DNA from: Castanea sativa
Lineage: Eukaryota > Streptophyta > Magnoliopsida > Fagales > Fagaceae
Reading direction: 5' to 3'
DNA length: 64,000 nucleotides
NCBI RefSeq assembly: GCF_040712315.1
Contig: NC_134015.1
Location: 44,351,464-44,415,463, forward strand
A program made the translations under genes and the position numbers. Below, one piece after another: positions 1 through 64,000 of the stretch. The notes beneath the pieces were generated by a model. The model did no database searches. It was not told the origin of the DNA and saw only the letters and a list, made by a program, of their open reading frames with translations. Position 1 is the first letter of the stretch, and the number at the start of each line of letters is the position of its first letter.

Positions 1-909
1 TATATTCTAATTTTGTAAAAATGGTTGAAACTCAATTTTCCAAAAATATTAGAATTTTTCGATTTGATAATGCTCTTGAGTATACTCAATATGCTTTCCA
101 AGTTGTTTTGCATTCCTATAGCACTGTTCATCAAGTAACTTGTCTAGGTACCTCTCAACAAAATGGTAGAGCCAAATGAAAATTTCGTCATATCCTTACA
201 TTGTTCGTGCTCTCCTTCTCTCTGCCAAAGTTCCTGCTCCTTTTTAGGGCGAAGCTACTCTTCATGTTATTAATCGCATTCCAAGTCCTATTATCCAAAA
301 TCAAACTCCATATGAGCGTCTTTTTAGGTCACCTCCAGACTATCACCACCTTCGCTCCTTCGGTTCTGCTTGTTTCGTTCTTCTTCAGCCACATGAGCAT
401 AGCAAACTTGAGCCTCGGTCTAGATTTTGTTGTTTTCTTGGCTATGGCGAAACTCAAAAGGGGTATCGGTGTTATGATCCTGTCTCTCATCGTCTTCGCA
501 TCTCCCGCAATGTTTTCTTTTAGGAACATCGTTCCTTTGTCAAGCTCTCTCACTTTTGTGCCTCCCTATCTACCTCTTCTGTCTTGAAACTTTTTCCAAA
601 TAAGCCACATATTCCCTCTATAGGTACTCCTGATCCTCCTATAGACTTCTCTATCCAACCACCAGATATTTTTAATGTCTCTCTTGGATCATCCTCTAAT
701 GAACAGGTGGAATATGAACAGGTCGAAGATGAGCCACCAATCTTAAGCTTGGGTCCCCTGCTCCTGCTCCACCTGAAGATCTTGCACAAGACATTCCATC
801 TCGTCACTCAACTCGAGTAAGATCAATTCCTGCATATTTACTTGACTATCATTGTTATACTACCCTTGCTACATTGCATGAGCCTCACACCTATCATGAG
901 GCCTCCAAG

Positions 910-2395
910 CAGATTATAATGAAAGAGGAACTTGATGCATTATCTAAAAACCATATTTGAGATTTGGTGACTCTCCCCCTTGGAAAATCTATGGTTGGTT
1001 GTAAGTGGATCTACAAAATCAAGACTCGCTCTGATGGGTCCATTGAGCGCTATAAGGCTTGTCTTGTTGCAAAAGGTTTTACACAGGAATATGAGATTGA
1101 TTATAAAGAGACCTTTACCCCAGTTGTTCGTATTTCATTTATTTGTGCCCTCTTAGCTGTTGTCGATTCTAGTAAATGAGACATTTTTCAGATGGATGTC
1201 AAAAATGTCTTCCTTAATGGGGATTTAAGTGAAGAAGTTTATATGCAACCTCCTCCTGGTCTCTTTGTTGAATCAAACAAGGTTTTTCACCTTCAACGTA
1301 CTCTTTATGGCCTTAAATAAGCTCCAAGAGCTTAGTTTACCAAGTTCAACTTGACCATTTTTTACTTGGGTTACACTATCAGTCCTTATGATTTCGCCTT
1401 ATTTTTTCGTCGCACTGACAAATGCACCATTTTGCTTCTCTTATATGTGGATGATATGATCATAACTAGTGATGACCTCAGTGGCATTCAAGACCTCAAG
1501 GATTTTCTCAGTTAGCAGTTTGAGATAAAAGATCTTGGACATCTCAACTATTTCTTGGGTCTTGAAATCACTTATTTTACAAATGGTCTTTATATTTCTC
1601 AATCCAAGTATGCTTCTAAACTTTTATCTCGAGTTTGACTCATTGATAGTAAGACTGTTGACACTCCAATGGAACTTAATGCACATTTGACTTCCTGGGA
1701 GGGGAAACCATTGTCTAATCCTTTTCTTTACAGACGATTGGTTAGTAGCCTAGTTTATCTCACTATCACTCGTCCAGACATTTCCTATGCTGTTCACCAG
1801 GTGAGCCAGTATCGGTCTGCTCCATGATCGACTCATTCTGCTGCTATTTTGCGCATTCTTCGATACCTGAATGACACTCTCTTCCATGGCCTTTTCTACT
1901 CAGCTAAGTCTCGTCTTGTTCTCCGTGCATTCTCTGATGCTGATTGGGTTGGAAATCCCACTAATTGCAGGTCCACCACTGGTTATTGCTTTTTTTTTTG
2001 TTCTTCTCTGATTTCTTGGTGAAGCAAGAAAAAAAACCCATGTGGCTCGCTCCAGTACTGAAACAGAATAACGTGCCCTTGTTGATACCACATCTGAGCT
2101 CCTTTGGCTATGATGATTTCTAAAAGACTTAGGTGTGTTCACATCCTCTACTACTGCTCTTTATTGTGACAATCAGAGTGCCATTCATATTGCTCACAAT
2201 GATGTCTTCCATGAAGCACTAAACACATCGAGATTAGTTGTCATTTTATCCGTTATCATCTTGTCCATGGTGCTCTCAAGCTATTCTCGGTCTCCTCTAA
2301 AGATCAACTTGCAGATATCTTCACCAAGTCACATCCTAAGGGATGCCATCATGCTTTGGTTGACAACCTTAAGTTGGTCTCACATCCACCTTTAG
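910..2395 (+). pseudogene. copia reverse transcriptase / RNase H pseudogene
   Basis: Translation in pieces gives recognisable copia pol. There is a VGCKWIYKIK segment near 985-1020, a KGFTQ segment near 1070, the FLNGDL segment near 1210-1230, the polymerase motif YVDDM at 1444-1458, and the RNase H SDADW segment near 1932-1947. The carboxyl RNase H part (YCDNQSA, about 2162-2182) is followed by a frameshift. In-frame stops occur around 1178, 1318 and 1515 and several more follow, most looking like Trp or Gln codons changed by G-to-A or C-to-T. No enzyme could be made from it. Confidence 0.88.
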
Positions 2396-2407
2396 TTTAA
2401 GGGGCAC

Positions 2408-2561
2408 TATTAATGTGTATTGGGTTGTGGACTTTAGGCCCACCTTGTTTACTTGTATAACACTTTTACTTATTCTACACACATCTGCCTCCTATATAAA
2501 TGCACTCATGTATATTCTATGATTTTGAGAAATACAATACATTCATTCAGTATGTCTAACA
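2408..2561 (+). repeat. copia-1 3' LTR
   Basis: A 154-bp segment beginning TATTAATGTG and ending TCTAACA. The boundaries come from comparison with the minus-strand copia LTR at 60508-60676, which runs from TGTTAATGTG to TTCTAACA. A purine-rich tract with GGGG precedes it, as expected for a polypurine primer. It contains a TATATAAA-like box near 2494-2501. LTRs this short are normal for several copia lineages. Confidence 0.8.
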
Positions 2562-4365
2562 GATGGAAATAACAAATTAATGATAAAAATAGTCTTCTAA
2601 TGTATCGATTATTTAAGCATAATTTTTAAGCTATGATGCATAAATAAAAAGGAGAAAATATATGATAGGCTATAAAGCATATACAAATGCATGTGAAGGA
2701 ATATGTTTAGGCTACTATATGCAAGGCCAATCAAGTATATTTGAAGGTGTTTAGGGAATACATTTGTCTATGCCCAAGTTAATATATATAGAGACCATAG
2801 AACTCATACAGTCACTTAACACACTTGAACCCTTTTAGTTCTCATACATCCTGGAACACTTAGTTACATTCAACAAGATGTGACCAAACACATTTTATAT
2901 GAGACTAAAGATTATTGTGTCATGACAATTGACATGTAAGAAGGATTCTAAAGATTTGCTATGTGACGATTATATATATTGTCTCAGATTCTATGTGGTC
3001 GTGGAGGTGGAACCCTATGTCAGTGGAGGTGGAAGAGCGATGGAGGAGAAAGAGAGAGGAGAGAGAAACTTGTGGTAGAGGTGGAGGAGAAAGAGAGAGC
3101 AGAAAGAAACGTAAACTTGTTTTTGGGTTTAAAGATAGGTATGGAATGTCATAAGTAAGGGACAATAAATGAGATCCTAATTAGAATATCAGCATTAATG
3201 AACATCTTTTTTTTTACCATTGGATCTACTTAAATCCAATGGTTTAGAAAATGTGTAAATTTTTATGTGGCGTTTGGTATGGCGTAATGTTTTAGGATTC
3301 CTAGGAATGTTTAAAGATTTCTATGTTTGGTTGCAAATCACGCTAGGAAATCAAATGCCAGAGGAATCTGGATTCTCCTTTTAAACCCCTCTCAATAGGA
3401 ATGTGGATTCCCTTTAGAACAGGTGGGTATCCAGATTCTCAAGTTTAAAGGAAATTATATTTTTTTATAAATTGACAATTTTAACAATTTTTCCTTATCA
3501 TTTAAGCAATTAAAATAACATATAAAACAAATCATCAATATATTTTCTATTGTCTTATAGACTTAAAAGTTGTATAGTTGTTTTGTTATAGATTAAGCTC
3601 TTTTCAAAATTATTATTAAGAATAAAGCAATTGAGAATTTAAAAAGTTGTTTTTGTATTGTACTTATCATTTAAAAATGTTAGACTATAGTTTTAATGAA
3701 TTTATCATAATTAATAGTTTATATTTTGTTTTTCATTATTTATATAGAGAAAGATTTTTTTAAGGACTTGGTAATTCACATTCAAATCTAAGGATAGCAT
3801 GGGAAAAATAAATAATTCATTTAAGATTCATATGAATAAACCAAATATTATCATCTCACATTCATAGGAATCTTAATAGATTCCCAATGAAACCAAACAT
3901 AAGAATAACTACATTCCTAAGCATCCAAATTGCAAAGAATCATATTCCTAGGAATCTGAATGTCAGGAGTAATGTGGATTCTCTCGTACCAAACGCCACA
4001 TTAGAGTTACACCAAGTGTAACACACACACACCCTCAATTTATGCTATGTAATTATGAAGATTACTAATAGGGTTATTACATTTATTTCATGTATTAAAG
4101 ATTTATAAATATTGCACTAATCATCTATATAAAATGAATTTCTTTTTTATTTTTATTTTTCTAAGAATTATATGAGAAAATTCGATTTGGAATATGAAAG
4201 TCTTACCCAAATTTAGTTGCATTGGAAATAATTATAACGAAGTCTAGCAAAAGACAAAAGCAATTTTTTTATGAAAAAGAGAAAATAAATGTAATAACAT
4301 GCAATCAAGAATATTAAAAATTAACTCTATGCTTAAGTTGGAAGTAAATAATTAATTATTTTTTT
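2562..4365. repeat. Repeat unit 1, inverted paralogue of 46300-50935
   Basis: Non-coding AT-rich sequence whose pieces align, in reverse complement and in the same order, with 46300-50935: 2562-2800 with 50663-50935, 2800-2985 with 47165-47530, and 4030-4365 with 46690-47165 plus 46303-46326. Unit 1 lacks the LINE, three SINEs and LTR-like element found in unit 2, so it shows their empty sites. In turn it holds about 1 kb (2986-4030) absent from unit 2, including the MITE at 3266-4000. GA-rich sequence at 3010-3110 gives short open frames on both strands that resemble no protein. The nature of the repeat is unknown. Confidence 0.8.
3266..4000. mobile_element. Non-autonomous PIF/Harbinger-type (Tourist-like) element
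   Basis: A 735-bp element with perfect 14-bp terminal inverted repeats TGTGGCGTTTGGTA and the 3-bp target duplication TTA on both sides (3263-3265 and 4001-4003). TTA duplications are the hallmark of the Harbinger superfamily. Further inward the ends remain partly complementary (segments with attcctaggaat occur near both ends). It has no transposase frame, so it would depend on a partner. Confidence 0.85.
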
Positions 4366-7128
4366 GAGACGAAAAATAATTAATTATTTGGCTAATCACT
4401 CAAACAACATGTTCAAATATTTAAATATTTTAATGTTAAAATTTTTTTTTTTCCTAATGGCATAATGATATAATTGAACTCGATTTTTTAAATATATATG
4501 AACCATAAGATAATTTCTTACAAAGATAATTTAAAGTCCTCCATCTGGTGCGCGAGACATCAACTAGCATTAACAAATATTAATTCTCATACCATGTTTG
4601 ACATGCCTTGTGGCAAGTCAGGCTCCACATAAAGCACTATCTCAACCAGAACAACAAAAGCAAAGTAATCAATTATCACCGTGTATCTTGAGTGTGATGG
4701 CACTTTTTAAGTACCAGTTTTAGTGGTTTGGAGGGTAAAAGTTAAGGTTCAAGTCTTTAAAAGAAAGCTTCACACATATATATATACTTAAATTATGGTA
4801 AAGTAGAATTTCTATCTCAGATTTAAATTAAAAATAAATAAATAAGCAAAGTAATCAACTAATAATGCTTTCAAAAAATACTTCCAAGTATGCAAATAAC
4901 AAGTTCTTCTGAAAATTTTTGATAAGAAATCATTGGATATATAAAGACTTTTTATTTATACACAACCCGCGAGTGCTTTGTATTTACCTCTAATCAAACA
5001 TCTGGAATAGTTGCCAGTTGCCACCTGAAACACCGCTGCCTAATTGCATTATCAGAAACTTTATTGCACCTGTATATGACATCTAATAATATTGTTCCTC
5101 TAGAGATATCTATTACAATTTTAGATTAATTTATTTCTTCGTTTCCTTTTTTTTTTCCCCGTAAGAAACTGAAATATTCGTTTAGATTCCTAATCGGCTC
5201 AACTACCACTTTTAATAATTTATTCAATATTCAACTAGCTAGTCAGTTAATTAATATTCAAGCTTACTATAGAGCATGGATAAAGATATAAATAAAAAAA
5301 AAAACAGTAAAAGAACATATACACACAAATTTACAATGTGAAAACCCAATACGTAAAACACTCCATGGCCAAATCCAACTCAACCAGCCCACTTTGAAAT
5401 TTACTTGTTGCCACAAGTTAATCCGCTAACCGCAAAACCAATCTCTTGATCGTTCCAAAGCTTCTTGAAGATGTGATTTCATTTTTGTGGTTTCATACAG
5501 CAACTCAAATGCATAGGTAGTGGTGTTTTTGCTTGGAAATAAACTACCACTCAAGAACTAAATTTTTTTTTTTTTTTTGGGTTTTTAGTTGTTTAGTGTG
5601 GTCATCTTCCTTCTTACTAAATTAGGGTTGAAAATTCATTGAAATTTTGTTTAGGGCTTGCTAGCAATCAGTCGTGAAAGTCCAGATAGGTGGCTTTTCT
5701 TAATAGGCTCGCTCAATTAAAAGTCTTGTTAAAGCCTAACAAAATTTTATTACAAAATCCCTAGTTTAGGCGACCGATCAAGAAACTCCGCTAGAGAAAT
5801 CTTCATTTCAACATAATGAACAATATTCTTCGGTTTCCATCCTTAATTACACCATACATTTACAATTGACCATATTGAACAGTTATGAATAAATCTTGTC
5901 ATAGAATTAGCCAATACTAAAAATTTTGGAAAGAAAAACAAAACAAAACAATCAAATAAACAAAGTAATTTAGACCACGTTGGTTGATTTTAAAGCGGAT
6001 TAAATCAACTTTGTACATTTAACCTATCATGAGTTCAAATTGATTTCAGGTTAATTACCTCAAATTAAATATGTCACCAATAAAGTAATAAAGTAGTAAA
6101 TAAAGAAAACAACAATATGGAAACAAAGTGGAAAACTCAAGAATAACAATACTAGAGAAAAACCAACTCCAAGAAGAAATTCACTAATAGAATTGAAGTT
6201 TTGACAATTGAAACATACCCATGTTCCTAATTACTACCTCTCACAGTGATTTACTCGTGTGACCATACTCCACTTACTTGGACTCTTCTATTATGAATTC
6301 CTTCACACGAACTATCCACTCTAAGACTTCATGTACCAACTTGAAGATTCTTCACAATAGCTTGAATGTGTAGGCTTTGTGGCTTTGGACTTAATTTGCA
6401 CTATTGCAACATCAACATCATGGATGGTGGTTCTTTTTTTGCTTATAAACTCACGCATTGAGTAGGTGGATGCTAAGGTTTCCTTTCTAAATAGCACAAG
6501 CTTTTTAGCCTCTACGGCTCTACAACCCATGTAAAACCTGTGCATAATGAGCCTTTATATAAACTCTCAAATTAAGGTTAAAAAAACTCATTTACACAAT
6601 CGAATTAATGAAAAACACGTCAAATCAAAATCTGTACCTACAATTATCGCTAGATCCAGGATGTGTCAACTAGGTGTCCAGATTCCATAAACTGCTCTTT
6701 TCTCAGGCTGATCTTGGGTCATCATCTTGAACTTGAGATACAACACTTTGTGACTCATAAAACTCAATCTTTTTGTTATGGGTTGCTATCAATCTATTAA
6801 ACCTAACACTATCTTCTAATTCATATGAAAAGGAAATACAAAAGAAAACGAGTGCCTCTAGTATGATTATTTCACATTCATATTCTTAGGTCTCAAATTA
6901 GTTTAAAAACCTAACACGGCAAGTCTTCTCTCTAGTCTCTATCTCTTTGTTCAGTCAGGATCAAAGAAGTTGGTGCAATCATTAATCACTTTCAAACTCT
7001 CTATTACTATTTCTATTCTTCTTGTTATATGAAAATCTCTCTTTTACAAATGATCACTTCCATCCCTCGCGCTCTATCATGCATTATATTCATCTTTGCC
7101 AATTCACCAAAGTACAAGAAATATAGCA
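4366..7128. other. Gene-poor intergenic DNA upstream of the P450
   Basis: AT-rich DNA with no frame that resembles a protein, apart from one SINE (4673-4843). A 74-codon minus-strand frame near 6321-6545 has no recognisable domain. The last few hundred bases would contain the P450 promoter. I see pyrimidine-rich sequence just upstream of its start but no convincing TATA box. Confidence 0.6.
4673..4843 (+). mobile_element. tRNA-derived SINE, family S1
   Basis: A 171-bp insertion flanked by a perfect 15-bp direct repeat AAGCAAAGTAATCAA (4658-4672 and 4844-4858). It holds a B-box-like aggttcaagtc near 4743 and ends in an A-rich tail. Its internal sequence aligns with the minus-strand insertion at 46818-46977. 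Length, tail, long target duplication and internal polymerase III box all fit a SINE. Confidence 0.82.
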
Positions 7129-8697
7129 ATGATGAGAAATCTTGTTTTCTCTTCAATACAATGGCTGTATACTCACTTATGTTGGGAAGTTTCTATATCC
7201 CTGCTAGTACTATCCATTCTTAGTTGTATACTTCAGAGACTCACCAACAAGGGTCCAATGTCATGGCCAGTTGTGGGGATCTTACCTTCGGTATTCCTTC
7301 ATATCAACAACATTTATGATTGGTTCACCAGGTCTTTGATCAAAGCTGGGGGTACCTTCCACTTCAGAGGGATGTGGGTGGGAGGATCCTATGGAATCAT
7401 GACCATTGTACCTTCAAACATTGAATATATGCTTAAAACAAAGTTCAAGAACTTCCCCAAAGGTAAGCACTATATAGAGAGGTTTTATGACTTGCTTGGG
7501 AATGGTATTTTTAATGCTGATGATCAATTATGGAAGGAACAAAGACGAATCGCAACTTCTGAGATGCATTCAAGCAGGTTTGTGGAGTACTCATTCCAAA
7601 CCATGCAAGACCTGGTGCACCAGAAGCTACTAAAATTGTTAGAGAAACTGATGGAGTCAGGGGATAGCTTTGATCTCCAAGAAGTGCTTCTTCGGTTCAC
7701 ATTTGATAACATTTGCACCGCTGCTCTTGGCATTGATCCTGGGTGCTTGGCCCTTGATTTACCTGAAATTCCTTTTGCAAAAGCTTTTGAAGAAGCCACG
7801 GAATTCACTCTATTCAGATTCTTGGTGCCATCTTTTGTATGGAAAGTGATGAGACTCATTGGAGTTGGATATGAGAAACGGCTCAAGAAGGCAATAAAAA
7901 TCGTGAATGATTTTTCTGAGAAGATAGTGACTGATCGAAAGAACGAATTAGTGAAGTTTGGAAGCTTAAATGATCATTCTGACCTTTTGTCCAGACTAAT
8001 TGAGGACTCTGAACTAGGTATGAAAAATCATTTCTCAGACAAATTTCTCCGCGATTTCTGCATTAGTTTCATTTTAGCAGGGCGAGACACGAGCTCTGTG
8101 GCATTGGCATGGTTCTTCTGGTTAGTACACAAGAACTCAGAGATCGAAAGCACAATTATCAGTGAGATTAATGAAATTTTGTGTAATCGCAAGTGCAAAA
8201 ATGAACCATATGATGTGGCTTTTACAGTGGAAGAATTAAGGAAGATGGTGTATTTACAAGCAGCATTGTCAGAATCTCTGAGGCTTTACCCTTCAGTGCC
8301 AATTGACTTCAAACAGGTTATAGAAGACGATGTTTTCCCGGATGGCACCATGATTAAGAAGGGGAGTCGGGTTATTTACAGTATTTACTCAATGGCTAGA
8401 ATGGAGTCCATATGGGGAAAAGATTGCTTGGAGTTTAAGCCAGAGAGGTGGCTTAAAGACGGGCAGTTTGTCAGCGAGAATCAATTCAAATATGTAGTGT
8501 TTAATGCCGGTCCAAGATTGTGTCTTGGAAAGAAATTTGCTTACATGCAGATGAAAATGGTAGCTGCTTCAATCCTGTTGAGATATGAAGTTAAGGTTGT
8601 TGAAGGCCATAAAGTTGATCCAAAACTGACAACCACTCTTTATATGAAGCATGGATTGCTGGTGACTATCAAGCCTAGGTTGGTTGGCGTTGCATAA
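7129..8697 (+). CDS. Cytochrome P450, CYP86 family (CYP86C-like) fatty acid omega-hydroxylase
   Basis: An intact, intronless frame of 522 residues, of normal P450 length. After a hydrophobic N-terminal anchor (about residues 5-37) and the proline-rich hinge (GPMSWPVVG) it has the I-helix oxygen-binding motif AGRDTS (317-322), the K-helix ExxR (E382-R385), FKPERW (436-441) and the heme loop FNAGPRLCLG with ligand Cys465. Overall sequence, including the KAGGTFHFRGMW and FDLQEVLLRFTFDNIC segments, is that of plant CYP86 enzymes. These sit in the ER membrane and hydroxylate the omega carbon of fatty acids for cutin, suberin or related lipids; the C subfamily is my best guess. The start at 7129 is the first in-frame ATG, with a second directly after it. 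The open frame extends upstream to 7096 without an ATG. An ATG at 7029 is in another frame. All key residues are present, so it should be functional. Confidence 0.9.
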   Translation: MMRNLVFSSIQWLYTHLCWEVSISLLVLSILSCILQRLTNKGPMSWPVVGILPSVFLHINNIYDWFTRSLIKAGGTFHFRGMWVGGSYGIMTIVPSNIEYMLKTKFKNFPKGKHYIERFYDLLGNGIFNADDQLWKEQRRIATSEMHSSRFVEYSFQTMQDLVHQKLLKLLEKLMESGDSFDLQEVLLRFTFDNICTAALGIDPGCLALDLPEIPFAKAFEEATEFTLFRFLVPSFVWKVMRLIGVGYEKRLKKAIKIVNDFSEKIVTDRKNELVKFGSLNDHSDLLSRLIEDSELGMKNHFSDKFLRDFCISFILAGRDTSSVALAWFFWLVHKNSEIESTIISEINEILCNRKCKNEPYDVAFTVEELRKMVYLQAALSESLRLYPSVPIDFKQVIEDDVFPDGTMIKKGSRVIYSIYSMARMESIWGKDCLEFKPERWLKDGQFVSENQFKYVVFNAGPRLCLGKKFAYMQMKMVAASILLRYEVKVVEGHKVDPKLTTTLYMKHGLLVTIKPRLVGVA

Positions 8698-8836
8698 GCT
8701 TTGCTGAGCACAATGGGTCGAGATCATATGTCCCAAATTTTTAAGACTCATTGAGTTAATGGAAACTACGTACTAGAGTTCTATTTTGTGTCTAATGTGT
8801 CTCGGATTGCTGTTCTGGCTAACTAGACTATATGTA

Positions 8837-8842
8837 AATAAA
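8837..8842 (+). promoter_or_regulatory. Likely polyadenylation signal of the P450
   Basis: AATAAA 140 bases after the P450 stop codon, a usual distance for a plant near-upstream element. Confidence 0.5.
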
Positions 8843-9168
8843 GTGGAATGCATGTTGAACCTTGTATTCATAATTTAAAAGAAGTGTTAAATTTACAAAA
8901 TGGCTATCAATAAATCTTGATTTATATTTAAGGAATGTGTCAAATATCAATATATAAATATGTGTGTGTTTTTGGATGTTGCATACAAGAGCAGAGCCCG
9001 GCAACAGGGACAACAACCACCCCCAAAAAAAACAAAAATCTTGTACTACTTTTTATTTTAAGAAATAAAAAGGAAAAAAGTCATCATTATTTTATCAATA
9101 TCTTTTAATGTAAAAAAAATCATAAAACCTATAAAAATAAATAATGATAAGGAGAAATAATAACAATA

Positions 9169-9347
9169 AGAGTAATGCTACAAATACAAATTATTTTACA
9201 ACATTTTTACAAACTGCTGATGTGGCTTTAGTATTTTCCAAATAATTGTTGCAAGTAAAAATGTTATGTTTTAGAACTAGTAAGAATTTTCCACATTAAC
9301 AGTTTATAAAAATATTGTAAAATAGTTTGTGTTTGTAGCATTACTCT
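9169..9347. mobile_element. Small MITE with long inverted ends
   Basis: A 179-bp sequence whose two ends are inverted copies for roughly 45 bases, beginning AGAGTAATGCTACAAA and ending in its complement, flanked by AATA on both sides. It has no coding capacity. Related but more diverged ends are seen at 43667-43852 and around 59318-59500. The superfamily cannot be fixed from the short flank match. Confidence 0.7.
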
Positions 9348-9454
9348 AATAATAAAAAAACAAGATTTACAAAAGAAAAAAAAATGATATGGAAAAAAAA
9401 GATAAATTACACTTACACCTTCCAGTTATAGCCAAATTAGACCCACAATATCCA

Positions 9455-9733
9455 GGATTCAGATCCTCTAGAGTTCCTAGGTACTCTACCAAGTAGAGTT
9501 CATTAAATCCTAACCACTCTTTAATGATTTAATGGTTTAGATTCTGCCATGTCAGCATTTCATTAATAATATTCTTAAAATAATAAAATAATGTTGTAAA
9601 CAAAATAATTAAGATGATTGTTAATGAAATGCTGACATGGCAGAATCTAGACCATTAAATCATTAAAGAGTGGTTAGGATTTAATGAACTCTACTTGGTA
9701 GAGTACCCTAGGAACTCTAGAGGATCTGAATCC
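9455..9733. mobile_element. Mutator-like MITE with near-full-length terminal inverted repeats
   Basis: A 279-bp element made of two arms of about 117 bp that are almost perfect inverted copies (starting GGATTCAGATCC; two substitutions and one indel seen) around a short AT-rich loop. A perfect 9-bp duplication CAATATCCA flanks it (9446-9454 and 9734-9742). Long inverted repeats with a 9-bp duplication identify the Mutator superfamily. The close match of arms and duplications points to a fairly recent insertion. Confidence 0.92.
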
Positions 9734-10260
9734 CAATATCCAATCTATCTATTAATGTCTAAAACTTGAAGTGTATGATTTATTATTGCTACGCAATTGT
9801 TGAGGCACATCAGCATAGCATTTCAGTCCAGTTTGGTTCATTCGATCACCTTTAGTTTAGTTGGTCCACTTCGGTCCATTCTGATCAGCTTTGGTATACT
9901 CGGTCCATTTCAGTCCACTATAGTTCATTTCACTCTAGTCCACTTCGGTTCACTTTGAATTTTCTCTAGAACAAATTGGGTGTCATGTTACAAGTGGATT
10001 TCTTCCTTATAATAATAGTTCTCCTTTGTATTCATTTATAACATTTTTAATTTGGATTTTTAAGCTTTTGAATAGTGGAGACACGTTATTTAATTATAGT
10101 GCATGGGTATTGTCACATTAATGTAAAATTGCACAAATTAGCAACTAGTTTTCATAAAATGACAGTCCAACTCCAAATAATCAAAATCATTTTCTATTTA
10201 AGAAATTAAGTTGCAAACAGTTCTATTTCCTCAACCTCCATTATTGGTGGACATTGCCTA

Positions 10261-10482
10261 ATGGCCATCCTAGGCACAATCTCTACAATACACTTGCTTC
10301 TTCCAATTTGTTTCTTATTAGTATCGGTAAATTACACACACCCGATAGAACTTGAACATAATCTCACCCCCCCCCCCTTAACACTTGCAAGAGGAGGTGT
10401 CAATTATGCTAAAATTCATTGGCCTTCTTCTGATCTTGACTACGGATATATTCTTAAAGAGCTTTTGGTTTATCTTATGTGA
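10261..10482 (+). CDS. Small hypothetical ORF with a hydrophobic N-terminus
   Basis: A 73-codon frame starting at an ATG. The first 20 or so residues are hydrophobic like a signal peptide, followed by a polar part rich in proline and leucine. It lies about 480 bases upstream of the proteasome gene, in the same direction. I recognise no family, and a run of nine cytosines inside it suggests low-complexity DNA. It may be a gene fragment or chance. Confidence 0.2.
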   Translation: MAILGTISTIHLLLPICFLLVSVNYTHPIELEHNLTPPPLTLARGGVNYAKIHWPSSDLDYGYILKELLVYLM

Positions 10483-10966
10483 TTTATTTATTAATTTTTT
10501 GGGAAGAATATAAGAGTAAATAGGACTAAAATTAAAATTTTAATTGTACATGTTAGTTTCTATTTTTTTTTAATTTAAAAAAAATGATGTGGTTTTATTT
10601 AATTGGAGGATATACGACAGAGTGTATGTAACTTTTTAAAGTTTAAACGAAAACAAAATAGCAAATACAAATGTCGCTAAAAACGACAGTTAGTTTAACA
10701 TTAAACTTGTCGTTTATGAAAACTTAAATTTCTTCCGCTCCAAGATACTCTCTTAAAAATAACTTCTCGGACTCTGTCTCTCTCTCACAATCTCATTCTC
10801 ACAAACTTTCATCTGCTTTCCCTATCGATCTCTCAGGTATTCTCCAATTCCCATGTTAACTTTCACAACAACACTTTGGTTCCCAGTTTATCATTGAAAA
10901 GAGCATCTGGGTATTTCATAAATCTCATTTTTGTGTCTTCTTTGTTAGTAGAAAAAAAAAAAAAGA

Positions 10967-13900
10967 ATGTCTCAGGTAGCTGTGGAGGCTCCTCCAAAGG
11001 GTGGTTTCAGTTTCGATTTGTGCAGAAGGAATGGCATGCTTTCTAAAAAAGGTGTTCCGCCTCCGTCTTATCGCAAGACTGGAACTACTATTGTGGGTCT
11101 AATTTTTCAGGTAACCCTTTTCATATCAATTTGTTTAATGTTTTATATGAGTTTTTTTTAGATTTTCTCTCATTGTGAGTCTCTTTTTTGGGGTTAATTG
11201 CTCTTAATTCACCTGTGGTTTGAGTCAAATTCGGTTTGTCATGCTGGTCTTTCAAAGAAATGTGATTTAAACGTGTAGTTTTTTTAATGATTTTGGACTA
11301 GTTTTTGTTAATGAAATAAATGTCATGTTGGTAAAGTTTATTGTTTTAAATTTTATATTGACAAATTGAACTTGGGCTGAATCACTGGTAGTAAACTGGA
11401 GTTGTTACTTCCTTTTATTAAATTGGGTTTGCTCACTAGTACTCTAGTGTTATGTTAGTAAGGAGCATAAGCAATTTATGTTGTGGTTTTGTGCTAAATT
11501 TGATGAGAATGTTATATGCTCATATGAGGTAAAGACCTGAAAACAAAATTGATTAAGGGTCCAATGGTCCATTCATATGAGAATGTTATATGCCCATTCA
11601 AATGAATGCTGAAACTGTTGAATTTTGTAAAAAGGAAATTCATGATTTACTTGTGAAAAAGCTTATTAGAAATAGTAAGTCTCCCTGGTCTTGTACTGCT
11701 TTATATATATATATATATATATATTAGTGTTTGGTTTTGCATTTTTAAGAAAATTTCATTCTTAAAACTAGAGAAAAAGTATGTTTTCAAATCACAGCTC
11801 ATGGAGTGCTTTTTTAAAAATTGCCTCATTTCACGTTGTCAATTTTCATGGAAACAATACTTTTTACACATTTAATCAAAAGCTTATTTGTGTTTCTAAA
11901 AGCATGTTTTCAACAAAAAAAAATTTGAGATTGATATTTTATTCAAAACACACATTTTAAAAAAACTAACCCAAATGGACACTAAGTACCTCTATGTGTG
12001 AATATGGACTCGTGTTATTGAAAGTGCTGCATTATATGCTCCCAGTTGGAATTTTGTAGTGGGTTTATTAGCATGCTTGAATCTTTAATTCTTTTGAAGA
12101 TACTTTTTATTAATTTGTTTGCAAGTCTCTAATGCCCTCATGAACTTGAGCACTTATGTTTTGCTTTTTGGAAAGAGAGAGAAAGAGAGAGGGGGGTGGG
12201 GACTGTGCCTTTTATTTATTTATTTTTTTATATTTGGTATTCTTTTGTGGTGAACTTCTTGGTAGGACTTTTTTACCAGTCATTAATTTTTTTAATCCCT
12301 TATATTTCGTGTGGATTTCAAGTTTCTTTCAACTTGCTGATATACTTTTCTCAATTTGTCACCAGGATGGTGTCATTCTAGGGGCAGACACAAGAGCCAC
12401 TGAAGGACCTATTGTTTGTGATAAGAATTGTGAGAAAATTCATTATATGGCGCCTAATATTTATTGCTGCGGAGCAGGAACAGCTGCTGATACAGAGGCT
12501 GTAACAGGTATCTTTGAGTTATAAGAAAATGTAGCCTGTACCTGTTTTTTATGCTTCTGCTATACATTTATTTCTATGTTAAAACTGTCCTCCATCTGTC
12601 TATCTAACTCTTTTTCAGTTTTTATAGTTATCTTATACTTTGCTTTCCTTGCCGTTTGTCTTTTCTAGACATGGTCAGTTCTCAGCTGCAACTACATCGG
12701 TATCATACTGGTCGAGAATCTAGGGTTGTCACTGCTCTTACTCTTTTAAAGTCTCACCTTTTCAAGTAAGCACATTTTCTATTGACATTGTCCTTGGCAA
12801 TGTAGCTCTATACTTTTTAGTAGATAATAAGGACAAGGAGGTCTAATTTCTTTGAGACTTTTTTAGATACCAAGGTCATGTTCAAGCTGCTTTGGTGCTT
12901 GGTGGAGTTGATGCTAATGGACCACATTTGCACACTGTGAGTTGGGTTCAATTCATGAACATTTGAACATATATTGTTTTCTTGTTCTTCATGATACTGA
13001 TTTTAGTTTTGGAATTTATTTCATTGCACAGATCTACCCTCATGGATCAACAGACACCTTGCCATTTGCTACAATGGGATCTGGTTCTCTTGCTGCAATG
13101 TCTGTTTTTGAGTCGAAGTACCGTGAAGGGCTGACAGTAAGCTAGTCTATTGTCTCTGCTATATGATTGGAAGTGCTTTTACCATCAACTGTGGTGTACC
13201 TAACCTCTGCGGAATTAAGTCAAAAATTATTTCTTCTGTCATCACTAAACAAAACTAGAACATGACTTAGTCTACTTTGCAAAAGATTCTTCTAGTTTGG
13301 TTGTAGTTGTGTTTTCTGAGATGAAGTTCATTGTTCTAATAACCAGGTGCTGGTTTTTTGTTGTTGGAAATTATATATTTTAATGTTTCTGTGGATAATG
13401 ATTTTCAAATACAATTTTCTACAGAAAGAAGAAGGAATAAAATTGGTGTGTGAGGCTATTTGCTCTGGCATATTCAATGACTTAGGAAGTGGAAGCAATG
13501 TAGATGTTTGTGTGATAACTAAGGTTTGTGGTTTAATTTTCTTTTTTGTTTGAATTTTTTTATCTCTCAACCTAGACCAGTGTCACTAACTGATTTTAAT
13601 TATGCTTGTTTGTCTAGGGACAAAAAGAGTACTTGAGAAACCACCAGTTACCAAATCCTCGCACCTATGTCAGTTCCAAACGATTTTCATTTCCCAAGAA
13701 GACTGGTTAGTAATTCAATCCTAAGAATCATTAGCCGTCTAGAAGTTAATTGACTTATATGCTCTTATCTATTGATGAATGAAGCTAACTTTGGATGGTT
13801 TAAAGTATTAATTGGCTATAGTAAATTTAATTCTTAGTTATTTGCACTTTGTTTGGTTTATACTTAAATTTTCCTCTCCTTGATTGGGTAAAGTTTTTCA

Positions 13901-14498
13901 CTTGTTCTCTGGGCCCAATATAAATTTCCTTAGAATATAGATTGGATTTGAAGAATAGATTCAGTGGCAAGTTGAATCCAACAATTAGCCAAGTCAACGG
14001 AGAATAAATGAAATGTCTCAAGCTCTTTTAATATGTACTTATTTTCTATTTCTTTCTCCTTTTAGTAAAGAAGCAATGCAGTGTCATTTTTCTGTTTCTG
14101 TTTTTCACTTAACCATTTCTTAAAAAATTCAGCAGAAGGTTATGACACTTTGGTGTCTCCGCTAATCACAATTATTTGAATCCAGTTAATTGTTACAATA
14201 ATATTTAGGATGTATGAAAGGCTTGTGACTATAGTAAGTGTGCCTAATTGTGTTAAATGATTACCAATTTATTCGTTGATTCATTTTATATACTATTCTT
14301 TCATTTCTATTCAAGAAGATGCATCAGGCAAGGACAATCAATACTATCTATGTTCTGCATGCAAATTGATGCATCCATGATTTATTGATCATCTGATACC
14401 ATCAAATTTTCATGGTTGCAGAGGTTCTATTGACAAGGATCACACCATTGAAAGAAATGGTGGAAGTGATTGGAGGAGGGGATACAATGGAAGAATAA
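10967..14498 (+). CDS. PBB: 20S proteasome subunit beta type-7 (beta-2, PBB), eight exons
   Basis: Exons: 10967-11110, 12366-12507, 12669-12765, 12867-12936, 13032-13136, 13425-13523, 13618-13705, 14422-14498. All introns are GT-AG and the join gives 273 residues, the usual length of the plant protein. This is the trypsin-like active subunit of the 20S core. The propeptide ends at Gly39, so autocatalysis would expose Thr40 (start of TTIVG) as nucleophile. The partner residues at mature positions 17 and 33 are present as Asp56 (in GADTRATEG) and Lys72. The C-terminal arm that wraps the neighbouring subunit is complete. The first intron is the largest (1255 bp). The leader is pyrimidine-rich, common in plant housekeeping genes. 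No lesion is seen, so I expect it to be functional. Confidence 0.96.
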
Positions 14499-15249
14499 GA
14501 TTTATGATTCAACTCCATGTTGCAATTTGAATGAATTTCTATTATACTTCCTTTGCTTTAGATCTATTTGTGTAGAGTGATTTGAATGAACTGTTTCAGG
14601 TCTAATGGTTAATTTCAAACTTTGGTGTATTATGTTTGGCAGATTCAAGCTGGAAATCATAGTGAGTGCCTTAATCTTGTGACATGCCTAAAATTTTTAA
14701 ATTTTAAAAATTACTTGAGGTTTAAAGGTATGAGTTTTTTGAAATTGAGAAAGATACACAAATGACAATTAACAATTAACCTTCTTAAAAGTTAACCTTC
14801 CTGTAACAACTAACACTTAACCTTCTTCAAGTTAACCATCATATCACTTCTCTAATAGGTAATTTCCCATAAAACTTGAAACCTTCTTAAAGGTTTTTTT
14901 TTGGGTGAAAAACCTTCTTAAAGTTTAGTGTAACAATTAACCTTTCTTTGGTATTGTGTTGGGTGTAAACTATTGATTATGTTACACGTAACCCTCGGGC
15001 GCTTTTGAGTGCAACACAAAACTCTCCCTCTAGGAGTAACTTTAGTTATCTAAGAGGTTTAGAGTTATATTTGTCATTTCAATGGATATTGGGGTAGGGT
15101 AGAATTAGGAAAAAAAAATTGATTGGTTTCCGTGAGTAGCCAATGCGTTACCCATTTAACACCTATCTAATTAGGTGGGTTATAACTTAAATAAAATGGA
15201 CTGCTTAAGGATTAAGTTCTTCTAGAGCTTTTAGGGTATTTCCACCATA
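14499..15249. other. 3' flank of the proteasome gene, no gene
   Basis: The first part is the likely 3' UTR. The rest is AT-rich with several imperfect copies of a ttaaccttctt-like motif (14780-14945). Nothing coding is visible. Confidence 0.5.
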
Positions 15250-16110
15250 GAATTCCTAAAGATCCATGAGGTTTTGGGTCCAAAGCTACTAGTACCCTTA
15301 AAGATTTATCCTCAAAAGAGATGCACGGACTTCAAGTACATTCTAGAAAATCTTGAAGCTAAGCTAATGGATTGGAGGAGTAAGACACTATGTTGGGTTG
15401 GGAGAGGTAGACTTATCAACTCAGTTATTCAAGCCATTCCAAATTATGTCATGTCTTTCTGTAGCACACTTGCCAAAACCTGAAACAAAATATATGCTCT
15501 TGCTCACAAATTTTGGTGGAAACCAAATGGCTTCGAAGGTAGATTCCTCACTCTTTTAGCATGGGATAACCTTTGTAAACCAAACTGCAAAGGTGGACTA
15601 GGTTTTAAAAAAAACCAAGGACATCAACAATACGTTTCTTGCCAAGCTCACTTGAATGATTGCCTCTAAAAGAGATGGTTTGTGTATGTCAGTCTTGAGA
15701 GCTAAGTACAAGGTAAGACAAGACTAGCTCTATAAACCCCCACCCAAGACCGCTTCTCCTATTTAGAAAGCCATTGAAAGCACAGACAAAATTATAGCCA
15801 AGAGTGCATGCTATCTTATTGGGGATGGAGCATCAATCAACATATGGACTAACCCTTGGGTGCCATGGCTATAGAACTTCACCCCAATCCCCAGGTTGCA
15901 AGCAGATACAAATAAGCTCATTTGGACTGACCCTTGAAAGGAAAGCTTAATACATGAGTTGTTCAAGCTAAATTCTGCCCAAGCCATCCTTTCCCTTCCA
16001 ATCCCAATCAAGCCTAAGAAAGATAAACTCATTTGGGTACCAAACTCAAGAGGTATTTTCTCAGTGAAATCAGCATACCAGATAAGCAGCATCAATGACA
16101 CTCAATCGAA
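15250..16110 (+). pseudogene. LINE (L1-type) ORF2 fragment: end of reverse transcriptase and following domain
   Basis: Broken frames translate to the region after the polymerase core of plant L1-type LINEs. There is an EAKLMDWRSKTLCWVGRGR segment with QAIPNYVMS (about 15352-15460), then KFWW and KGGLGF (15505-15610), then the domain with LIGDGASINIW (about 15815-15850). Several stops and shifts interrupt it. It is a 5'-truncated, decayed copy without clear ends. Confidence 0.75.
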
Positions 16111-16513
16111 AGGGTTGTAGAAAATCAAAGCTTCAGAAAGGATCGAGACCCTTCTATGAAGGATTGAAGGATCTGCTCACAAGAGATAATCTAAGCCATA
16201 GGGTTCACATGCTTTAGTTGATAATTGCGCGGTATATAATTCCAATTATTAATTTGGAGAATTTACACAGGCAATTATCTCCAGTATACTAATCTAAGAT
16301 TCTTTAATCAAATAAAAACCGTTTAAATTTATTTATTTGCAATTTCCTGTGGACAAATATCTGTTAGCATGCTGAGAATTGAGAAACTCCACAATTTCTG
16401 TCCTTTTTTTTTTTTTTTTTTTCCGTAGTGAATAGCTTCCCTTGCTTGTTGCTCTAATGTTGATCTCAAAAACTTCCATACGAAATCCTTAACAGTCAAA
16501 GCCGAGATCAAGT

Positions 16514-17795
16514 CTAATTGAATGTTTTTGCGGAACTTGAACTTCTTGTGCTGTCATCAACCTTGAACCATTGGCTCCCTGCGTCACACGTGTCATCTCT
16601 GCTCAAGCATTTGCAAGTATTTGTGATAATGCTATTTTCGAAGTCTACATCTAGGCAAGCAGTAGAACCATCGTTAACCTTTGATGAGAGATACATTTTA
16701 GAATCTGAGATGGTTTGCCATTTTGAATTAGAGCCTGTGCAAATTATACCAAGCTTTGCTGGCTTTCCCAATTCAATTGCTTGTAAGCAGAAATATGTTC
16801 CTTTTAATGTTAAAGTTTTCTGGGGTGTGTAGCTCCAGGCTTCAGACTCAGTGCAAGCACCCAACCTCAATGGTTCAGTTAATGATTTTCTTAGGACACA
16901 CAGGCCAGTTGAAGGATGGAAAATCACTTTGTGTAGATTGGCTTCTGATAGTCCTGGCCCTGAAAGTGACATAAGCATTATTACTCTATTACTTTGATTC
17001 TCAAAAAAAAAAAATTACTCTATTACTATTGAATCTCTAACTAGTTAAGAACCGGAGAAAACAAAGGACAAAGTTTGGTTGTAAACTGATTTGAACCTAT
17101 ATTTTCTGACTTATTATGTGATGACTTATAAAATTATTAATGTGTATTATTAAACAAGTCAAATGACTCATTAAAAAAGTCATCTAACTAAAACAACATA
17201 TGAATGGTCTCTTCAACTGTTATGTCATGACTTGAATCAAGATGATTCGAAACTGGAGTTAAAAGAGCAAGAAAACTGGAATAATTTATACCTCCAAAAG
17301 GAGATTGGAAAGCAGAGATCCTTTGCAAGAAGGTTAAATTTCGGGTCTCAGTCCAATTCATAGTTAGCGGTCCATGGTACTCATTTAACCCAATTACCCC
17401 ATCTCTCAAATAATAACTCCAATCCAGGTCGAGTTCAGCTGCAATAGCCAAGAAGCAATTCATATAACCGATGTCATTCACATTATTGGTTCCTCTTCGG
17501 TCCATTTCAAACTCGCTCACTAACAATGGCCAACCTTGGTCCAACATAAATCCTGACAATCTCACAAAATTATCCACCTCTCTCCCACATACTTGATTTT
17601 GGGTTGCCAGATTCCCATGCCTTTCCATCTGAGAACCCATTCCAGTTCACCTCATATACTAGCTTTCTAATGAATGTGAGGTTTACTTGTTGATTACGGA
17701 GAAATGACAAGTCTTTGTCATAACTCAAGCCAGAGAGAACGATAAGAACATCTGGATTTGCTAAATGCACCGCTTCAGCTCCTTTTTGCATGTAC
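16514..17795 (-). pseudogene. Glycoside hydrolase family 5 (cellulase-like) pseudogene, 3' part
   Basis: Two exons on the minus strand: 17795-17292 and 16959-16514, with a GT-AG intron between (17291-16960). The first encodes the C-terminal half of the GH5 barrel, including MQKGAEAVH, NPDVLIVLSGL and the nucleophile strand LVSEFEMDRRG. The second encodes the ricin-B-like tail (GLCVLRKSL, SEAWSYTPQK, CLDVD, TNTCKCLS). It is broken: a frameshift near 17590 separates AWESGNP from QVCGREVDN, and residues normally found between DLDW and SYYLR are deleted. The upstream exon that should carry the Asn-Glu acid/base motif is not found nearby. Plant members of this type are secreted enzymes of unproven substrate. 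The likely 5' end of the same gene is at 32522-32940. Confidence 0.85.
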
Positions 17796-18838
<1,043 letters not shown>

Positions 18839-19325
18839 AACTCATATATATATATTGATAAGTACATCCAATAAAATTTATTTAATACTCTAGCGTTGAA
18901 AAGTTAGGTGTAATTTCAAACTAAGTGCCCGTTTGTTTCAGCTTTTAGAAGCTGAAACGCGCTTTTTGAAACCAAAAAAAAAAAAAATGCATTTGGTAAT
19001 GTTTTAAAAGTGATTTTTTCTAAAAAGTTGCGTTTCCATTTGTGAATGAAAAACACTTTAACAGTGGATAGCTCTTCAAAGGCTTTTGCAAAAGTCAATG
19101 TGCGTTTTATAAATATTACCATTAGAAGCAGTATTTAATTACCAAATTGCCCAAATATTTTATTGAAAACCCAATTTTACCCTTTGATAAATCAAAGGAC
19201 AACACCTCTCTGGAGCTCACCTCACGTCAGATTCCTCTCATCTCTCTGCTCTACTACAGAACAAGCCTCTCCGTGCTGCTGCAAGTAAAAGTCTTCTTCC
19301 TCTTCTTTTTCTTTCCTCTTCCCCT

Positions 19326-19366
19326 TCCTCTTCTTCTTCTTCTTCTTCTTCTTCTTCTTCTTCTTC
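19326..19366. repeat. (CTT)n microsatellite
   Basis: About 13 CTT units in a pyrimidine-rich tract. Confidence 0.9.
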
Positions 19367-20168
19367 TCTCTATATATATATTTTTTAAATTTTACTTATG
19401 TCTATATCTTATTTGAGAAAAACATTTTGAATGCAGATTTTTTGATCAACAAAACACCAAGCAACACTGATCTGCTACCAAAAACCACCAGGTATCACCA
19501 AAGATTCTAAAATATTTGTTGAAAAATTTTCAGATCTGTGCATGCTTTATTTGTTCTTGCTATTTACATGATCTATTTGTTCTCTTTTGGGTACTGAAAA
19601 AATTTATGGGTACATGCTTTGTATTTTTTTTTCTTTTGTGGGTATATGCTCTATCTTTACATGCTTTGTTTATTTCCATGTTCAAGTCACCTTTTAATTT
19701 ATGACAAAAAAATCGTCCAACCCCCCTTTCTCTGTTCAAGTCACTTTAGATTGAGATCTGATTTTTTAAGTTTAAGCATGATTTGGGTCTTTTTTGGAAT
19801 TGCGTATATTAGTTTTTGTTTCAGGTTTGACTTTTTAAAGCAATTTTGTTGTCTTGTATGTGTTTGATTAATTGTCATGGTTTGTAAAATGCTTGTCCTC
19901 TGGCAGAAAAGTTTATTGTTGAAGTTGTATGGTTGTGTGGAAACACTAAAGAAAGACATAGCAATAGCAATTGCAATAGCAACAGTGTGAGAAAGAGAAA
20001 GAGAGAGTTTTGTGAAGAGTGGAAACAAAATTGTAGTTTTTTTTGTTAAAAATTGTAGGTTTTTTTGAAATTGTAGTCTCTTTGAAAATTGTAGTTTTTT
20101 TGTTGTTATTTTCAACATTGTCATATAAACTTTTAAAAACTCCATTTTTTTTTCATGCCATTATATTT

Positions 20169-20204
<36 letters not shown>

Positions 20205-20224
20205 CGCGCGCGCACGTGTGTGTG
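20169..20224. repeat. (TA)n(TG)n(CG)n microsatellite
   Basis: Alternating purine-pyrimidine tract: TA, then TG, then CG units, ending in more TG. Such sequence can adopt left-handed DNA. Confidence 0.9.
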
Positions 20225-20314
20225 TATCGATTCAGTAAATTAATTTTTTTTTTAAAAGGCAATCAATAAATTTTTTTATTACAATATTTTTGTGGAATCA
20301 ATCACATAAGTTAG

Positions 20315-21069
20315 TGTAGGGGTATTATTGTAGGAGTATTGGGCCCAGTAATTTATGAAGGACGGCCCAACGAGGTCTTTTGGGCTAGAAACCCAAATCC
20401 GAAAACATCAAAATGATCGTGGAGTTATTTAAGTGTCCCATACCATCCGAGGAGTAGATTTGTCCTCGGAATGTTAAGCCGAGGATACACGGTATACGTG
20501 GAGGACAGTAGAAAGAGCGGTGGAATGTCTAAAGTAAAGCTGCTACCACCGCCCATATATTAAAGACTCTGTAATTGATACGCTGACAGTGTAGATGGAA
20601 GGATGGGACCTGAGCATAAAACTTGGAACTTGGTCCCAAAATCCCAGCGGGCTTTAGGGAAGAATGGATGGGACAAGTATCCAAAAATCATGATTGCAAC
20701 CATAAAGTGGAAGATGATGAAGAGAAGAGGAGGAGTATAAATAGGAGGGAAGGCATACGAAGAAGGGGGAGGACTTTGGTGAGTAGAAGAGATAGAGTCA
20801 AGAGTAATCAACACTTGTATCCAAACTTGAGAAATATTATTATAAACCATCCTCGGAAACAATCCGAGGACGATTTCTCAGTCTTACTCTTTGCAAACGA
20901 TTCTTTGTTTTGTTCCATTGGGCCCAAAGCCCGTTCTTTTTATAATTGTCTAAAGCATCCTTGAAATCTAAATTACAAACCCATCCTCTACAAATTCATT
21001 GTGAAGAAAGGCCTTTCAAGCCCATTTTCCTCCCAGTCGTGGTTTGGGAATTTGAATTGTGTCCTTACA
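20315..21069 (+). repeat. Element A 5' LTR
   Basis: 755 bp from TGTAGGGGTATT to CCTTACA. It contains a TATAAATAGG box at about 20736-20745, the probable promoter of the genomic RNA. Only a few differences from the 3' LTR are seen, for example near 20334, 20582, 20612 and 20646. Confidence 0.97.
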
Positions 21070-21090
21070 ATTGGCGCCGTCTGTGGGGAT
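21070..21090 (+). other. Element A primer-binding site
   Basis: ATTGGCGCCGTCTGTGGGG immediately follows the 5' LTR. TGGCGCC next to the LTR is the complement of a tRNA 3' end as used by many plant gypsy elements; the tRNA was not identified. Confidence 0.8.
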
Positions 21091-21117
21091 TTAGTCTTCA
21101 AGGAAGTTTAGGACATC

Positions 21118-23142
21118 ATGGTAGGATCAGGACCACAACGCAGTGCGGAGTCCGTGGGCTCTCAGCGTGAGGATCACTCCTTGCATCCTGATCATGGAGA
21201 GAACCGAGAGGGAAGTGTACATACTACACATACCATCAGAAGTGCAAGTCATTCGCAAGGAGGAAGCAGAGCTCCTTATGAAAGAAATGCCAGGGCCATG
21301 CAGAAGGAGATTGACGGCCTAAAGAGGAGATTGCGCCACGAAAGGCGAAGGAGAACTCCTCCGGTCTCTGACCCCTCTTCGGAGGGATCCGAGGATAACC
21401 ATTACGGGCAGAGATCCAGAACCCCCCCAGGAGAATATGTCTCTTCCGAAGAAGACAATCTGCATGGGGGGCGTGGCAGAGACTACCCCCCTAGGGGCTT
21501 AGGAAATGACGCAATGGGAAGAGCATTACACCAAATCTCCAGATCACCCTTCGCGCGCAGATTGGAAGAAGGAAGGTTGCCTCGGCGCTTCACACAACCG
21601 GCCTTCACTCTTTACAATGGTCGGACGGATCCTGTGGAGCACGTAAGCCATTTCAGCCAGAGAATGGCAATGCATTCCAGGAATGAAACTTTGTTATGCA
21701 AGATTTTTCCCTCTAGCCTAGGGCCCGTAGCCATGAGATGGTTTGACGGCTTAAGGGCAGGCTCCATTGATTCTTTCAAAGAGCTTACTAGGGCATTTGG
21801 TTCTCGCTTTATCACGTGCAGTAGAGTTCCTCGTCCATTGGATTCTTTACTGTCCATGGCCATGAGGGAAGGGGAAACCCTGAAAACGTATTCGGACCGG
21901 TATTGGGAAATGTTCAACGAAATTGACGGAGACTTTGACGATTTAGCAATAAGGACCTTCAAGGTCGGCCTACCAACGGAGCATGACTTGAGGAAATCCT
22001 TAACAAAGAAACCTGTCAGAAGCGTACGTCGACTGATGGATCGCATCGACGAGTACAAAAGGGTTGAGGAAGATCAGCAGCAGGGAAAGGGCAAGACGAA
22101 GGTTATCCCACAAGAAAGGAGGGATTTCAGGTCGGACCGATACAACAACAATAGACCTGCGCGGGATTTTTCCAGGCAGGCTGGTCACATACCCCCACAA
22201 GTGGTCAACACCGTCTTCAGGGAGCCGGTGCAGCAGCTGTTGGAGAAAATAAGGCATGAGCCTTTTTTCAAATGGCCAACTAAAATGGCAGGGGACCCTT
22301 TGAGACGCAATCAAAATCTCCATTGCCATTATCACCAGGAGCGAGGTCATACCACCGAGGATTGTCGCACTTTGTGGAATCATTTGGAACAATTGGTTAA
22401 GGAGGGAAAGCTGAAGCAATTTCTGTACCAACCCAACGGGCGAGGAAACCAAGCAGGAATGACAAACCACGACGGTCCTTCATCCAGACCTCCTCTAGGT
22501 ACTATCAATGTCATTTTTGCAGCACCTGGTAGGACTGGCTCAGCTCCTTTCAGGGTAATGTCAGTAGCTCGAACATTGGCCGAGGATTCACGGGATCAGC
22601 CAAAGAGGATTAAGGCGAATATCCTGCCAGTCCTAAGTTTCTCTGAAGAGGACAAGATGGGGACCATCCAGCCTCATGATGATGCCTTAGTGGTAACCCT
22701 CAGAATAGGGAACTATGATGTAAAGAGGGTAATGGTTGATCAAGGCAGTGACGCAGATATCATGTACCCCGACCTATTTAGAGGCTTGAAGTTAAGAGTT
22801 GAAGATCTTATGCCATATGACTCACCCTTGATAAGCTTCGAAGGGAGAGCTGTCGTTCCGAAGGGACAAATTAGATTGCCTGTGCAATCAGGTCCGGAAG
22901 TGGTAGACGTAGATTTCATCGTAGTCAATGCTTATTCCCCCTATACGGCTATTGTGGCAAGACCTTGGCTGCATGCATTAGGGGCTGTTTCCTCAACCTT
23001 GCATGTCAAAGTCAAATTTCATTCTGGAGACCAGGTGGTGGAGTTACTTGGGAGTCAGTCTGTGGCTCGACAGTGTGTTACGGCTGCAATTCTGCGTCGA
23101 CCAAAACCAGAATCCTCGTCCTCGGCTAACGGAGAGGCATAG
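21118..23142 (+). CDS. gag-pro: Element A gag-protease polyprotein
   Basis: An intact 674-residue frame from the first ATG after the primer site to a UAG. A charged N-terminus is followed by the retrotransposon gag domain (about residues 160-330; GPVAMRWFDGL, FNEIDGDFDDLAIRTFKVGL), a zinc-knuckle-like CHYHQERGHTTEDC (about 400-413), and an aspartic protease segment with VDQGSDADIMYPDLF (about 540-554). Gag builds the particle and binds RNA; the protease matures the polyprotein. The stop is in frame with the downstream reverse transcriptase. Confidence 0.93.
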   Translation: MVGSGPQRSAESVGSQREDHSLHPDHGENREGSVHTTHTIRSASHSQGGSRAPYERNARAMQKEIDGLKRRLRHERRRRTPPVSDPSSEGSEDNHYGQRSRTPPGEYVSSEEDNLHGGRGRDYPPRGLGNDAMGRALHQISRSPFARRLEEGRLPRRFTQPAFTLYNGRTDPVEHVSHFSQRMAMHSRNETLLCKIFPSSLGPVAMRWFDGLRAGSIDSFKELTRAFGSRFITCSRVPRPLDSLLSMAMREGETLKTYSDRYWEMFNEIDGDFDDLAIRTFKVGLPTEHDLRKSLTKKPVRSVRRLMDRIDEYKRVEEDQQQGKGKTKVIPQERRDFRSDRYNNNRPARDFSRQAGHIPPQVVNTVFREPVQQLLEKIRHEPFFKWPTKMAGDPLRRNQNLHCHYHQERGHTTEDCRTLWNHLEQLVKEGKLKQFLYQPNGRGNQAGMTNHDGPSSRPPLGTINVIFAAPGRTGSAPFRVMSVARTLAEDSRDQPKRIKANILPVLSFSEEDKMGTIQPHDDALVVTLRIGNYDVKRVMVDQGSDADIMYPDLFRGLKLRVEDLMPYDSPLISFEGRAVVPKGQIRLPVQSGPEVVDVDFIVVNAYSPYTAIVARPWLHALGAVSSTLHVKVKFHSGDQVVELLGSQSVARQCVTAAILRRPKPESSSSANGEA

Positions 23143-23148
23143 CAATCA
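23140..23148 (+). promoter_or_regulatory. Candidate leaky stop: UAG followed by CAA-UCA
   Basis: TAG CAA TCA joins the gag-protease and reverse transcriptase frames without a shift. It fits the tobamovirus-type readthrough consensus UAG CAR YYA. The same nine bases stand at the same place in diverged element B (36189-36197), although the codons just before differ. Inference: pol is made by occasional readthrough. Confidence 0.7.
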
Positions 23149-24171
23149 AAGTCTCTTCCCATAGCCGGGGTAGATGAAGCGGTATGTGAAGAATTGGAGA
23201 GAATTCTCATAGACAATGATCCTGAGAAGTTCTTCCAGGTTGGAGTTCAATTGCCGCAGGAAGAGAAGGCAGAACTGATTTTATTTTTGAAGAAAAATAT
23301 GGATGTATTTGCTTGGAACGCGTATGAGGCCCCTGGGGTTGATCCGAACTTCATATGTCATCATTTAAAGGTCAACCCAACTGTAGTTCCGAGGAGGCAA
23401 CCACCTCGGAGGTGCTCCAGAGAACATTCCGAAGCCGTAAAAGAGGAAGTGCTCAAACTCAAGGAGGCAGGGGCTATCAAAGAAGTGTTTTATCCTGAAT
23501 GGTTAGCCCATACGGTGGTGGTGAAGAAGAAGAATGGGAAGTGGAGAGTTTGTGTAGACTTCACAGATTTAAACAGAGCTTGCCCGAAGGACTCATTCCC
23601 AATGCCTCGGATTGACCAGTTAGTTGACGCTACCGTTGGGCATCCTCGGATGAGTTTTCTCGATGCTTTCCAAGGTTACCACCAGACACCCTTAGCCGCC
23701 GAGGACCAGGAGAAGACTGCATTCGTTACTCCTACAGGAAATTATCACTATAAGGTAATACCCTTTGGTTTGAAAAACGCAGGGGCTACCTACCAAAGGA
23801 TGATGACGAGAATGTTTGAGGCCCAGCTAGGAAAAACTATTGAGGTATACGTGGATGACATGGTTGTAAAGAGTAAAGAAGTTTACGCACATCCGGAGGA
23901 TCCGAGCAACACTTTTCGAAGCCGAGAATATACATTGCGGCTCAATGCCTCCAACTGCTCGTACGGTGTAGGATCGGGCAAGCGTCTAGGATATATGCTG
24001 ACTCACCGGGGAATTGAAGTGAATCCAGCTCAGGTTAAGGCAATAAACGACTTACACCCACCTCGGAATCCTAAAGAAGTGCGAGAGACTAACGAGGTAT
24101 ATTCTTGCTCTCAACCGATTTATATCCCGGTCCGCGGACAGATGCAGACCATTCTTTCAATTATTAAATAA
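23143..24171 (+). pseudogene. pol: Element A reverse transcriptase, frameshifted at its end
   Basis: Continues in the gag-protease frame after the UAG. It shows VVVKKKNGKWRVCVDF, LDAFQGYH, FVTPTGNYHY, the catalytic EVYVDDM (about 23845-23865) and the connection GIEVNPAQVKAI. Near 24085-24110 the frame shifts compared with element B, which reads KEVQRLTRMTAALNRF there. The downstream half of pol is therefore cut off. This is a defect of this copy. Confidence 0.92.
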
Positions 24172-25204
24172 ATGGAAAGGCTTTGAATGGACCGAGGAGT
24201 GCGCAGTGGCTTTCCAACAGCTAAAGGAGTATCTCTCGCGGCCACCAGTTATGTCTCGACCAGAAGTGGATGAAATTCTGTTTGCATATATTGCGGTGGC
24301 CAACCATGCAGTTAGTTTGGTTCTTATCCGAAATGACAATAACATCCAGAGACCGGTTTATTATGTAAGTAAATCTCTGCACGTGGCCGAGCTGAGTTAT
24401 TTACCACTAGAGAAAGCTATCTTGGCGGTGGTACATGCTACACGAAGACTTCCCCATTACTTCCAGTCTCATACAGTTGTTGTTCTTACACAACTCCCTC
24501 TTAAAACAATTCTGCGAAGTGCAGATTATATGGGAAGAATTGCCAAATGGGGAACTGTCCTAGGAGCTTTCGATATCAAGTATATGCCTCGCACCTCTAT
24601 AAAGGGACAGGTCATCGCGGACCTTGTGGCGGAATTTGCTGAGCCTTCGTTAGAAGACTATCAAGAAGGCATGGGTAAAAAGTCAGTAGGCATGATTTCG
24701 TGTGAAGGGCCTCCGTTATGGAAAGTCCATGTTGATGGAGCAGCAAATCAGAGGGGGTCGGGTATAGGACTAGTTTTGATATCCCCAGAGGGAATTACTT
24801 TTGAGAAATCTTTGAGAATAGGGTTCTCGGCCACCAACAACGAAGTAGAGTATGAGGCCGTCCTCGCAGGGATGAACATGGTTCATAAAATGGAAGGAAA
24901 GACGTTGCAAATGTTCTCGGATTCACTATTGGTGGTAGGCCAAGTAGAAGGGAAGCTAGAAGCAAGGGATTCCAGAATGCGAGAGTACCTTACCCAGGTC
25001 AGGTATATGCAATCTAAATTTGAGTCTTTTTCACTATTGCATATATCCAGATGCGGCAATACCCATGCCGACTCATTAGCCACGCTCGCAACATCCTCGG
25101 CACAAAGTCTACCATGAATTATCCTTGTTGAAGATCTGTTGAAACCCACTGGCACGGATGGTAACTCCACTCAAATTCTCCAAATTAGGACTGGGCCTAG
25201 TTGA
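24172..25204 (+). pseudogene. pol: Element A RNase H domains (dual) with two nonsense codons
   Basis: From 24206 the frame encodes the usual gypsy RNase H (FAYIAVANHAVSLVLI, RRLPHYFQSH) and then a second RNase H-like domain (KVHVDGAANQRGSGIGLVL, ATNNEVEYEAVLAGM, MFSDS, HADSLATLA). The second domain is typical of Tat elements. TGA at 25115-25117 stands where element B has CGA, and TGA at 25202-25204 where B has TGG. Both are transition-type lesions. Confidence 0.9.
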
Positions 25205-26440
25205 ATGGATCAAATAGTAACATTTCTCAGAAATGACATCCTGCCCGGAGAAAAGACTGAAGCAGATAAAGTTCGCAGGAAAGCTACTCGTTTTTGGTTG
25301 TCCGAGGACCAGAAATTGTACAAACGTTCTTTTTCCGGACCATATTTGTTATGTATACACCCCGAGGCAACGGAGCCACTTTTGGAAGAGTTACACGAAG
25401 GGATTTGTGGAAGTCACACAGGGGGAAGGTCTTTGGCTCACAGAGCCCTCACTCAGGGTTATTGGTGGCCAAATATGCAGAGAGAGGCGCAAGATTATGC
25501 AAAGAAGTGCGACCAATGTCAAAGGTTCGCTCCGAACATACATCAACCAGGGGGAGTCCTGAATCCTCTATCTAGCCCATGGCCTTTTGCCCAATGGGGC
25601 TTGGACATTATCGGACCCTTCCCCAAAGCAACGGGAAACAGACGGTGGCTTCTCGTGGGAACAGATTACTTCACCAAATGGGTTGAAGCTGAGCCATTAT
25701 CAAACATCAGAGACACGGAAGCAAAAAAGTTTGTATGGAAGAATATCGTTACCAGGTTCGGCATCCCTCATACTCTTATTTCAGATAACGGTTTACAATT
25801 TGATAGCAAAGCCTTTCGGAAATACTGCTGTGATCTGGGCATTACAAATAGATATTCCACTCCGGCTTATCCCCAAGGAAATGGGCAAGCCGAGGCTGTC
25901 AACAAAGTAATAGTGAGCGGACTCAAAAAGAGGTTGGGTGACGCCAAGGGGAGGTGGGTGGAAGAACTGCCACATGTCTTGTGGACGTATAGAACTACAC
26001 CACGAAGATCCACAGGTGAAACACCCTTCGCCATGACTTATGGAGCCGAGGCAGTAATCCCCTTAGAAACTGGGTTCCCAACCCTGAAGAGAAGCTCCTT
26101 TATTCCAGATAGCAATGATGATCTATTAATGAGAAACTTAGACTTAGTTGAGGAACGGCGAGAAAGCGCCATGGTTCAACTAGCTTATTATCAACATAAG
26201 CTCAAGCAGGGGTATGATTCTCATGTGAAACTTCGACCTCTTGGACCAGGTGACTTAGTATTAAGGAAAGTTTTGGGCACGATGAAGAATCCTGCGTGGG
26301 GAAAATTGGGGCCCAACTGGGAAGGACCTTATCGTATTACTTCGGTAGCAGGAATAGGGGCCTACAATCTGGAAGATTTGGACGAAAATGTTGTAAAACG
26401 TCCCTGGAATGTAAATAATCTACGAAGGTACTATTACTAA
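25205..26440 (+). CDS. int: Element A integrase
   Basis: An open frame of 411 residues in the frame of the RNase H part. It contains the HHCC zinc domain (HEGICGSHTGG ... CDQCQRF), the D,D-35-E core (GLDIIGPF, LISDNGLQF, PQGNGQAEAVN) and the C-terminal domain (GPYRITSV, NVNNLRRYYY). It joins element cDNA to host DNA. In an intact element it would be the end of the pol polyprotein; here two upstream nonsense codons separate it. Confidence 0.93.
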   Translation: MDQIVTFLRNDILPGEKTEADKVRRKATRFWLSEDQKLYKRSFSGPYLLCIHPEATEPLLEELHEGICGSHTGGRSLAHRALTQGYWWPNMQREAQDYAKKCDQCQRFAPNIHQPGGVLNPLSSPWPFAQWGLDIIGPFPKATGNRRWLLVGTDYFTKWVEAEPLSNIRDTEAKKFVWKNIVTRFGIPHTLISDNGLQFDSKAFRKYCCDLGITNRYSTPAYPQGNGQAEAVNKVIVSGLKKRLGDAKGRWVEELPHVLWTYRTTPRRSTGETPFAMTYGAEAVIPLETGFPTLKRSSFIPDSNDDLLMRNLDLVEERRESAMVQLAYYQHKLKQGYDSHVKLRPLGPGDLVLRKVLGTMKNPAWGKLGPNWEGPYRITSVAGIGAYNLEDLDENVVKRPWNVNNLRRYYY

Positions 26441-26495
26441 ATAAAAGGCACTTCGGCCGTTCTTTGTTGTAAACTACATTATATTCGTTATCTTC

Positions 26496-27420
26496 ATTCG
26501 TCTAAGTATCAAGCTGAAACTTGGTATGCCTGGATCCTCGGACCACATACCTCGTCTAAATTGATATTCTTTACTAAGTGTTAAACAGAACCTAAGTTAC
26601 GTCTGGTCCTCAGATCATCTACTTTGGAAAAATTAACATTTTAAATTTATTCGTCTAAGTATCAAGCTGAAACTTGGTATGCCTGGATCCTCGGACCACA
26701 TATCTCGTCTAAATTGATATTCTTTACTAAGTGTTAAACAGAACCTAAGTTACGTCTGGTCCTCGGATCATCTACTTTGGGAAAATTAACATTTTTAATT
26801 TATTCGTCTAAGTATCAAGCTGAAACTTGGTATGCCTGGATCCTCGGACCACATACCTCGTCTAAATTGATATTCTTTACTAAGTGTTAAAAAGAACCTA
26901 AGTTACGTCTGGTCCTCGGATCATCTACTTTGGGAAAATTAACATTTTAAATTTATTCGTCTAAGTATCAAGCTGAAACTTGGTATGCCTGGATCCTCGG
27001 ACCACATACCTCGTCTAAATTGATATTCTTTACTAAGTGTTAAACAGAACCTAAGTTACGTCTGGTCCTCGGATCATCTACTTTGGGAAAATTAACATTT
27101 TAAATTTATTCGTCTAAGTATCAAGCTGAAACTTGGTATGCCTGGATCCTCGGGCCACATACCTCGTCTAAATTGATACTCTTTACTAAGTGTTAAACAG
27201 AACCTAAGTTACGTCTGGTCCTCGGATCATCTACTTTGGGAAAATTAACATTTTTAAATTTACTCATCTAAATTGATACTTTTTACTAAGTGTTAGACAG
27301 AACCCCAGTTACGTCTGGTCCTCGGATCATCTACTTTGGGAAAATTAACATTTCGAATTTATTTATCTAAATACCAAGCTGAAGCTTGGTATGCCTGGAT
27401 CCTCGGATCATTTACTTGGG
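26496..27420 (+). repeat. Tandem array, 153-bp period, in element A
   Basis: Starts of successive units (ATTCGTCTAAGTATC) fall at 26496, 26649, 26802, 26955 and 27108, exactly 153 bp apart, followed by degenerate partial units. Each unit carries the motif tcctcgga several times. A shorter array of related units is at the same place in element B (39560-39960). Variable arrays after integrase are known in Tat elements. Confidence 0.95.
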
Positions 27421-27783
27421 AAAAATTAATACATCAGATATTTGCATAGACCATATGCCTTATCTTTACATAGTTCAAACTAGAGATCCAAAACGAAGAA
27501 ACAAATACTCAAAATGCATCACTTAATGCAGTTCTCGGCATAATTAAGCCTTCCTGGAGTATCAATTTCAATTCAAGCTGTTGTTAATAACTTTGGTAAA
27601 AGACAAAGAGATGATATTTATGGAAAGATATGATCAGAACAGAGCAAAAAGTAAGAATCATCCAAACAAGTAAAACAAACATTCGTGCTTATATTAAATT
27701 CAAAGTAAGTACTTTTTCAATCACATTTAGAAATTACACTTAGAGATAAAACAGAATAAAAAGGGAAGGAAGACAGCAGGCAT

Positions 27784-30398
27784 TCATTGTTTCAGCTTGA
27801 TCTTCAGAGGGCCTTTGGGGTCCTTAGGAGATGGAAGTTGGACCGAGGACTCAACGGCAATTCCTTTGCCTTTGGGATCATCTGTCAAGGGTATTGGGTT
27901 AGCTTGATCACCCAACTCATCCTTCGAAGATACCTGATGGTCACTTGAGGGCTGTACGTCTTCAAGCGCTTTTTCTTGTACTAGATCAGCTTGCTTAGGA
28001 ACGTCTTCAGGAAGAGTTGAATCCTCAACCAAATCACCCCCCTTATCCTCAGATGATCCCTGGGCAGCTTCTTGGGCAACTTCAGGAATGGAAGAAGCGC
28101 GAATTGCGGGAGGATAGTAGACACTCTCTGCTTTCCAAAGAGTGGAAGAGGCATCAACCCCAGCTTGGGAAAGTGCCTCATTCCACACTTGGAGGCAGTA
28201 GTGCCTACATACCTCGGGAACCTGAGCCTTGAAGGTTTCGGTGACCTCCTTCACGCCTATATCATAACCGTCTTGTTCGGCTTGGTCCCTTGAGATCTCG
28301 GCCTCTTCTTTTGCTTTCTCGGCCTTTTTCTTCTCCTCAATGGCTTCCTCTTTGCTCTTGATGGCTTCCTCTTTGGCCTTCTCAGACTCGTTCAGATCTT
28401 TCTTGAGATCCTCTACGAGTCTTCGTGCTGCTAAGAGGTTGCTGTCGGCTTCACGGAGCTTTAGGCGCTGATCCTCGGCTTGATTAGTCGTTGTCTTCAG
28501 ATCAGCTGCCAAGCCTACCTTATCACTCTCTGCCTTGGCCAACTTTGCTGTGACCTCCTGCAGTTTCTTCTTGTGGAGGTTCGAGATCTTCTGGGCGGTT
28601 TCACGCCTGGATTCCTCTTCCCTCAGAGATTTGTAGGAGTTGATGGCAATCTCCTCTGCCCTATGGGCAGATTGAACGGCCTACGAACAAAAAATATAAA
28701 AATTAGACATATGTATGTAGGAAATAAAAACAAAAGCCAAGGTCTTAGAGAAACTTACCATTGCAAGCTCCTTCTTCAAAGTCATGAAGACAGTATGGTC
28801 CCTTTTCTTTCTCAGCTCAACCATATCCTCGGGGAGTAACAGCGCCTGCTCCAATGCATCCGCGACGCATGCAGCTGTCCCTTCATCGGAATTTCTAATG
28901 GACGCATCCACGGTAATGACCTCGTCGTCCATAGACATGTCAGGGAGCCATGCAGGGGCACGCACGGCCACCTGTTGGTCAGTTCTTCTTTCCGACCTAG
29001 TTTGCATGGTGCGAGCCTGCTTTCCACACTTTTCCACCTCGGGCTCCTTGGAAACAGAGCCCTTCCCTGCCTCCACCACTTCCTTTCCTTTCGGCTGATC
29101 CCTTTTTCTTTTGAGATCAGCTATGTTGGTGCGTTGGGTTTGGGAGGATGGGGGAGGAGGAGGAAGCCTAGCTTCAGGGCCTTTGTCAGCACCCTTCTCT
29201 TGAGTCCGAGGGCGCACCTCTTTTGGTTGTTCTTGGACTCGAGGGGCCTTATCAGTGCCCTCAAGGACATCCTTTAGACTGGGCTTAGTCTTTCGTTGAA
29301 TGCCCATATTGTCAGATTCTTCAGTAGTATCCTTTATGATACGAGTAGAGGTGCCGAGGATGGAAGTTGAATCTTCAGGAGAGTAAGGTTGATTAAAAAC
29401 CTCAAACTCGTCCTCGGAATCTGATACCTCAACTATTTCTTCTTCTTCTTCCTTTACAGTGGAGTGAGAAGGCGCGGCTTCACCAAATGTTAATTTTGTG
29501 GAGAAAGGAACTGTGGGAATCCCAACCGAAACGAATTGTGGTGGTAGGATTGGTTGGGTGACCAAGGTGCCTTGAGGAATGGCTGCCCCTCGGTAGCAAA
29601 AACCTTCAACAGCAACACTGATCCGAGGAAGACGAGGATCACGGGCTTTGATCACGCACTTCGGCGCCTGAAAAGCTTTGGATATTGGAGTGTAGCCGAG
29701 GATCAGATGAGCTGCTCGGAGTTGGCCGTCAGTATGCGCAAAAACCTCAGCTTGTAGGATCCTATCCAACCGTCCGAAGTCAACGAGATTGGGATGACGA
29801 TCCGCGGCGTGTGGATCTGAAGAGTTGTCAAAGTAAAAGAGGGTAAGAATAAGTAAAAAGACAGAGGATAATAGTATGTAAAAGAAATTTCACCTGGAGT
29901 CCCTTCCCTTGTCGGACAGGGGAGGCCGTCGTGCCAATTTCCTGATATGATCAGGAAGTCGTTTTTTAGGCCCTTATTTGATTCAGGCAGACATTGAATT
30001 AGCCTAACTTCTGGGTATCTAGATTTTAGGTAATACTCGTCTTTTTTGCTTAGGTAATGAAGGTTGTAAACCCAGTTCACGTCGTGGTGAGTAAGCCCTA
30101 AGTTCATCTTCTCATTTAAGGCATCTATGGAACCTAGGATCCTAAAGACATTTGGGGCGCACTGGGTGGGAGCTAATCTAAAAGCCCTAAGATAATCCCT
30201 AGTCACGGTTCCCATGGGGATTTTCATTCCCCCTTCGATGAATGCAATCATCGGGATTACGACTTCACCCGTTTTTCTTTTTGTATAATACTCTTCCTCG
30301 TTACGGTACCTAATGGATACATCCGAGGGAATTTTGTACTTAACCTTAAACTGCTCTATTTTTTCGTTTGAATCTACCAGGGACGCAAATCTACCCAT
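27784..30398 (-). CDS. Antisense three-exon gene inside element A (Tat additional ORF)
   Basis: Exons on the minus strand: 30398-29894, 29816-28759, 28680-27784. The two GT-AG introns are 77 and 78 bp, and the join gives 819 residues without a stop. Residues 1-168 contain a segment (IPMGTVTRDYLRAFRLAPTQ, ANVFRILG-like) resembling the plant putative gypsy-type transposon domain (PF04195-like; by memory, not searched). The middle has an acidic run, the SUMO-interaction-like IVEVSDSEDE (296-305), proline- and lysine-rich linkers and a conserved block DASIRNSDEGTAACVADAL. Exon 3 is a long charged coiled coil ending DPKGPLKIKLKQ. Splice sites and sequence recur in copy C (57064-59291); the C-terminal half recurs in B. 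Function unknown; it would be transcribed against the element's own RNA. Confidence 0.85.
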
Positions 30399-30676
30399 AC
30401 TTTTTTTTGAAAAAAGGGGGGGGGGGTGTGAAGAAGACTAACTACGCCGAGGATGAAAGACACAGTGAAAAAAGGAAGACGGGAAGGAAAAGAAACAAAA
30501 GAAACAAAAAGCTGATAAGGAGGGGAAAGAGTATTGAAGAACTTACTTTTAAAAAAAGAAGAAAGCACGTCACCTCGGACAGAGTACTTGATTGAAAGAG
30601 AGAGTACGGGGAGATGGGAAGTGTGGCAGGTACGTTATGAGGTTTCTGTAGTGTGAAGAAGTTTGAAGAAAATTAG

Positions 30677-30684
30677 TATTTATA
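30677..30684 (-). promoter_or_regulatory. TATA box of the antisense gene, element A
   Basis: TATAAATA on the minus strand, 279 bases before the start codon at 30398. Copy C has the same octamer at 56773-56780, 284 bases before its start codon. Confidence 0.7.
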
Positions 30685-30945
30685 TGTCAAAAGGTGTTTT
30701 GAAGCGGGCGAATTCCCGCCTCAACACAGGAATCGCTCTCGACCGTTGGATATGTGTCATATCAATGAAACGTGGGGGACATAGAAGCGCCAATAATAAA
30801 TTCGGGGGCGTTTCGCATACCGAAGTATCGGGAACACGCGATGGGTAATTCAGAAGTTATTTCCGTTAGTAATATTTCAGGATTCTGCAGGGTAAAAAGG
30901 TCTTTTAAATCGAGATCCTATTTTCCTCCCGAGGTGAAAGAAAAA

Positions 30946-30966
30946 TAAAGAATCTCGAGGGGCTAT
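30946..30966 (+). other. Element A polypurine tract
   Basis: Purine-rich sequence with AAAGAATC and GAGGGG just before the 3' LTR, in the place of the plus-strand primer. The complementary sequence adjoins the LTR of copy C. Confidence 0.7.
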
Positions 30967-31721
30967 TGTAGGGGTATTATTGTAGGGGTATTGGGCCCAG
31001 TAATTTATGAAGGACGGCCCAACGAGGTCTTTTGGGCTAGAAACCCAAATCCGAAAACATCAAAATGATCGTGGAGTTATTTAAGTGTCCCATACCATCC
31101 GAGGAGTAGATTTGTCCTCGGAATGTTAAGCCGAGGATACACGGTATACGTGGAGGACAGTAGAAAGAGCGGTGGAATGTCTAAAGTAAAGCTGCTACCA
31201 CCGCCCATATATTAAAGACTCTGTAATTGATACGTTAGTGTAGATGGAAGGATGGGACCTACGAGCATAAAACTTGGAACTTGGTCCCAAAATCCCAGTT
31301 GGGCTTTAGGGAAGAATGGATGGGACAAGTATCCAAAAATCATGATTGCAACCATAAAGTGGAAGATGATGAAGAGAAGAGGAGGAGTATAAATAGGAGG
31401 GAAGGCATACGAAGAAGGGGGAGGACTTTGGTGAGTAGAAGAGATAGAGTCAAGAGTAATCAACACTTGTATCCAAACTTGAGAAATATTATTATAAACC
31501 ATCCTCGGAAACAATCCGAGGACGATTTCTCAGTCTTACTCTTTGCAAACGATTCTTTGTTTTGTTCCATTGGGCCCAAAGCCCGTTCTTTTTATAATTG
31601 TCTAAAGCATCCTTGAAATCTAAATTACAAACCCATCCTCTACAAATTCATTGTGAAGAAAGGCCTTTCAAGCCCATTTTCCTCCCAGTCGTGGTTTGGG
31701 AATTTGAATTGTGTCCTTACA
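30967..31721 (+). repeat. Element A 3' LTR
   Basis: 755 bp, nearly identical to the 5' LTR. Differences include small compensating indels near 31234-31250 and 31262. Ends in CCTTACA followed by the target duplication GTTAG. Confidence 0.97.
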
Positions 31722-31726
31722 GTTAG

Positions 31727-31923
31727 CATGTCAATTTATAAGTCTCTTATGGAAGTGGAAAAAGACAAATGTATGCAATGGTAGCCATTGAAAAGTTATC
31801 ATGGAGCAAAGTGAAAAGCCTCATTTCTATTAAGCCATTGGAGAAGAGTAAGAAAAAAAATTTCCCCTTCAACAAGTAGCCAATGGGGGAGTGGATTTAA
31901 AAGGGAAAGTCTAATATAAACTT

Positions 31924-31974
<51 letters not shown>

Positions 31975-32521
31975 CATCCTTTGACTCTTTAAACTTCCTC
32001 TAAGATTGTTACATAAAATTTAGAAAGACAATATTTTTTATAGTCATCATTCTAACATGTATTTTTTTTTATATTAATTTTTGGAGTTACAACTTACAAA
32101 AAACCAAATTATATTAATTTAAATACAGTTTTATGACTAAAGCATCCTAAAACGCTAAACATATCCTAAATTACGTTTGATCTTCTATAAGTGATTGTGT
32201 TTGGAATCGTGAAGCAAATTCAGATAGGATAACAATAATAATTATTCTTATAATAATAGAAATAACCAAAGGTCTTATAATAATTATAGCAGAGCAAAAG
32301 TTTCATTGTGCAGGACCTCCAGGTCACGTTGACCACAAAGTCCACACCTACTACGCTGAGTATATTGTAGATCAAACCAAACCCATGACCATGAACAAGC
32401 CTAACGTAATTAATTCCCATGTTCTGCTTTGGATCTATTTATATTAAAAACGACACAACCCAAAACATAAGAATGGCTGCCCAGTTTATAAAATCTTGAA
32501 AAAATGGAATAGGTATTTTAC
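31727..32521. other. DNA between element A and GH5 exon 1
   Basis: Probably former intron of the GH5 gene. It holds a (TA)n tract at 31928-31972. On the plus strand an open stretch at 32289-32445 has protein-like composition (HCAGPPGHVDHKV, TYYAEYIVDQTKPM) but I recognise no family. Confidence 0.5.
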
Positions 32522-32940
32522 CTGGTAAGCTTTTATGAGGGGAAGATCTATGATGGAAGGGTTGTTGGCTTGGATTCCGGCGATGGATTCAGACAGCCCA
32601 AGACTCTGACAGGACTGTCTCACAGTGAGAGAAGCCAGTGAGTCATTGGTGACCAAGAAAAGTGGCCAAGTGAGTCTAACACAGTTGAATCCCATGGAAG
32701 CAATCTTCTTGGAGATTGCATCCATGGGCTGCTTGCTAAGGCCCTCAGTCACCATGGGTTCCAGATGTGACACCCAATTCACGCATGCCAGCTTCACTCG
32801 TTGCCCTCCTGCTTCGTTTACAGTCCACCTAGAATTGGTGTATAGAGGTAGAGCCATGACTGGCTTGCTTTGAGTTTGAGGTATGGCAGTGGAAAAGATT
32901 ACTAGAGAGATAGAAGGGAGAAGAAAAAGCACCTCGCCAT
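32522..32940 (-). pseudogene. Glycoside hydrolase family 5 pseudogene, first exon
   Basis: Starts with ATG (32940-32938) and a hydrophobic signal peptide (MARCFFFSLLSL), which then runs into stops. One frame over it continues as VIFSTAIPQ and the mature start ALPLYTNSRW, so the signal peptide holds a frameshift. Downstream the barrel start is clear: RVKLACVNWVSHLEP, GFNCVRLTWPLFLVTN, LPLIKAYQ. It ends in a normal donor (CAG|GTAAAA). Strand, order and protein coverage match the 3' part at 16514-17795, about 14.7 kb downstream. The central exon is not found. Confidence 0.85.
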
Positions 32941-33665
32941 ATTTTTGTTTTGACTGTGGAGCTGTTGGGGGGATGAAAGAGAAACTACAGGAACTAAAGG
33001 GAAGACACCTAAAAGAATAGAAATAGATATTTAGACAAGTGAAAATGTGCTTGATTATTGGTACTGGCAATTCTTCAAAAATGCTTGCAAAAACAATACA
33101 ATTTATCAATTATGGTGGTGGCCGCTGACCTTAAAATGAAAGTTAGAAATATAGCAAGAGTTCATGAAGACATTCATGTGGAGTAAAGCTTTTATAGTTT
33201 CTCTAGCTGCATGTGAGTATGAGACCAGAAAAAGCACACCACATGGTAGAACAAACTGTAACTGTGTTTTATGCCCCCAACAATTAAGGCATTAATCTTT
33301 GGAAAGCATACGGAAAACCTGATTTAAAAGGAAATAGGGGCAAGAAAATTTGATTAATATATATTATAAAGAATATAACATGTTTCTTTCACTGTGAGCT
33401 TTTATTAATTTTTAAAGCCAATGGCTTTAAGGCACTGTAGCGCGTGTGTCATTCTAGAGTTAGGGGCAACTTTTATCAAAGAACAATGATAGGGATACTT
33501 CAAATTTTATTAACTAAGCTTCACAAACTGAAGATGTTTTTTTAAAGATACAATAAAATTTTTATTGTATTGATGATATGGGATAAATCAAATTCATTAA
33601 TGCTTCAGCTTATTTATTTAGTAAAATTAGTAATAGCTTTAATTTTTTCTTTGAGTAATTTTAGG
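32941..33665. other. 5' flank of the GH5 pseudogene and left flank of element B
   Basis: AT-rich, no gene seen. The last five bases, TTAGG, are the target duplication of the element that begins at 33666. Confidence 0.5.
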
Positions 33666-34300
33666 TGTAGGGACATTGGGTCCAATAATTTATAAAGGGT
33701 GGCCCAAGAATATCTTTTGGGCTAAAAGCCCAATCCGAGGATATCAAGTGATCTGAAGGTGTGTGAATGTACCTCATAAAGAAAATACTAGGTAAAAAAG
33801 CGATAGTGTCTGAATAAATATGTCCGAGGAAGACTGTGTCCTCAGATAATAAAGCCGAGGTAATAGAAGGGAATGTTTAATATCCCTAAGCTATGTTATA
33901 GAAATTCCTATGATTTCGGGAAGACACGGTACACGTGGAGGATAATAGAAAGGGCGGTGGAATATCTAGGATAAAGCTGCTACCACCACCCCCGCATTAA
34001 AGACTCTGCAGCTAATATGCTAGCCGCATTAATGGAGAAATGGGACCTGAGCATGAGGTTTGAAACTTGGCCCCTGTCTCCAGAAGACTTCAGGGAAAAT
34101 GGATGGGACACGTATCTAATCCAACATTATAATCATGAGGTGGAAGATGAGAAAGGGAAAAGGAGGAAGTATAAATGAAAGAAGGGACCTTCGGAAAAGG
34201 AGAGGCTTTCTTTGGAGAGAAAAGAAAGAATAGTATATGATAAATCTGACTGTCCACAATTGTAATCTATCTTGAGAAGCAGTATTATAAACTATCCTCG
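33666..34300 (+). repeat. Element B 5' LTR, 3' end deleted
   Basis: Begins TGTAGGGACATTGGG and aligns with the complement of the LTR at 55651-56492 up to the TATCCTCG at 34300. There it jumps to a gag-internal sequence corresponding to about 21246 of element A. The rest of the LTR and the primer site are lost. Confidence 0.88.
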
Positions 34301-36191
34301 AAGTCATTCACGAGGAAGTAGGAGTCATTCACGAGGAAAATACCAAAGCCATGCAGAAAAAAATTGACATCCTAAAAAGGAAATTGCGTCATAAAAGGCA
34401 AAGGCGAACTCCTTCTGTCTCCGATCCCTCTTCGGAGGGTTCTAGGGATGACAATTACAGGCAAAGATCCAAAACTCCCCTAGATGAATCTTTCTCTTAT
34501 GAGGAAGACAACCTGCATGGGCGGCAGGGTAAAAACTATTCCTCTAGGGGCTTGGGAAATATGCTATGGGTAGGGCATTGCATCAAATCTCCAGGTCACC
34601 CTTCACACGCAAGTTGGAAGAAGGGAGGCTACCTCAGCGCTTCACACAACCGGCCTTCACTATTTATAATGGCCGAACGGATCTTGTGGAGCATATGAGC
34701 CATTTCAGCCAAAGGATGGCAGTACATTCCAAGAATGAGACTTTGATATGCAAGATTTTTCCCTCTAGCTTGGGACCCGTGGCCATGAGGTGGTTTGATG
34801 GCTTGAGGGCAGGCTCTATCAATTCTTTCAAGGAACTTACTAGGGCATTTGGCTCTCGTTTCATCACATGCAATAGAGTTCCTCAGCCTTTAGATTCATT
34901 ATTATCAATGGCCATGAGGGAAGGGGAAACCCTAAGAACGTATTCAGACAGGTATTGGGAGATGTTCAATGAAATTGACGGAGACTTCGATGATGTGGCG
35001 ATAAGGACCTTCAAGGTCGGCCTACCTACGGAGCATGACTTGAGGAAATATTTGACGAAAAAGCCTGTCAGGAGCGTACGTTGGCTCATGGATTGCATCA
35101 ATGAGTACAAAAGGGTTGAGGAAGATCAGCAGCAAGGAAATGATAAGGCGAAGGTTATCTCTCAGGAGAGGAGGGATTTCAAGTCGGATAGATACAACAA
35201 CAGACCTGGAAGAGATTTTTTCAGCTAAGTTGGTCCTACCGTCCCACTGGTGGTCAACACCGTTTTCAAGGAACCAGTGCAACAGCTGTTGGAGAAAATC
35301 AGGCATGAGTCATACTTCAAATGGCCCAATAAGATGGCAGGGGACCCTTTGAGACGCAACCAAAATCTTCATTGCCATTATCACCAGGAGAGGGGTCATA
35401 CCACTGAGAATTGTCGGACTCTGTGGAATCATTTGGAGCAATTGGTTAAGGAGGGAAAGTTAAAGCAATTCCTATATCAGCCTAATGGGCAAGGAAACCA
35501 CTCAGGGGCGGCAAACCACAGTGGCCCTTCATCAAGGCCTCCTCTAGGTACAATCAATGTTATTTTCGCTGCACCTGGAAGGACTGGCTCAACCCCTTCT
35601 AGGGTGATGTCTGTAGCTCGAACTTTCGCCGAGGAATCAAGGGATCAGCCGAAGAGGATTAAGGCGAATGTCCTACCAGTTTTGGGTTTCTCGGAAGAGG
35701 ACAAAATCGAGACTATCCAACCACATGATGATGCCTTGGTTGTTACCCTAAGGATAGGGAATTACGATGTGAGGAGGGTAATGGTCGATCAAGGTAGTGG
35801 CGTAGATATCATGTACCCTGACCTGTTTAAAGGGTTAAGTTTAAAGCTTGAAGATCTTATGGCTTATGACTCACCCTTGATAAGCTTTGAGGGAAAGACT
35901 GTCATACCAAAAGGGAAAATTAGGCTGCCTGTACAATCAGGCCCAGAAGTGGTAAACGTAGATTTCATCGTGGTAGACGTCTATTCTCCCTATACAGCTA
36001 TTGTGGCAAGACCTTGGTTGCATGCTTTGGGTGCCGTTTCCTCAACCTTGCATGTCAAGGTTAAATTTCCTTCTAGAGATCAGGTGGTAGAGCTGCTTGG
36101 GAGTCAATCTGTGGCTCGACAGTGTGTCACGGCTGCAATTCTACATCAGTCTAAACCGAAGTCCTCGATCTCGGCTAACAGAAAGTCGTAG
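34301..36191 (+). pseudogene. gag-pro: Element B gag-protease pseudogene
   Basis: Aligns with A gag-protease from AMQKKIDILKRKL onward. A one-base deletion near 34560 and a stop at about 35226 break the frame. Gag (GPVAMRWFDGL, GDFDDVAIRTFKVGL), the zinc-knuckle segment (CHYHQERGHTTENC) and the protease segment (VDQGSGVDIMYPDLF) remain. The terminal UAG is placed as in A. Confidence 0.9.
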
Positions 36192-36197
36192 CAATCA
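36189..36197 (+). promoter_or_regulatory. Candidate leaky stop UAG-CAA-UCA in element B
   Basis: TAG CAA TCA in frame between protease and reverse transcriptase, exactly as in element A at 23140-23148. The preceding residues differ (SANRKS here, SANGEA in A), so the conservation is of the stop context. Confidence 0.7.
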
Positions 36198-38280
36198 AAG
36201 TCTCTAGCCACAACTGAGGTACCCTCGGTAGAAGAACCTCCATGTGAAGAACTGAAAAAGGTTCTTATAGACGATGACCCTGAGAAATTCTTTCAGGTGG
36301 GGGTTCAATTGCCACAGGAGGAGAAGACAGAGCTAATTTTGTTTTTAAAGATAAATATAGATGTATTTGCATGGAATGCTTACGAAGCCCCTAGGGTTGA
36401 TCCGAGTTTTATTTGTCATCATTTAAATGTCAATTCAGCTGTGGTACCGAGGAGGCAACCACCTCGATGCTCCTCGAAAGAGCATTCTGAGGCTGTTAAG
36501 GAGGAGGTGCTCAAACTCAAGAAGGCGGGTGCTATCGAAGAAGTTTTTTATCCTGAATGGTTAGCTCATACAATGGTGGTAAAGAAGAAGAATGGGAAGT
36601 GGAGAGTTTGTGTGGATTTCATAGATTTAAACAAGGCTTGTCCCAAAGATTCTTTCCTAATGCCTCGAATCGATCAGTTGGTGGATGCTACTGTTGGGCA
36701 TCCTCGGATGAGTTTTCTTGATGCTTTCCAAGGTTATCACCAAATACCTTTAGCTGTGGAGGACCAGGAAAAGACTGCATTTGTCACTCCTACAGGAAAT
36801 TATCATTATAAGATAATGCCCTTTGGTTTGAAGAACGCAGGGGCTACCTATCAAAGGATGATGACTAGGATGTTTGAGCCACAGTTGGGAAAAACTATCG
36901 AGGTATATGTGGACGACATGATGGTAAAGAGTATAGTGGTTTCCACGCATTTGGAAGATCTGAGCAACACTTTTCAAACGCTGAGAAAGTACAAATTGCG
37001 ACTCAATGCCTCTAAATGTTCTTTTGGCGTGGGGTCGGGCAAGTTTCTAGGCTATATGGTAACTCACCGGGGAATTGAGGTTAATCCTGCTCAGGTCAAA
37101 GCCATTAGCAACTTACACCCACCTCGGAATCCTAAAGAGGTTCAGAGGCTAACAAGAATGACTGCTGCCCTCAACCGATTTATTTCTCGGTCCGCGGACA
37201 TGTGCAGACCTTTCTTTCAGTTGTTAAATAAGTGGAAGGGTTTTGAATGGACCGAGGAGTGTGCGGTGGCTTTTCAACAGCTTAAAGAATATATCTCACA
37301 ACCACCCGTTATGTCTCAACTAGAAATTGATGAAGTTCTGTTCGCGTATATTGCAGTAGCTAATCATGCAGTTAGTCTGGTTCTTATACGGGATGATGAT
37401 AATGTACAGAGGCCAATTTACTACGTGAGCAAGTCTCTACATAAAGCCGAGGTGAATTATTTACCGTTGGAGAAAGCAATCCTAGCAGTGGTGCATGCTA
37501 CGCGAAGGCTTCCCCATTACTTCCAGTCTCATACAATTGTTGTCCTAACACAACTCCCTCTTTAGTCTATACTTCGGAGTGCGGACTATACGGGAAGAAT
37601 TGCCAAATGGGGAACTGTCCTAGGGACTTTCGATATCAAGTATATGCCTTGCACCTCTATAAAAGGGGTAAGTCATTACGGATCTGGTGACGGAGTTTGC
37701 TGAGCCCTCATTAGAAGAGTATATTAAAGGATCAGGCATGGATAAAAAATCAATTGGCATGATTTCGTACAAAGAGCCTCCATTGTGTAAAGTGTATGTT
37801 GATGGAGCAGCAAATCAAAGAGGATCTAGTGTGGGGCTAGTTTTGGTATCCCCTGAGGGAATTACTTTTGAGAAATCTTTAAGATTGGGGTTCTCGGCCA
37901 CCAACAATGAAGCGAAATATGAAGCCCTCCTCGCTGGAATGAACATGGTTTATAAGATGGGAGGGAAGATAGTATAAATGTTCTCGGATTCACAATTGGT
38001 GGTAGGCCAAGTGGAAGGGAAGCTAGAGGCAAGAGATTCAAGAATGCAAGGATACCTAACCTAGGTCAGGTATATACAATCCAAATTTGAGTCTTTTTCT
38101 TTATTACATGTGTCCAGGTGTGGGAATACCCATGCTGACTCCTTCGCCACATTCGCAACATCCTCGGCGCAAAGCCTACCTCGAGTCATTCTTGTTGAAG
38201 ATCTGTGGAAACCCACTGGGAAGAGTAATAACGCCACTCGAATTCTTCAAATTAGGATAGGGCCTAGTTGGATGGATCCA
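36192..38280 (+). pseudogene. pol: Element B reverse transcriptase and RNase H pseudogene
   Basis: 36297-37565 is open for 422 codons with VVKKKNGKWRVCVDF, LDAFQGYHQIPL, EVYVDDMM and the first RNase H domain, intact where A is frameshifted. A TAG at 37563-37565 and further lesions (about 37660, 37975, 38064) break the second RNase H domain, still visible as VYVDGAANQRGSSVGLVL and HADSFATFA. Confidence 0.9.
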
Positions 38281-39510
38281 ATTGTGACGTTTCTCAAAGA
38301 TGATATCTTGCCTAAAGAAAAGTCCGAAGTAGATAAGGTTCGTAGGAAATCACCTCGGTTCTGGCTGTCCGAGGATCAGAAATTATATAAGCACTCTTTT
38401 TCAGGACCATATTTGTTATGTATGCACCTAGAAGCAACGGAGTTACTTTTAGAAGAGTTGCATGAAGGGATTTGCGGAAGCCACACTGGAGGAAGGTCTT
38501 TAGCTCATAGAGCCCTTACTCAGGGCTATTGGTGGCCCAATATGCAAAGAGAAGCACAGGATTATGTGAAGAAATGTGACCAATGTCAAAGATTCGCTTC
38601 TAACATACATCAACCAGGAGGTGTTCTTAATCCTCTGTCTAGTTCTTGGCCTTTTGCTCAATGGAGCTTGGACATTGTTGGACCTTTCCAAAAGCAGCAG
38701 CTAATAGGCGGTGGCTCCTCGTCGGAATGGATTATTTCACTAAATGGGTTGAAGCTGAGCCATTATCAAATATCAGAGACATGGAAGCAAAAAAGTTTGT
38801 ATGGAAGAACATTGTCACCAGGTTTGGAATCCCTCATACTCTCATTTTAGATAACGGTCTACAATTTGATAGTAAAGCCTTTAAAAGATACTGTTGTGAT
38901 TTAGGCATCACGAATAGATATTCCACTCCAGCTTATCCTCAAGGGAATGGGCAAGCCGAGGTCGTCAATAAAGTGATAGTTAATGGGCTCAAGAAAAGGT
39001 TGGGCGATGCTAAGGGAAGATGGGTGGAAGAACTGCCACACGTCTTGTAGACATATCGAACTACACCACGAAGGTCCACAGGAGAAACACCCTTCTCCAT
39101 GACTTATGGAGCCAAGGTAGTAATACCTTTAGAAACTGGGTTCCCAACACTAAGGAAGAACTCCTTCACTCCAGACAGCAATGATAATCTATTGGAGAGA
39201 AGTCTAGACTTAGTTGAAGAACGACGAGAGAATGCCATAGTTCAACTAGCTTATTATCAACACAAACTCAAGCAGGGGTATGATTCTCATGTAAAGCTAC
39301 GGCCTCTTGCACCTGAAGACTTGGTACTGAGGAAAGTTTTGGGTACAACAAAGAACCCAGCATGGGGAAAACTGATGCCCAACTAGGAAGGACCTTATCG
39401 TATTACCTCAGTCGCAGGCATAGGGGCTTATAATTTGGAAAATCTAGATGAATATGTTGTACAACGCCCCTAGAATGTAAATAACCAACGAATGTACTAT
39501 TATTAAATGA
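38281..39510 (+). pseudogene. int: Element B integrase pseudogene
   Basis: Integrase in two overlapping frames: the HHCC domain (HEGICGSHTGG ... CDQCQRF) up to 38690, then a frameshift, then the core (GMDYFTKWVEAEPL, LILDNGLQF, PQGNGQAEVVN). Stops follow at about 39048 and 39384. The second catalytic segment has LDN instead of SDN but keeps the aspartate. Confidence 0.88.
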
Positions 39511-39559
39511 AAGGCACTTCGGCCATTTTTACTGACACTATATTGCGTTCATTATCTTC

Positions 39560-39960
39560 ATTTGTCTAAATATCAAATTGAAGCTTGGTATGCCTGGATC
39601 CTCGGACCACATACCTCGTCTAAATTGATATTTTTATCAAGTGTTAGATAGAACCTTAGTTATGTCCGGTCCTCGGATCATCTACTTTAGGGAAATTAAC
39701 ATTTCAGTTCTTTTCATTAAGTATCAAACTGAAGCTTGGTATGCCTAGATCCTCGAACCACGTACCTCGTCTAAATTGATATTTTTATCAAGTGTTAGAC
39801 AGAACCTTAGTTATGTCTGGTCCTCGGATCATCTACTTTGGAGAAATTAACATTTCAATTCTTTTCACTAAGTATCAAACTAAAGCTTGGTATGCCTGGA
39901 TCCTCGGACCATATGCCCCATCTAAATGGATATCTCACTAAGTGTTGAACAGAGCCTAAT
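39560..39960 (+). repeat. Tandem array in element B
   Basis: Roughly two and a half units of about 150 bp related to the 153-bp units of element A, each with TTGGTATGCCT and tcctcgga motifs. Fewer copies than in A. Confidence 0.85.
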
Positions 39961-40360
39961 AACGTTTTGGTCCTTAGACATGCCCCATCTAAATGAAATT
40001 CAACTACGTTCAATCTGTGTATCTTGAAGTCTCCCTGAGATAGTGATAAATGGATGGAAATCCATGAGCAACACTTAATGCATTTGCAGACATATTGAAC
40101 ATGTTTATTGCCTAATTCAATCCAGGTTGCTGCCTTAGATTTATTAACTAATAAGGGTAAAAGGATTACTGTTCTAAATATAACAAAACAAGTATGAAGT
40201 AGTATAATCAAGGCAAAACAAAAGCAAAAACATCAAACAAAGGAGGTAAAACTTGTGTTTTCATTAAATTCAAATTTCTTTGAAATTACAAAATACTTGC
40301 GAGTTGTCAAAATTACATTAGGTAGAAATAAAGGAAAGGCTAGAGAAAAGAGGAGAACAG

Positions 40361-40797
40361 TCATTGCTTCAACTTTATCTTCAAAGGGCCTTTGGGGTCT
40401 TCTGGGAGCTGAGGTTGCGCCGAGGACTCAACAACTATTCCTTTGCCTTTTGGATCATCCTTCAAGGTTGTTAGATTTGTTTGGTCACCCTGCTTGTCCT
40501 TGGAAGAGTCTTTGGGGTCACTTAAGGGCTGTGTATCCTCTAGTGCCTTTCCTTCTATTGGATCAGCTAGCTTTAGGAGTTGACCTTCAGCAAAGGTAGA
40601 GTCTTCAGCTATCTCACTTTCTTTTTCCTCAGATACTTGTAGGTCAGCATCATCATTGACTTGAGGAAGGTTAGAGGCTCGAATGGCTGGAGGGAAGTAA
40701 ACACTCTCTGCCTTCCAAAGGGTAGAAGAAGCCTCAACCCCAACTCGGGAAAGTGCCTCGTTCCACACTTGGAGACAGTAATGCCTGCATACCTCAT
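40361..40797 (-). pseudogene. Element B antisense gene, C-terminal part only
   Basis: Minus-strand frame matching the end of the antisense gene of A: WNEALSRVGVEASSTLWKAES, PPAIRAS, an acidic stretch and the identical end DPKGPLKIKLKQ. Upstream it is cut at GAGGTATG, the inversion breakpoint. A two-base difference from A near the break shifts the frame. Confidence 0.85.
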
Positions 40798-40800
40798 TTG

Positions 40801-42655
40801 ATAAGAAAATATTATTTTATTTATTGGTTAATATTTTGGCTTAATTAATACTATTGGTTAAAATTTAGGGGTCTTTTTTTCACTTGGGGCCTTAGGCGGC
40901 CGCATCAATGGCTTATACCATTGAGCCGGCCTTGATAAAAAACTTTTGAAAGAAAATGGAAAGGAAAATATATTTGAAGTGTATTTAGTTGGATAGAAAG
41001 GAAGAAAAATAAATGGTAGAATCTAGGCGTTTTCTCCTTAGACCCACCAACATGTTTTCTCTCCAAAATAGAAAGAAAACTAAGTGGAGATGATTTTTTT
41101 TTTTTTTATTGACAAAAATGCTCATGTGCATGTGCACATGGGCTTCTTCAAAGTTGCCTTTATTTTTTTTTCTTCTCCCATGGGCAGTAACTTTTTTTTT
41201 TCTTCTTTCTAGACAACATTGCCTTTTTTTTTCCTCAACATACACAAAAATCATTAGTGAGTTGATCCTCCACACACGTGCCGATGGATGTACCTGAAGA
41301 ATAAAAGAGAAAAACCAATCAAAGGGCACCGATGGGGTACCAGCCAAAAACCCTCCAAAGGTTAAGTCAGTGATAGAAGAATCACCATGAATTCAAGAGT
41401 GCAAAAGCTAGGGAGAATTCACGTACCTTGAGAAGGTTAGGGTTTGGGGTTTGAGCTAACCCATGTCCCTTGATACGGGGGAATTCCCTTGTAGAGAGAA
41501 GGATACCAATATATTTGGGATCACTTCTCCATATATAGGAGACCTGATCGTGTGGTAGGGTCTTTAGTCGTGACGTGCAAATAATTTCCATGTATGGACA
41601 TATGAGTGGACCTCACGTGAGTTCCATGGGAAGCCCTAAGGTGATGGGTTGTTGGGATTGGGGGTTGATTGTCAACCTGGATCTGATGGCCCATGGGATC
41701 AGTCATCCCTTTGGGATTGGTTTAAGTGTAAGGCCAATGATCAGACGAGGAAGATTCGGCATGTAAGGAAGGTTCGGCACCCCATGTTGATCAATAAAAA
41801 ATTATCCTCATCATTTCCTATTCTCTTTTTTTTTTTCTTTTGATTTTCTAGGCCTGGATGTGCCTTTCTTCTTCTTCTTCTTCTTTTTCCCTATTCTTTT
41901 GATTTTTTTAGGGCTTGGGTGTGATAGTTGTTGTTTTTTTTTTTTTTTAACTAGACATGATTTTTTTTTTTGGGCATGATTCTTATTTTCTTAATAAATT
42001 AGGGCGATTGCTTTTTTTTTTTTGTTATTTGTCACTTGTTTTAAAAAAATTGGGCATCATTCTTTAACAAAGGTATATGAGTAAATTTATTCAAACTCAT
42101 TTTTTTTCATTCCTGCACTTTTCCACTCCCAACCAAACAAAAATGAGAGAAAATAGAATATTTTTTATCCTCCCACTTTTTCATCATCCCACTATTTTCT
42201 ATCGTCTCACTTTTCCATCATTCTCGCCAAACGGATCCTTAATCATGTAGGGTACCTTATTCCCTCGTAGCCTTCGGTAAATAATAAATGAATAGTACTA
42301 CACATAAAAATGTACAATTTTATGCTACAACTCACAATATATATTATGAACTTGGGACCTGGCTTACACCGCGATAGAAAATATCACGAAACAAGTGTTA
42401 TTAAGAAAGTTACAAGTAACAAATTGTTGAGTTTGAGTTTGTAAAAAAGTGTTATTAAAAATTCCAAGAAAATTTTTTTATATTGAAAACAATTTTTTTT
42501 TTTTTTCGGATATCAACAACATCTGCATTGGTGGATTTACACGCAAGAGCACCTGACTTGCGAAAATAGAAAAAAAAAACTATACTTGAAAAAATAATTA
42601 TATATCTAATTATTTTTAAACCAACCCGTCTTGTCTATTCTAAAAAAATAATAAT
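40801..42655. other. Intergenic mosaic right of element B
   Basis: First DNA of the inverted segment. Contains T-rich low-complexity DNA (41100-42080). At 41385-41800 a stretch reads on the minus strand like the promoter side of an LTR (a CTCCTATATATGGAG box at about 41526-41540). No gene is supported. A 120-codon minus-strand frame at 40985-41347 is rich in Lys and hydrophobic residues and looks like chance. Confidence 0.45.
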
Positions 42656-42659
42656 AATT

Positions 42660-43079
42660 AGGGTAAATTACATTTTACCACTCTAAACTATACTCCTAAT
42701 TATACTTTACACTCTAAACTTTATGCACATTTTGCACTATAAACTATGACATTTGTTACACTTTGCACCTTAATGTTAAGTTTGCCGTTAACTTAGATGA
42801 AAAAGTATGACATCACGTGAAAACACTCAATTGCCCATTTTTTCTCAACTTTTTAAAAAATAAAGAAGAAATTACACTTTACCACCCTAAATTATACTCT
42901 CAATTACACTTTGCACTGTAAACTTTAGATTTCCATCCAAGTTAACAACAAACTTAACATTGGGGTGCAACATGTAACAAGAGTTATTGTTTAGGGTGCA
43001 AAATGTGAATTTGAAAGGTTTAAGGTGTAAAGTGTAGTATGGAGTATAGTTGTGTGTGGTAAAGTGTAATTTTATCTTA
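42660..43079. mobile_element. MITE with TTACACTTTACCAC-type ends
   Basis: The left end (aattacattttaccactctaaactatactcc) and the complement of the right end (aattacactttaccacacacaactatactcc) match over about 40 bases. A further internal copy of the end motif starts at about 42872, suggesting a nested or duplicated structure. Flanks match in seven of nine bases (TAATAATTA, TTATAATTA), compatible with a Mutator-like element but not proof. Confidence 0.65.
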
Positions 43080-43394
43080 TAATTAAACATTCTAACTTGA
43101 GAATCTCAAGAATTCGGCTATAACAAAAATAGTATTGACCTCCTAAACATAATCTTTAGCCCATTCAATCAAAAAAGACAAATTAATAAATAAATAATAG
43201 AAACAATTAAAATTATCCCAAATAACAACGAAATAGCCTAATCAACCACTAGATATGCCAAACTACAACAAATGAACAAAATATTCAATAAAAAATTCTA
43301 TTAAAAAAAAAAAAAAAAACTCCTAATCATTCAGATTCATAACTTATTTGACTCATTTCATAAAAATAATCAATAATTTCATTTTTCCTAAAAA

Positions 43395-43396
<2 letters not shown>

Positions 43397-43438
<42 letters not shown>
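43397..43438. repeat. (GA)n microsatellite
   Basis: About 21 uninterrupted GA units. Confidence 0.95.
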
Positions 43439-43442
<4 letters not shown>

Positions 43443-43666
43443 GACTATGAGTTCTTGTTGGCAGTGTTAGTAGCTCTACTCTCCTTTGCTTAGTAGTCGC
43501 AGTAGCTCTGCTCTCCTCAGTGACTTGGCTCGCAGTCACAACATGTATCATTTGTTGCTCTCTACCTCTTTCTCTTTCTCTCACTTTCTCAAATTTTCTT
43601 TTATCATGAAATGATCTTTGATTGAAGATGTTTCCTTACTAGATTTTTAATTCAAAATCAATTCTA

Positions 43667-43852
43667 ATTGAATAGTCTTATAACCACAAACTATTTTATA
43701 ACATTTTTACAAAATGTTAATGTGGCCAACCTTTTACTGATTTTCATCTAGGTCCACCATTAATATCACTTTTTTATTTACCAATAATCACTCACTACAT
43801 TAGCAGTTTGAAAAATATGTTGTATCTTTAGCATTATTCATTATAATCTAAG
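43667..43852. mobile_element. Diverged small MITE
   Basis: Ends resemble those of the element at 9169-9347 (ACAAACTATTTTATAACATTTTTAC on the left, TAGCATTATTC on the right). Strongly decayed. Confidence 0.4.
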
Positions 43853-43924
43853 TTAATATTTAAAGATTAATTAGGCTTTCTCTTGAGAATCACCTTATCG
43901 AACTTAACCAATTAAATTATAATT

Positions 43925-44703
43925 AGCACCTCCTCTGATGCCCCAAGTCAAGACTTGGCTGTTTTGCAACAATAGAAATTCCAGCAACCTAGGGTACATG
44001 GACTAGATTGCTACGATCCCAAGGTGTACCTCTCTCACAAATTTGCCATGGACAGCTAGGTTGCTTATGCAAGAGAGTGAATGACGACTGTCACGGTTCC
44101 TTAGTGTTACCAAACAAAAGACAACTGGTTTCAAAAGGAAATGTTTCTCAAATACAGATATTAGCGGCGGCTGCTTCCCAGCCTCGCCAAGAGCCATGAA
44201 TCTCTAAGTATGCAACTATCATGGGCTTGGGAACCCACATACAGAAAGAGAGCTTGTTGAAATAATACAGGCAAAAGATCCCTCTGTCGTGTTCATAGCT
44301 GAAACATGGGCAAGTGAAGTAAGGCTAGATCGAACTCTCAGTACTATTACTTTTGACCAGAAGTGGGTAGTGCCAAGGATAACCTAAGGAGGTGGGTTGG
44401 ATAGAGTGGTAGTTGATGGGGATTCAAGCATTGTGATGTTAGGTTTGAAGTTGAAGGAGCAAGGTCTGGCATCTTAAGGTTTACTTATTTTGGATGCAAG
44501 TGGTTTTGAGAACCCCTTTTTTTTTTTTTTTTTCTCTCTCTCTGAATTATCCTACTCTCATGTTAAGAGGGAGGGTAACAAATTTGCACATTATTTGGAT
44601 AAATTAGCAATTAACTTTCCAGACAATGTAATATGGATGGAGGATGTTCCACCATCAATTTCCCCTTTTGTTCAGGCTGATTTGGCCATCGTTTTGGAAT
44701 AAA
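43925..44703 (+). pseudogene. LINE remnant: endonuclease start joined to RNase H end
   Basis: Around 44200-44400 translation gives the start of a plant LINE endonuclease (GLGNPHTERELVEIIQAKDP, VVFIAETWASEVRLDRTL). Directly after, 44400-44700 gives the C-terminal RNase H domain (VVVDGDSSIVMLGLKL, REGNKFAHYLDKLA). The whole reverse transcriptase between them is missing, so there was a large internal deletion or template jump. Several stops. A T-tract at 44516-44533 interrupts the RNase H part. Confidence 0.75.
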
Positions 44704-45125
44704 AGAATTCAATGTCTTCTTTCTCAAATTTTTTTTTTAATTTTATTAATTTTAGTCTTAAAAAAATAATCAATATTTATTTCCTTAATTAAATCTTACT
44801 TAATTCATTTATCATGGAAAATATTTGAATCTTGAATCAATCACAACTAGACTTAATTATCTTTTCAAACTTGAAAGGATTTTAATAGTTAAGACTTTCC
44901 TTTTAAAAATGCTTTTAGTTTTAATTCCAAATTAAATTTGAATTTCAAATGTTATGACTTTTAATTTAGGAAATATCTTATTTTAATGGCTTGATTACCT
45001 TCCTTAATTAATCTCTCAAAATTTTCGACCCAATTAATTAACCCTAGAATTAATCGAATGTAAAAAAAGAAGGAAATAAATTTATTACAAATGTTAATGT
45101 TTTGGGTATTATAGGTTTTGTTAAA
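44704..45125. other. AT-rich spacer without genes
   Basis: Nothing recognisable. Contains several tttaattt-type tracts. Confidence 0.5.
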
Positions 45126-46303
45126 TAAATTAGAAAAAAAATGCCCAAATATTCCTTGAACTTTAAGCTAGTGGTCATTACACCCTCTGAACTTTTATTT
45201 TGGTCAATTTACTCCTTAAATTTCACACATCCAATTCACTACATCTGTTAGTTTGCTGTTAAAATACTAACAGAAAATGCACCTGAAACACATGTGATGT
45301 TAAAATACCAAAACCCATAGTCTGAGCCCCAATGGAAGAAGAGAGATACACGTTTTGAGTGTCAGAGAGAGATACAGTAAGAACCAACGCACCATCCCTC
45401 TCTGGTGCCAGAAATTTTTTCCTTGCCTTTCGTGGTCCTACCATGCATTTCAACAACATATATGGATCACTGTTTGATAGCCACCATGACACTGATATTT
45501 GCATTCCAAAGATTTCCCAAGATGCCTCAATTTTGGAACTCTATTTTTTAGAATGTGCTTGATTTACAAGGTTGGAATGTCGAAGTTCACTAATGTTTTA
45601 CCCTTCAAACATTGTGTGGACGAATTCCTTACGAGTTGTATTTAACAAATAGATCAAAATCCAAAAATTCCCCATCTAAATTAACAATCTTTATAGACCC
45701 AACAAAGAAAACTACCCAAAACCCACCAATCAATTCCAAATCCCAACAACACAAACAATGAAATTCCACGAAATTCATCAAAACCCAGATTTTTTTTTTG
45801 GTAAAAAAAAAGAGAGACAATTTAATATAAATTCCCTCAATCAATAACTAGAAAAAAAAGGTACCTTAGTTTGTTTGGGTTTGGAGATCAAAGTCTGGGA
45901 AGCGCAATCCCTTATGTCCAGATCCGTTATAGCCTTCTTAAAATTAAAGCTAATTGGTTTTAGAGATTTGAGACTTTTTTTTTTTGGTTTGTAAGGTGTG
46001 GATCCATATATGCTGCTGAAAGGCGAAACAAGAACTCAAATGGCATGCCAAAAATTTCCAGCACCTAAGAGGGATGATGCGATTGTTCTTACAATTTCTC
46101 TCTCTTACACTCAAAAACATTTCTAACATCACGTGAATTTCAGGTGAATATTTTGTTAGTATTTTAACAGCAAACTAACAGATGTAGTTAATTGGCATAT
46201 GTGTGAAGTTTAAGGAGTAAATTGGCTAAAATAAAAGTTCAAGGGTTGTAATGGCCACTAGCTTAAAGTTAAAGGGGCATTTGGATATTTTTCCCTAAAA
46301 AAT
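45126..46303. mobile_element. Foldback element with inverted arms of about 165 bp
   Basis: The left arm (about 45137-45300) and the complement of the right arm (about 46130-46300) match along their length, sharing TTTAAGCTAGTGG, CATCTGTTAGTTTGCTGTTA and ACTCCTTAAA. The 830-bp middle has no recognisable frame. Long arms suggest a Mutator-like or foldback element. Exact ends are uncertain because the flanks are AT-rich. Confidence 0.75.
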
Positions 46304-46326
46304 AATTAATTATTTTCTTCTAACTT

Positions 46327-46677
46327 TTTTTTTTTTGAAAACCTAGCCAAACTTCATTCAATTAATAAAACTAGAATCAAAATACAAAGCCTCACGGGCT
46401 GGTGGTGGCGAATCTTCCAACCACACAACTTCATCATCTAATAGACTAGCATAACGTGCTAAAGAATGGGCCACAAAATTGATACTACGACGAACACAAT
46501 TAAAGGAAGCATATCGAAGACCAGATACCAAGCAGCGAATGTTCTTATAGATCACACCCAGCCAAGACAAGTTTGGATTAATGGAGGAAATAGTCTGCAT
46601 GACTACCACATTATCACCTTCAACAATCTAGTCCAAGAAACCAGCATCAACAGCGAACTCCAATGCTCTCCGTAAAG
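46327..46677 (-). pseudogene. 5'-truncated LINE, RNase H end only
   Basis: Minus-strand translation gives RRALEFAVDAGFLD, a stop, IVEGDNVVVMQTIS and FNCVRRSINFVAHSLARYA, the C-terminal RNase H-like domain of plant LINEs. An A-tail (T-run at 46327) and the flanking duplication TTTTCTTCTAACTT (about 46313-46326 and 46678-46691) mark it as a retroposed, 5'-truncated copy. Confidence 0.85.
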
Positions 46678-46817
46678 CTTTTCTTCTAACTTAAATGTAG
46701 AGTTATTTTTATTTTTTATATTCTTGTTTGCATTTAATTAAATTTTTTTCTTTTTCATAAAAAAAAAAAATCTTTTATCTTTTGCTAGACTTTGTTGCAA
46801 CTATATCCAATGCAACT

Positions 46818-46977
46818 TTTTTTTTTTAATACAAGATAGAATTTGTACTCTAGTCTAGTCTAAGTGTATATGTGTGTGAAGCTCCTTCCTGAAAACTTGA
46901 ACCCCGACCCTTTCCCTCCACACCCCATAAGCATTTATACTTGTGGAGTTACCACCGCACCAAGGGTGCGCAATGGT
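46818..46977 (-). mobile_element. tRNA-derived SINE, family S1
   Basis: A 160-bp insertion with poly(A) (T-run at left), B-box-like GGGTTCAAG and A-box-like TGCGGTGGTAAC, flanked by the 10-bp duplication CAATGCAACT (46808-46817 and 46978-46987). Unit 1 has the empty site at 4215-4224. Same family as 4673-4843. Confidence 0.9.
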
Positions 46978-47256
46978 CAATGCAACTAAATTTGAGTAAG
47001 AATATCATATTTCAAATCGATTTTTTTCTCATATAATTCTTAGAAAAATAAAAATAGAAATCCATTTTATATAAATGATAGTGCAATATTTATAAATCTT
47101 TAATACATGAAATAAATGTAATGACCCTATTAATACTATTTTGTCATTACATAGCATAAATTGAGGTTGTTTGTTATATATGTGTGTATATATATTTGTC
47201 ACAAAGAAAATCTTTAGAATCCTTCTTACATGGAGTGGTACTAAAATCTTTAGAGT

Positions 47257-47413
47257 CTGTGGGTTCCAATTAGCTCAACTTGTAAAGTTTCTGATGGTTG
47301 AATAAGATATCTGAGATTTAATAGCTGCCTACACCAAAATTTGATTGGTGTCTTGGTCCGATGATAAAGAGTTATCATTAGGAGTGGAGGTTATAGGTTG
47401 AAACTGTCTCAAA
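47257..47413 (+). mobile_element. tRNA-derived SINE, family S2
   Basis: A 157-bp insertion flanked by the 14-bp duplication AAAATCTTTAGAGT (47243-47256 and 47414-47427). A-box-like TAGCTCAACTTGTAAAG near the start, B-box-like GAGATTTAATAGC further in, and an A-rich tail. Very similar to 50499-50647. Confidence 0.92.
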
Positions 47414-47540
47414 AAAATCTTTAGAGTATCATATAAAATGCGTTTAGTCACGTCCGGTTGAAAGTAACTAAGTTTTCCAGGATGCATGAGAACTGAGAGA
47501 GTTTAAGTGTGTTCAGTTACTATATGAGTTCTTAACACAC

Positions 47541-50476
47541 TGTTTGGGGGCCTTTTTTGGTTGTTTGGCCATATGTGGTCCTTTGGAGGGGTGACCTTGC
47601 TAGACCCAGGTTCGTTTGGGGAGTTGCGTGAACTCAACATTGAGCCACGTGGTCCAATGGCTACTGGCGTATTTTTAAGCCTACAAAACCATTAAAGCCA
47701 AAGTCTAAGAATCATGATAATGGTTGAATAAATATATAATATGTGTTTGATATGATAGCTTTGATTAGTAGTTGTAATAATAGTTGAGATAAAGTAGTAT
47801 TTATTTAGAGGTAAAGTAATCATGTACTCAATGACGTAAATTTAAAGGTATGGAAGCAAAGTCACTTATCTTTATATGGTTTATAAAGGTATGGAAGCCT
47901 TTCTTGTGAATAGTGTTGCTTTCCATAAGAAGGGATTTTGTATGGAGTATTTGTGCCTTCTAAAAGAAGGGCTTTATGTAAGATGGATTTGTGCCTTCCA
48001 TAAGAAGGGCTTTGATATGAGATCTTGGTGCCTTCTAGGAGAAAGGCTTTAAAATTAGAAGTTTGTGCTTCCATGAGAAGGGTTTTTAGTATGAGTGTTT
48101 AATATCTCTAGAGAAGTGTGGAGATGGTAAAAGATATAGATGTTTTGTGGGATGTAGTATTTGTAATATGTATGATATATGGGAGTATGAGAGATATGGA
48201 GGTTAAAGATAGTAAAAACATGAGATTATAACTGCTGGAGAAGTCGTAGAGATTGCTTTCCTAGAGAAAAGGTTTCGTAAGAGAAGAGTACGAAGATATG
48301 TTTAGGTATTTGGAGATAGGAGCAGTAAGATAGATGTGTTTTCTGAATATGGAGAGTGAGAGAATGAGTATAAGGGGGTAATAGTGTTGTAGTATGTTTA
48401 GCAATGTTGTTGGGATTTGCTGCTGGGATAGACAAGAGCTTATAAAGAGCTCATAAGTGGAGAGCAATGGAGTATTTGAGAGCTAGGGGCATGCCCTTAG
48501 AGAGAGTATATGTAGCTTAGAGAGAGTATATGCCATAAGTAGTGAGTCATTTGGTAGTATGGACAGTGAGAGAGAAAGTGTTTAGCAGGGCTGCTGGGTA
48601 TTTCTTCTTAACAATGGATGCGGGCTTATGAAGGCATTTTATGAGCTAAGGGCTAAAGAGTTTAGTTCCTCATTTTAGAAACTAAAAAACTCAAAAACCC
48701 AGAACTTCATTAAGAGCTTAAGAAGATTATTAGAGGGAGTGAGAATAGGAAGTTTTATGAGAGAGTTGTTCTTCTCCATTGGTGTCCCTTTGAGGTGTTG
48801 ATGAAGAGTTCTATTTAGCTGAGTTTAAGGGGGTATTTTAGTAAATAATATCAGCCAAAATCTGTCCCAACTAGCAATGAATCTTCAGAAACTCCATCTT
48901 AAGATTTGACCAAAAATGGTATGTTTAGCTTTAAGGTGTTCTTGTTGTTTTGGGAAAGAGCTGCTGGGGAAAAAGCAACAGAAGGTATTTTGGCAAGAAA
49001 AAGATAGTTACTTTAGTTGGTTTTGATTTTAGCCAAATGTGAAAAAATCAGTAATGCTAAGGCTACTGAGTCAACTGTTACATTTGTTCTGAAAAAGCTA
49101 TCCTAGTTATTAGGAAAAGCTGTGACAACTATCATGAGACAGTTGTGACAGCTGTCATAAGGCAACTGTTGCTCTAGGCAGAAGCAGATGAGGCCAGCTG
49201 GGTGATTTTAGACTGCTAGAGAGGACATTCAGCATTTATTTTATAGATTTGGCTGAAAATGTTAAGATCTCTTTTAAGGGTATCTTGCTATTTTGGGTAT
49301 ACCAGCTAGTTGCTGGGATTTCGGTATTAAATGGCTGATGATATCACTTTCAGCCAGGTGTCAAGTGCTAAATACATTGCTGGGGTTCTGCTGGAAATAT
49401 TTCCTTTTTTGGGTGTTTGTGTTTTTGGTCCAAGTTTCCATTACAACATGTTTTTAGCAAGTAATAGAAGAATTGATTGAAAATTAATGAAGTTTTAGAG
49501 ATCTAGTCAAGGTCTCATTGTGTTGTGACATAATCTTGGTGAGCAAGAAGAGTATTTAATGCTCTGCTCTGGTAGCTGGCAGAGAAATATATGGTCTGAT
49601 TGTGGCAGACAGCAGCTGGATATCAAAGATATCATGAATATTTTGTATATAATTGGAGATTAAAGATAGTCAATCAAATTAAGCCATGTGTTTGAGCTGG
49701 ATTTTAGCTGAAAGTAATAATAAGATTTATGTAGAATAATATAATGAAGTTTCCAAATTTGTATAGCAACAACTAGAGATTTAATGAATAGTTATTTGTT
49801 CAACATTTAAATGGCTGGGGATATTGAGTATTTTTCACATGATGAACTTTAAGTTTTAGAAAAAGAGTAATGGGAAATTTTATCATCTAAAGTGTTATGT
49901 GATAAGAAATGCTTACCATATATTATCCACTACACACGGACTCGTAAGAGTTCGAGGAGTTGGAGAAGACACGCCAAGCAACATGTCTCTTTTATCAACT
50001 TTAAATCGCTGGAGTTTTACTGAACATACCTCGTGGCCCTCCAAACCACAACTCCCAAAGTTTCCCTAAAGAGACTTATGAGCTTGGATCATAAGCCGAA
50101 AATGAGATGATGTACCTCGGGTTTTGTTGTCATTTTGTGTAAATATAGGCTGTTGTTGAGGAAACCGCTTGTCATGAGTGTAAGAGAGATAATATGCGCC
50201 GTGAGTTTTGATTCATTGCTTAAGCCCGATCCATATATTGATGTTGATGATGTCATGGAGTTATGATCCCAATTGATGAAGAGAAAATGTGGACCATGAA
50301 TCTGCCTTTTAAAGTAAGGATCTCGCGGGCCATGTGAGCCCAATCCATGTAATTGAATGAGATATGAGCTTATTTTGGGCTTTAAAAAGATTTACCCAAA
50401 AAATAAATAATATATTGATGTGGCATGGGATGCCAATGAAGTAATGCCATGTGAGCCGAAAAAAGAGTCCTCAACA
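47541..50476. mobile_element. LTR-like element of 2.94 kb (large solo LTR or LARD)
   Basis: Starts TGTTTGGGGG and ends CCTCAACA, that is with TGTT...AACA termini, flanked by the 5-bp duplication CACAC (47536-47540 and 50477-50481). It has no long reading frame and no LTR pair inside that I could find, so a solo LTR of an element with unusually long LTRs is the simplest reading. Strand cannot be set. It sits in unit 2 and unit 1 lacks it. Confidence 0.65.
47890..48090. repeat. Degenerate minisatellite within the LTR-like element
   Basis: About five imperfect units of roughly 40-45 bp sharing CTTCCATAAGAAGGGCTTT followed by a variable part. Confidence 0.7.
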
Positions 50477-50498
50477 CACACTTAACAAGAACTCATAT

Positions 50499-50647
50499 TG
50501 TGGGTTTCAGTTAGCTCAACTAATAAAGTTTCTGATGGTTGAATAAGAGATTTGAGATTTAATACCCGCCTACACCAAAAACCAATTGGTGTCTTGGTTT
50601 GATGATAAAGAGCATTATCAGGAGCGGATGCCGTATGTTGAAACAAA
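50499..50647 (+). mobile_element. tRNA-derived SINE, family S2
   Basis: A 149-bp insertion flanked by the 15-bp duplication AACAAGAACTCATAT (50484-50498 and 50648-50662). It shares GTTTCTGATGGTTGAATAAG and GATGATAAAGAG with the copy at 47257-47413. Confidence 0.92.
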
Positions 50648-50935
50648 AACAAGAACTCATATAGTATATGAGTTTTAAGGTCTTTGTATATGTTAACTTG
50701 GGTATAGAGAAATATATTCTTTAACATCGTTAAATATACTTGATTGCCCTTGCTTGGTTTTATTAGCCTAAACATAATACTTCACATGCATTTGTATATG
50801 CTTCATTGCTTAACATACTTTCTCCCATTTATTTATGCTTCATAGCTTAAATTATGCTTAAATAATCCATACATTAGACTATTATTTTTCTCATTAATTT
50901 TTTATTTCCATCATTCATTATATTATCTTTTACTT

Positions 50936-51262
50936 GCGCTCTGTTTGTTTCAGTAATGATATTTTCTAGAAAATAAGTCATTTTCCAAGAAGTATTTTCT
51001 ATAAAACTATCTCATTTTCCAATGTTTGGTAGCAATTTTAAATGAGTTGAAAAACAACCTCCTAACTTCCCTTAATTAGCTTATTATGAGATATAGTTGT
51101 TTTCCAAAAAAATTTAATGGAAAACAATCTCTAAAAATAAGTCATACTTTTTATGTTAACCAAAGATAGTTTTCCACTAACTCATCTTTTTTTATGCTAC
51201 CAAACACTAGAAAACATGGAAAACTATCTTTATACAAAGTTTTCCATCGAAGCAAACGAAGT
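50936..51262. mobile_element. Probable MITE with GTTTGTTTC-type ends
   Basis: The left side (ctgtttgtttcag ... attttctagaaaat) and right side (ggaaaactatctttata ... gaagcaaacgaag) are roughly inverted copies, in a form common in plant genomes. No clear target duplication. Confidence 0.4.
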
Positions 51263-51383
51263 ATTAGAAGAAAACGTAACTATAGTAGCCAATAGAAAAT
51301 CCATTAGCGTGATTACTAGACTTGGCTACCCCAAAGAATCCGGGTTTGGCTACTAATCTATCAAAACACAACATGTGTCATGG

Positions 51384-52294
51384 CCAGGGAAGTCTATTTC
51401 GTACCGTACCGGCCAGTACGGCCGGTATTTACCGTTCCGGTACCTTAGCCGGTACAGAAACAAGGTTGTTTCGTACCGAAAAATATACCAGCCCATACCG
51501 GGTCATTTCGGCCATACCGGAGGAAATATCGAATTTCGGCCGGTAAATGCATACCAGACCGGAAAAAGAAAAACGTTTCTTTGTCACTCTCACCTTCCAC
51601 CAGCGACGATCTCTACATTCTCGACCTCAAGTTAGGGTTGTGGACTGATTTGGGCTGCTACTTCATCTTCATCTTCATCATCTTCATCTTCATCATCTTC
51701 ATCTTCTTCTTCTCCTCTCTCTCTCTCTCTCTCTCTTTCTGGCCGTCTAACTTTCTTTTTCTCTCTCTCTTTCTCGTTTTTTTTTGAAACTTTTCTCAGT
51801 TTTTCAAAGCTCTCTCTCTGCCCAAGAAAAGACTTTTAAGATGTAAATAGTACCTAGTCTTTTCTTGGGCAGAGAGAGAGCTTTGAAAAACTGAAAAAAG
51901 TTTCCAAAAAAATTAAAATAAAGAAGTAAATAGTACCTTGCGTTTTGATTTTTTTCAAAGCATCAGAAGACAATATTTTGAATTGGTGTCACAATATTTT
52001 GACACATGGACTGTCATTTATTGAGATCAATGGGTGTTGGATTATTTAATAGTTTTTTTTTTTTGGCTTCCCACTTTTATATATTTATGTTTATGTTGAA
52101 AACTCCATCAAAACAATATAAAAAGTTTCCAAAGTTATATATTGAATTATTAGAAATATAGCTTTGTATATTGTATAAAATAGTAAAAAATAGTAGTAAA
52201 CTCGAAACGGTACACCAGTATTGACCAGTATCCGAAATATATCGTACCGTAAGCCAAACTGGTACAGCCTCTGGTACGGTATTGACTTCCTTGG
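51384..52294. mobile_element. DNA transposon remnant with GTACCG-rich ends
   Basis: A 911-bp element bounded by CCAGGGAAGTCTAT and the complement of ATTGACTTCCTTGG, with TCATGG repeated on both sides (51378-51383 and 52295-52300). Both ends are full of GTACCG/CCGGTA motifs (51400-51560 and 52200-52285). The inside contains a CATCTT microsatellite (51661-51712) and a long hairpin. No transposase seen; superfamily not assigned. Confidence 0.65.
51784..51906. repeat. Long hairpin with arms of about 50 bp
   Basis: Left arm 51784-51834 and right arm 51856-51906 are inverted copies with very few mismatches; a 38-base core is perfect. Loop of 21 bases. Transcripts would fold into a stem like a small-RNA precursor. 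Confidence 0.88.
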
Positions 52295-52568
52295 TCATGG
52301 CACAAAAAGACCTTGGAAACCTTCCTACCACAATAGTCCCAAAATTTCTGGAATCCTTCTATAGTGATTTCTTCCACAAACGTAACTTTCACATAATGCA
52401 AAACCTTTAGACTCTAAGGATCACCTTGAAGATTTGTTGTAGCGAACTCAATGGAAAAAATTCTTAGTGGTTTCAAAACAATCGAACAATCACTTTGTTT
52501 GGAATCACAAAATGAGTGGGTAGAATTTAAGGAATTTTCAATTTGGCTAAAAGAAGAAAATGCATAAC

Positions 52569-53606
52569 TAGACATGGCAATACGAGTCAGAAAATTATGA
52601 CCCGACCCGACCCAACCCAAAAATACCTGACCCGAACCCGATTTTTTGCGAGTTAACGCGACCCCGATAACCCGTGACCCGACCCGTTAAAAAAATTCGC
52701 TAAAAAAATATTTTAATTATGTCTTGATACTAGGTGCATAAGCACAAAGTACCTAAACTAATAATCAATATATCACAGAGAATGACTATATAATTCATCA
52801 AAACCATTTCTCAATAATAAAAAAAAAAAAAATCATCAAAACCAATAAGAGCTAGCTAGCCTAGCTTTAGTGCTTGCCATATTGCCTACAACACGTTACA
52901 CAAGGGCCAAGGCTGTCAAGAGTCATCAGTCAAGACAACCATTAAAAAAAATAAAAAAAAAAATCTCATTCAGCAGCTGTAGCATGTAGTCCATTGTCCA
53001 AACTCCAAAGGACCAAAGCCAAAGGCACATCACAAACAAATGAACAATGGTTATCAAAAAAAAAAAAAAGAAGAACAATGCGCAATGTACAAAGCCACAA
53101 ACGGCAAACCTGAAAGTTGAGTCAAACCAAACCACAAAGCTTCCTTTCCCAGTTAGTTTCTCTACTCTTTTAGTCTTAGATTTTGGCCAACTTGGGCTAC
53201 AATTTTCAAGTATGAATATTTGCAGTGCTGAATATTTGAAGATGTAAACTTGTAATTATATGCATTTTGATAGTGAACTATTAACATAGAAGACTTTTTT
53301 TTTCCATCATAAATTTATGACTATAAATAATTTTTGTCATGCTCAAAACTATCAGAATTGGAAGGATAATAAAAAGTGGCATTAAGTGCAATTCATTTGC
53401 TTAATTGATTTTATTCATTCTCTCTAAACAAGTTGTCATTGATTTGTTTTTGTAATTAAAAAAAAAAATTGTTTGAAAAATACGGGTCAACCTGACCCGA
53501 CCCGCAACCCAATTAACCCGTTTAAAAACGACTTGTTTTGACCCGCGACCCGTTTGACCCGCAAATCCGATTGACCCGACCCGACCCGCCCGTTTTGCCA
53601 TGTCTA
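52569..53606. mobile_element. Non-autonomous DNA transposon with GACCC repeats at both ends
   Basis: Begins TAGACATGGCAA and ends with its complement. Inside each end lie many copies of GACCC (left, 52600-52685; right, 53490-53590). GCATAA flanks the left (52562-52567, one base before the end) and the right (53607-53612). About 1.04 kb, no transposase frame. The ends and subterminal repeats suggest a hAT-like element. Confidence 0.75.
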
Positions 53607-53612
53607 GCATAA

Positions 53613-55113
53613 GGTATTCTCTGTGTTACTCTTTGTGTGACAGCTTTTTTCTCGCTCGAAAATGTATGCATTCAGTGGTTTGTATAGGTGAATAGAGTAG
53701 GTGCAAAAGTTACCATGAATCCTTTTCCAAATAGAATTAGAGTTCTGATTTCCGAAATCCCACTTGAGCTATAGCCTCAAGCGAGTGACAGGCAAGGTTT
53801 GGGCTGCAGTTTTGCTTGTGCAAATTCTATTTTGCTTGAGCGGAAACTCTAGTCTTCAATTTCTTTGAGATCTTCAATGCGACTCCTGATATACTTTTAA
53901 AATAAATCAAATACAACCAATTCTAAATATATGAGCTCAAATTTTGTTATGAAATTAGTCGATACTTTTAAAAACCTAACAAACCCCAAAGAGGGATTTT
54001 TCCTAGTCAACAACAATGATTTCATTTTGACTAAAGTTGAGTCACTCTGAAAAGGAGAAGAACATTTTTTTATAAAATATTTTACACTGAAAGAAACAAA
54101 TCTAAACTTCTAGCAACGTAACTCATGGAAATTTTCAGCGCTCTCAGGAAAGATACTTTTGATTAGTTGCCTCTCTGCTTTGGAAATTCTCTTGGATGAG
54201 ATTAATGGTGGAGTCAGGATGATTTCAGTTCAGAAAAGACAAGATTAAAAGTAAAAATAATTGTGGCAAAATATAGGACAATTGTGACAAAATGTGTATA
54301 TTTCTGTATGGTACTAGCGTTATTGATTTTCTCTACTACTCATAATAGATCACTTTAACAACAATAAGTCTAAAATTACAATTCTTTTACAAAATTTTTA
54401 ACAATTTCTAAATTGGCAAGTTCTAAATAGTCAAAAATTGTGTTAATAGTAGACCCAAACAACTTAAAAACTCAACAATAATAAAATTTGTTGTGATAAA
54501 TATTGTGTAAATTACATTTCTCCTTTAACAAATGTGAAAAAAGTTGTGTAGGTAACATTATTTATTGTTGAATAGCAGTGAGAAAGGTTAAAACGTTAAG
54601 AAGGCATGAAAACTTGTCAAACACATAAAACTTAGAGTTTTAAGTGGGACCATTGAACTTTGTTTTAATTATAAAATGACAAAAAAGTAATATGTGTTAT
54701 ATGGACGTATGAGCTTTTCATTTTGTAGAGACTTTCTCAGTTGCCCCCTCTCGCACCCTTGGCTTTGCCATTGGATGAACTTCATGTCCAGCTTCCTTCT
54801 CAAAAAATAAATAAAAAATAAAAAATTCATATCCAGCTTCAAAGAATTGGTTATGAAAAAGAAAACCATGGTCAGCTTTACACTTCTCATATTTTATAAA
54901 AGACAACATAAAATGTACCCACAAAGAATAGTAAAATTTGAATGTAACAAATCTCTTTATTATAAACTTATTTGAATAGAAAAATATTTAAGTTATTACC
55001 AAGTTTATTAAAAGAGGCTTACAGAATGGCTTGACAATAAAAATGATTAGTGTCATATTAATAATATAATAAGTAAATTTCTTAATAAATTTTATTTTTA
55101 AAAAATAAGGCTA
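53613..55113. other. Intergenic DNA without recognisable genes
   Basis: AT-rich. A decayed MITE-like piece may lie at about 54346-54535 (acaattcttttacaaaatttttaac on the left, gtgtaaattacatttc on the right). Nothing else supported. Confidence 0.45.
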
Positions 55114-55456
55114 CTACAAAAAGATAAATCCTCTACCAATTACCATCCCATTCATCCTCGACAACCTCACATGGCTGTTCGAATGTCTTGGCTTTGGCTC
55201 AGAGCATTGGTCATGGTGTAAAGTGAAGATTGAGGGAAGTAGAGCAAAATTCACTTCTGGGGTATTCTGAAGGTGTAACTTGGGCAACGAAAAAGGGGTC
55301 CAATACTTCAAAAGCGACCAGTTGGTTCACCAAACCCCGACCCAGTGTCACACGTTCTCTAGGTTCAAAGGGATCCAGTGCCCAACTACCGACTCCTCCC
55401 AGAATTGCATTATCGGAGCCGAGCCAGGAATGGCCGCTAGAGCAATTTGTGTTCAC
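55114..55456 (-). CDS. Unidentified ORF remnant
   Basis: Minus-strand open frames (55456-55211 and 55311-55114, different frames) with ordinary protein composition, for example GHSWLGSDNAILGGVG and FVAQVTPSEYP, in an otherwise AT-rich stretch with lower coding potential. The two frames may be one coding region with a shift. I recognise no family. It lies just outside the LTR of copy C. Confidence 0.3.
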
Positions 55457-55650
55457 CCTTAAGGTGCCAATTCAAAAATATAATAGACATATGTCAAATT
55501 AATTTTTTTTTTAATTAATAACACATTAGTTTGTAAGGTTAATTTAGTATAATTTACAACATTGTAACATTAAATTTTTTTTTTTTTATGTCTTTAAAAA
55601 TTGACAAATCAATTTTTAGATTTATGTAGTAATATGTATAATATACCTAA

Positions 55651-56492
55651 TGTAAGGACACAATTTGAGCTCCTAACCCACAATCAGAAGGGAAAGGGCT
55701 TGAAAGGCCTTTTTACAATAAATTTGTAGAGAGTGGGCTTGAAATCTAGATTCTAAAGGTGGTTAAACAACAAAGAAAAATGGGCTTTGGGCCCAATAGC
55801 ACAAATAAGGAGTTGTTTATAAGAATATGAATGAAAATTCCTCCTCGGACACAATCCGAGGATAGTTTATAATACTACTTCTCAAGATAGATTACAATTG
55901 TGGACAGTCAGATTTATCATATACTATTCTTTCTTTTCTCTCCAAAGAAAGCCTCTCCTTTTCCGAAGGTCCCTTCTCTCATTTATACTTCCTCCTTCTC
56001 CCCTTTCTCATCTTCCACCACATGGTTATAACGCTGGCTTAGATACTTGTCCCATCTATTTTCCCTGAAGTCTTCTGGAGATAGGGGCCAAGTTTCAAAC
56101 CTCATGCTCAAGTCCCATTTCTTCATTAATGCAGCCAGCATATTAGTTGCAAAGTCTTTAATGCAGGGGCGGTGGTAGCAGCTTTATCCTAGATATTCCA
56201 CCGCCCTTTCTATTATCCTCCACGTGTACCATATCTTTCTGAAACCATAGGAATTTCTATAACATAGCTTAGGGATATTAAACCTTCCCTTCTATTACCT
56301 TGGCTTCATTATCCGAGTACATAGTCTTCCTCGGACATATTTATTCAGACACTAGCGCTTTTTTACCTAGTATTTTCTTTATGAGGTACATTCACACACC
56401 CTTAGATCACTTAATGTCCTCGGATTGGGCTTTTAGCCCAAAAGATATTCTTGGGCCACCCTTCATAAATTACTGGGCCCAATGTCCCTACA
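55651..56492 (-). repeat. Element C 3' LTR
   Basis: 842 bp. Complement runs from TGTAGGGACATTGGG to TGTCCTTACA. Aligns along its first 635 bases with the truncated LTR at 33666-34300. Adjoined at 56493-56515 by the complement of the polypurine tract. Confidence 0.93.
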
Positions 56493-56772
56493 ATAGCCTC
56501 TTGAGATTCTTATTTCTCCAATTCGGGATGAAAGGAGGATCTCGACATCTGTCTCCTTTTGTCCTGCGGATATTTGGCAATATTGCTAACAAGGATGATG
56601 ATTTTTGAACTGCCCATCGCATGTTCCCGACATTTCGGCATGCGAAGCGTCCTTAAATTAAATTCTAGCGTCTTTATGTTCTCCACGTTCAGCGATGTGA
56701 CACGCATCCAACGGTTGAGGATTGCCCTTAGGCAGAGGCAAGAATTCTCCCGCTTCATAATTCCCAATGATA

Positions 56773-56780
56773 TATAAATA
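56773..56780 (+). promoter_or_regulatory. TATA box of the antisense gene, element C
   Basis: TATAAATA 284 bases before the start codon at 57064, matching the box in element A. Confidence 0.7.
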
Positions 56781-57063
56781 CCGATTTCTTTCAAATCCTC
56801 TCACACACCACAACGCTCCTATAACGTACCTGCCACATTTTGCCATCTACACGTGCTTTCTCATTTCACCAAATATCCTGGCCGAGGTGACTGTGCCTTC
56901 TTTTTTTGTTAAAGTAAGTTCTCCCATACTCTCTCCCTTTCTTATCAACTCTTTTTCTTTTTGTTTTTCTTCCTTCCCCTTTCTTTTTCTCTGTACTCCT
57001 TTATCCTCGGCTAGTCTGTTTTCTTAGTTTTTCTAACATACCTACACCCATTTTTTTCCAAAA

Positions 57064-59291
57064 ATGGGTAGATTTGCATCCCTAATGGATTCAAATGAAA
57101 AAATAGAGCAATTTAAGGCTAAATACCGAATTCCCTCGAGGGTATCTATTATGTACTGTACAGAAGAGGAGTATTTCGTAAAAAGAAAAACGGGAGAGGT
57201 AGTAATCCCGATGATTGCATTTATCGAAAGAGGGATGAGAATTCCCATGGGGACTGTCACTAGGGATTATCTTAGGGCTTTTAGACTAGCTCCTACCCAG
57301 TGTGCCCCAAATGTGTTTAGGATCCTAGGTTCCATAAATGCCCTAAATGAGAAGATGAACCTAAGACTCACTCATCACGATGTGAACTGGGTTATAACCT
57401 TCACTACCTAACGAAAAAAAGAAGAATATTACTTAAAATCTAGGCATCCAGCAGTTAGGTGAATTCAATGCCTCCCCGAATCCAATAAGGGTCTAAAAAA
57501 CGACTTCCTGATCATATCAGGAGATTGGCACGATGACTTACCCTGTCTGACAAGGGAGGGGACCCCAGGTGAAGTTTTGAATCTATCTAAAACCCTTAAA
57601 AACCATTCCTTTTACGTTTTTATCTATTCTTACCTTGTTTTCCTTCCTTTTGGACAATTTTGCAGACCCACACGCAGTGGATCGTCACCCTCACGCAGTG
57701 GATCGTCACCCTATCCTCGTTGATTTTGGGAGATTGGACAGAATTTTACAAACCGAAGTCTTTGTGCATACAGACGGCCAACTCCGAGCGGCTCATTTAA
57801 TCCTTGGTTACGATCCCATTTCTAAAGCTTTTCAGGCGCCGAAGTGTGTGATCAAAGCCAAGGACCCACGTCTTCCCCGGATAAGCGTTGTCGTTGAAGG
57901 TTTTCTGCTACCCGAGGGGCTCCTATTCCTTAGGGTACCTTGGTTACCCAACCCATGGAACCCCCACAACCCGTTCCGGAAGGGATTCCCCTAATCCCTC
58001 TTTCAACACAACATACATTTGGTGAAGCAACCTCTTCCCAACTCGGCATAAAGGAAGAAGAAGAGATTGTTGAAGTATCCGATTCTGAGGACGAGTTCAA
58101 GGTTTTTAATCAACCTCACTCCCCTGAAGACCAAGTTTCTATCCTCAGCACATCCTCTCAAACCCTGCAAGACATCATCCACCAACCTGATCCCATGGGT
58201 ATCCAGCGCAAGCCAAAGCCGAGTCTCAAAGATGTACTGGAAGCTTAAGCAGGGACTCAAGAGCTTCCTAAGGAACCTCGCACCAGGGTCCAAGATAAAG
58301 GCGCTGAAAAAGGCCCTGAATCTAGGCTCCCTCCTCCTCCCCCTCCTTCCCAATCTCAGCATACCAACCCGGCTAACCACAAAAGAAAACGGGACCAGGA
58401 AAAAGGGAAAGAAGTGATGGAAGGAGGGAAGGGCTCTCTTCTCAAGGAGCTTGAGATCGAAAAAGGAGGAAAACATGCTCGCACCGTGCAGACAAGGTCA
58501 GATAGACGGACCAAATCTCACGCGGCTACACACGCCCCAATCTGGGTCCCTGATATGACTATGGATGACCACGTAGTCACTGTTGACGCATCCATCAGGA
58601 ACTCTGATGAAGGAACCGCCGCTTGCGTAGCAGACGCATTGGAGCAAGCTTTGCTGTGACCCGAGGATATGGGTGAGCTCAGAAAAAAGAGAGACCAAAA
58701 TGTCTTCATGATTTTGAAGAAGGAGCTTGCCATGGTAAGCATCTCTTCCAAGCCTTTTTTACTTCTATTCCTGTTACTTTATAAAAATTGTAACTTTGTC
58801 TTTATTATATTGTTGTCTTCCATGCATAGGCTGTTTAGTCTGCTCATAGGGAAGAAGAGATCGTCATTAGCTCGTACAAGTCTTTAAAGGCTGAAGAATC
58901 AAGGCGTGAAAACGCCCAAAGGATTTTGGACCTACAAAAGAAAAAACTACAAGAGGTCACGGATAAACTTGCTAAGGCAGAGAGTGAGAAGTCCAGCTTG
59001 GATGCCGCTCTTAAAATAACTGTGAAACAAACCGAGGACCAAAGACTGCTGCTCAGGCAAACTGATGAGACCCTTGTTGCCGCGAGAAAGCTAATTGAGG
59101 ATCTTAGAAAAGATTTAAAGGAGTCTGAAAGGGTAAATGAGGAGGCCATCAAGACCACAGAAAAGGCCATCCAAGAAAAAGAAGAGGCTGAGAAGGAAAA
59201 AGAAGAGGCTGAGAATGCAAGAGACCGAGCTGAACAAGAAGGTTATGAGGTCGGCGTGAAGGAGATCACAGAAACTTTCAAGGCACAGGTC
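57064..59291 (+). pseudogene. Element C antisense gene, N-terminal and coiled-coil part, broken
   Basis: Exons 57064-57568, 57666-58734 and 58830-59291 match those of element A; exon 1 has the same length (505 bases) and all four splice sites are conserved. Start MGRFASLMDSNEKIEQF, then IPMGTVTRDYLRAFRLAP, the IVEVSDSEDE motif (58066-58095), DASIRNSDEGTAACVADAL and the coiled coil. Lesions: a pair of compensating one-base shifts near 57397-57416, stops at about 57462, 58246, 58657 and in exon 3 (about 58835), and a small duplication (HAVDRHP) at the start of exon 2. The C-terminus lies in element B. Confidence 0.88.
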
Positions 59292-59298
59292 CAAATGA

Positions 59299-60507
59299 AA
59301 AACAAATAGAAAAGAGAAAGAAATGCTATGTCCACAACACTTTTCACAACATTTTTACAAAAATTCTTAATAGTAGATTGTTAAAGGTTGTTATTGACAG
59401 CAAAAAAATAATTTTAGTGGTAGGTTTAACTAGAAAATAAGAAGCAACTTAACACCTAAGATTTTTCATGAAAAATATTCTAAATGTAGCACTTCTAAAA
59501 GAAAAAAAGAAAAGAAATAAAGCAAATCACAAAAAAAATCACAGCATTTCTTACAATAGTCAAGTTAGCAAACTTTTATTAGTTTTCAACTAGATTCACT
59601 ACTGACATTACTCTTTTACTCACTACTATCAATCTGCCACATCAATAAATATAAAAAGTTGTCAAATTTTTGTGTTTATAAACTTTAAAAAAAAAATTTA
59701 CGTGATTCATGTTGATTAATAATAATTTTATATATAAAACAAGATAACTAATTTTCACTTTAGACTCCCAAATGCATTAAGCCGAACCTATTTTTTATCA
59801 ACCCTGTTTTAACCCAAACAAACACACGTAAAGGAAAATTGTTTGGTCTATTCGCTTTCGTTTCGTGGGAGCAACTGGAAGTCAAGTCATATATAGGACA
59901 AAAAGTACGACCAAGAAATTCATAGTTCTGTTCCGTTCTGTTCAAGGGTCCCAACTCCCAAGTCCCAACCAATTCCCATAATATTTAATCTTTATTAAAT
60001 TTTATAATTAATTCGTTTTAATTTTGAGCTAGCAAATGGAACAATTTCACTGACCATATTAAATTTCTGTGTTTATCTTCAACGCTTTTTTTTTTTAATT
60101 TCTTTTTAAGCTTTGCACCTTAAAATACATGACGATTTAATTAAAGCAACTTTGTTTCAAGGTGGATAGCATCGATTCATCCATTTCATGATTCAACTTT
60201 TATTTTATGGATAAAGTTGTTTGCAAACTGTTAAAGTCATTTAAAATTTTAAATGACTCACGGCTGTACTCTTAATTTTAAAATGATAAAATTTAATTTA
60301 AATAAAAAAGTTGGTAGAACTTAAAAGGGTTCAGTTAATGTATGAGTATTCACACTCGCACGGTCATATGTTATATGTAGATATATTTTACCATCAAAAC
60401 ACAAAAATGTCCCATTATTCTATTTTGTACCCTAAAAAAATTTGTAATTGTGCTACAATATCGTCACAAATTTGTAGCGGTACTGTAGCATAATTGTAAA
60501 ACGAAAT
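59299..60507. other. Intergenic DNA right of the inversion breakpoint
   Basis: Contains decayed MITE-like sequence at about 59315-59510 and 59535-59690 (cacaacatttttacaaa, gtagcacttct), related to the element at 9169-9347. No gene. Confidence 0.45.
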
Positions 60508-60676
60508 TGTTAGAAATACTGAATGATTATATTGTATGTCTCGAAAAATAAAATATACATAAGTGTCTTTATATAGGAGGTAGAGTGTGCAATACAAATA
60601 TGTGTGCAGTACAAGTATGTGTGCCATACAAGTAAACAAGGTAGACCTAAAGCCCACATCCTATTACACATTAACA
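60508..60676 (-). repeat. copia-2 3' LTR
   Basis: 169 bp with inverted ends TGTTA and TAACA, preceded (on the minus strand) by a GAGGGG tract. A CTATATAAAG box is present. Matches the 154-bp LTR of copia-1. Confidence 0.88.
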
Positions 60677-60689
60677 ACCCCTCAAACTT

Positions 60690-62150
60690 AAGGTGGGTGT
60701 GAGACCAACTTGAGGTTGTCAACCAAAGCACGAAGGCATCCCCTAGGATGTGACTTGGTGAAGAAATCTGCAAGTTGATCTTTAGAGGAGACCGAGAACA
60801 GCTTGAGAACACCATGATTAAGATGATAACAGATAAAATGACAATCAATCTCGATGTGTTTAGTTCGTTCATGGAAGACATCATTATGAGCAATATGAAC
60901 GGCACTCTGGTTATCACAATAAAGAGGAGTAGCAGAGGATGTGGACACACCTAAGTCCTTAAGAAGCCATCAAAAGGAGCTCAGGTGTGGTATCAGTAAG
61001 GGCACAATATTATACTTCAATACTAGAGCGGGCTACAATGGCTTGTTTCTTGCTTCGCCAAGAAATCAGGGAAGAATCAAGAAGAAAGCAATAGCTAGTG
61101 GTAGACCTATGATCAATGAGATCTCTTGCCCAATCAGCATCAGAGAATGCACGAAGAACAAGAGGAGCCTGAGCAAAGTAGAAAAGACCATGGAAGAGAG
61201 TGCCTTTCAAGTATCGAAAAATGTGCAGAACAGTAGCATAGTAAGTTGATCGTGGAGCAAACAGATACTAACTCACTTGATGAACAACATAGGAAATGTC
61301 TAGACAAGTGACAATGAGATAAACTTAGCTACTAACCAAGCGTCTATAAAGAGAGGGATTAGACAATGGTTTCCCCCCTGAGGGAGTCAAATGCGCACTA
61401 AGTTCAACTGGAGTGTCAACAATCTTCCTATTAGTGAGTTCAGCTCAAGAAAAAAGTTTAGAAGCATACTTGGCTTGAGTAATATAAAGTCCATCTGTAG
61501 AATGAGTGATTTCAAGACCCAAGAAGTAGCTGAGATGTCCAAAAAGTAGCTGAGACCCAAGAATTGCTGACTGAGAAAATCCTTGAGTTCTTGAATGCCA
61601 CTGAGATCATCACCAGTTATGATCATATCATCCACATATAAAAGAAGTAAAATAGTGCCTTTGTTAATAAGACGAAGAAATAATGCAAAATCATAATGAC
61701 TGGCAATGTAACCCAAGCGAGAGATGATAGAGCTGAACTTGGCAAACCAAACTCCTAGAGCTTGTTTAAGGCCATAAAGTGCACGTCAAATGTGACAAAC
61801 TTTGTTCGGTTCAATAGAGAGACCAGGAGGAGGTTACGTATAAACTTCTTTACTTAAATTCCCATTAAGGAAGGCATTTTTTACAACCGTTTGAAAAAGG
61901 TCTCATTTACTAGCAGCAACAATAGCTAAGAGGGTACGAACAGATAAGATTGGAGCAACCAAAGTAAAGGTCTCTTCATAATCAATCCCTTACTCCTGTG
62001 TAAAATCCATTGCAACAAGATAAGTTTTATATCGCTCAATAGACCCATTAAAGCGAGTCTTGATCTTGTAGATCCACTTACAACCAACCACAGATTTCCT
62101 AGGGGGAAAGTCACCAAATCCTAAGTATGGTTTTCAAATAATGCATCAAG
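60690..62150 (-). pseudogene. copia-2 reverse transcriptase / RNase H
   Basis: Polymerase motif YVDDM encoded at about 61628-61642 within LLLLYVDDMIITGDD; RNase H with SDADWARDLIDHRSTTSYC (about 61170-61110) and [18 protein letters not shown] (about 60927-60870). Frames are interrupted in several places, including a shift before [15 protein letters not shown]. Confidence 0.88.
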
Positions 62151-63980
62151 TTTCTTTTTCATTGCAATCTGCCATGAAGGGTCAATGGAGGCCTCACGAT
62201 AAGTGTGAGGCTCATGTAGTGTAATAAAGGCAGTGTAACAATGACAGTCAAGTAAATGTGCAAGAATGGATCTTACCCGTGTTGAGTGATGAGGTGAAAT
62301 GTCCTGTGCAAGATCTTTAGGCAGAGTAGGAGTAGGGGACCCAAGCTCAGGGTTGGGCGGCTCGTCTTCGACCTGTTCATCTTCCACCTGTTCATTAGAG
62401 GGTGATTTAGGAGAGGCATAAAAAAATATTTGGTGGTTAGACAGAGAAGTCTATAGAAGGATCAGAAACAACTATAGAAGGAATGTGTGGCTCATCTGGA
62501 AAAAGATCTAAGATAGAGGAGGTAAATAAGGAGGTAGATAAGGAGGCATAGAAGTGAGAGAGTTTGACAAAGGAGCAATGTTCCCAAAAGAAAGCATCGC
62601 AGGAGATATGAAGACGATGAGAGACAGGATCATAACACTGATACTCCTTTTGAGTTTTGTCATAACCAAGAAAAACAAAGTCTAGACCGAGGCTAAAGTT
62701 TTGTATGCTCGTGCGGCTGAAGAAGAACGAAACAGGCAAAACCAAAAGAGCAAAGGTGGTGATAGTCTAGAGGTGACCCATAAAGGCCCTCATATGGAGT
62801 TTGATTTTGGATGACAGGACTGGGAATGCAATTAATAGCATAAACAACATGAAGAGCAACTTCGCTCCAAAAAGGAGCAGGAACTTTGGCGGAGAAAAGT
62901 AGAGCACGAATAGTGTCAAGAATATGACGAACTTTTTGTTCGGCTCTACCATTTTACTGAGAGGTACCAGAACAGATTAGTTGATGAATAGTGTCATAGG
63001 AATGCAAAATAGCTTTGAAAGCATATTGAGTGTATTCAAGAGCATTATTAGATCGAAAAATTTTGATTCGTTTGGAAAATTGAGTTTCATCCATTTTTGC
63101 AAAATTAGAATATACTTACAATAATTCAAAACGATATTTCATATGAAAAATCCAACTATAATGGGAATAATTATCAATAAAGACAACAAAGTATCAAGAT
63201 CCACCAATACTAGAGACAAAGGAAGGCCCCCAGACATTAGAATGAATTAGGTCAAAAATATAAGTGGACATTAATTCACTAGTACTGAAAGGCAAAGCTA
63301 GTTGTTTTCCTAACTAACATAAAGCACAATCAAAATTTTCTATGGACACTGAACTTAACAAACCTTTAGAAGCCAAATGTTGTACTCGAGAGGAAGATGC
63401 GTGACCAAGTCAGGCATGCCAAAGTACAAGGAAATGAATAGAAGAAACTGCAGTAGCAACAAAAATAGGAGCAACAAATGGAAGACAAAGGTTGTCCATA
63501 AGAAACATACACCCAACTATGGGACTGATCCTAAGCTCTTGTCCCATCCTCAGATCCTGCACAATACACTCAGAATAATCAAAAGTAATGCAATAACCCA
63601 ACTTAGCTAATTGTCCCACAGAAAATAAATTGTAAGAAAGTTTAGGAACATTAAAGACCCCAGGAACCAAGAGGTTAAAGGTCGGGATAGAACCTATATT
63701 ATGACCAAACATTGTGGAACGATTAGATGTGTGAATATTAAGAAGGTGTGGTACAGGTTCAAGTTAAGAAAATAAGAATGAGTGAGGTGTCATGTGATTG
63801 CAAAAAGCAGAATCCATAAGCCAAGAGGAAGTAGACATACTAGACTTAACTGAGAGAGAAGAGGAATAAGATGCATTTCCAACCATACGAATGGTATTAG
63901 CAATGATGTTTTGAAGGTCAACTATGGAAATGGTGATAGTGGATCCAGAAGACTTGGACTTTACGGAGACGGGAGCCATT
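62150..63980 (-). pseudogene. copia-2 protease and integrase
   Basis: Protease segment SSWLMDSAFCNHMTPHS near 63840-63780 (the active-site aspartate present), then the LFSVGQL segment and the zinc region (NFDCALC near 63340), then the integrase C-terminal part with FVFLGYDKTQKEYQCYDPVSHR (about 62680-62610). Core frames are broken. Confidence 0.85.
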
Positions 63981-64000
63981 GGTTGGATACTCCCAGTGTT

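Follow-up and report, generated by a model that had tools for sequence, protein, structure and literature searches.

Features of the locus

The window analysed here, a 64,000-nucleotide stretch of the Castanea sativa genome, includes a cytochrome P450 reading frame (positions 7096–8697) that is CYP86B1-like by matches. The encoded sequence shares 100% identity over 90% of its length with a Castanea mollissima protein and 89% identity with one from Quercus rubra. A frame at 16514–16978 has a weak ricin-B-type lectin match that lies just below the cut-off. Further along is a complete Retand-like element called A (20315–31721; 11,407 bp), which is bordered by GTTAG on both sides and carries gag, RT, RNase H, integrase zinc and integrase core domains in Retand (Tat-type) order. 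A comparison of its two LTRs gives 4 differences in 755 sites (K2P 0.005), and A is a recent insertion.

Two other sequences, called B and C, lie on opposite strands and are two parts of a single Retand-like Ty3/gypsy element. Their features are as follows.

33661–33665, plus strand: TTAGG, left copy of the 5-bp gypsy target site duplication.
33666–40796, plus strand: B, the 5′ part of the Retand-like Ty3/gypsy element, recognized by its match to A and to closer copies.
33666–34300, plus strand: 5′ LTR of B, shortened by a deletion of about 380 bp, as judged by comparison with A and with relatives.
55646–55650, minus strand: the second 5-bp copy of this gypsy target site duplication, reading TTAGG on this strand.
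55651–59292, minus strand: C, the 3′ part of the same element (remainder of the antisense-gene region and 3′ LTR), inverted, recognized from copies in relatives and from PF04195.
55651–56492, minus strand: 3′ LTR of C, 842 bp, with a K2P of 0.063–0.065 to the 5′ LTR of B.

B contains the 5′ LTR, gag, RT/RNase H and integrase zinc domains, tandem units and the beginning of the antisense-gene region, and together with C it amounts to 10,773 bp. As outlined in PMC11963269, Retand Ty3/gypsy elements carry tandem repeats between pol and the 3′ LTR in about half of clusters. B and C resemble the lineage, as portrayed there, in the long region between pol and the 3′ LTR, the tandem repeats and the antisense PF04195 (Transposase_28) ORF within this region, and the 5-bp duplication. 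The antisense ORF between pol and the 3′ LTR scores 26.5 bits for PF04195 in C (cut-off 26.2) and 21.7 bits, below the cut-off, in A. Unlike the lineage, the copy formed by B and C is split by an inversion and lacks about 380 bp that span part of the 5′ LTR and the beginning of the internal region.

This deletion, at about position 34301, took away the last part of B's 5′ LTR and the first part of the internal region, together with the probable primer-binding site, as judged against relatives; it is separate from the inversion. The sequence GTCATTCACGAGGAA occurs twice directly after it, at 34305–34319 and 34324–34338. Tandem Repeats Finder reports 2.4 copies of a 151-bp unit in B (39566–39933) and 5.1 copies of a 153-bp unit in A (26496–27271). 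The original prediction, which was made from the letters of this stretch, had called for both a 0.4-kb deletion and fewer tandem units in B than in A, and each is borne out.

The gypsy halves are joined elsewhere in the genome

An alignment of B plus the complement of C to A, put forward as a check in the original prediction, is continuous to within a few bases. Specifically, when the window is compared with itself, the match between B and A ends at B 40795/A 28215, and the match between C and A begins at C 59290/A 28220. The LTRs of A and C are separated by a K2P of 0.37, and A belongs to a subfamily other than that of B and C, so copies closer to B were used to define the breakpoints. The search covered 716 Mb in 13 contigs and returned 1,658 candidates, of which the best-scored 40, the window's own included, provided 39 other places (7 as longer loci and 32 as 400-base pieces). 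The two halves adjoin on one strand in all 39 of these copies, with a single base between them that is absent here. This arrangement sets the breakpoint at 40796 on B and at 59292 on C. The claim that B and C are complementary and meet at one point of the antisense-gene region therefore holds to within a 1-bp gap. The breakpoints first proposed, 40800 and 59298, were approximately in the right place, but they run slightly into the other element and have been corrected by 4–6 bp.

The TTAGG duplication that had been reported on both outer flanks is indeed present at 33661–33665 and, on the complement, at 55646–55650. As a control we used the LTR regions of 20 gypsy relatives, for 15 of which both outer flanks were readable. 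Exact 5-bp duplications are found in 12 of these 15 (E10, E16 and E18 are without one), and when the 5′ flank of one element is set against the 3′ flank of another, 1 of 210 comparisons gives agreement. Thus, the gypsy family of B and C makes 5-bp duplications with no obvious site preference. None of 35 other LTR outer flanks carries TTAGG, and no preference in target site was seen that might cheapen the TTAGG match.

LTR kinship agrees with a single element and proves little. The K2P that separates the two LTRs, given above, falls inside the 0.040–0.076 spanned by 17 control pairs. The best tree places the LTRs B5 and C3 as sisters (support 75/84, branch not starred), as does FastTree, where the support is 0.42 and 14 of the 17 control pairs are sisters. 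E05_5, which spans 336 columns only, lies at 0.053 from B5 and at 0.056 from C3, in each case nearer than these two lie to each other, and C3 has three LTRs closer than B5, E05_5 among them. With support that is moderate and other LTRs closer, the nearest-neighbour relationship was set aside as proof of one element. The substitution rate in grasses is 1.3e-8 per site and year, and trees may be slower; at this grass rate, the gypsy insertion would date back about 2.4 million years or more.

The other breakpoint splits a hAT-like MITE

A second mobile element is interrupted at the other breakpoint. It is a hAT-like MITE, about 633 bp long, and had gone unnoticed in the original prediction. Both of its pieces are identified from other genomic copies.

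40797–40934, minus strand: D-left, the left piece of the MITE, 138 bp, inverted.
40935–40942, minus strand: 8-bp MITE target site duplication, reading TTTTTTAT on this strand.
59293–59790, plus strand: D-right, the right piece of the MITE, 498 bp, uninverted.
59791–59798, plus strand: TTTTTTAT, right copy of the 8-bp MITE target site duplication.

Copies were collected with positions 59200–60600 as the query, keeping the best 40 of 3,440 candidates, the window's own included; nine loci were fetched in full and the remaining 30 as 400-base pieces. All 39 other places match from query position 93 (equivalent to 59292) at the earliest, most of them from exactly that position. In the nine fetched loci, the sequence before this point matches the complement of 40797–40934 at 89–99%, and the two pieces are joined over the full 138 + ~491 bp in every one. 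The pieces occur in order and on one strand in all 39 other copies, 37 of them within a 15-bp limit and most with a 3-bp overlap; in L073 and L086 the pieces are in order with small deletions at the join.

MITEs of the hAT type are expected to have 8-bp target duplications and CAGGG/CCCTG-like ends. The present element resembles them in its length of about 633 bp, its CAGGG...CCCTG-like ends and its 8-bp target duplications, and the window copy is unlike them in being split. Terminal inverted repeats, CAGGGCCGGCT... and ...AAGCCGCCCCTG, were recognized by eye in several copies. The aligned copies have CAGGG-like and CCCTG-like ends, which in the window copy are degraded to CAAGG...CCTA. Exact 8-bp duplications flank five of nine other copies, and the other four are without an exact 8-bp match. 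The sequence TTTTTTAT is of low complexity, with 21 plus-strand occurrences in the window, which counts against it as proof of an inversion. Because the MITE is split at the second breakpoint, its pieces are joined elsewhere and its 8-bp target duplication is found once per end, this breakpoint constitutes independent proof.

These data bear on the proposal that B and C are separate truncated gypsy insertions that are complementary by accident. A family numerous enough to give 1,658 first-look candidates would supply such insertions, and the kinship of the B and C LTRs is only moderately supported. However, the truncation points of B and C meet to 1 bp, their 5-bp flanks agree (a match with a chance of about 1 in 200 to 1 in 660), and matching MITE pieces with matching 8-bp flanks lie beyond both truncations. 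Two separate insertions, which the original prediction had named as the finding that would overturn it, are contradicted by these MITE pieces. The proposal requires four unrelated coincidences, and we assign it practically no probability.

Junction sequences and repair

The positions at which the two elements now meet can be specified almost to the base.

40796–40797, no strand: junction 1, gypsy to inverted MITE; TCA (40794–40796) fits either element.
59292–59293, no strand: junction 2, gypsy to the right MITE piece; one G:C base (59292) fits either element.
40797–59292, no strand: inverted segment, 18,496 bp, defined by the gypsy and MITE adjacencies in other copies.

Junction 1 reads CATACCTCATTTGATAAG, and junction 2 reads TTTTTCATTTGGACCTG on the complement. 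In relatives, the unbroken gypsy sequence is CATACCTCA-G-GGACCTG (three or more loci) and the unbroken MITE sequence is CTTATCAAATGAAAAAC. Three MITE bases are present at both ends, or up to seven if the shared bases are assigned to the MITE, and one gypsy base, or up to five, is missing. These scars fit a break with staggered ends in the MITE and an almost blunt one in the gypsy element, followed by filling and joining.

An error of assembly is another possible origin of such junctions, and the region is rich in repeats. The window is without N, and the junctions are clean to the base, with 3 bp of the MITE doubled and 1 bp of the gypsy element lost, which would make a flip during scaffolding an unlikely source. 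We therefore regard an assembly error as highly improbable.

Inversions have two standard causes according to PMC7584159, one of which is NAHR between inverted repeats. Here, however, the gypsy-to-MITE junctions share 1–3 bases only. No inverted-repeat pair across both breakpoints occurs among 39 self-matches of the window, and there is no similarity above 40 bits between 40796–55650 and 59291–64000, so no repeats that could have recombined were seen. NAHR is accordingly scarcely credible at this locus, and we infer that two breaks were repaired by end joining, not by repeat recombination.

A replication-based switch of template, rather than two breaks and end joining, might also have made the exchange. 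The 1–3 bp of microhomology and the short duplication are compatible with both mechanisms, and PMC7584159 raises the same ambiguity for a fly inversion, replication-based repair being able to leave scars similar to those of staggered-break end joining. However, the chestnut junctions contain neither filler nor extra copies, and both products are balanced. Template switching is thus an unlikely route, although we weigh it more seriously than the alternatives above. End joining at two breaks accords with the inversions with staggered ends treated in PMC7584159, whose scars those in chestnut resemble. Compared with those inversions, the duplication in chestnut is only 3–7 bp long and affects a single site of the two, and each break site is inside a mobile element, which makes the earlier state readable from copies in the same genome.

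Order of events and polarity of the inversion

The present order, in which B is followed by the inverted left MITE piece and C by the right MITE piece, is the one that a single inversion of 40797–59292 would produce. Both pre-inversion adjacencies are seen in the genome: for the gypsy element in 39 of 39 copies, and for the MITE in a further 39 of 39 that have its pieces ordered on the same strand, 37 of them within 15 bp. What is demonstrated is that both elements are split here and joined in copies elsewhere in the genome, together with the target duplications and the junction bases. Both insertions are older than the inversion; since the gypsy element and the MITE were whole beforehand, the inverted state is the derived one. 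The full history is almost certainly one insertion of each element followed by inversion of the 18,496-bp segment. The prediction that a single gypsy element was inserted and then split by an inversion of about 18.5 kb is therefore upheld by the gypsy evidence and, in addition, by the split MITE.

If this model is correct, a Retand-like gypsy element would have been inserted in plus orientation, duplicating TTAGG, and a hAT-like MITE would have entered elsewhere, about 14.9 kb past the gypsy 3′ end, duplicating TTTTTTAT. Later, two double-strand breaks would have occurred on one chromosome, one in the gypsy antisense-gene region and one in the interior of the MITE, and the intervening 18,496 bp would have been rejoined in reverse by end joining with 1–3 bp of shared sequence. 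This sequence of steps would divide both the gypsy element and the MITE in two and carry the paired target duplications to opposite ends. We infer a single event, in which the staggered MITE break was filled in, leaving 3–7 bp present twice, and 1–5 bp of the gypsy element were lost.

Events of this type are well known and ordinary; what is noteworthy is the quality of the evidence from a single genome. Calling a small inversion normally relies on a comparison between genomes, which leaves the direction of change uncertain. Survival of both old adjacencies in other copies of the elements means that one genome gives the inversion, its exact ends and its polarity. The same test, split halves on opposite strands together with matching target duplications, could be applied to whole plant genomes as a way of counting small inversions and the scars left by their repair. 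The position of both breaks inside mobile elements would be no surprise in a genome rich in them. It is distinctly doubtful that breaks in two silenced elements arose from nuclear proximity or a common cause of breakage, and that this is one of many chestnut inversions that can be read and polarized from a single genome.

Other repeats in the window

Two copia-type elements that are about 82% alike, with LTRs of about 150–170 bp, lie at the margins of the window: L009 (window −1756 to 2561) and L010 (60508–64946). L009 is bordered by GATGG on both sides, and the sequence at 50912, read by eye, corresponds to its empty site; L010 has a copia reverse-transcriptase domain and no exact duplication was seen at its ends. 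Diverged copies of another repeat lie in opposite orientation at 2562–4383 and 46679–50912, and the latter is uninterrupted where the former holds the copia element. We considered whether the chain of minus-strand matches formed by these sequences (1–2561 with 63114–60508; 2562–4383 with 50912–46679), which is collinear only in the present order, argues against the inversion, and rejected this. The chain is not counter-evidence, because 1–2561 and 60508–64946 are separate copia-type elements and the match ends at an element end by chance.

Among stop-to-stop frames of the inverted segment, a scan by which spliced genes would be missed, one of six is above the cut-off, a reverse-transcriptase-like remnant at 46358–46627, and a second match is below it. 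The segment also contains two possible elements with long terminal inverted repeats (45137–46292 and 42665–43072). Imperfect palindromes that match their own complement at 88–90% are present at 9455–9733 and 51778–51912. Finally, positions 48001–50000 have a strong GC skew of 0.376, unlike the remaining window.
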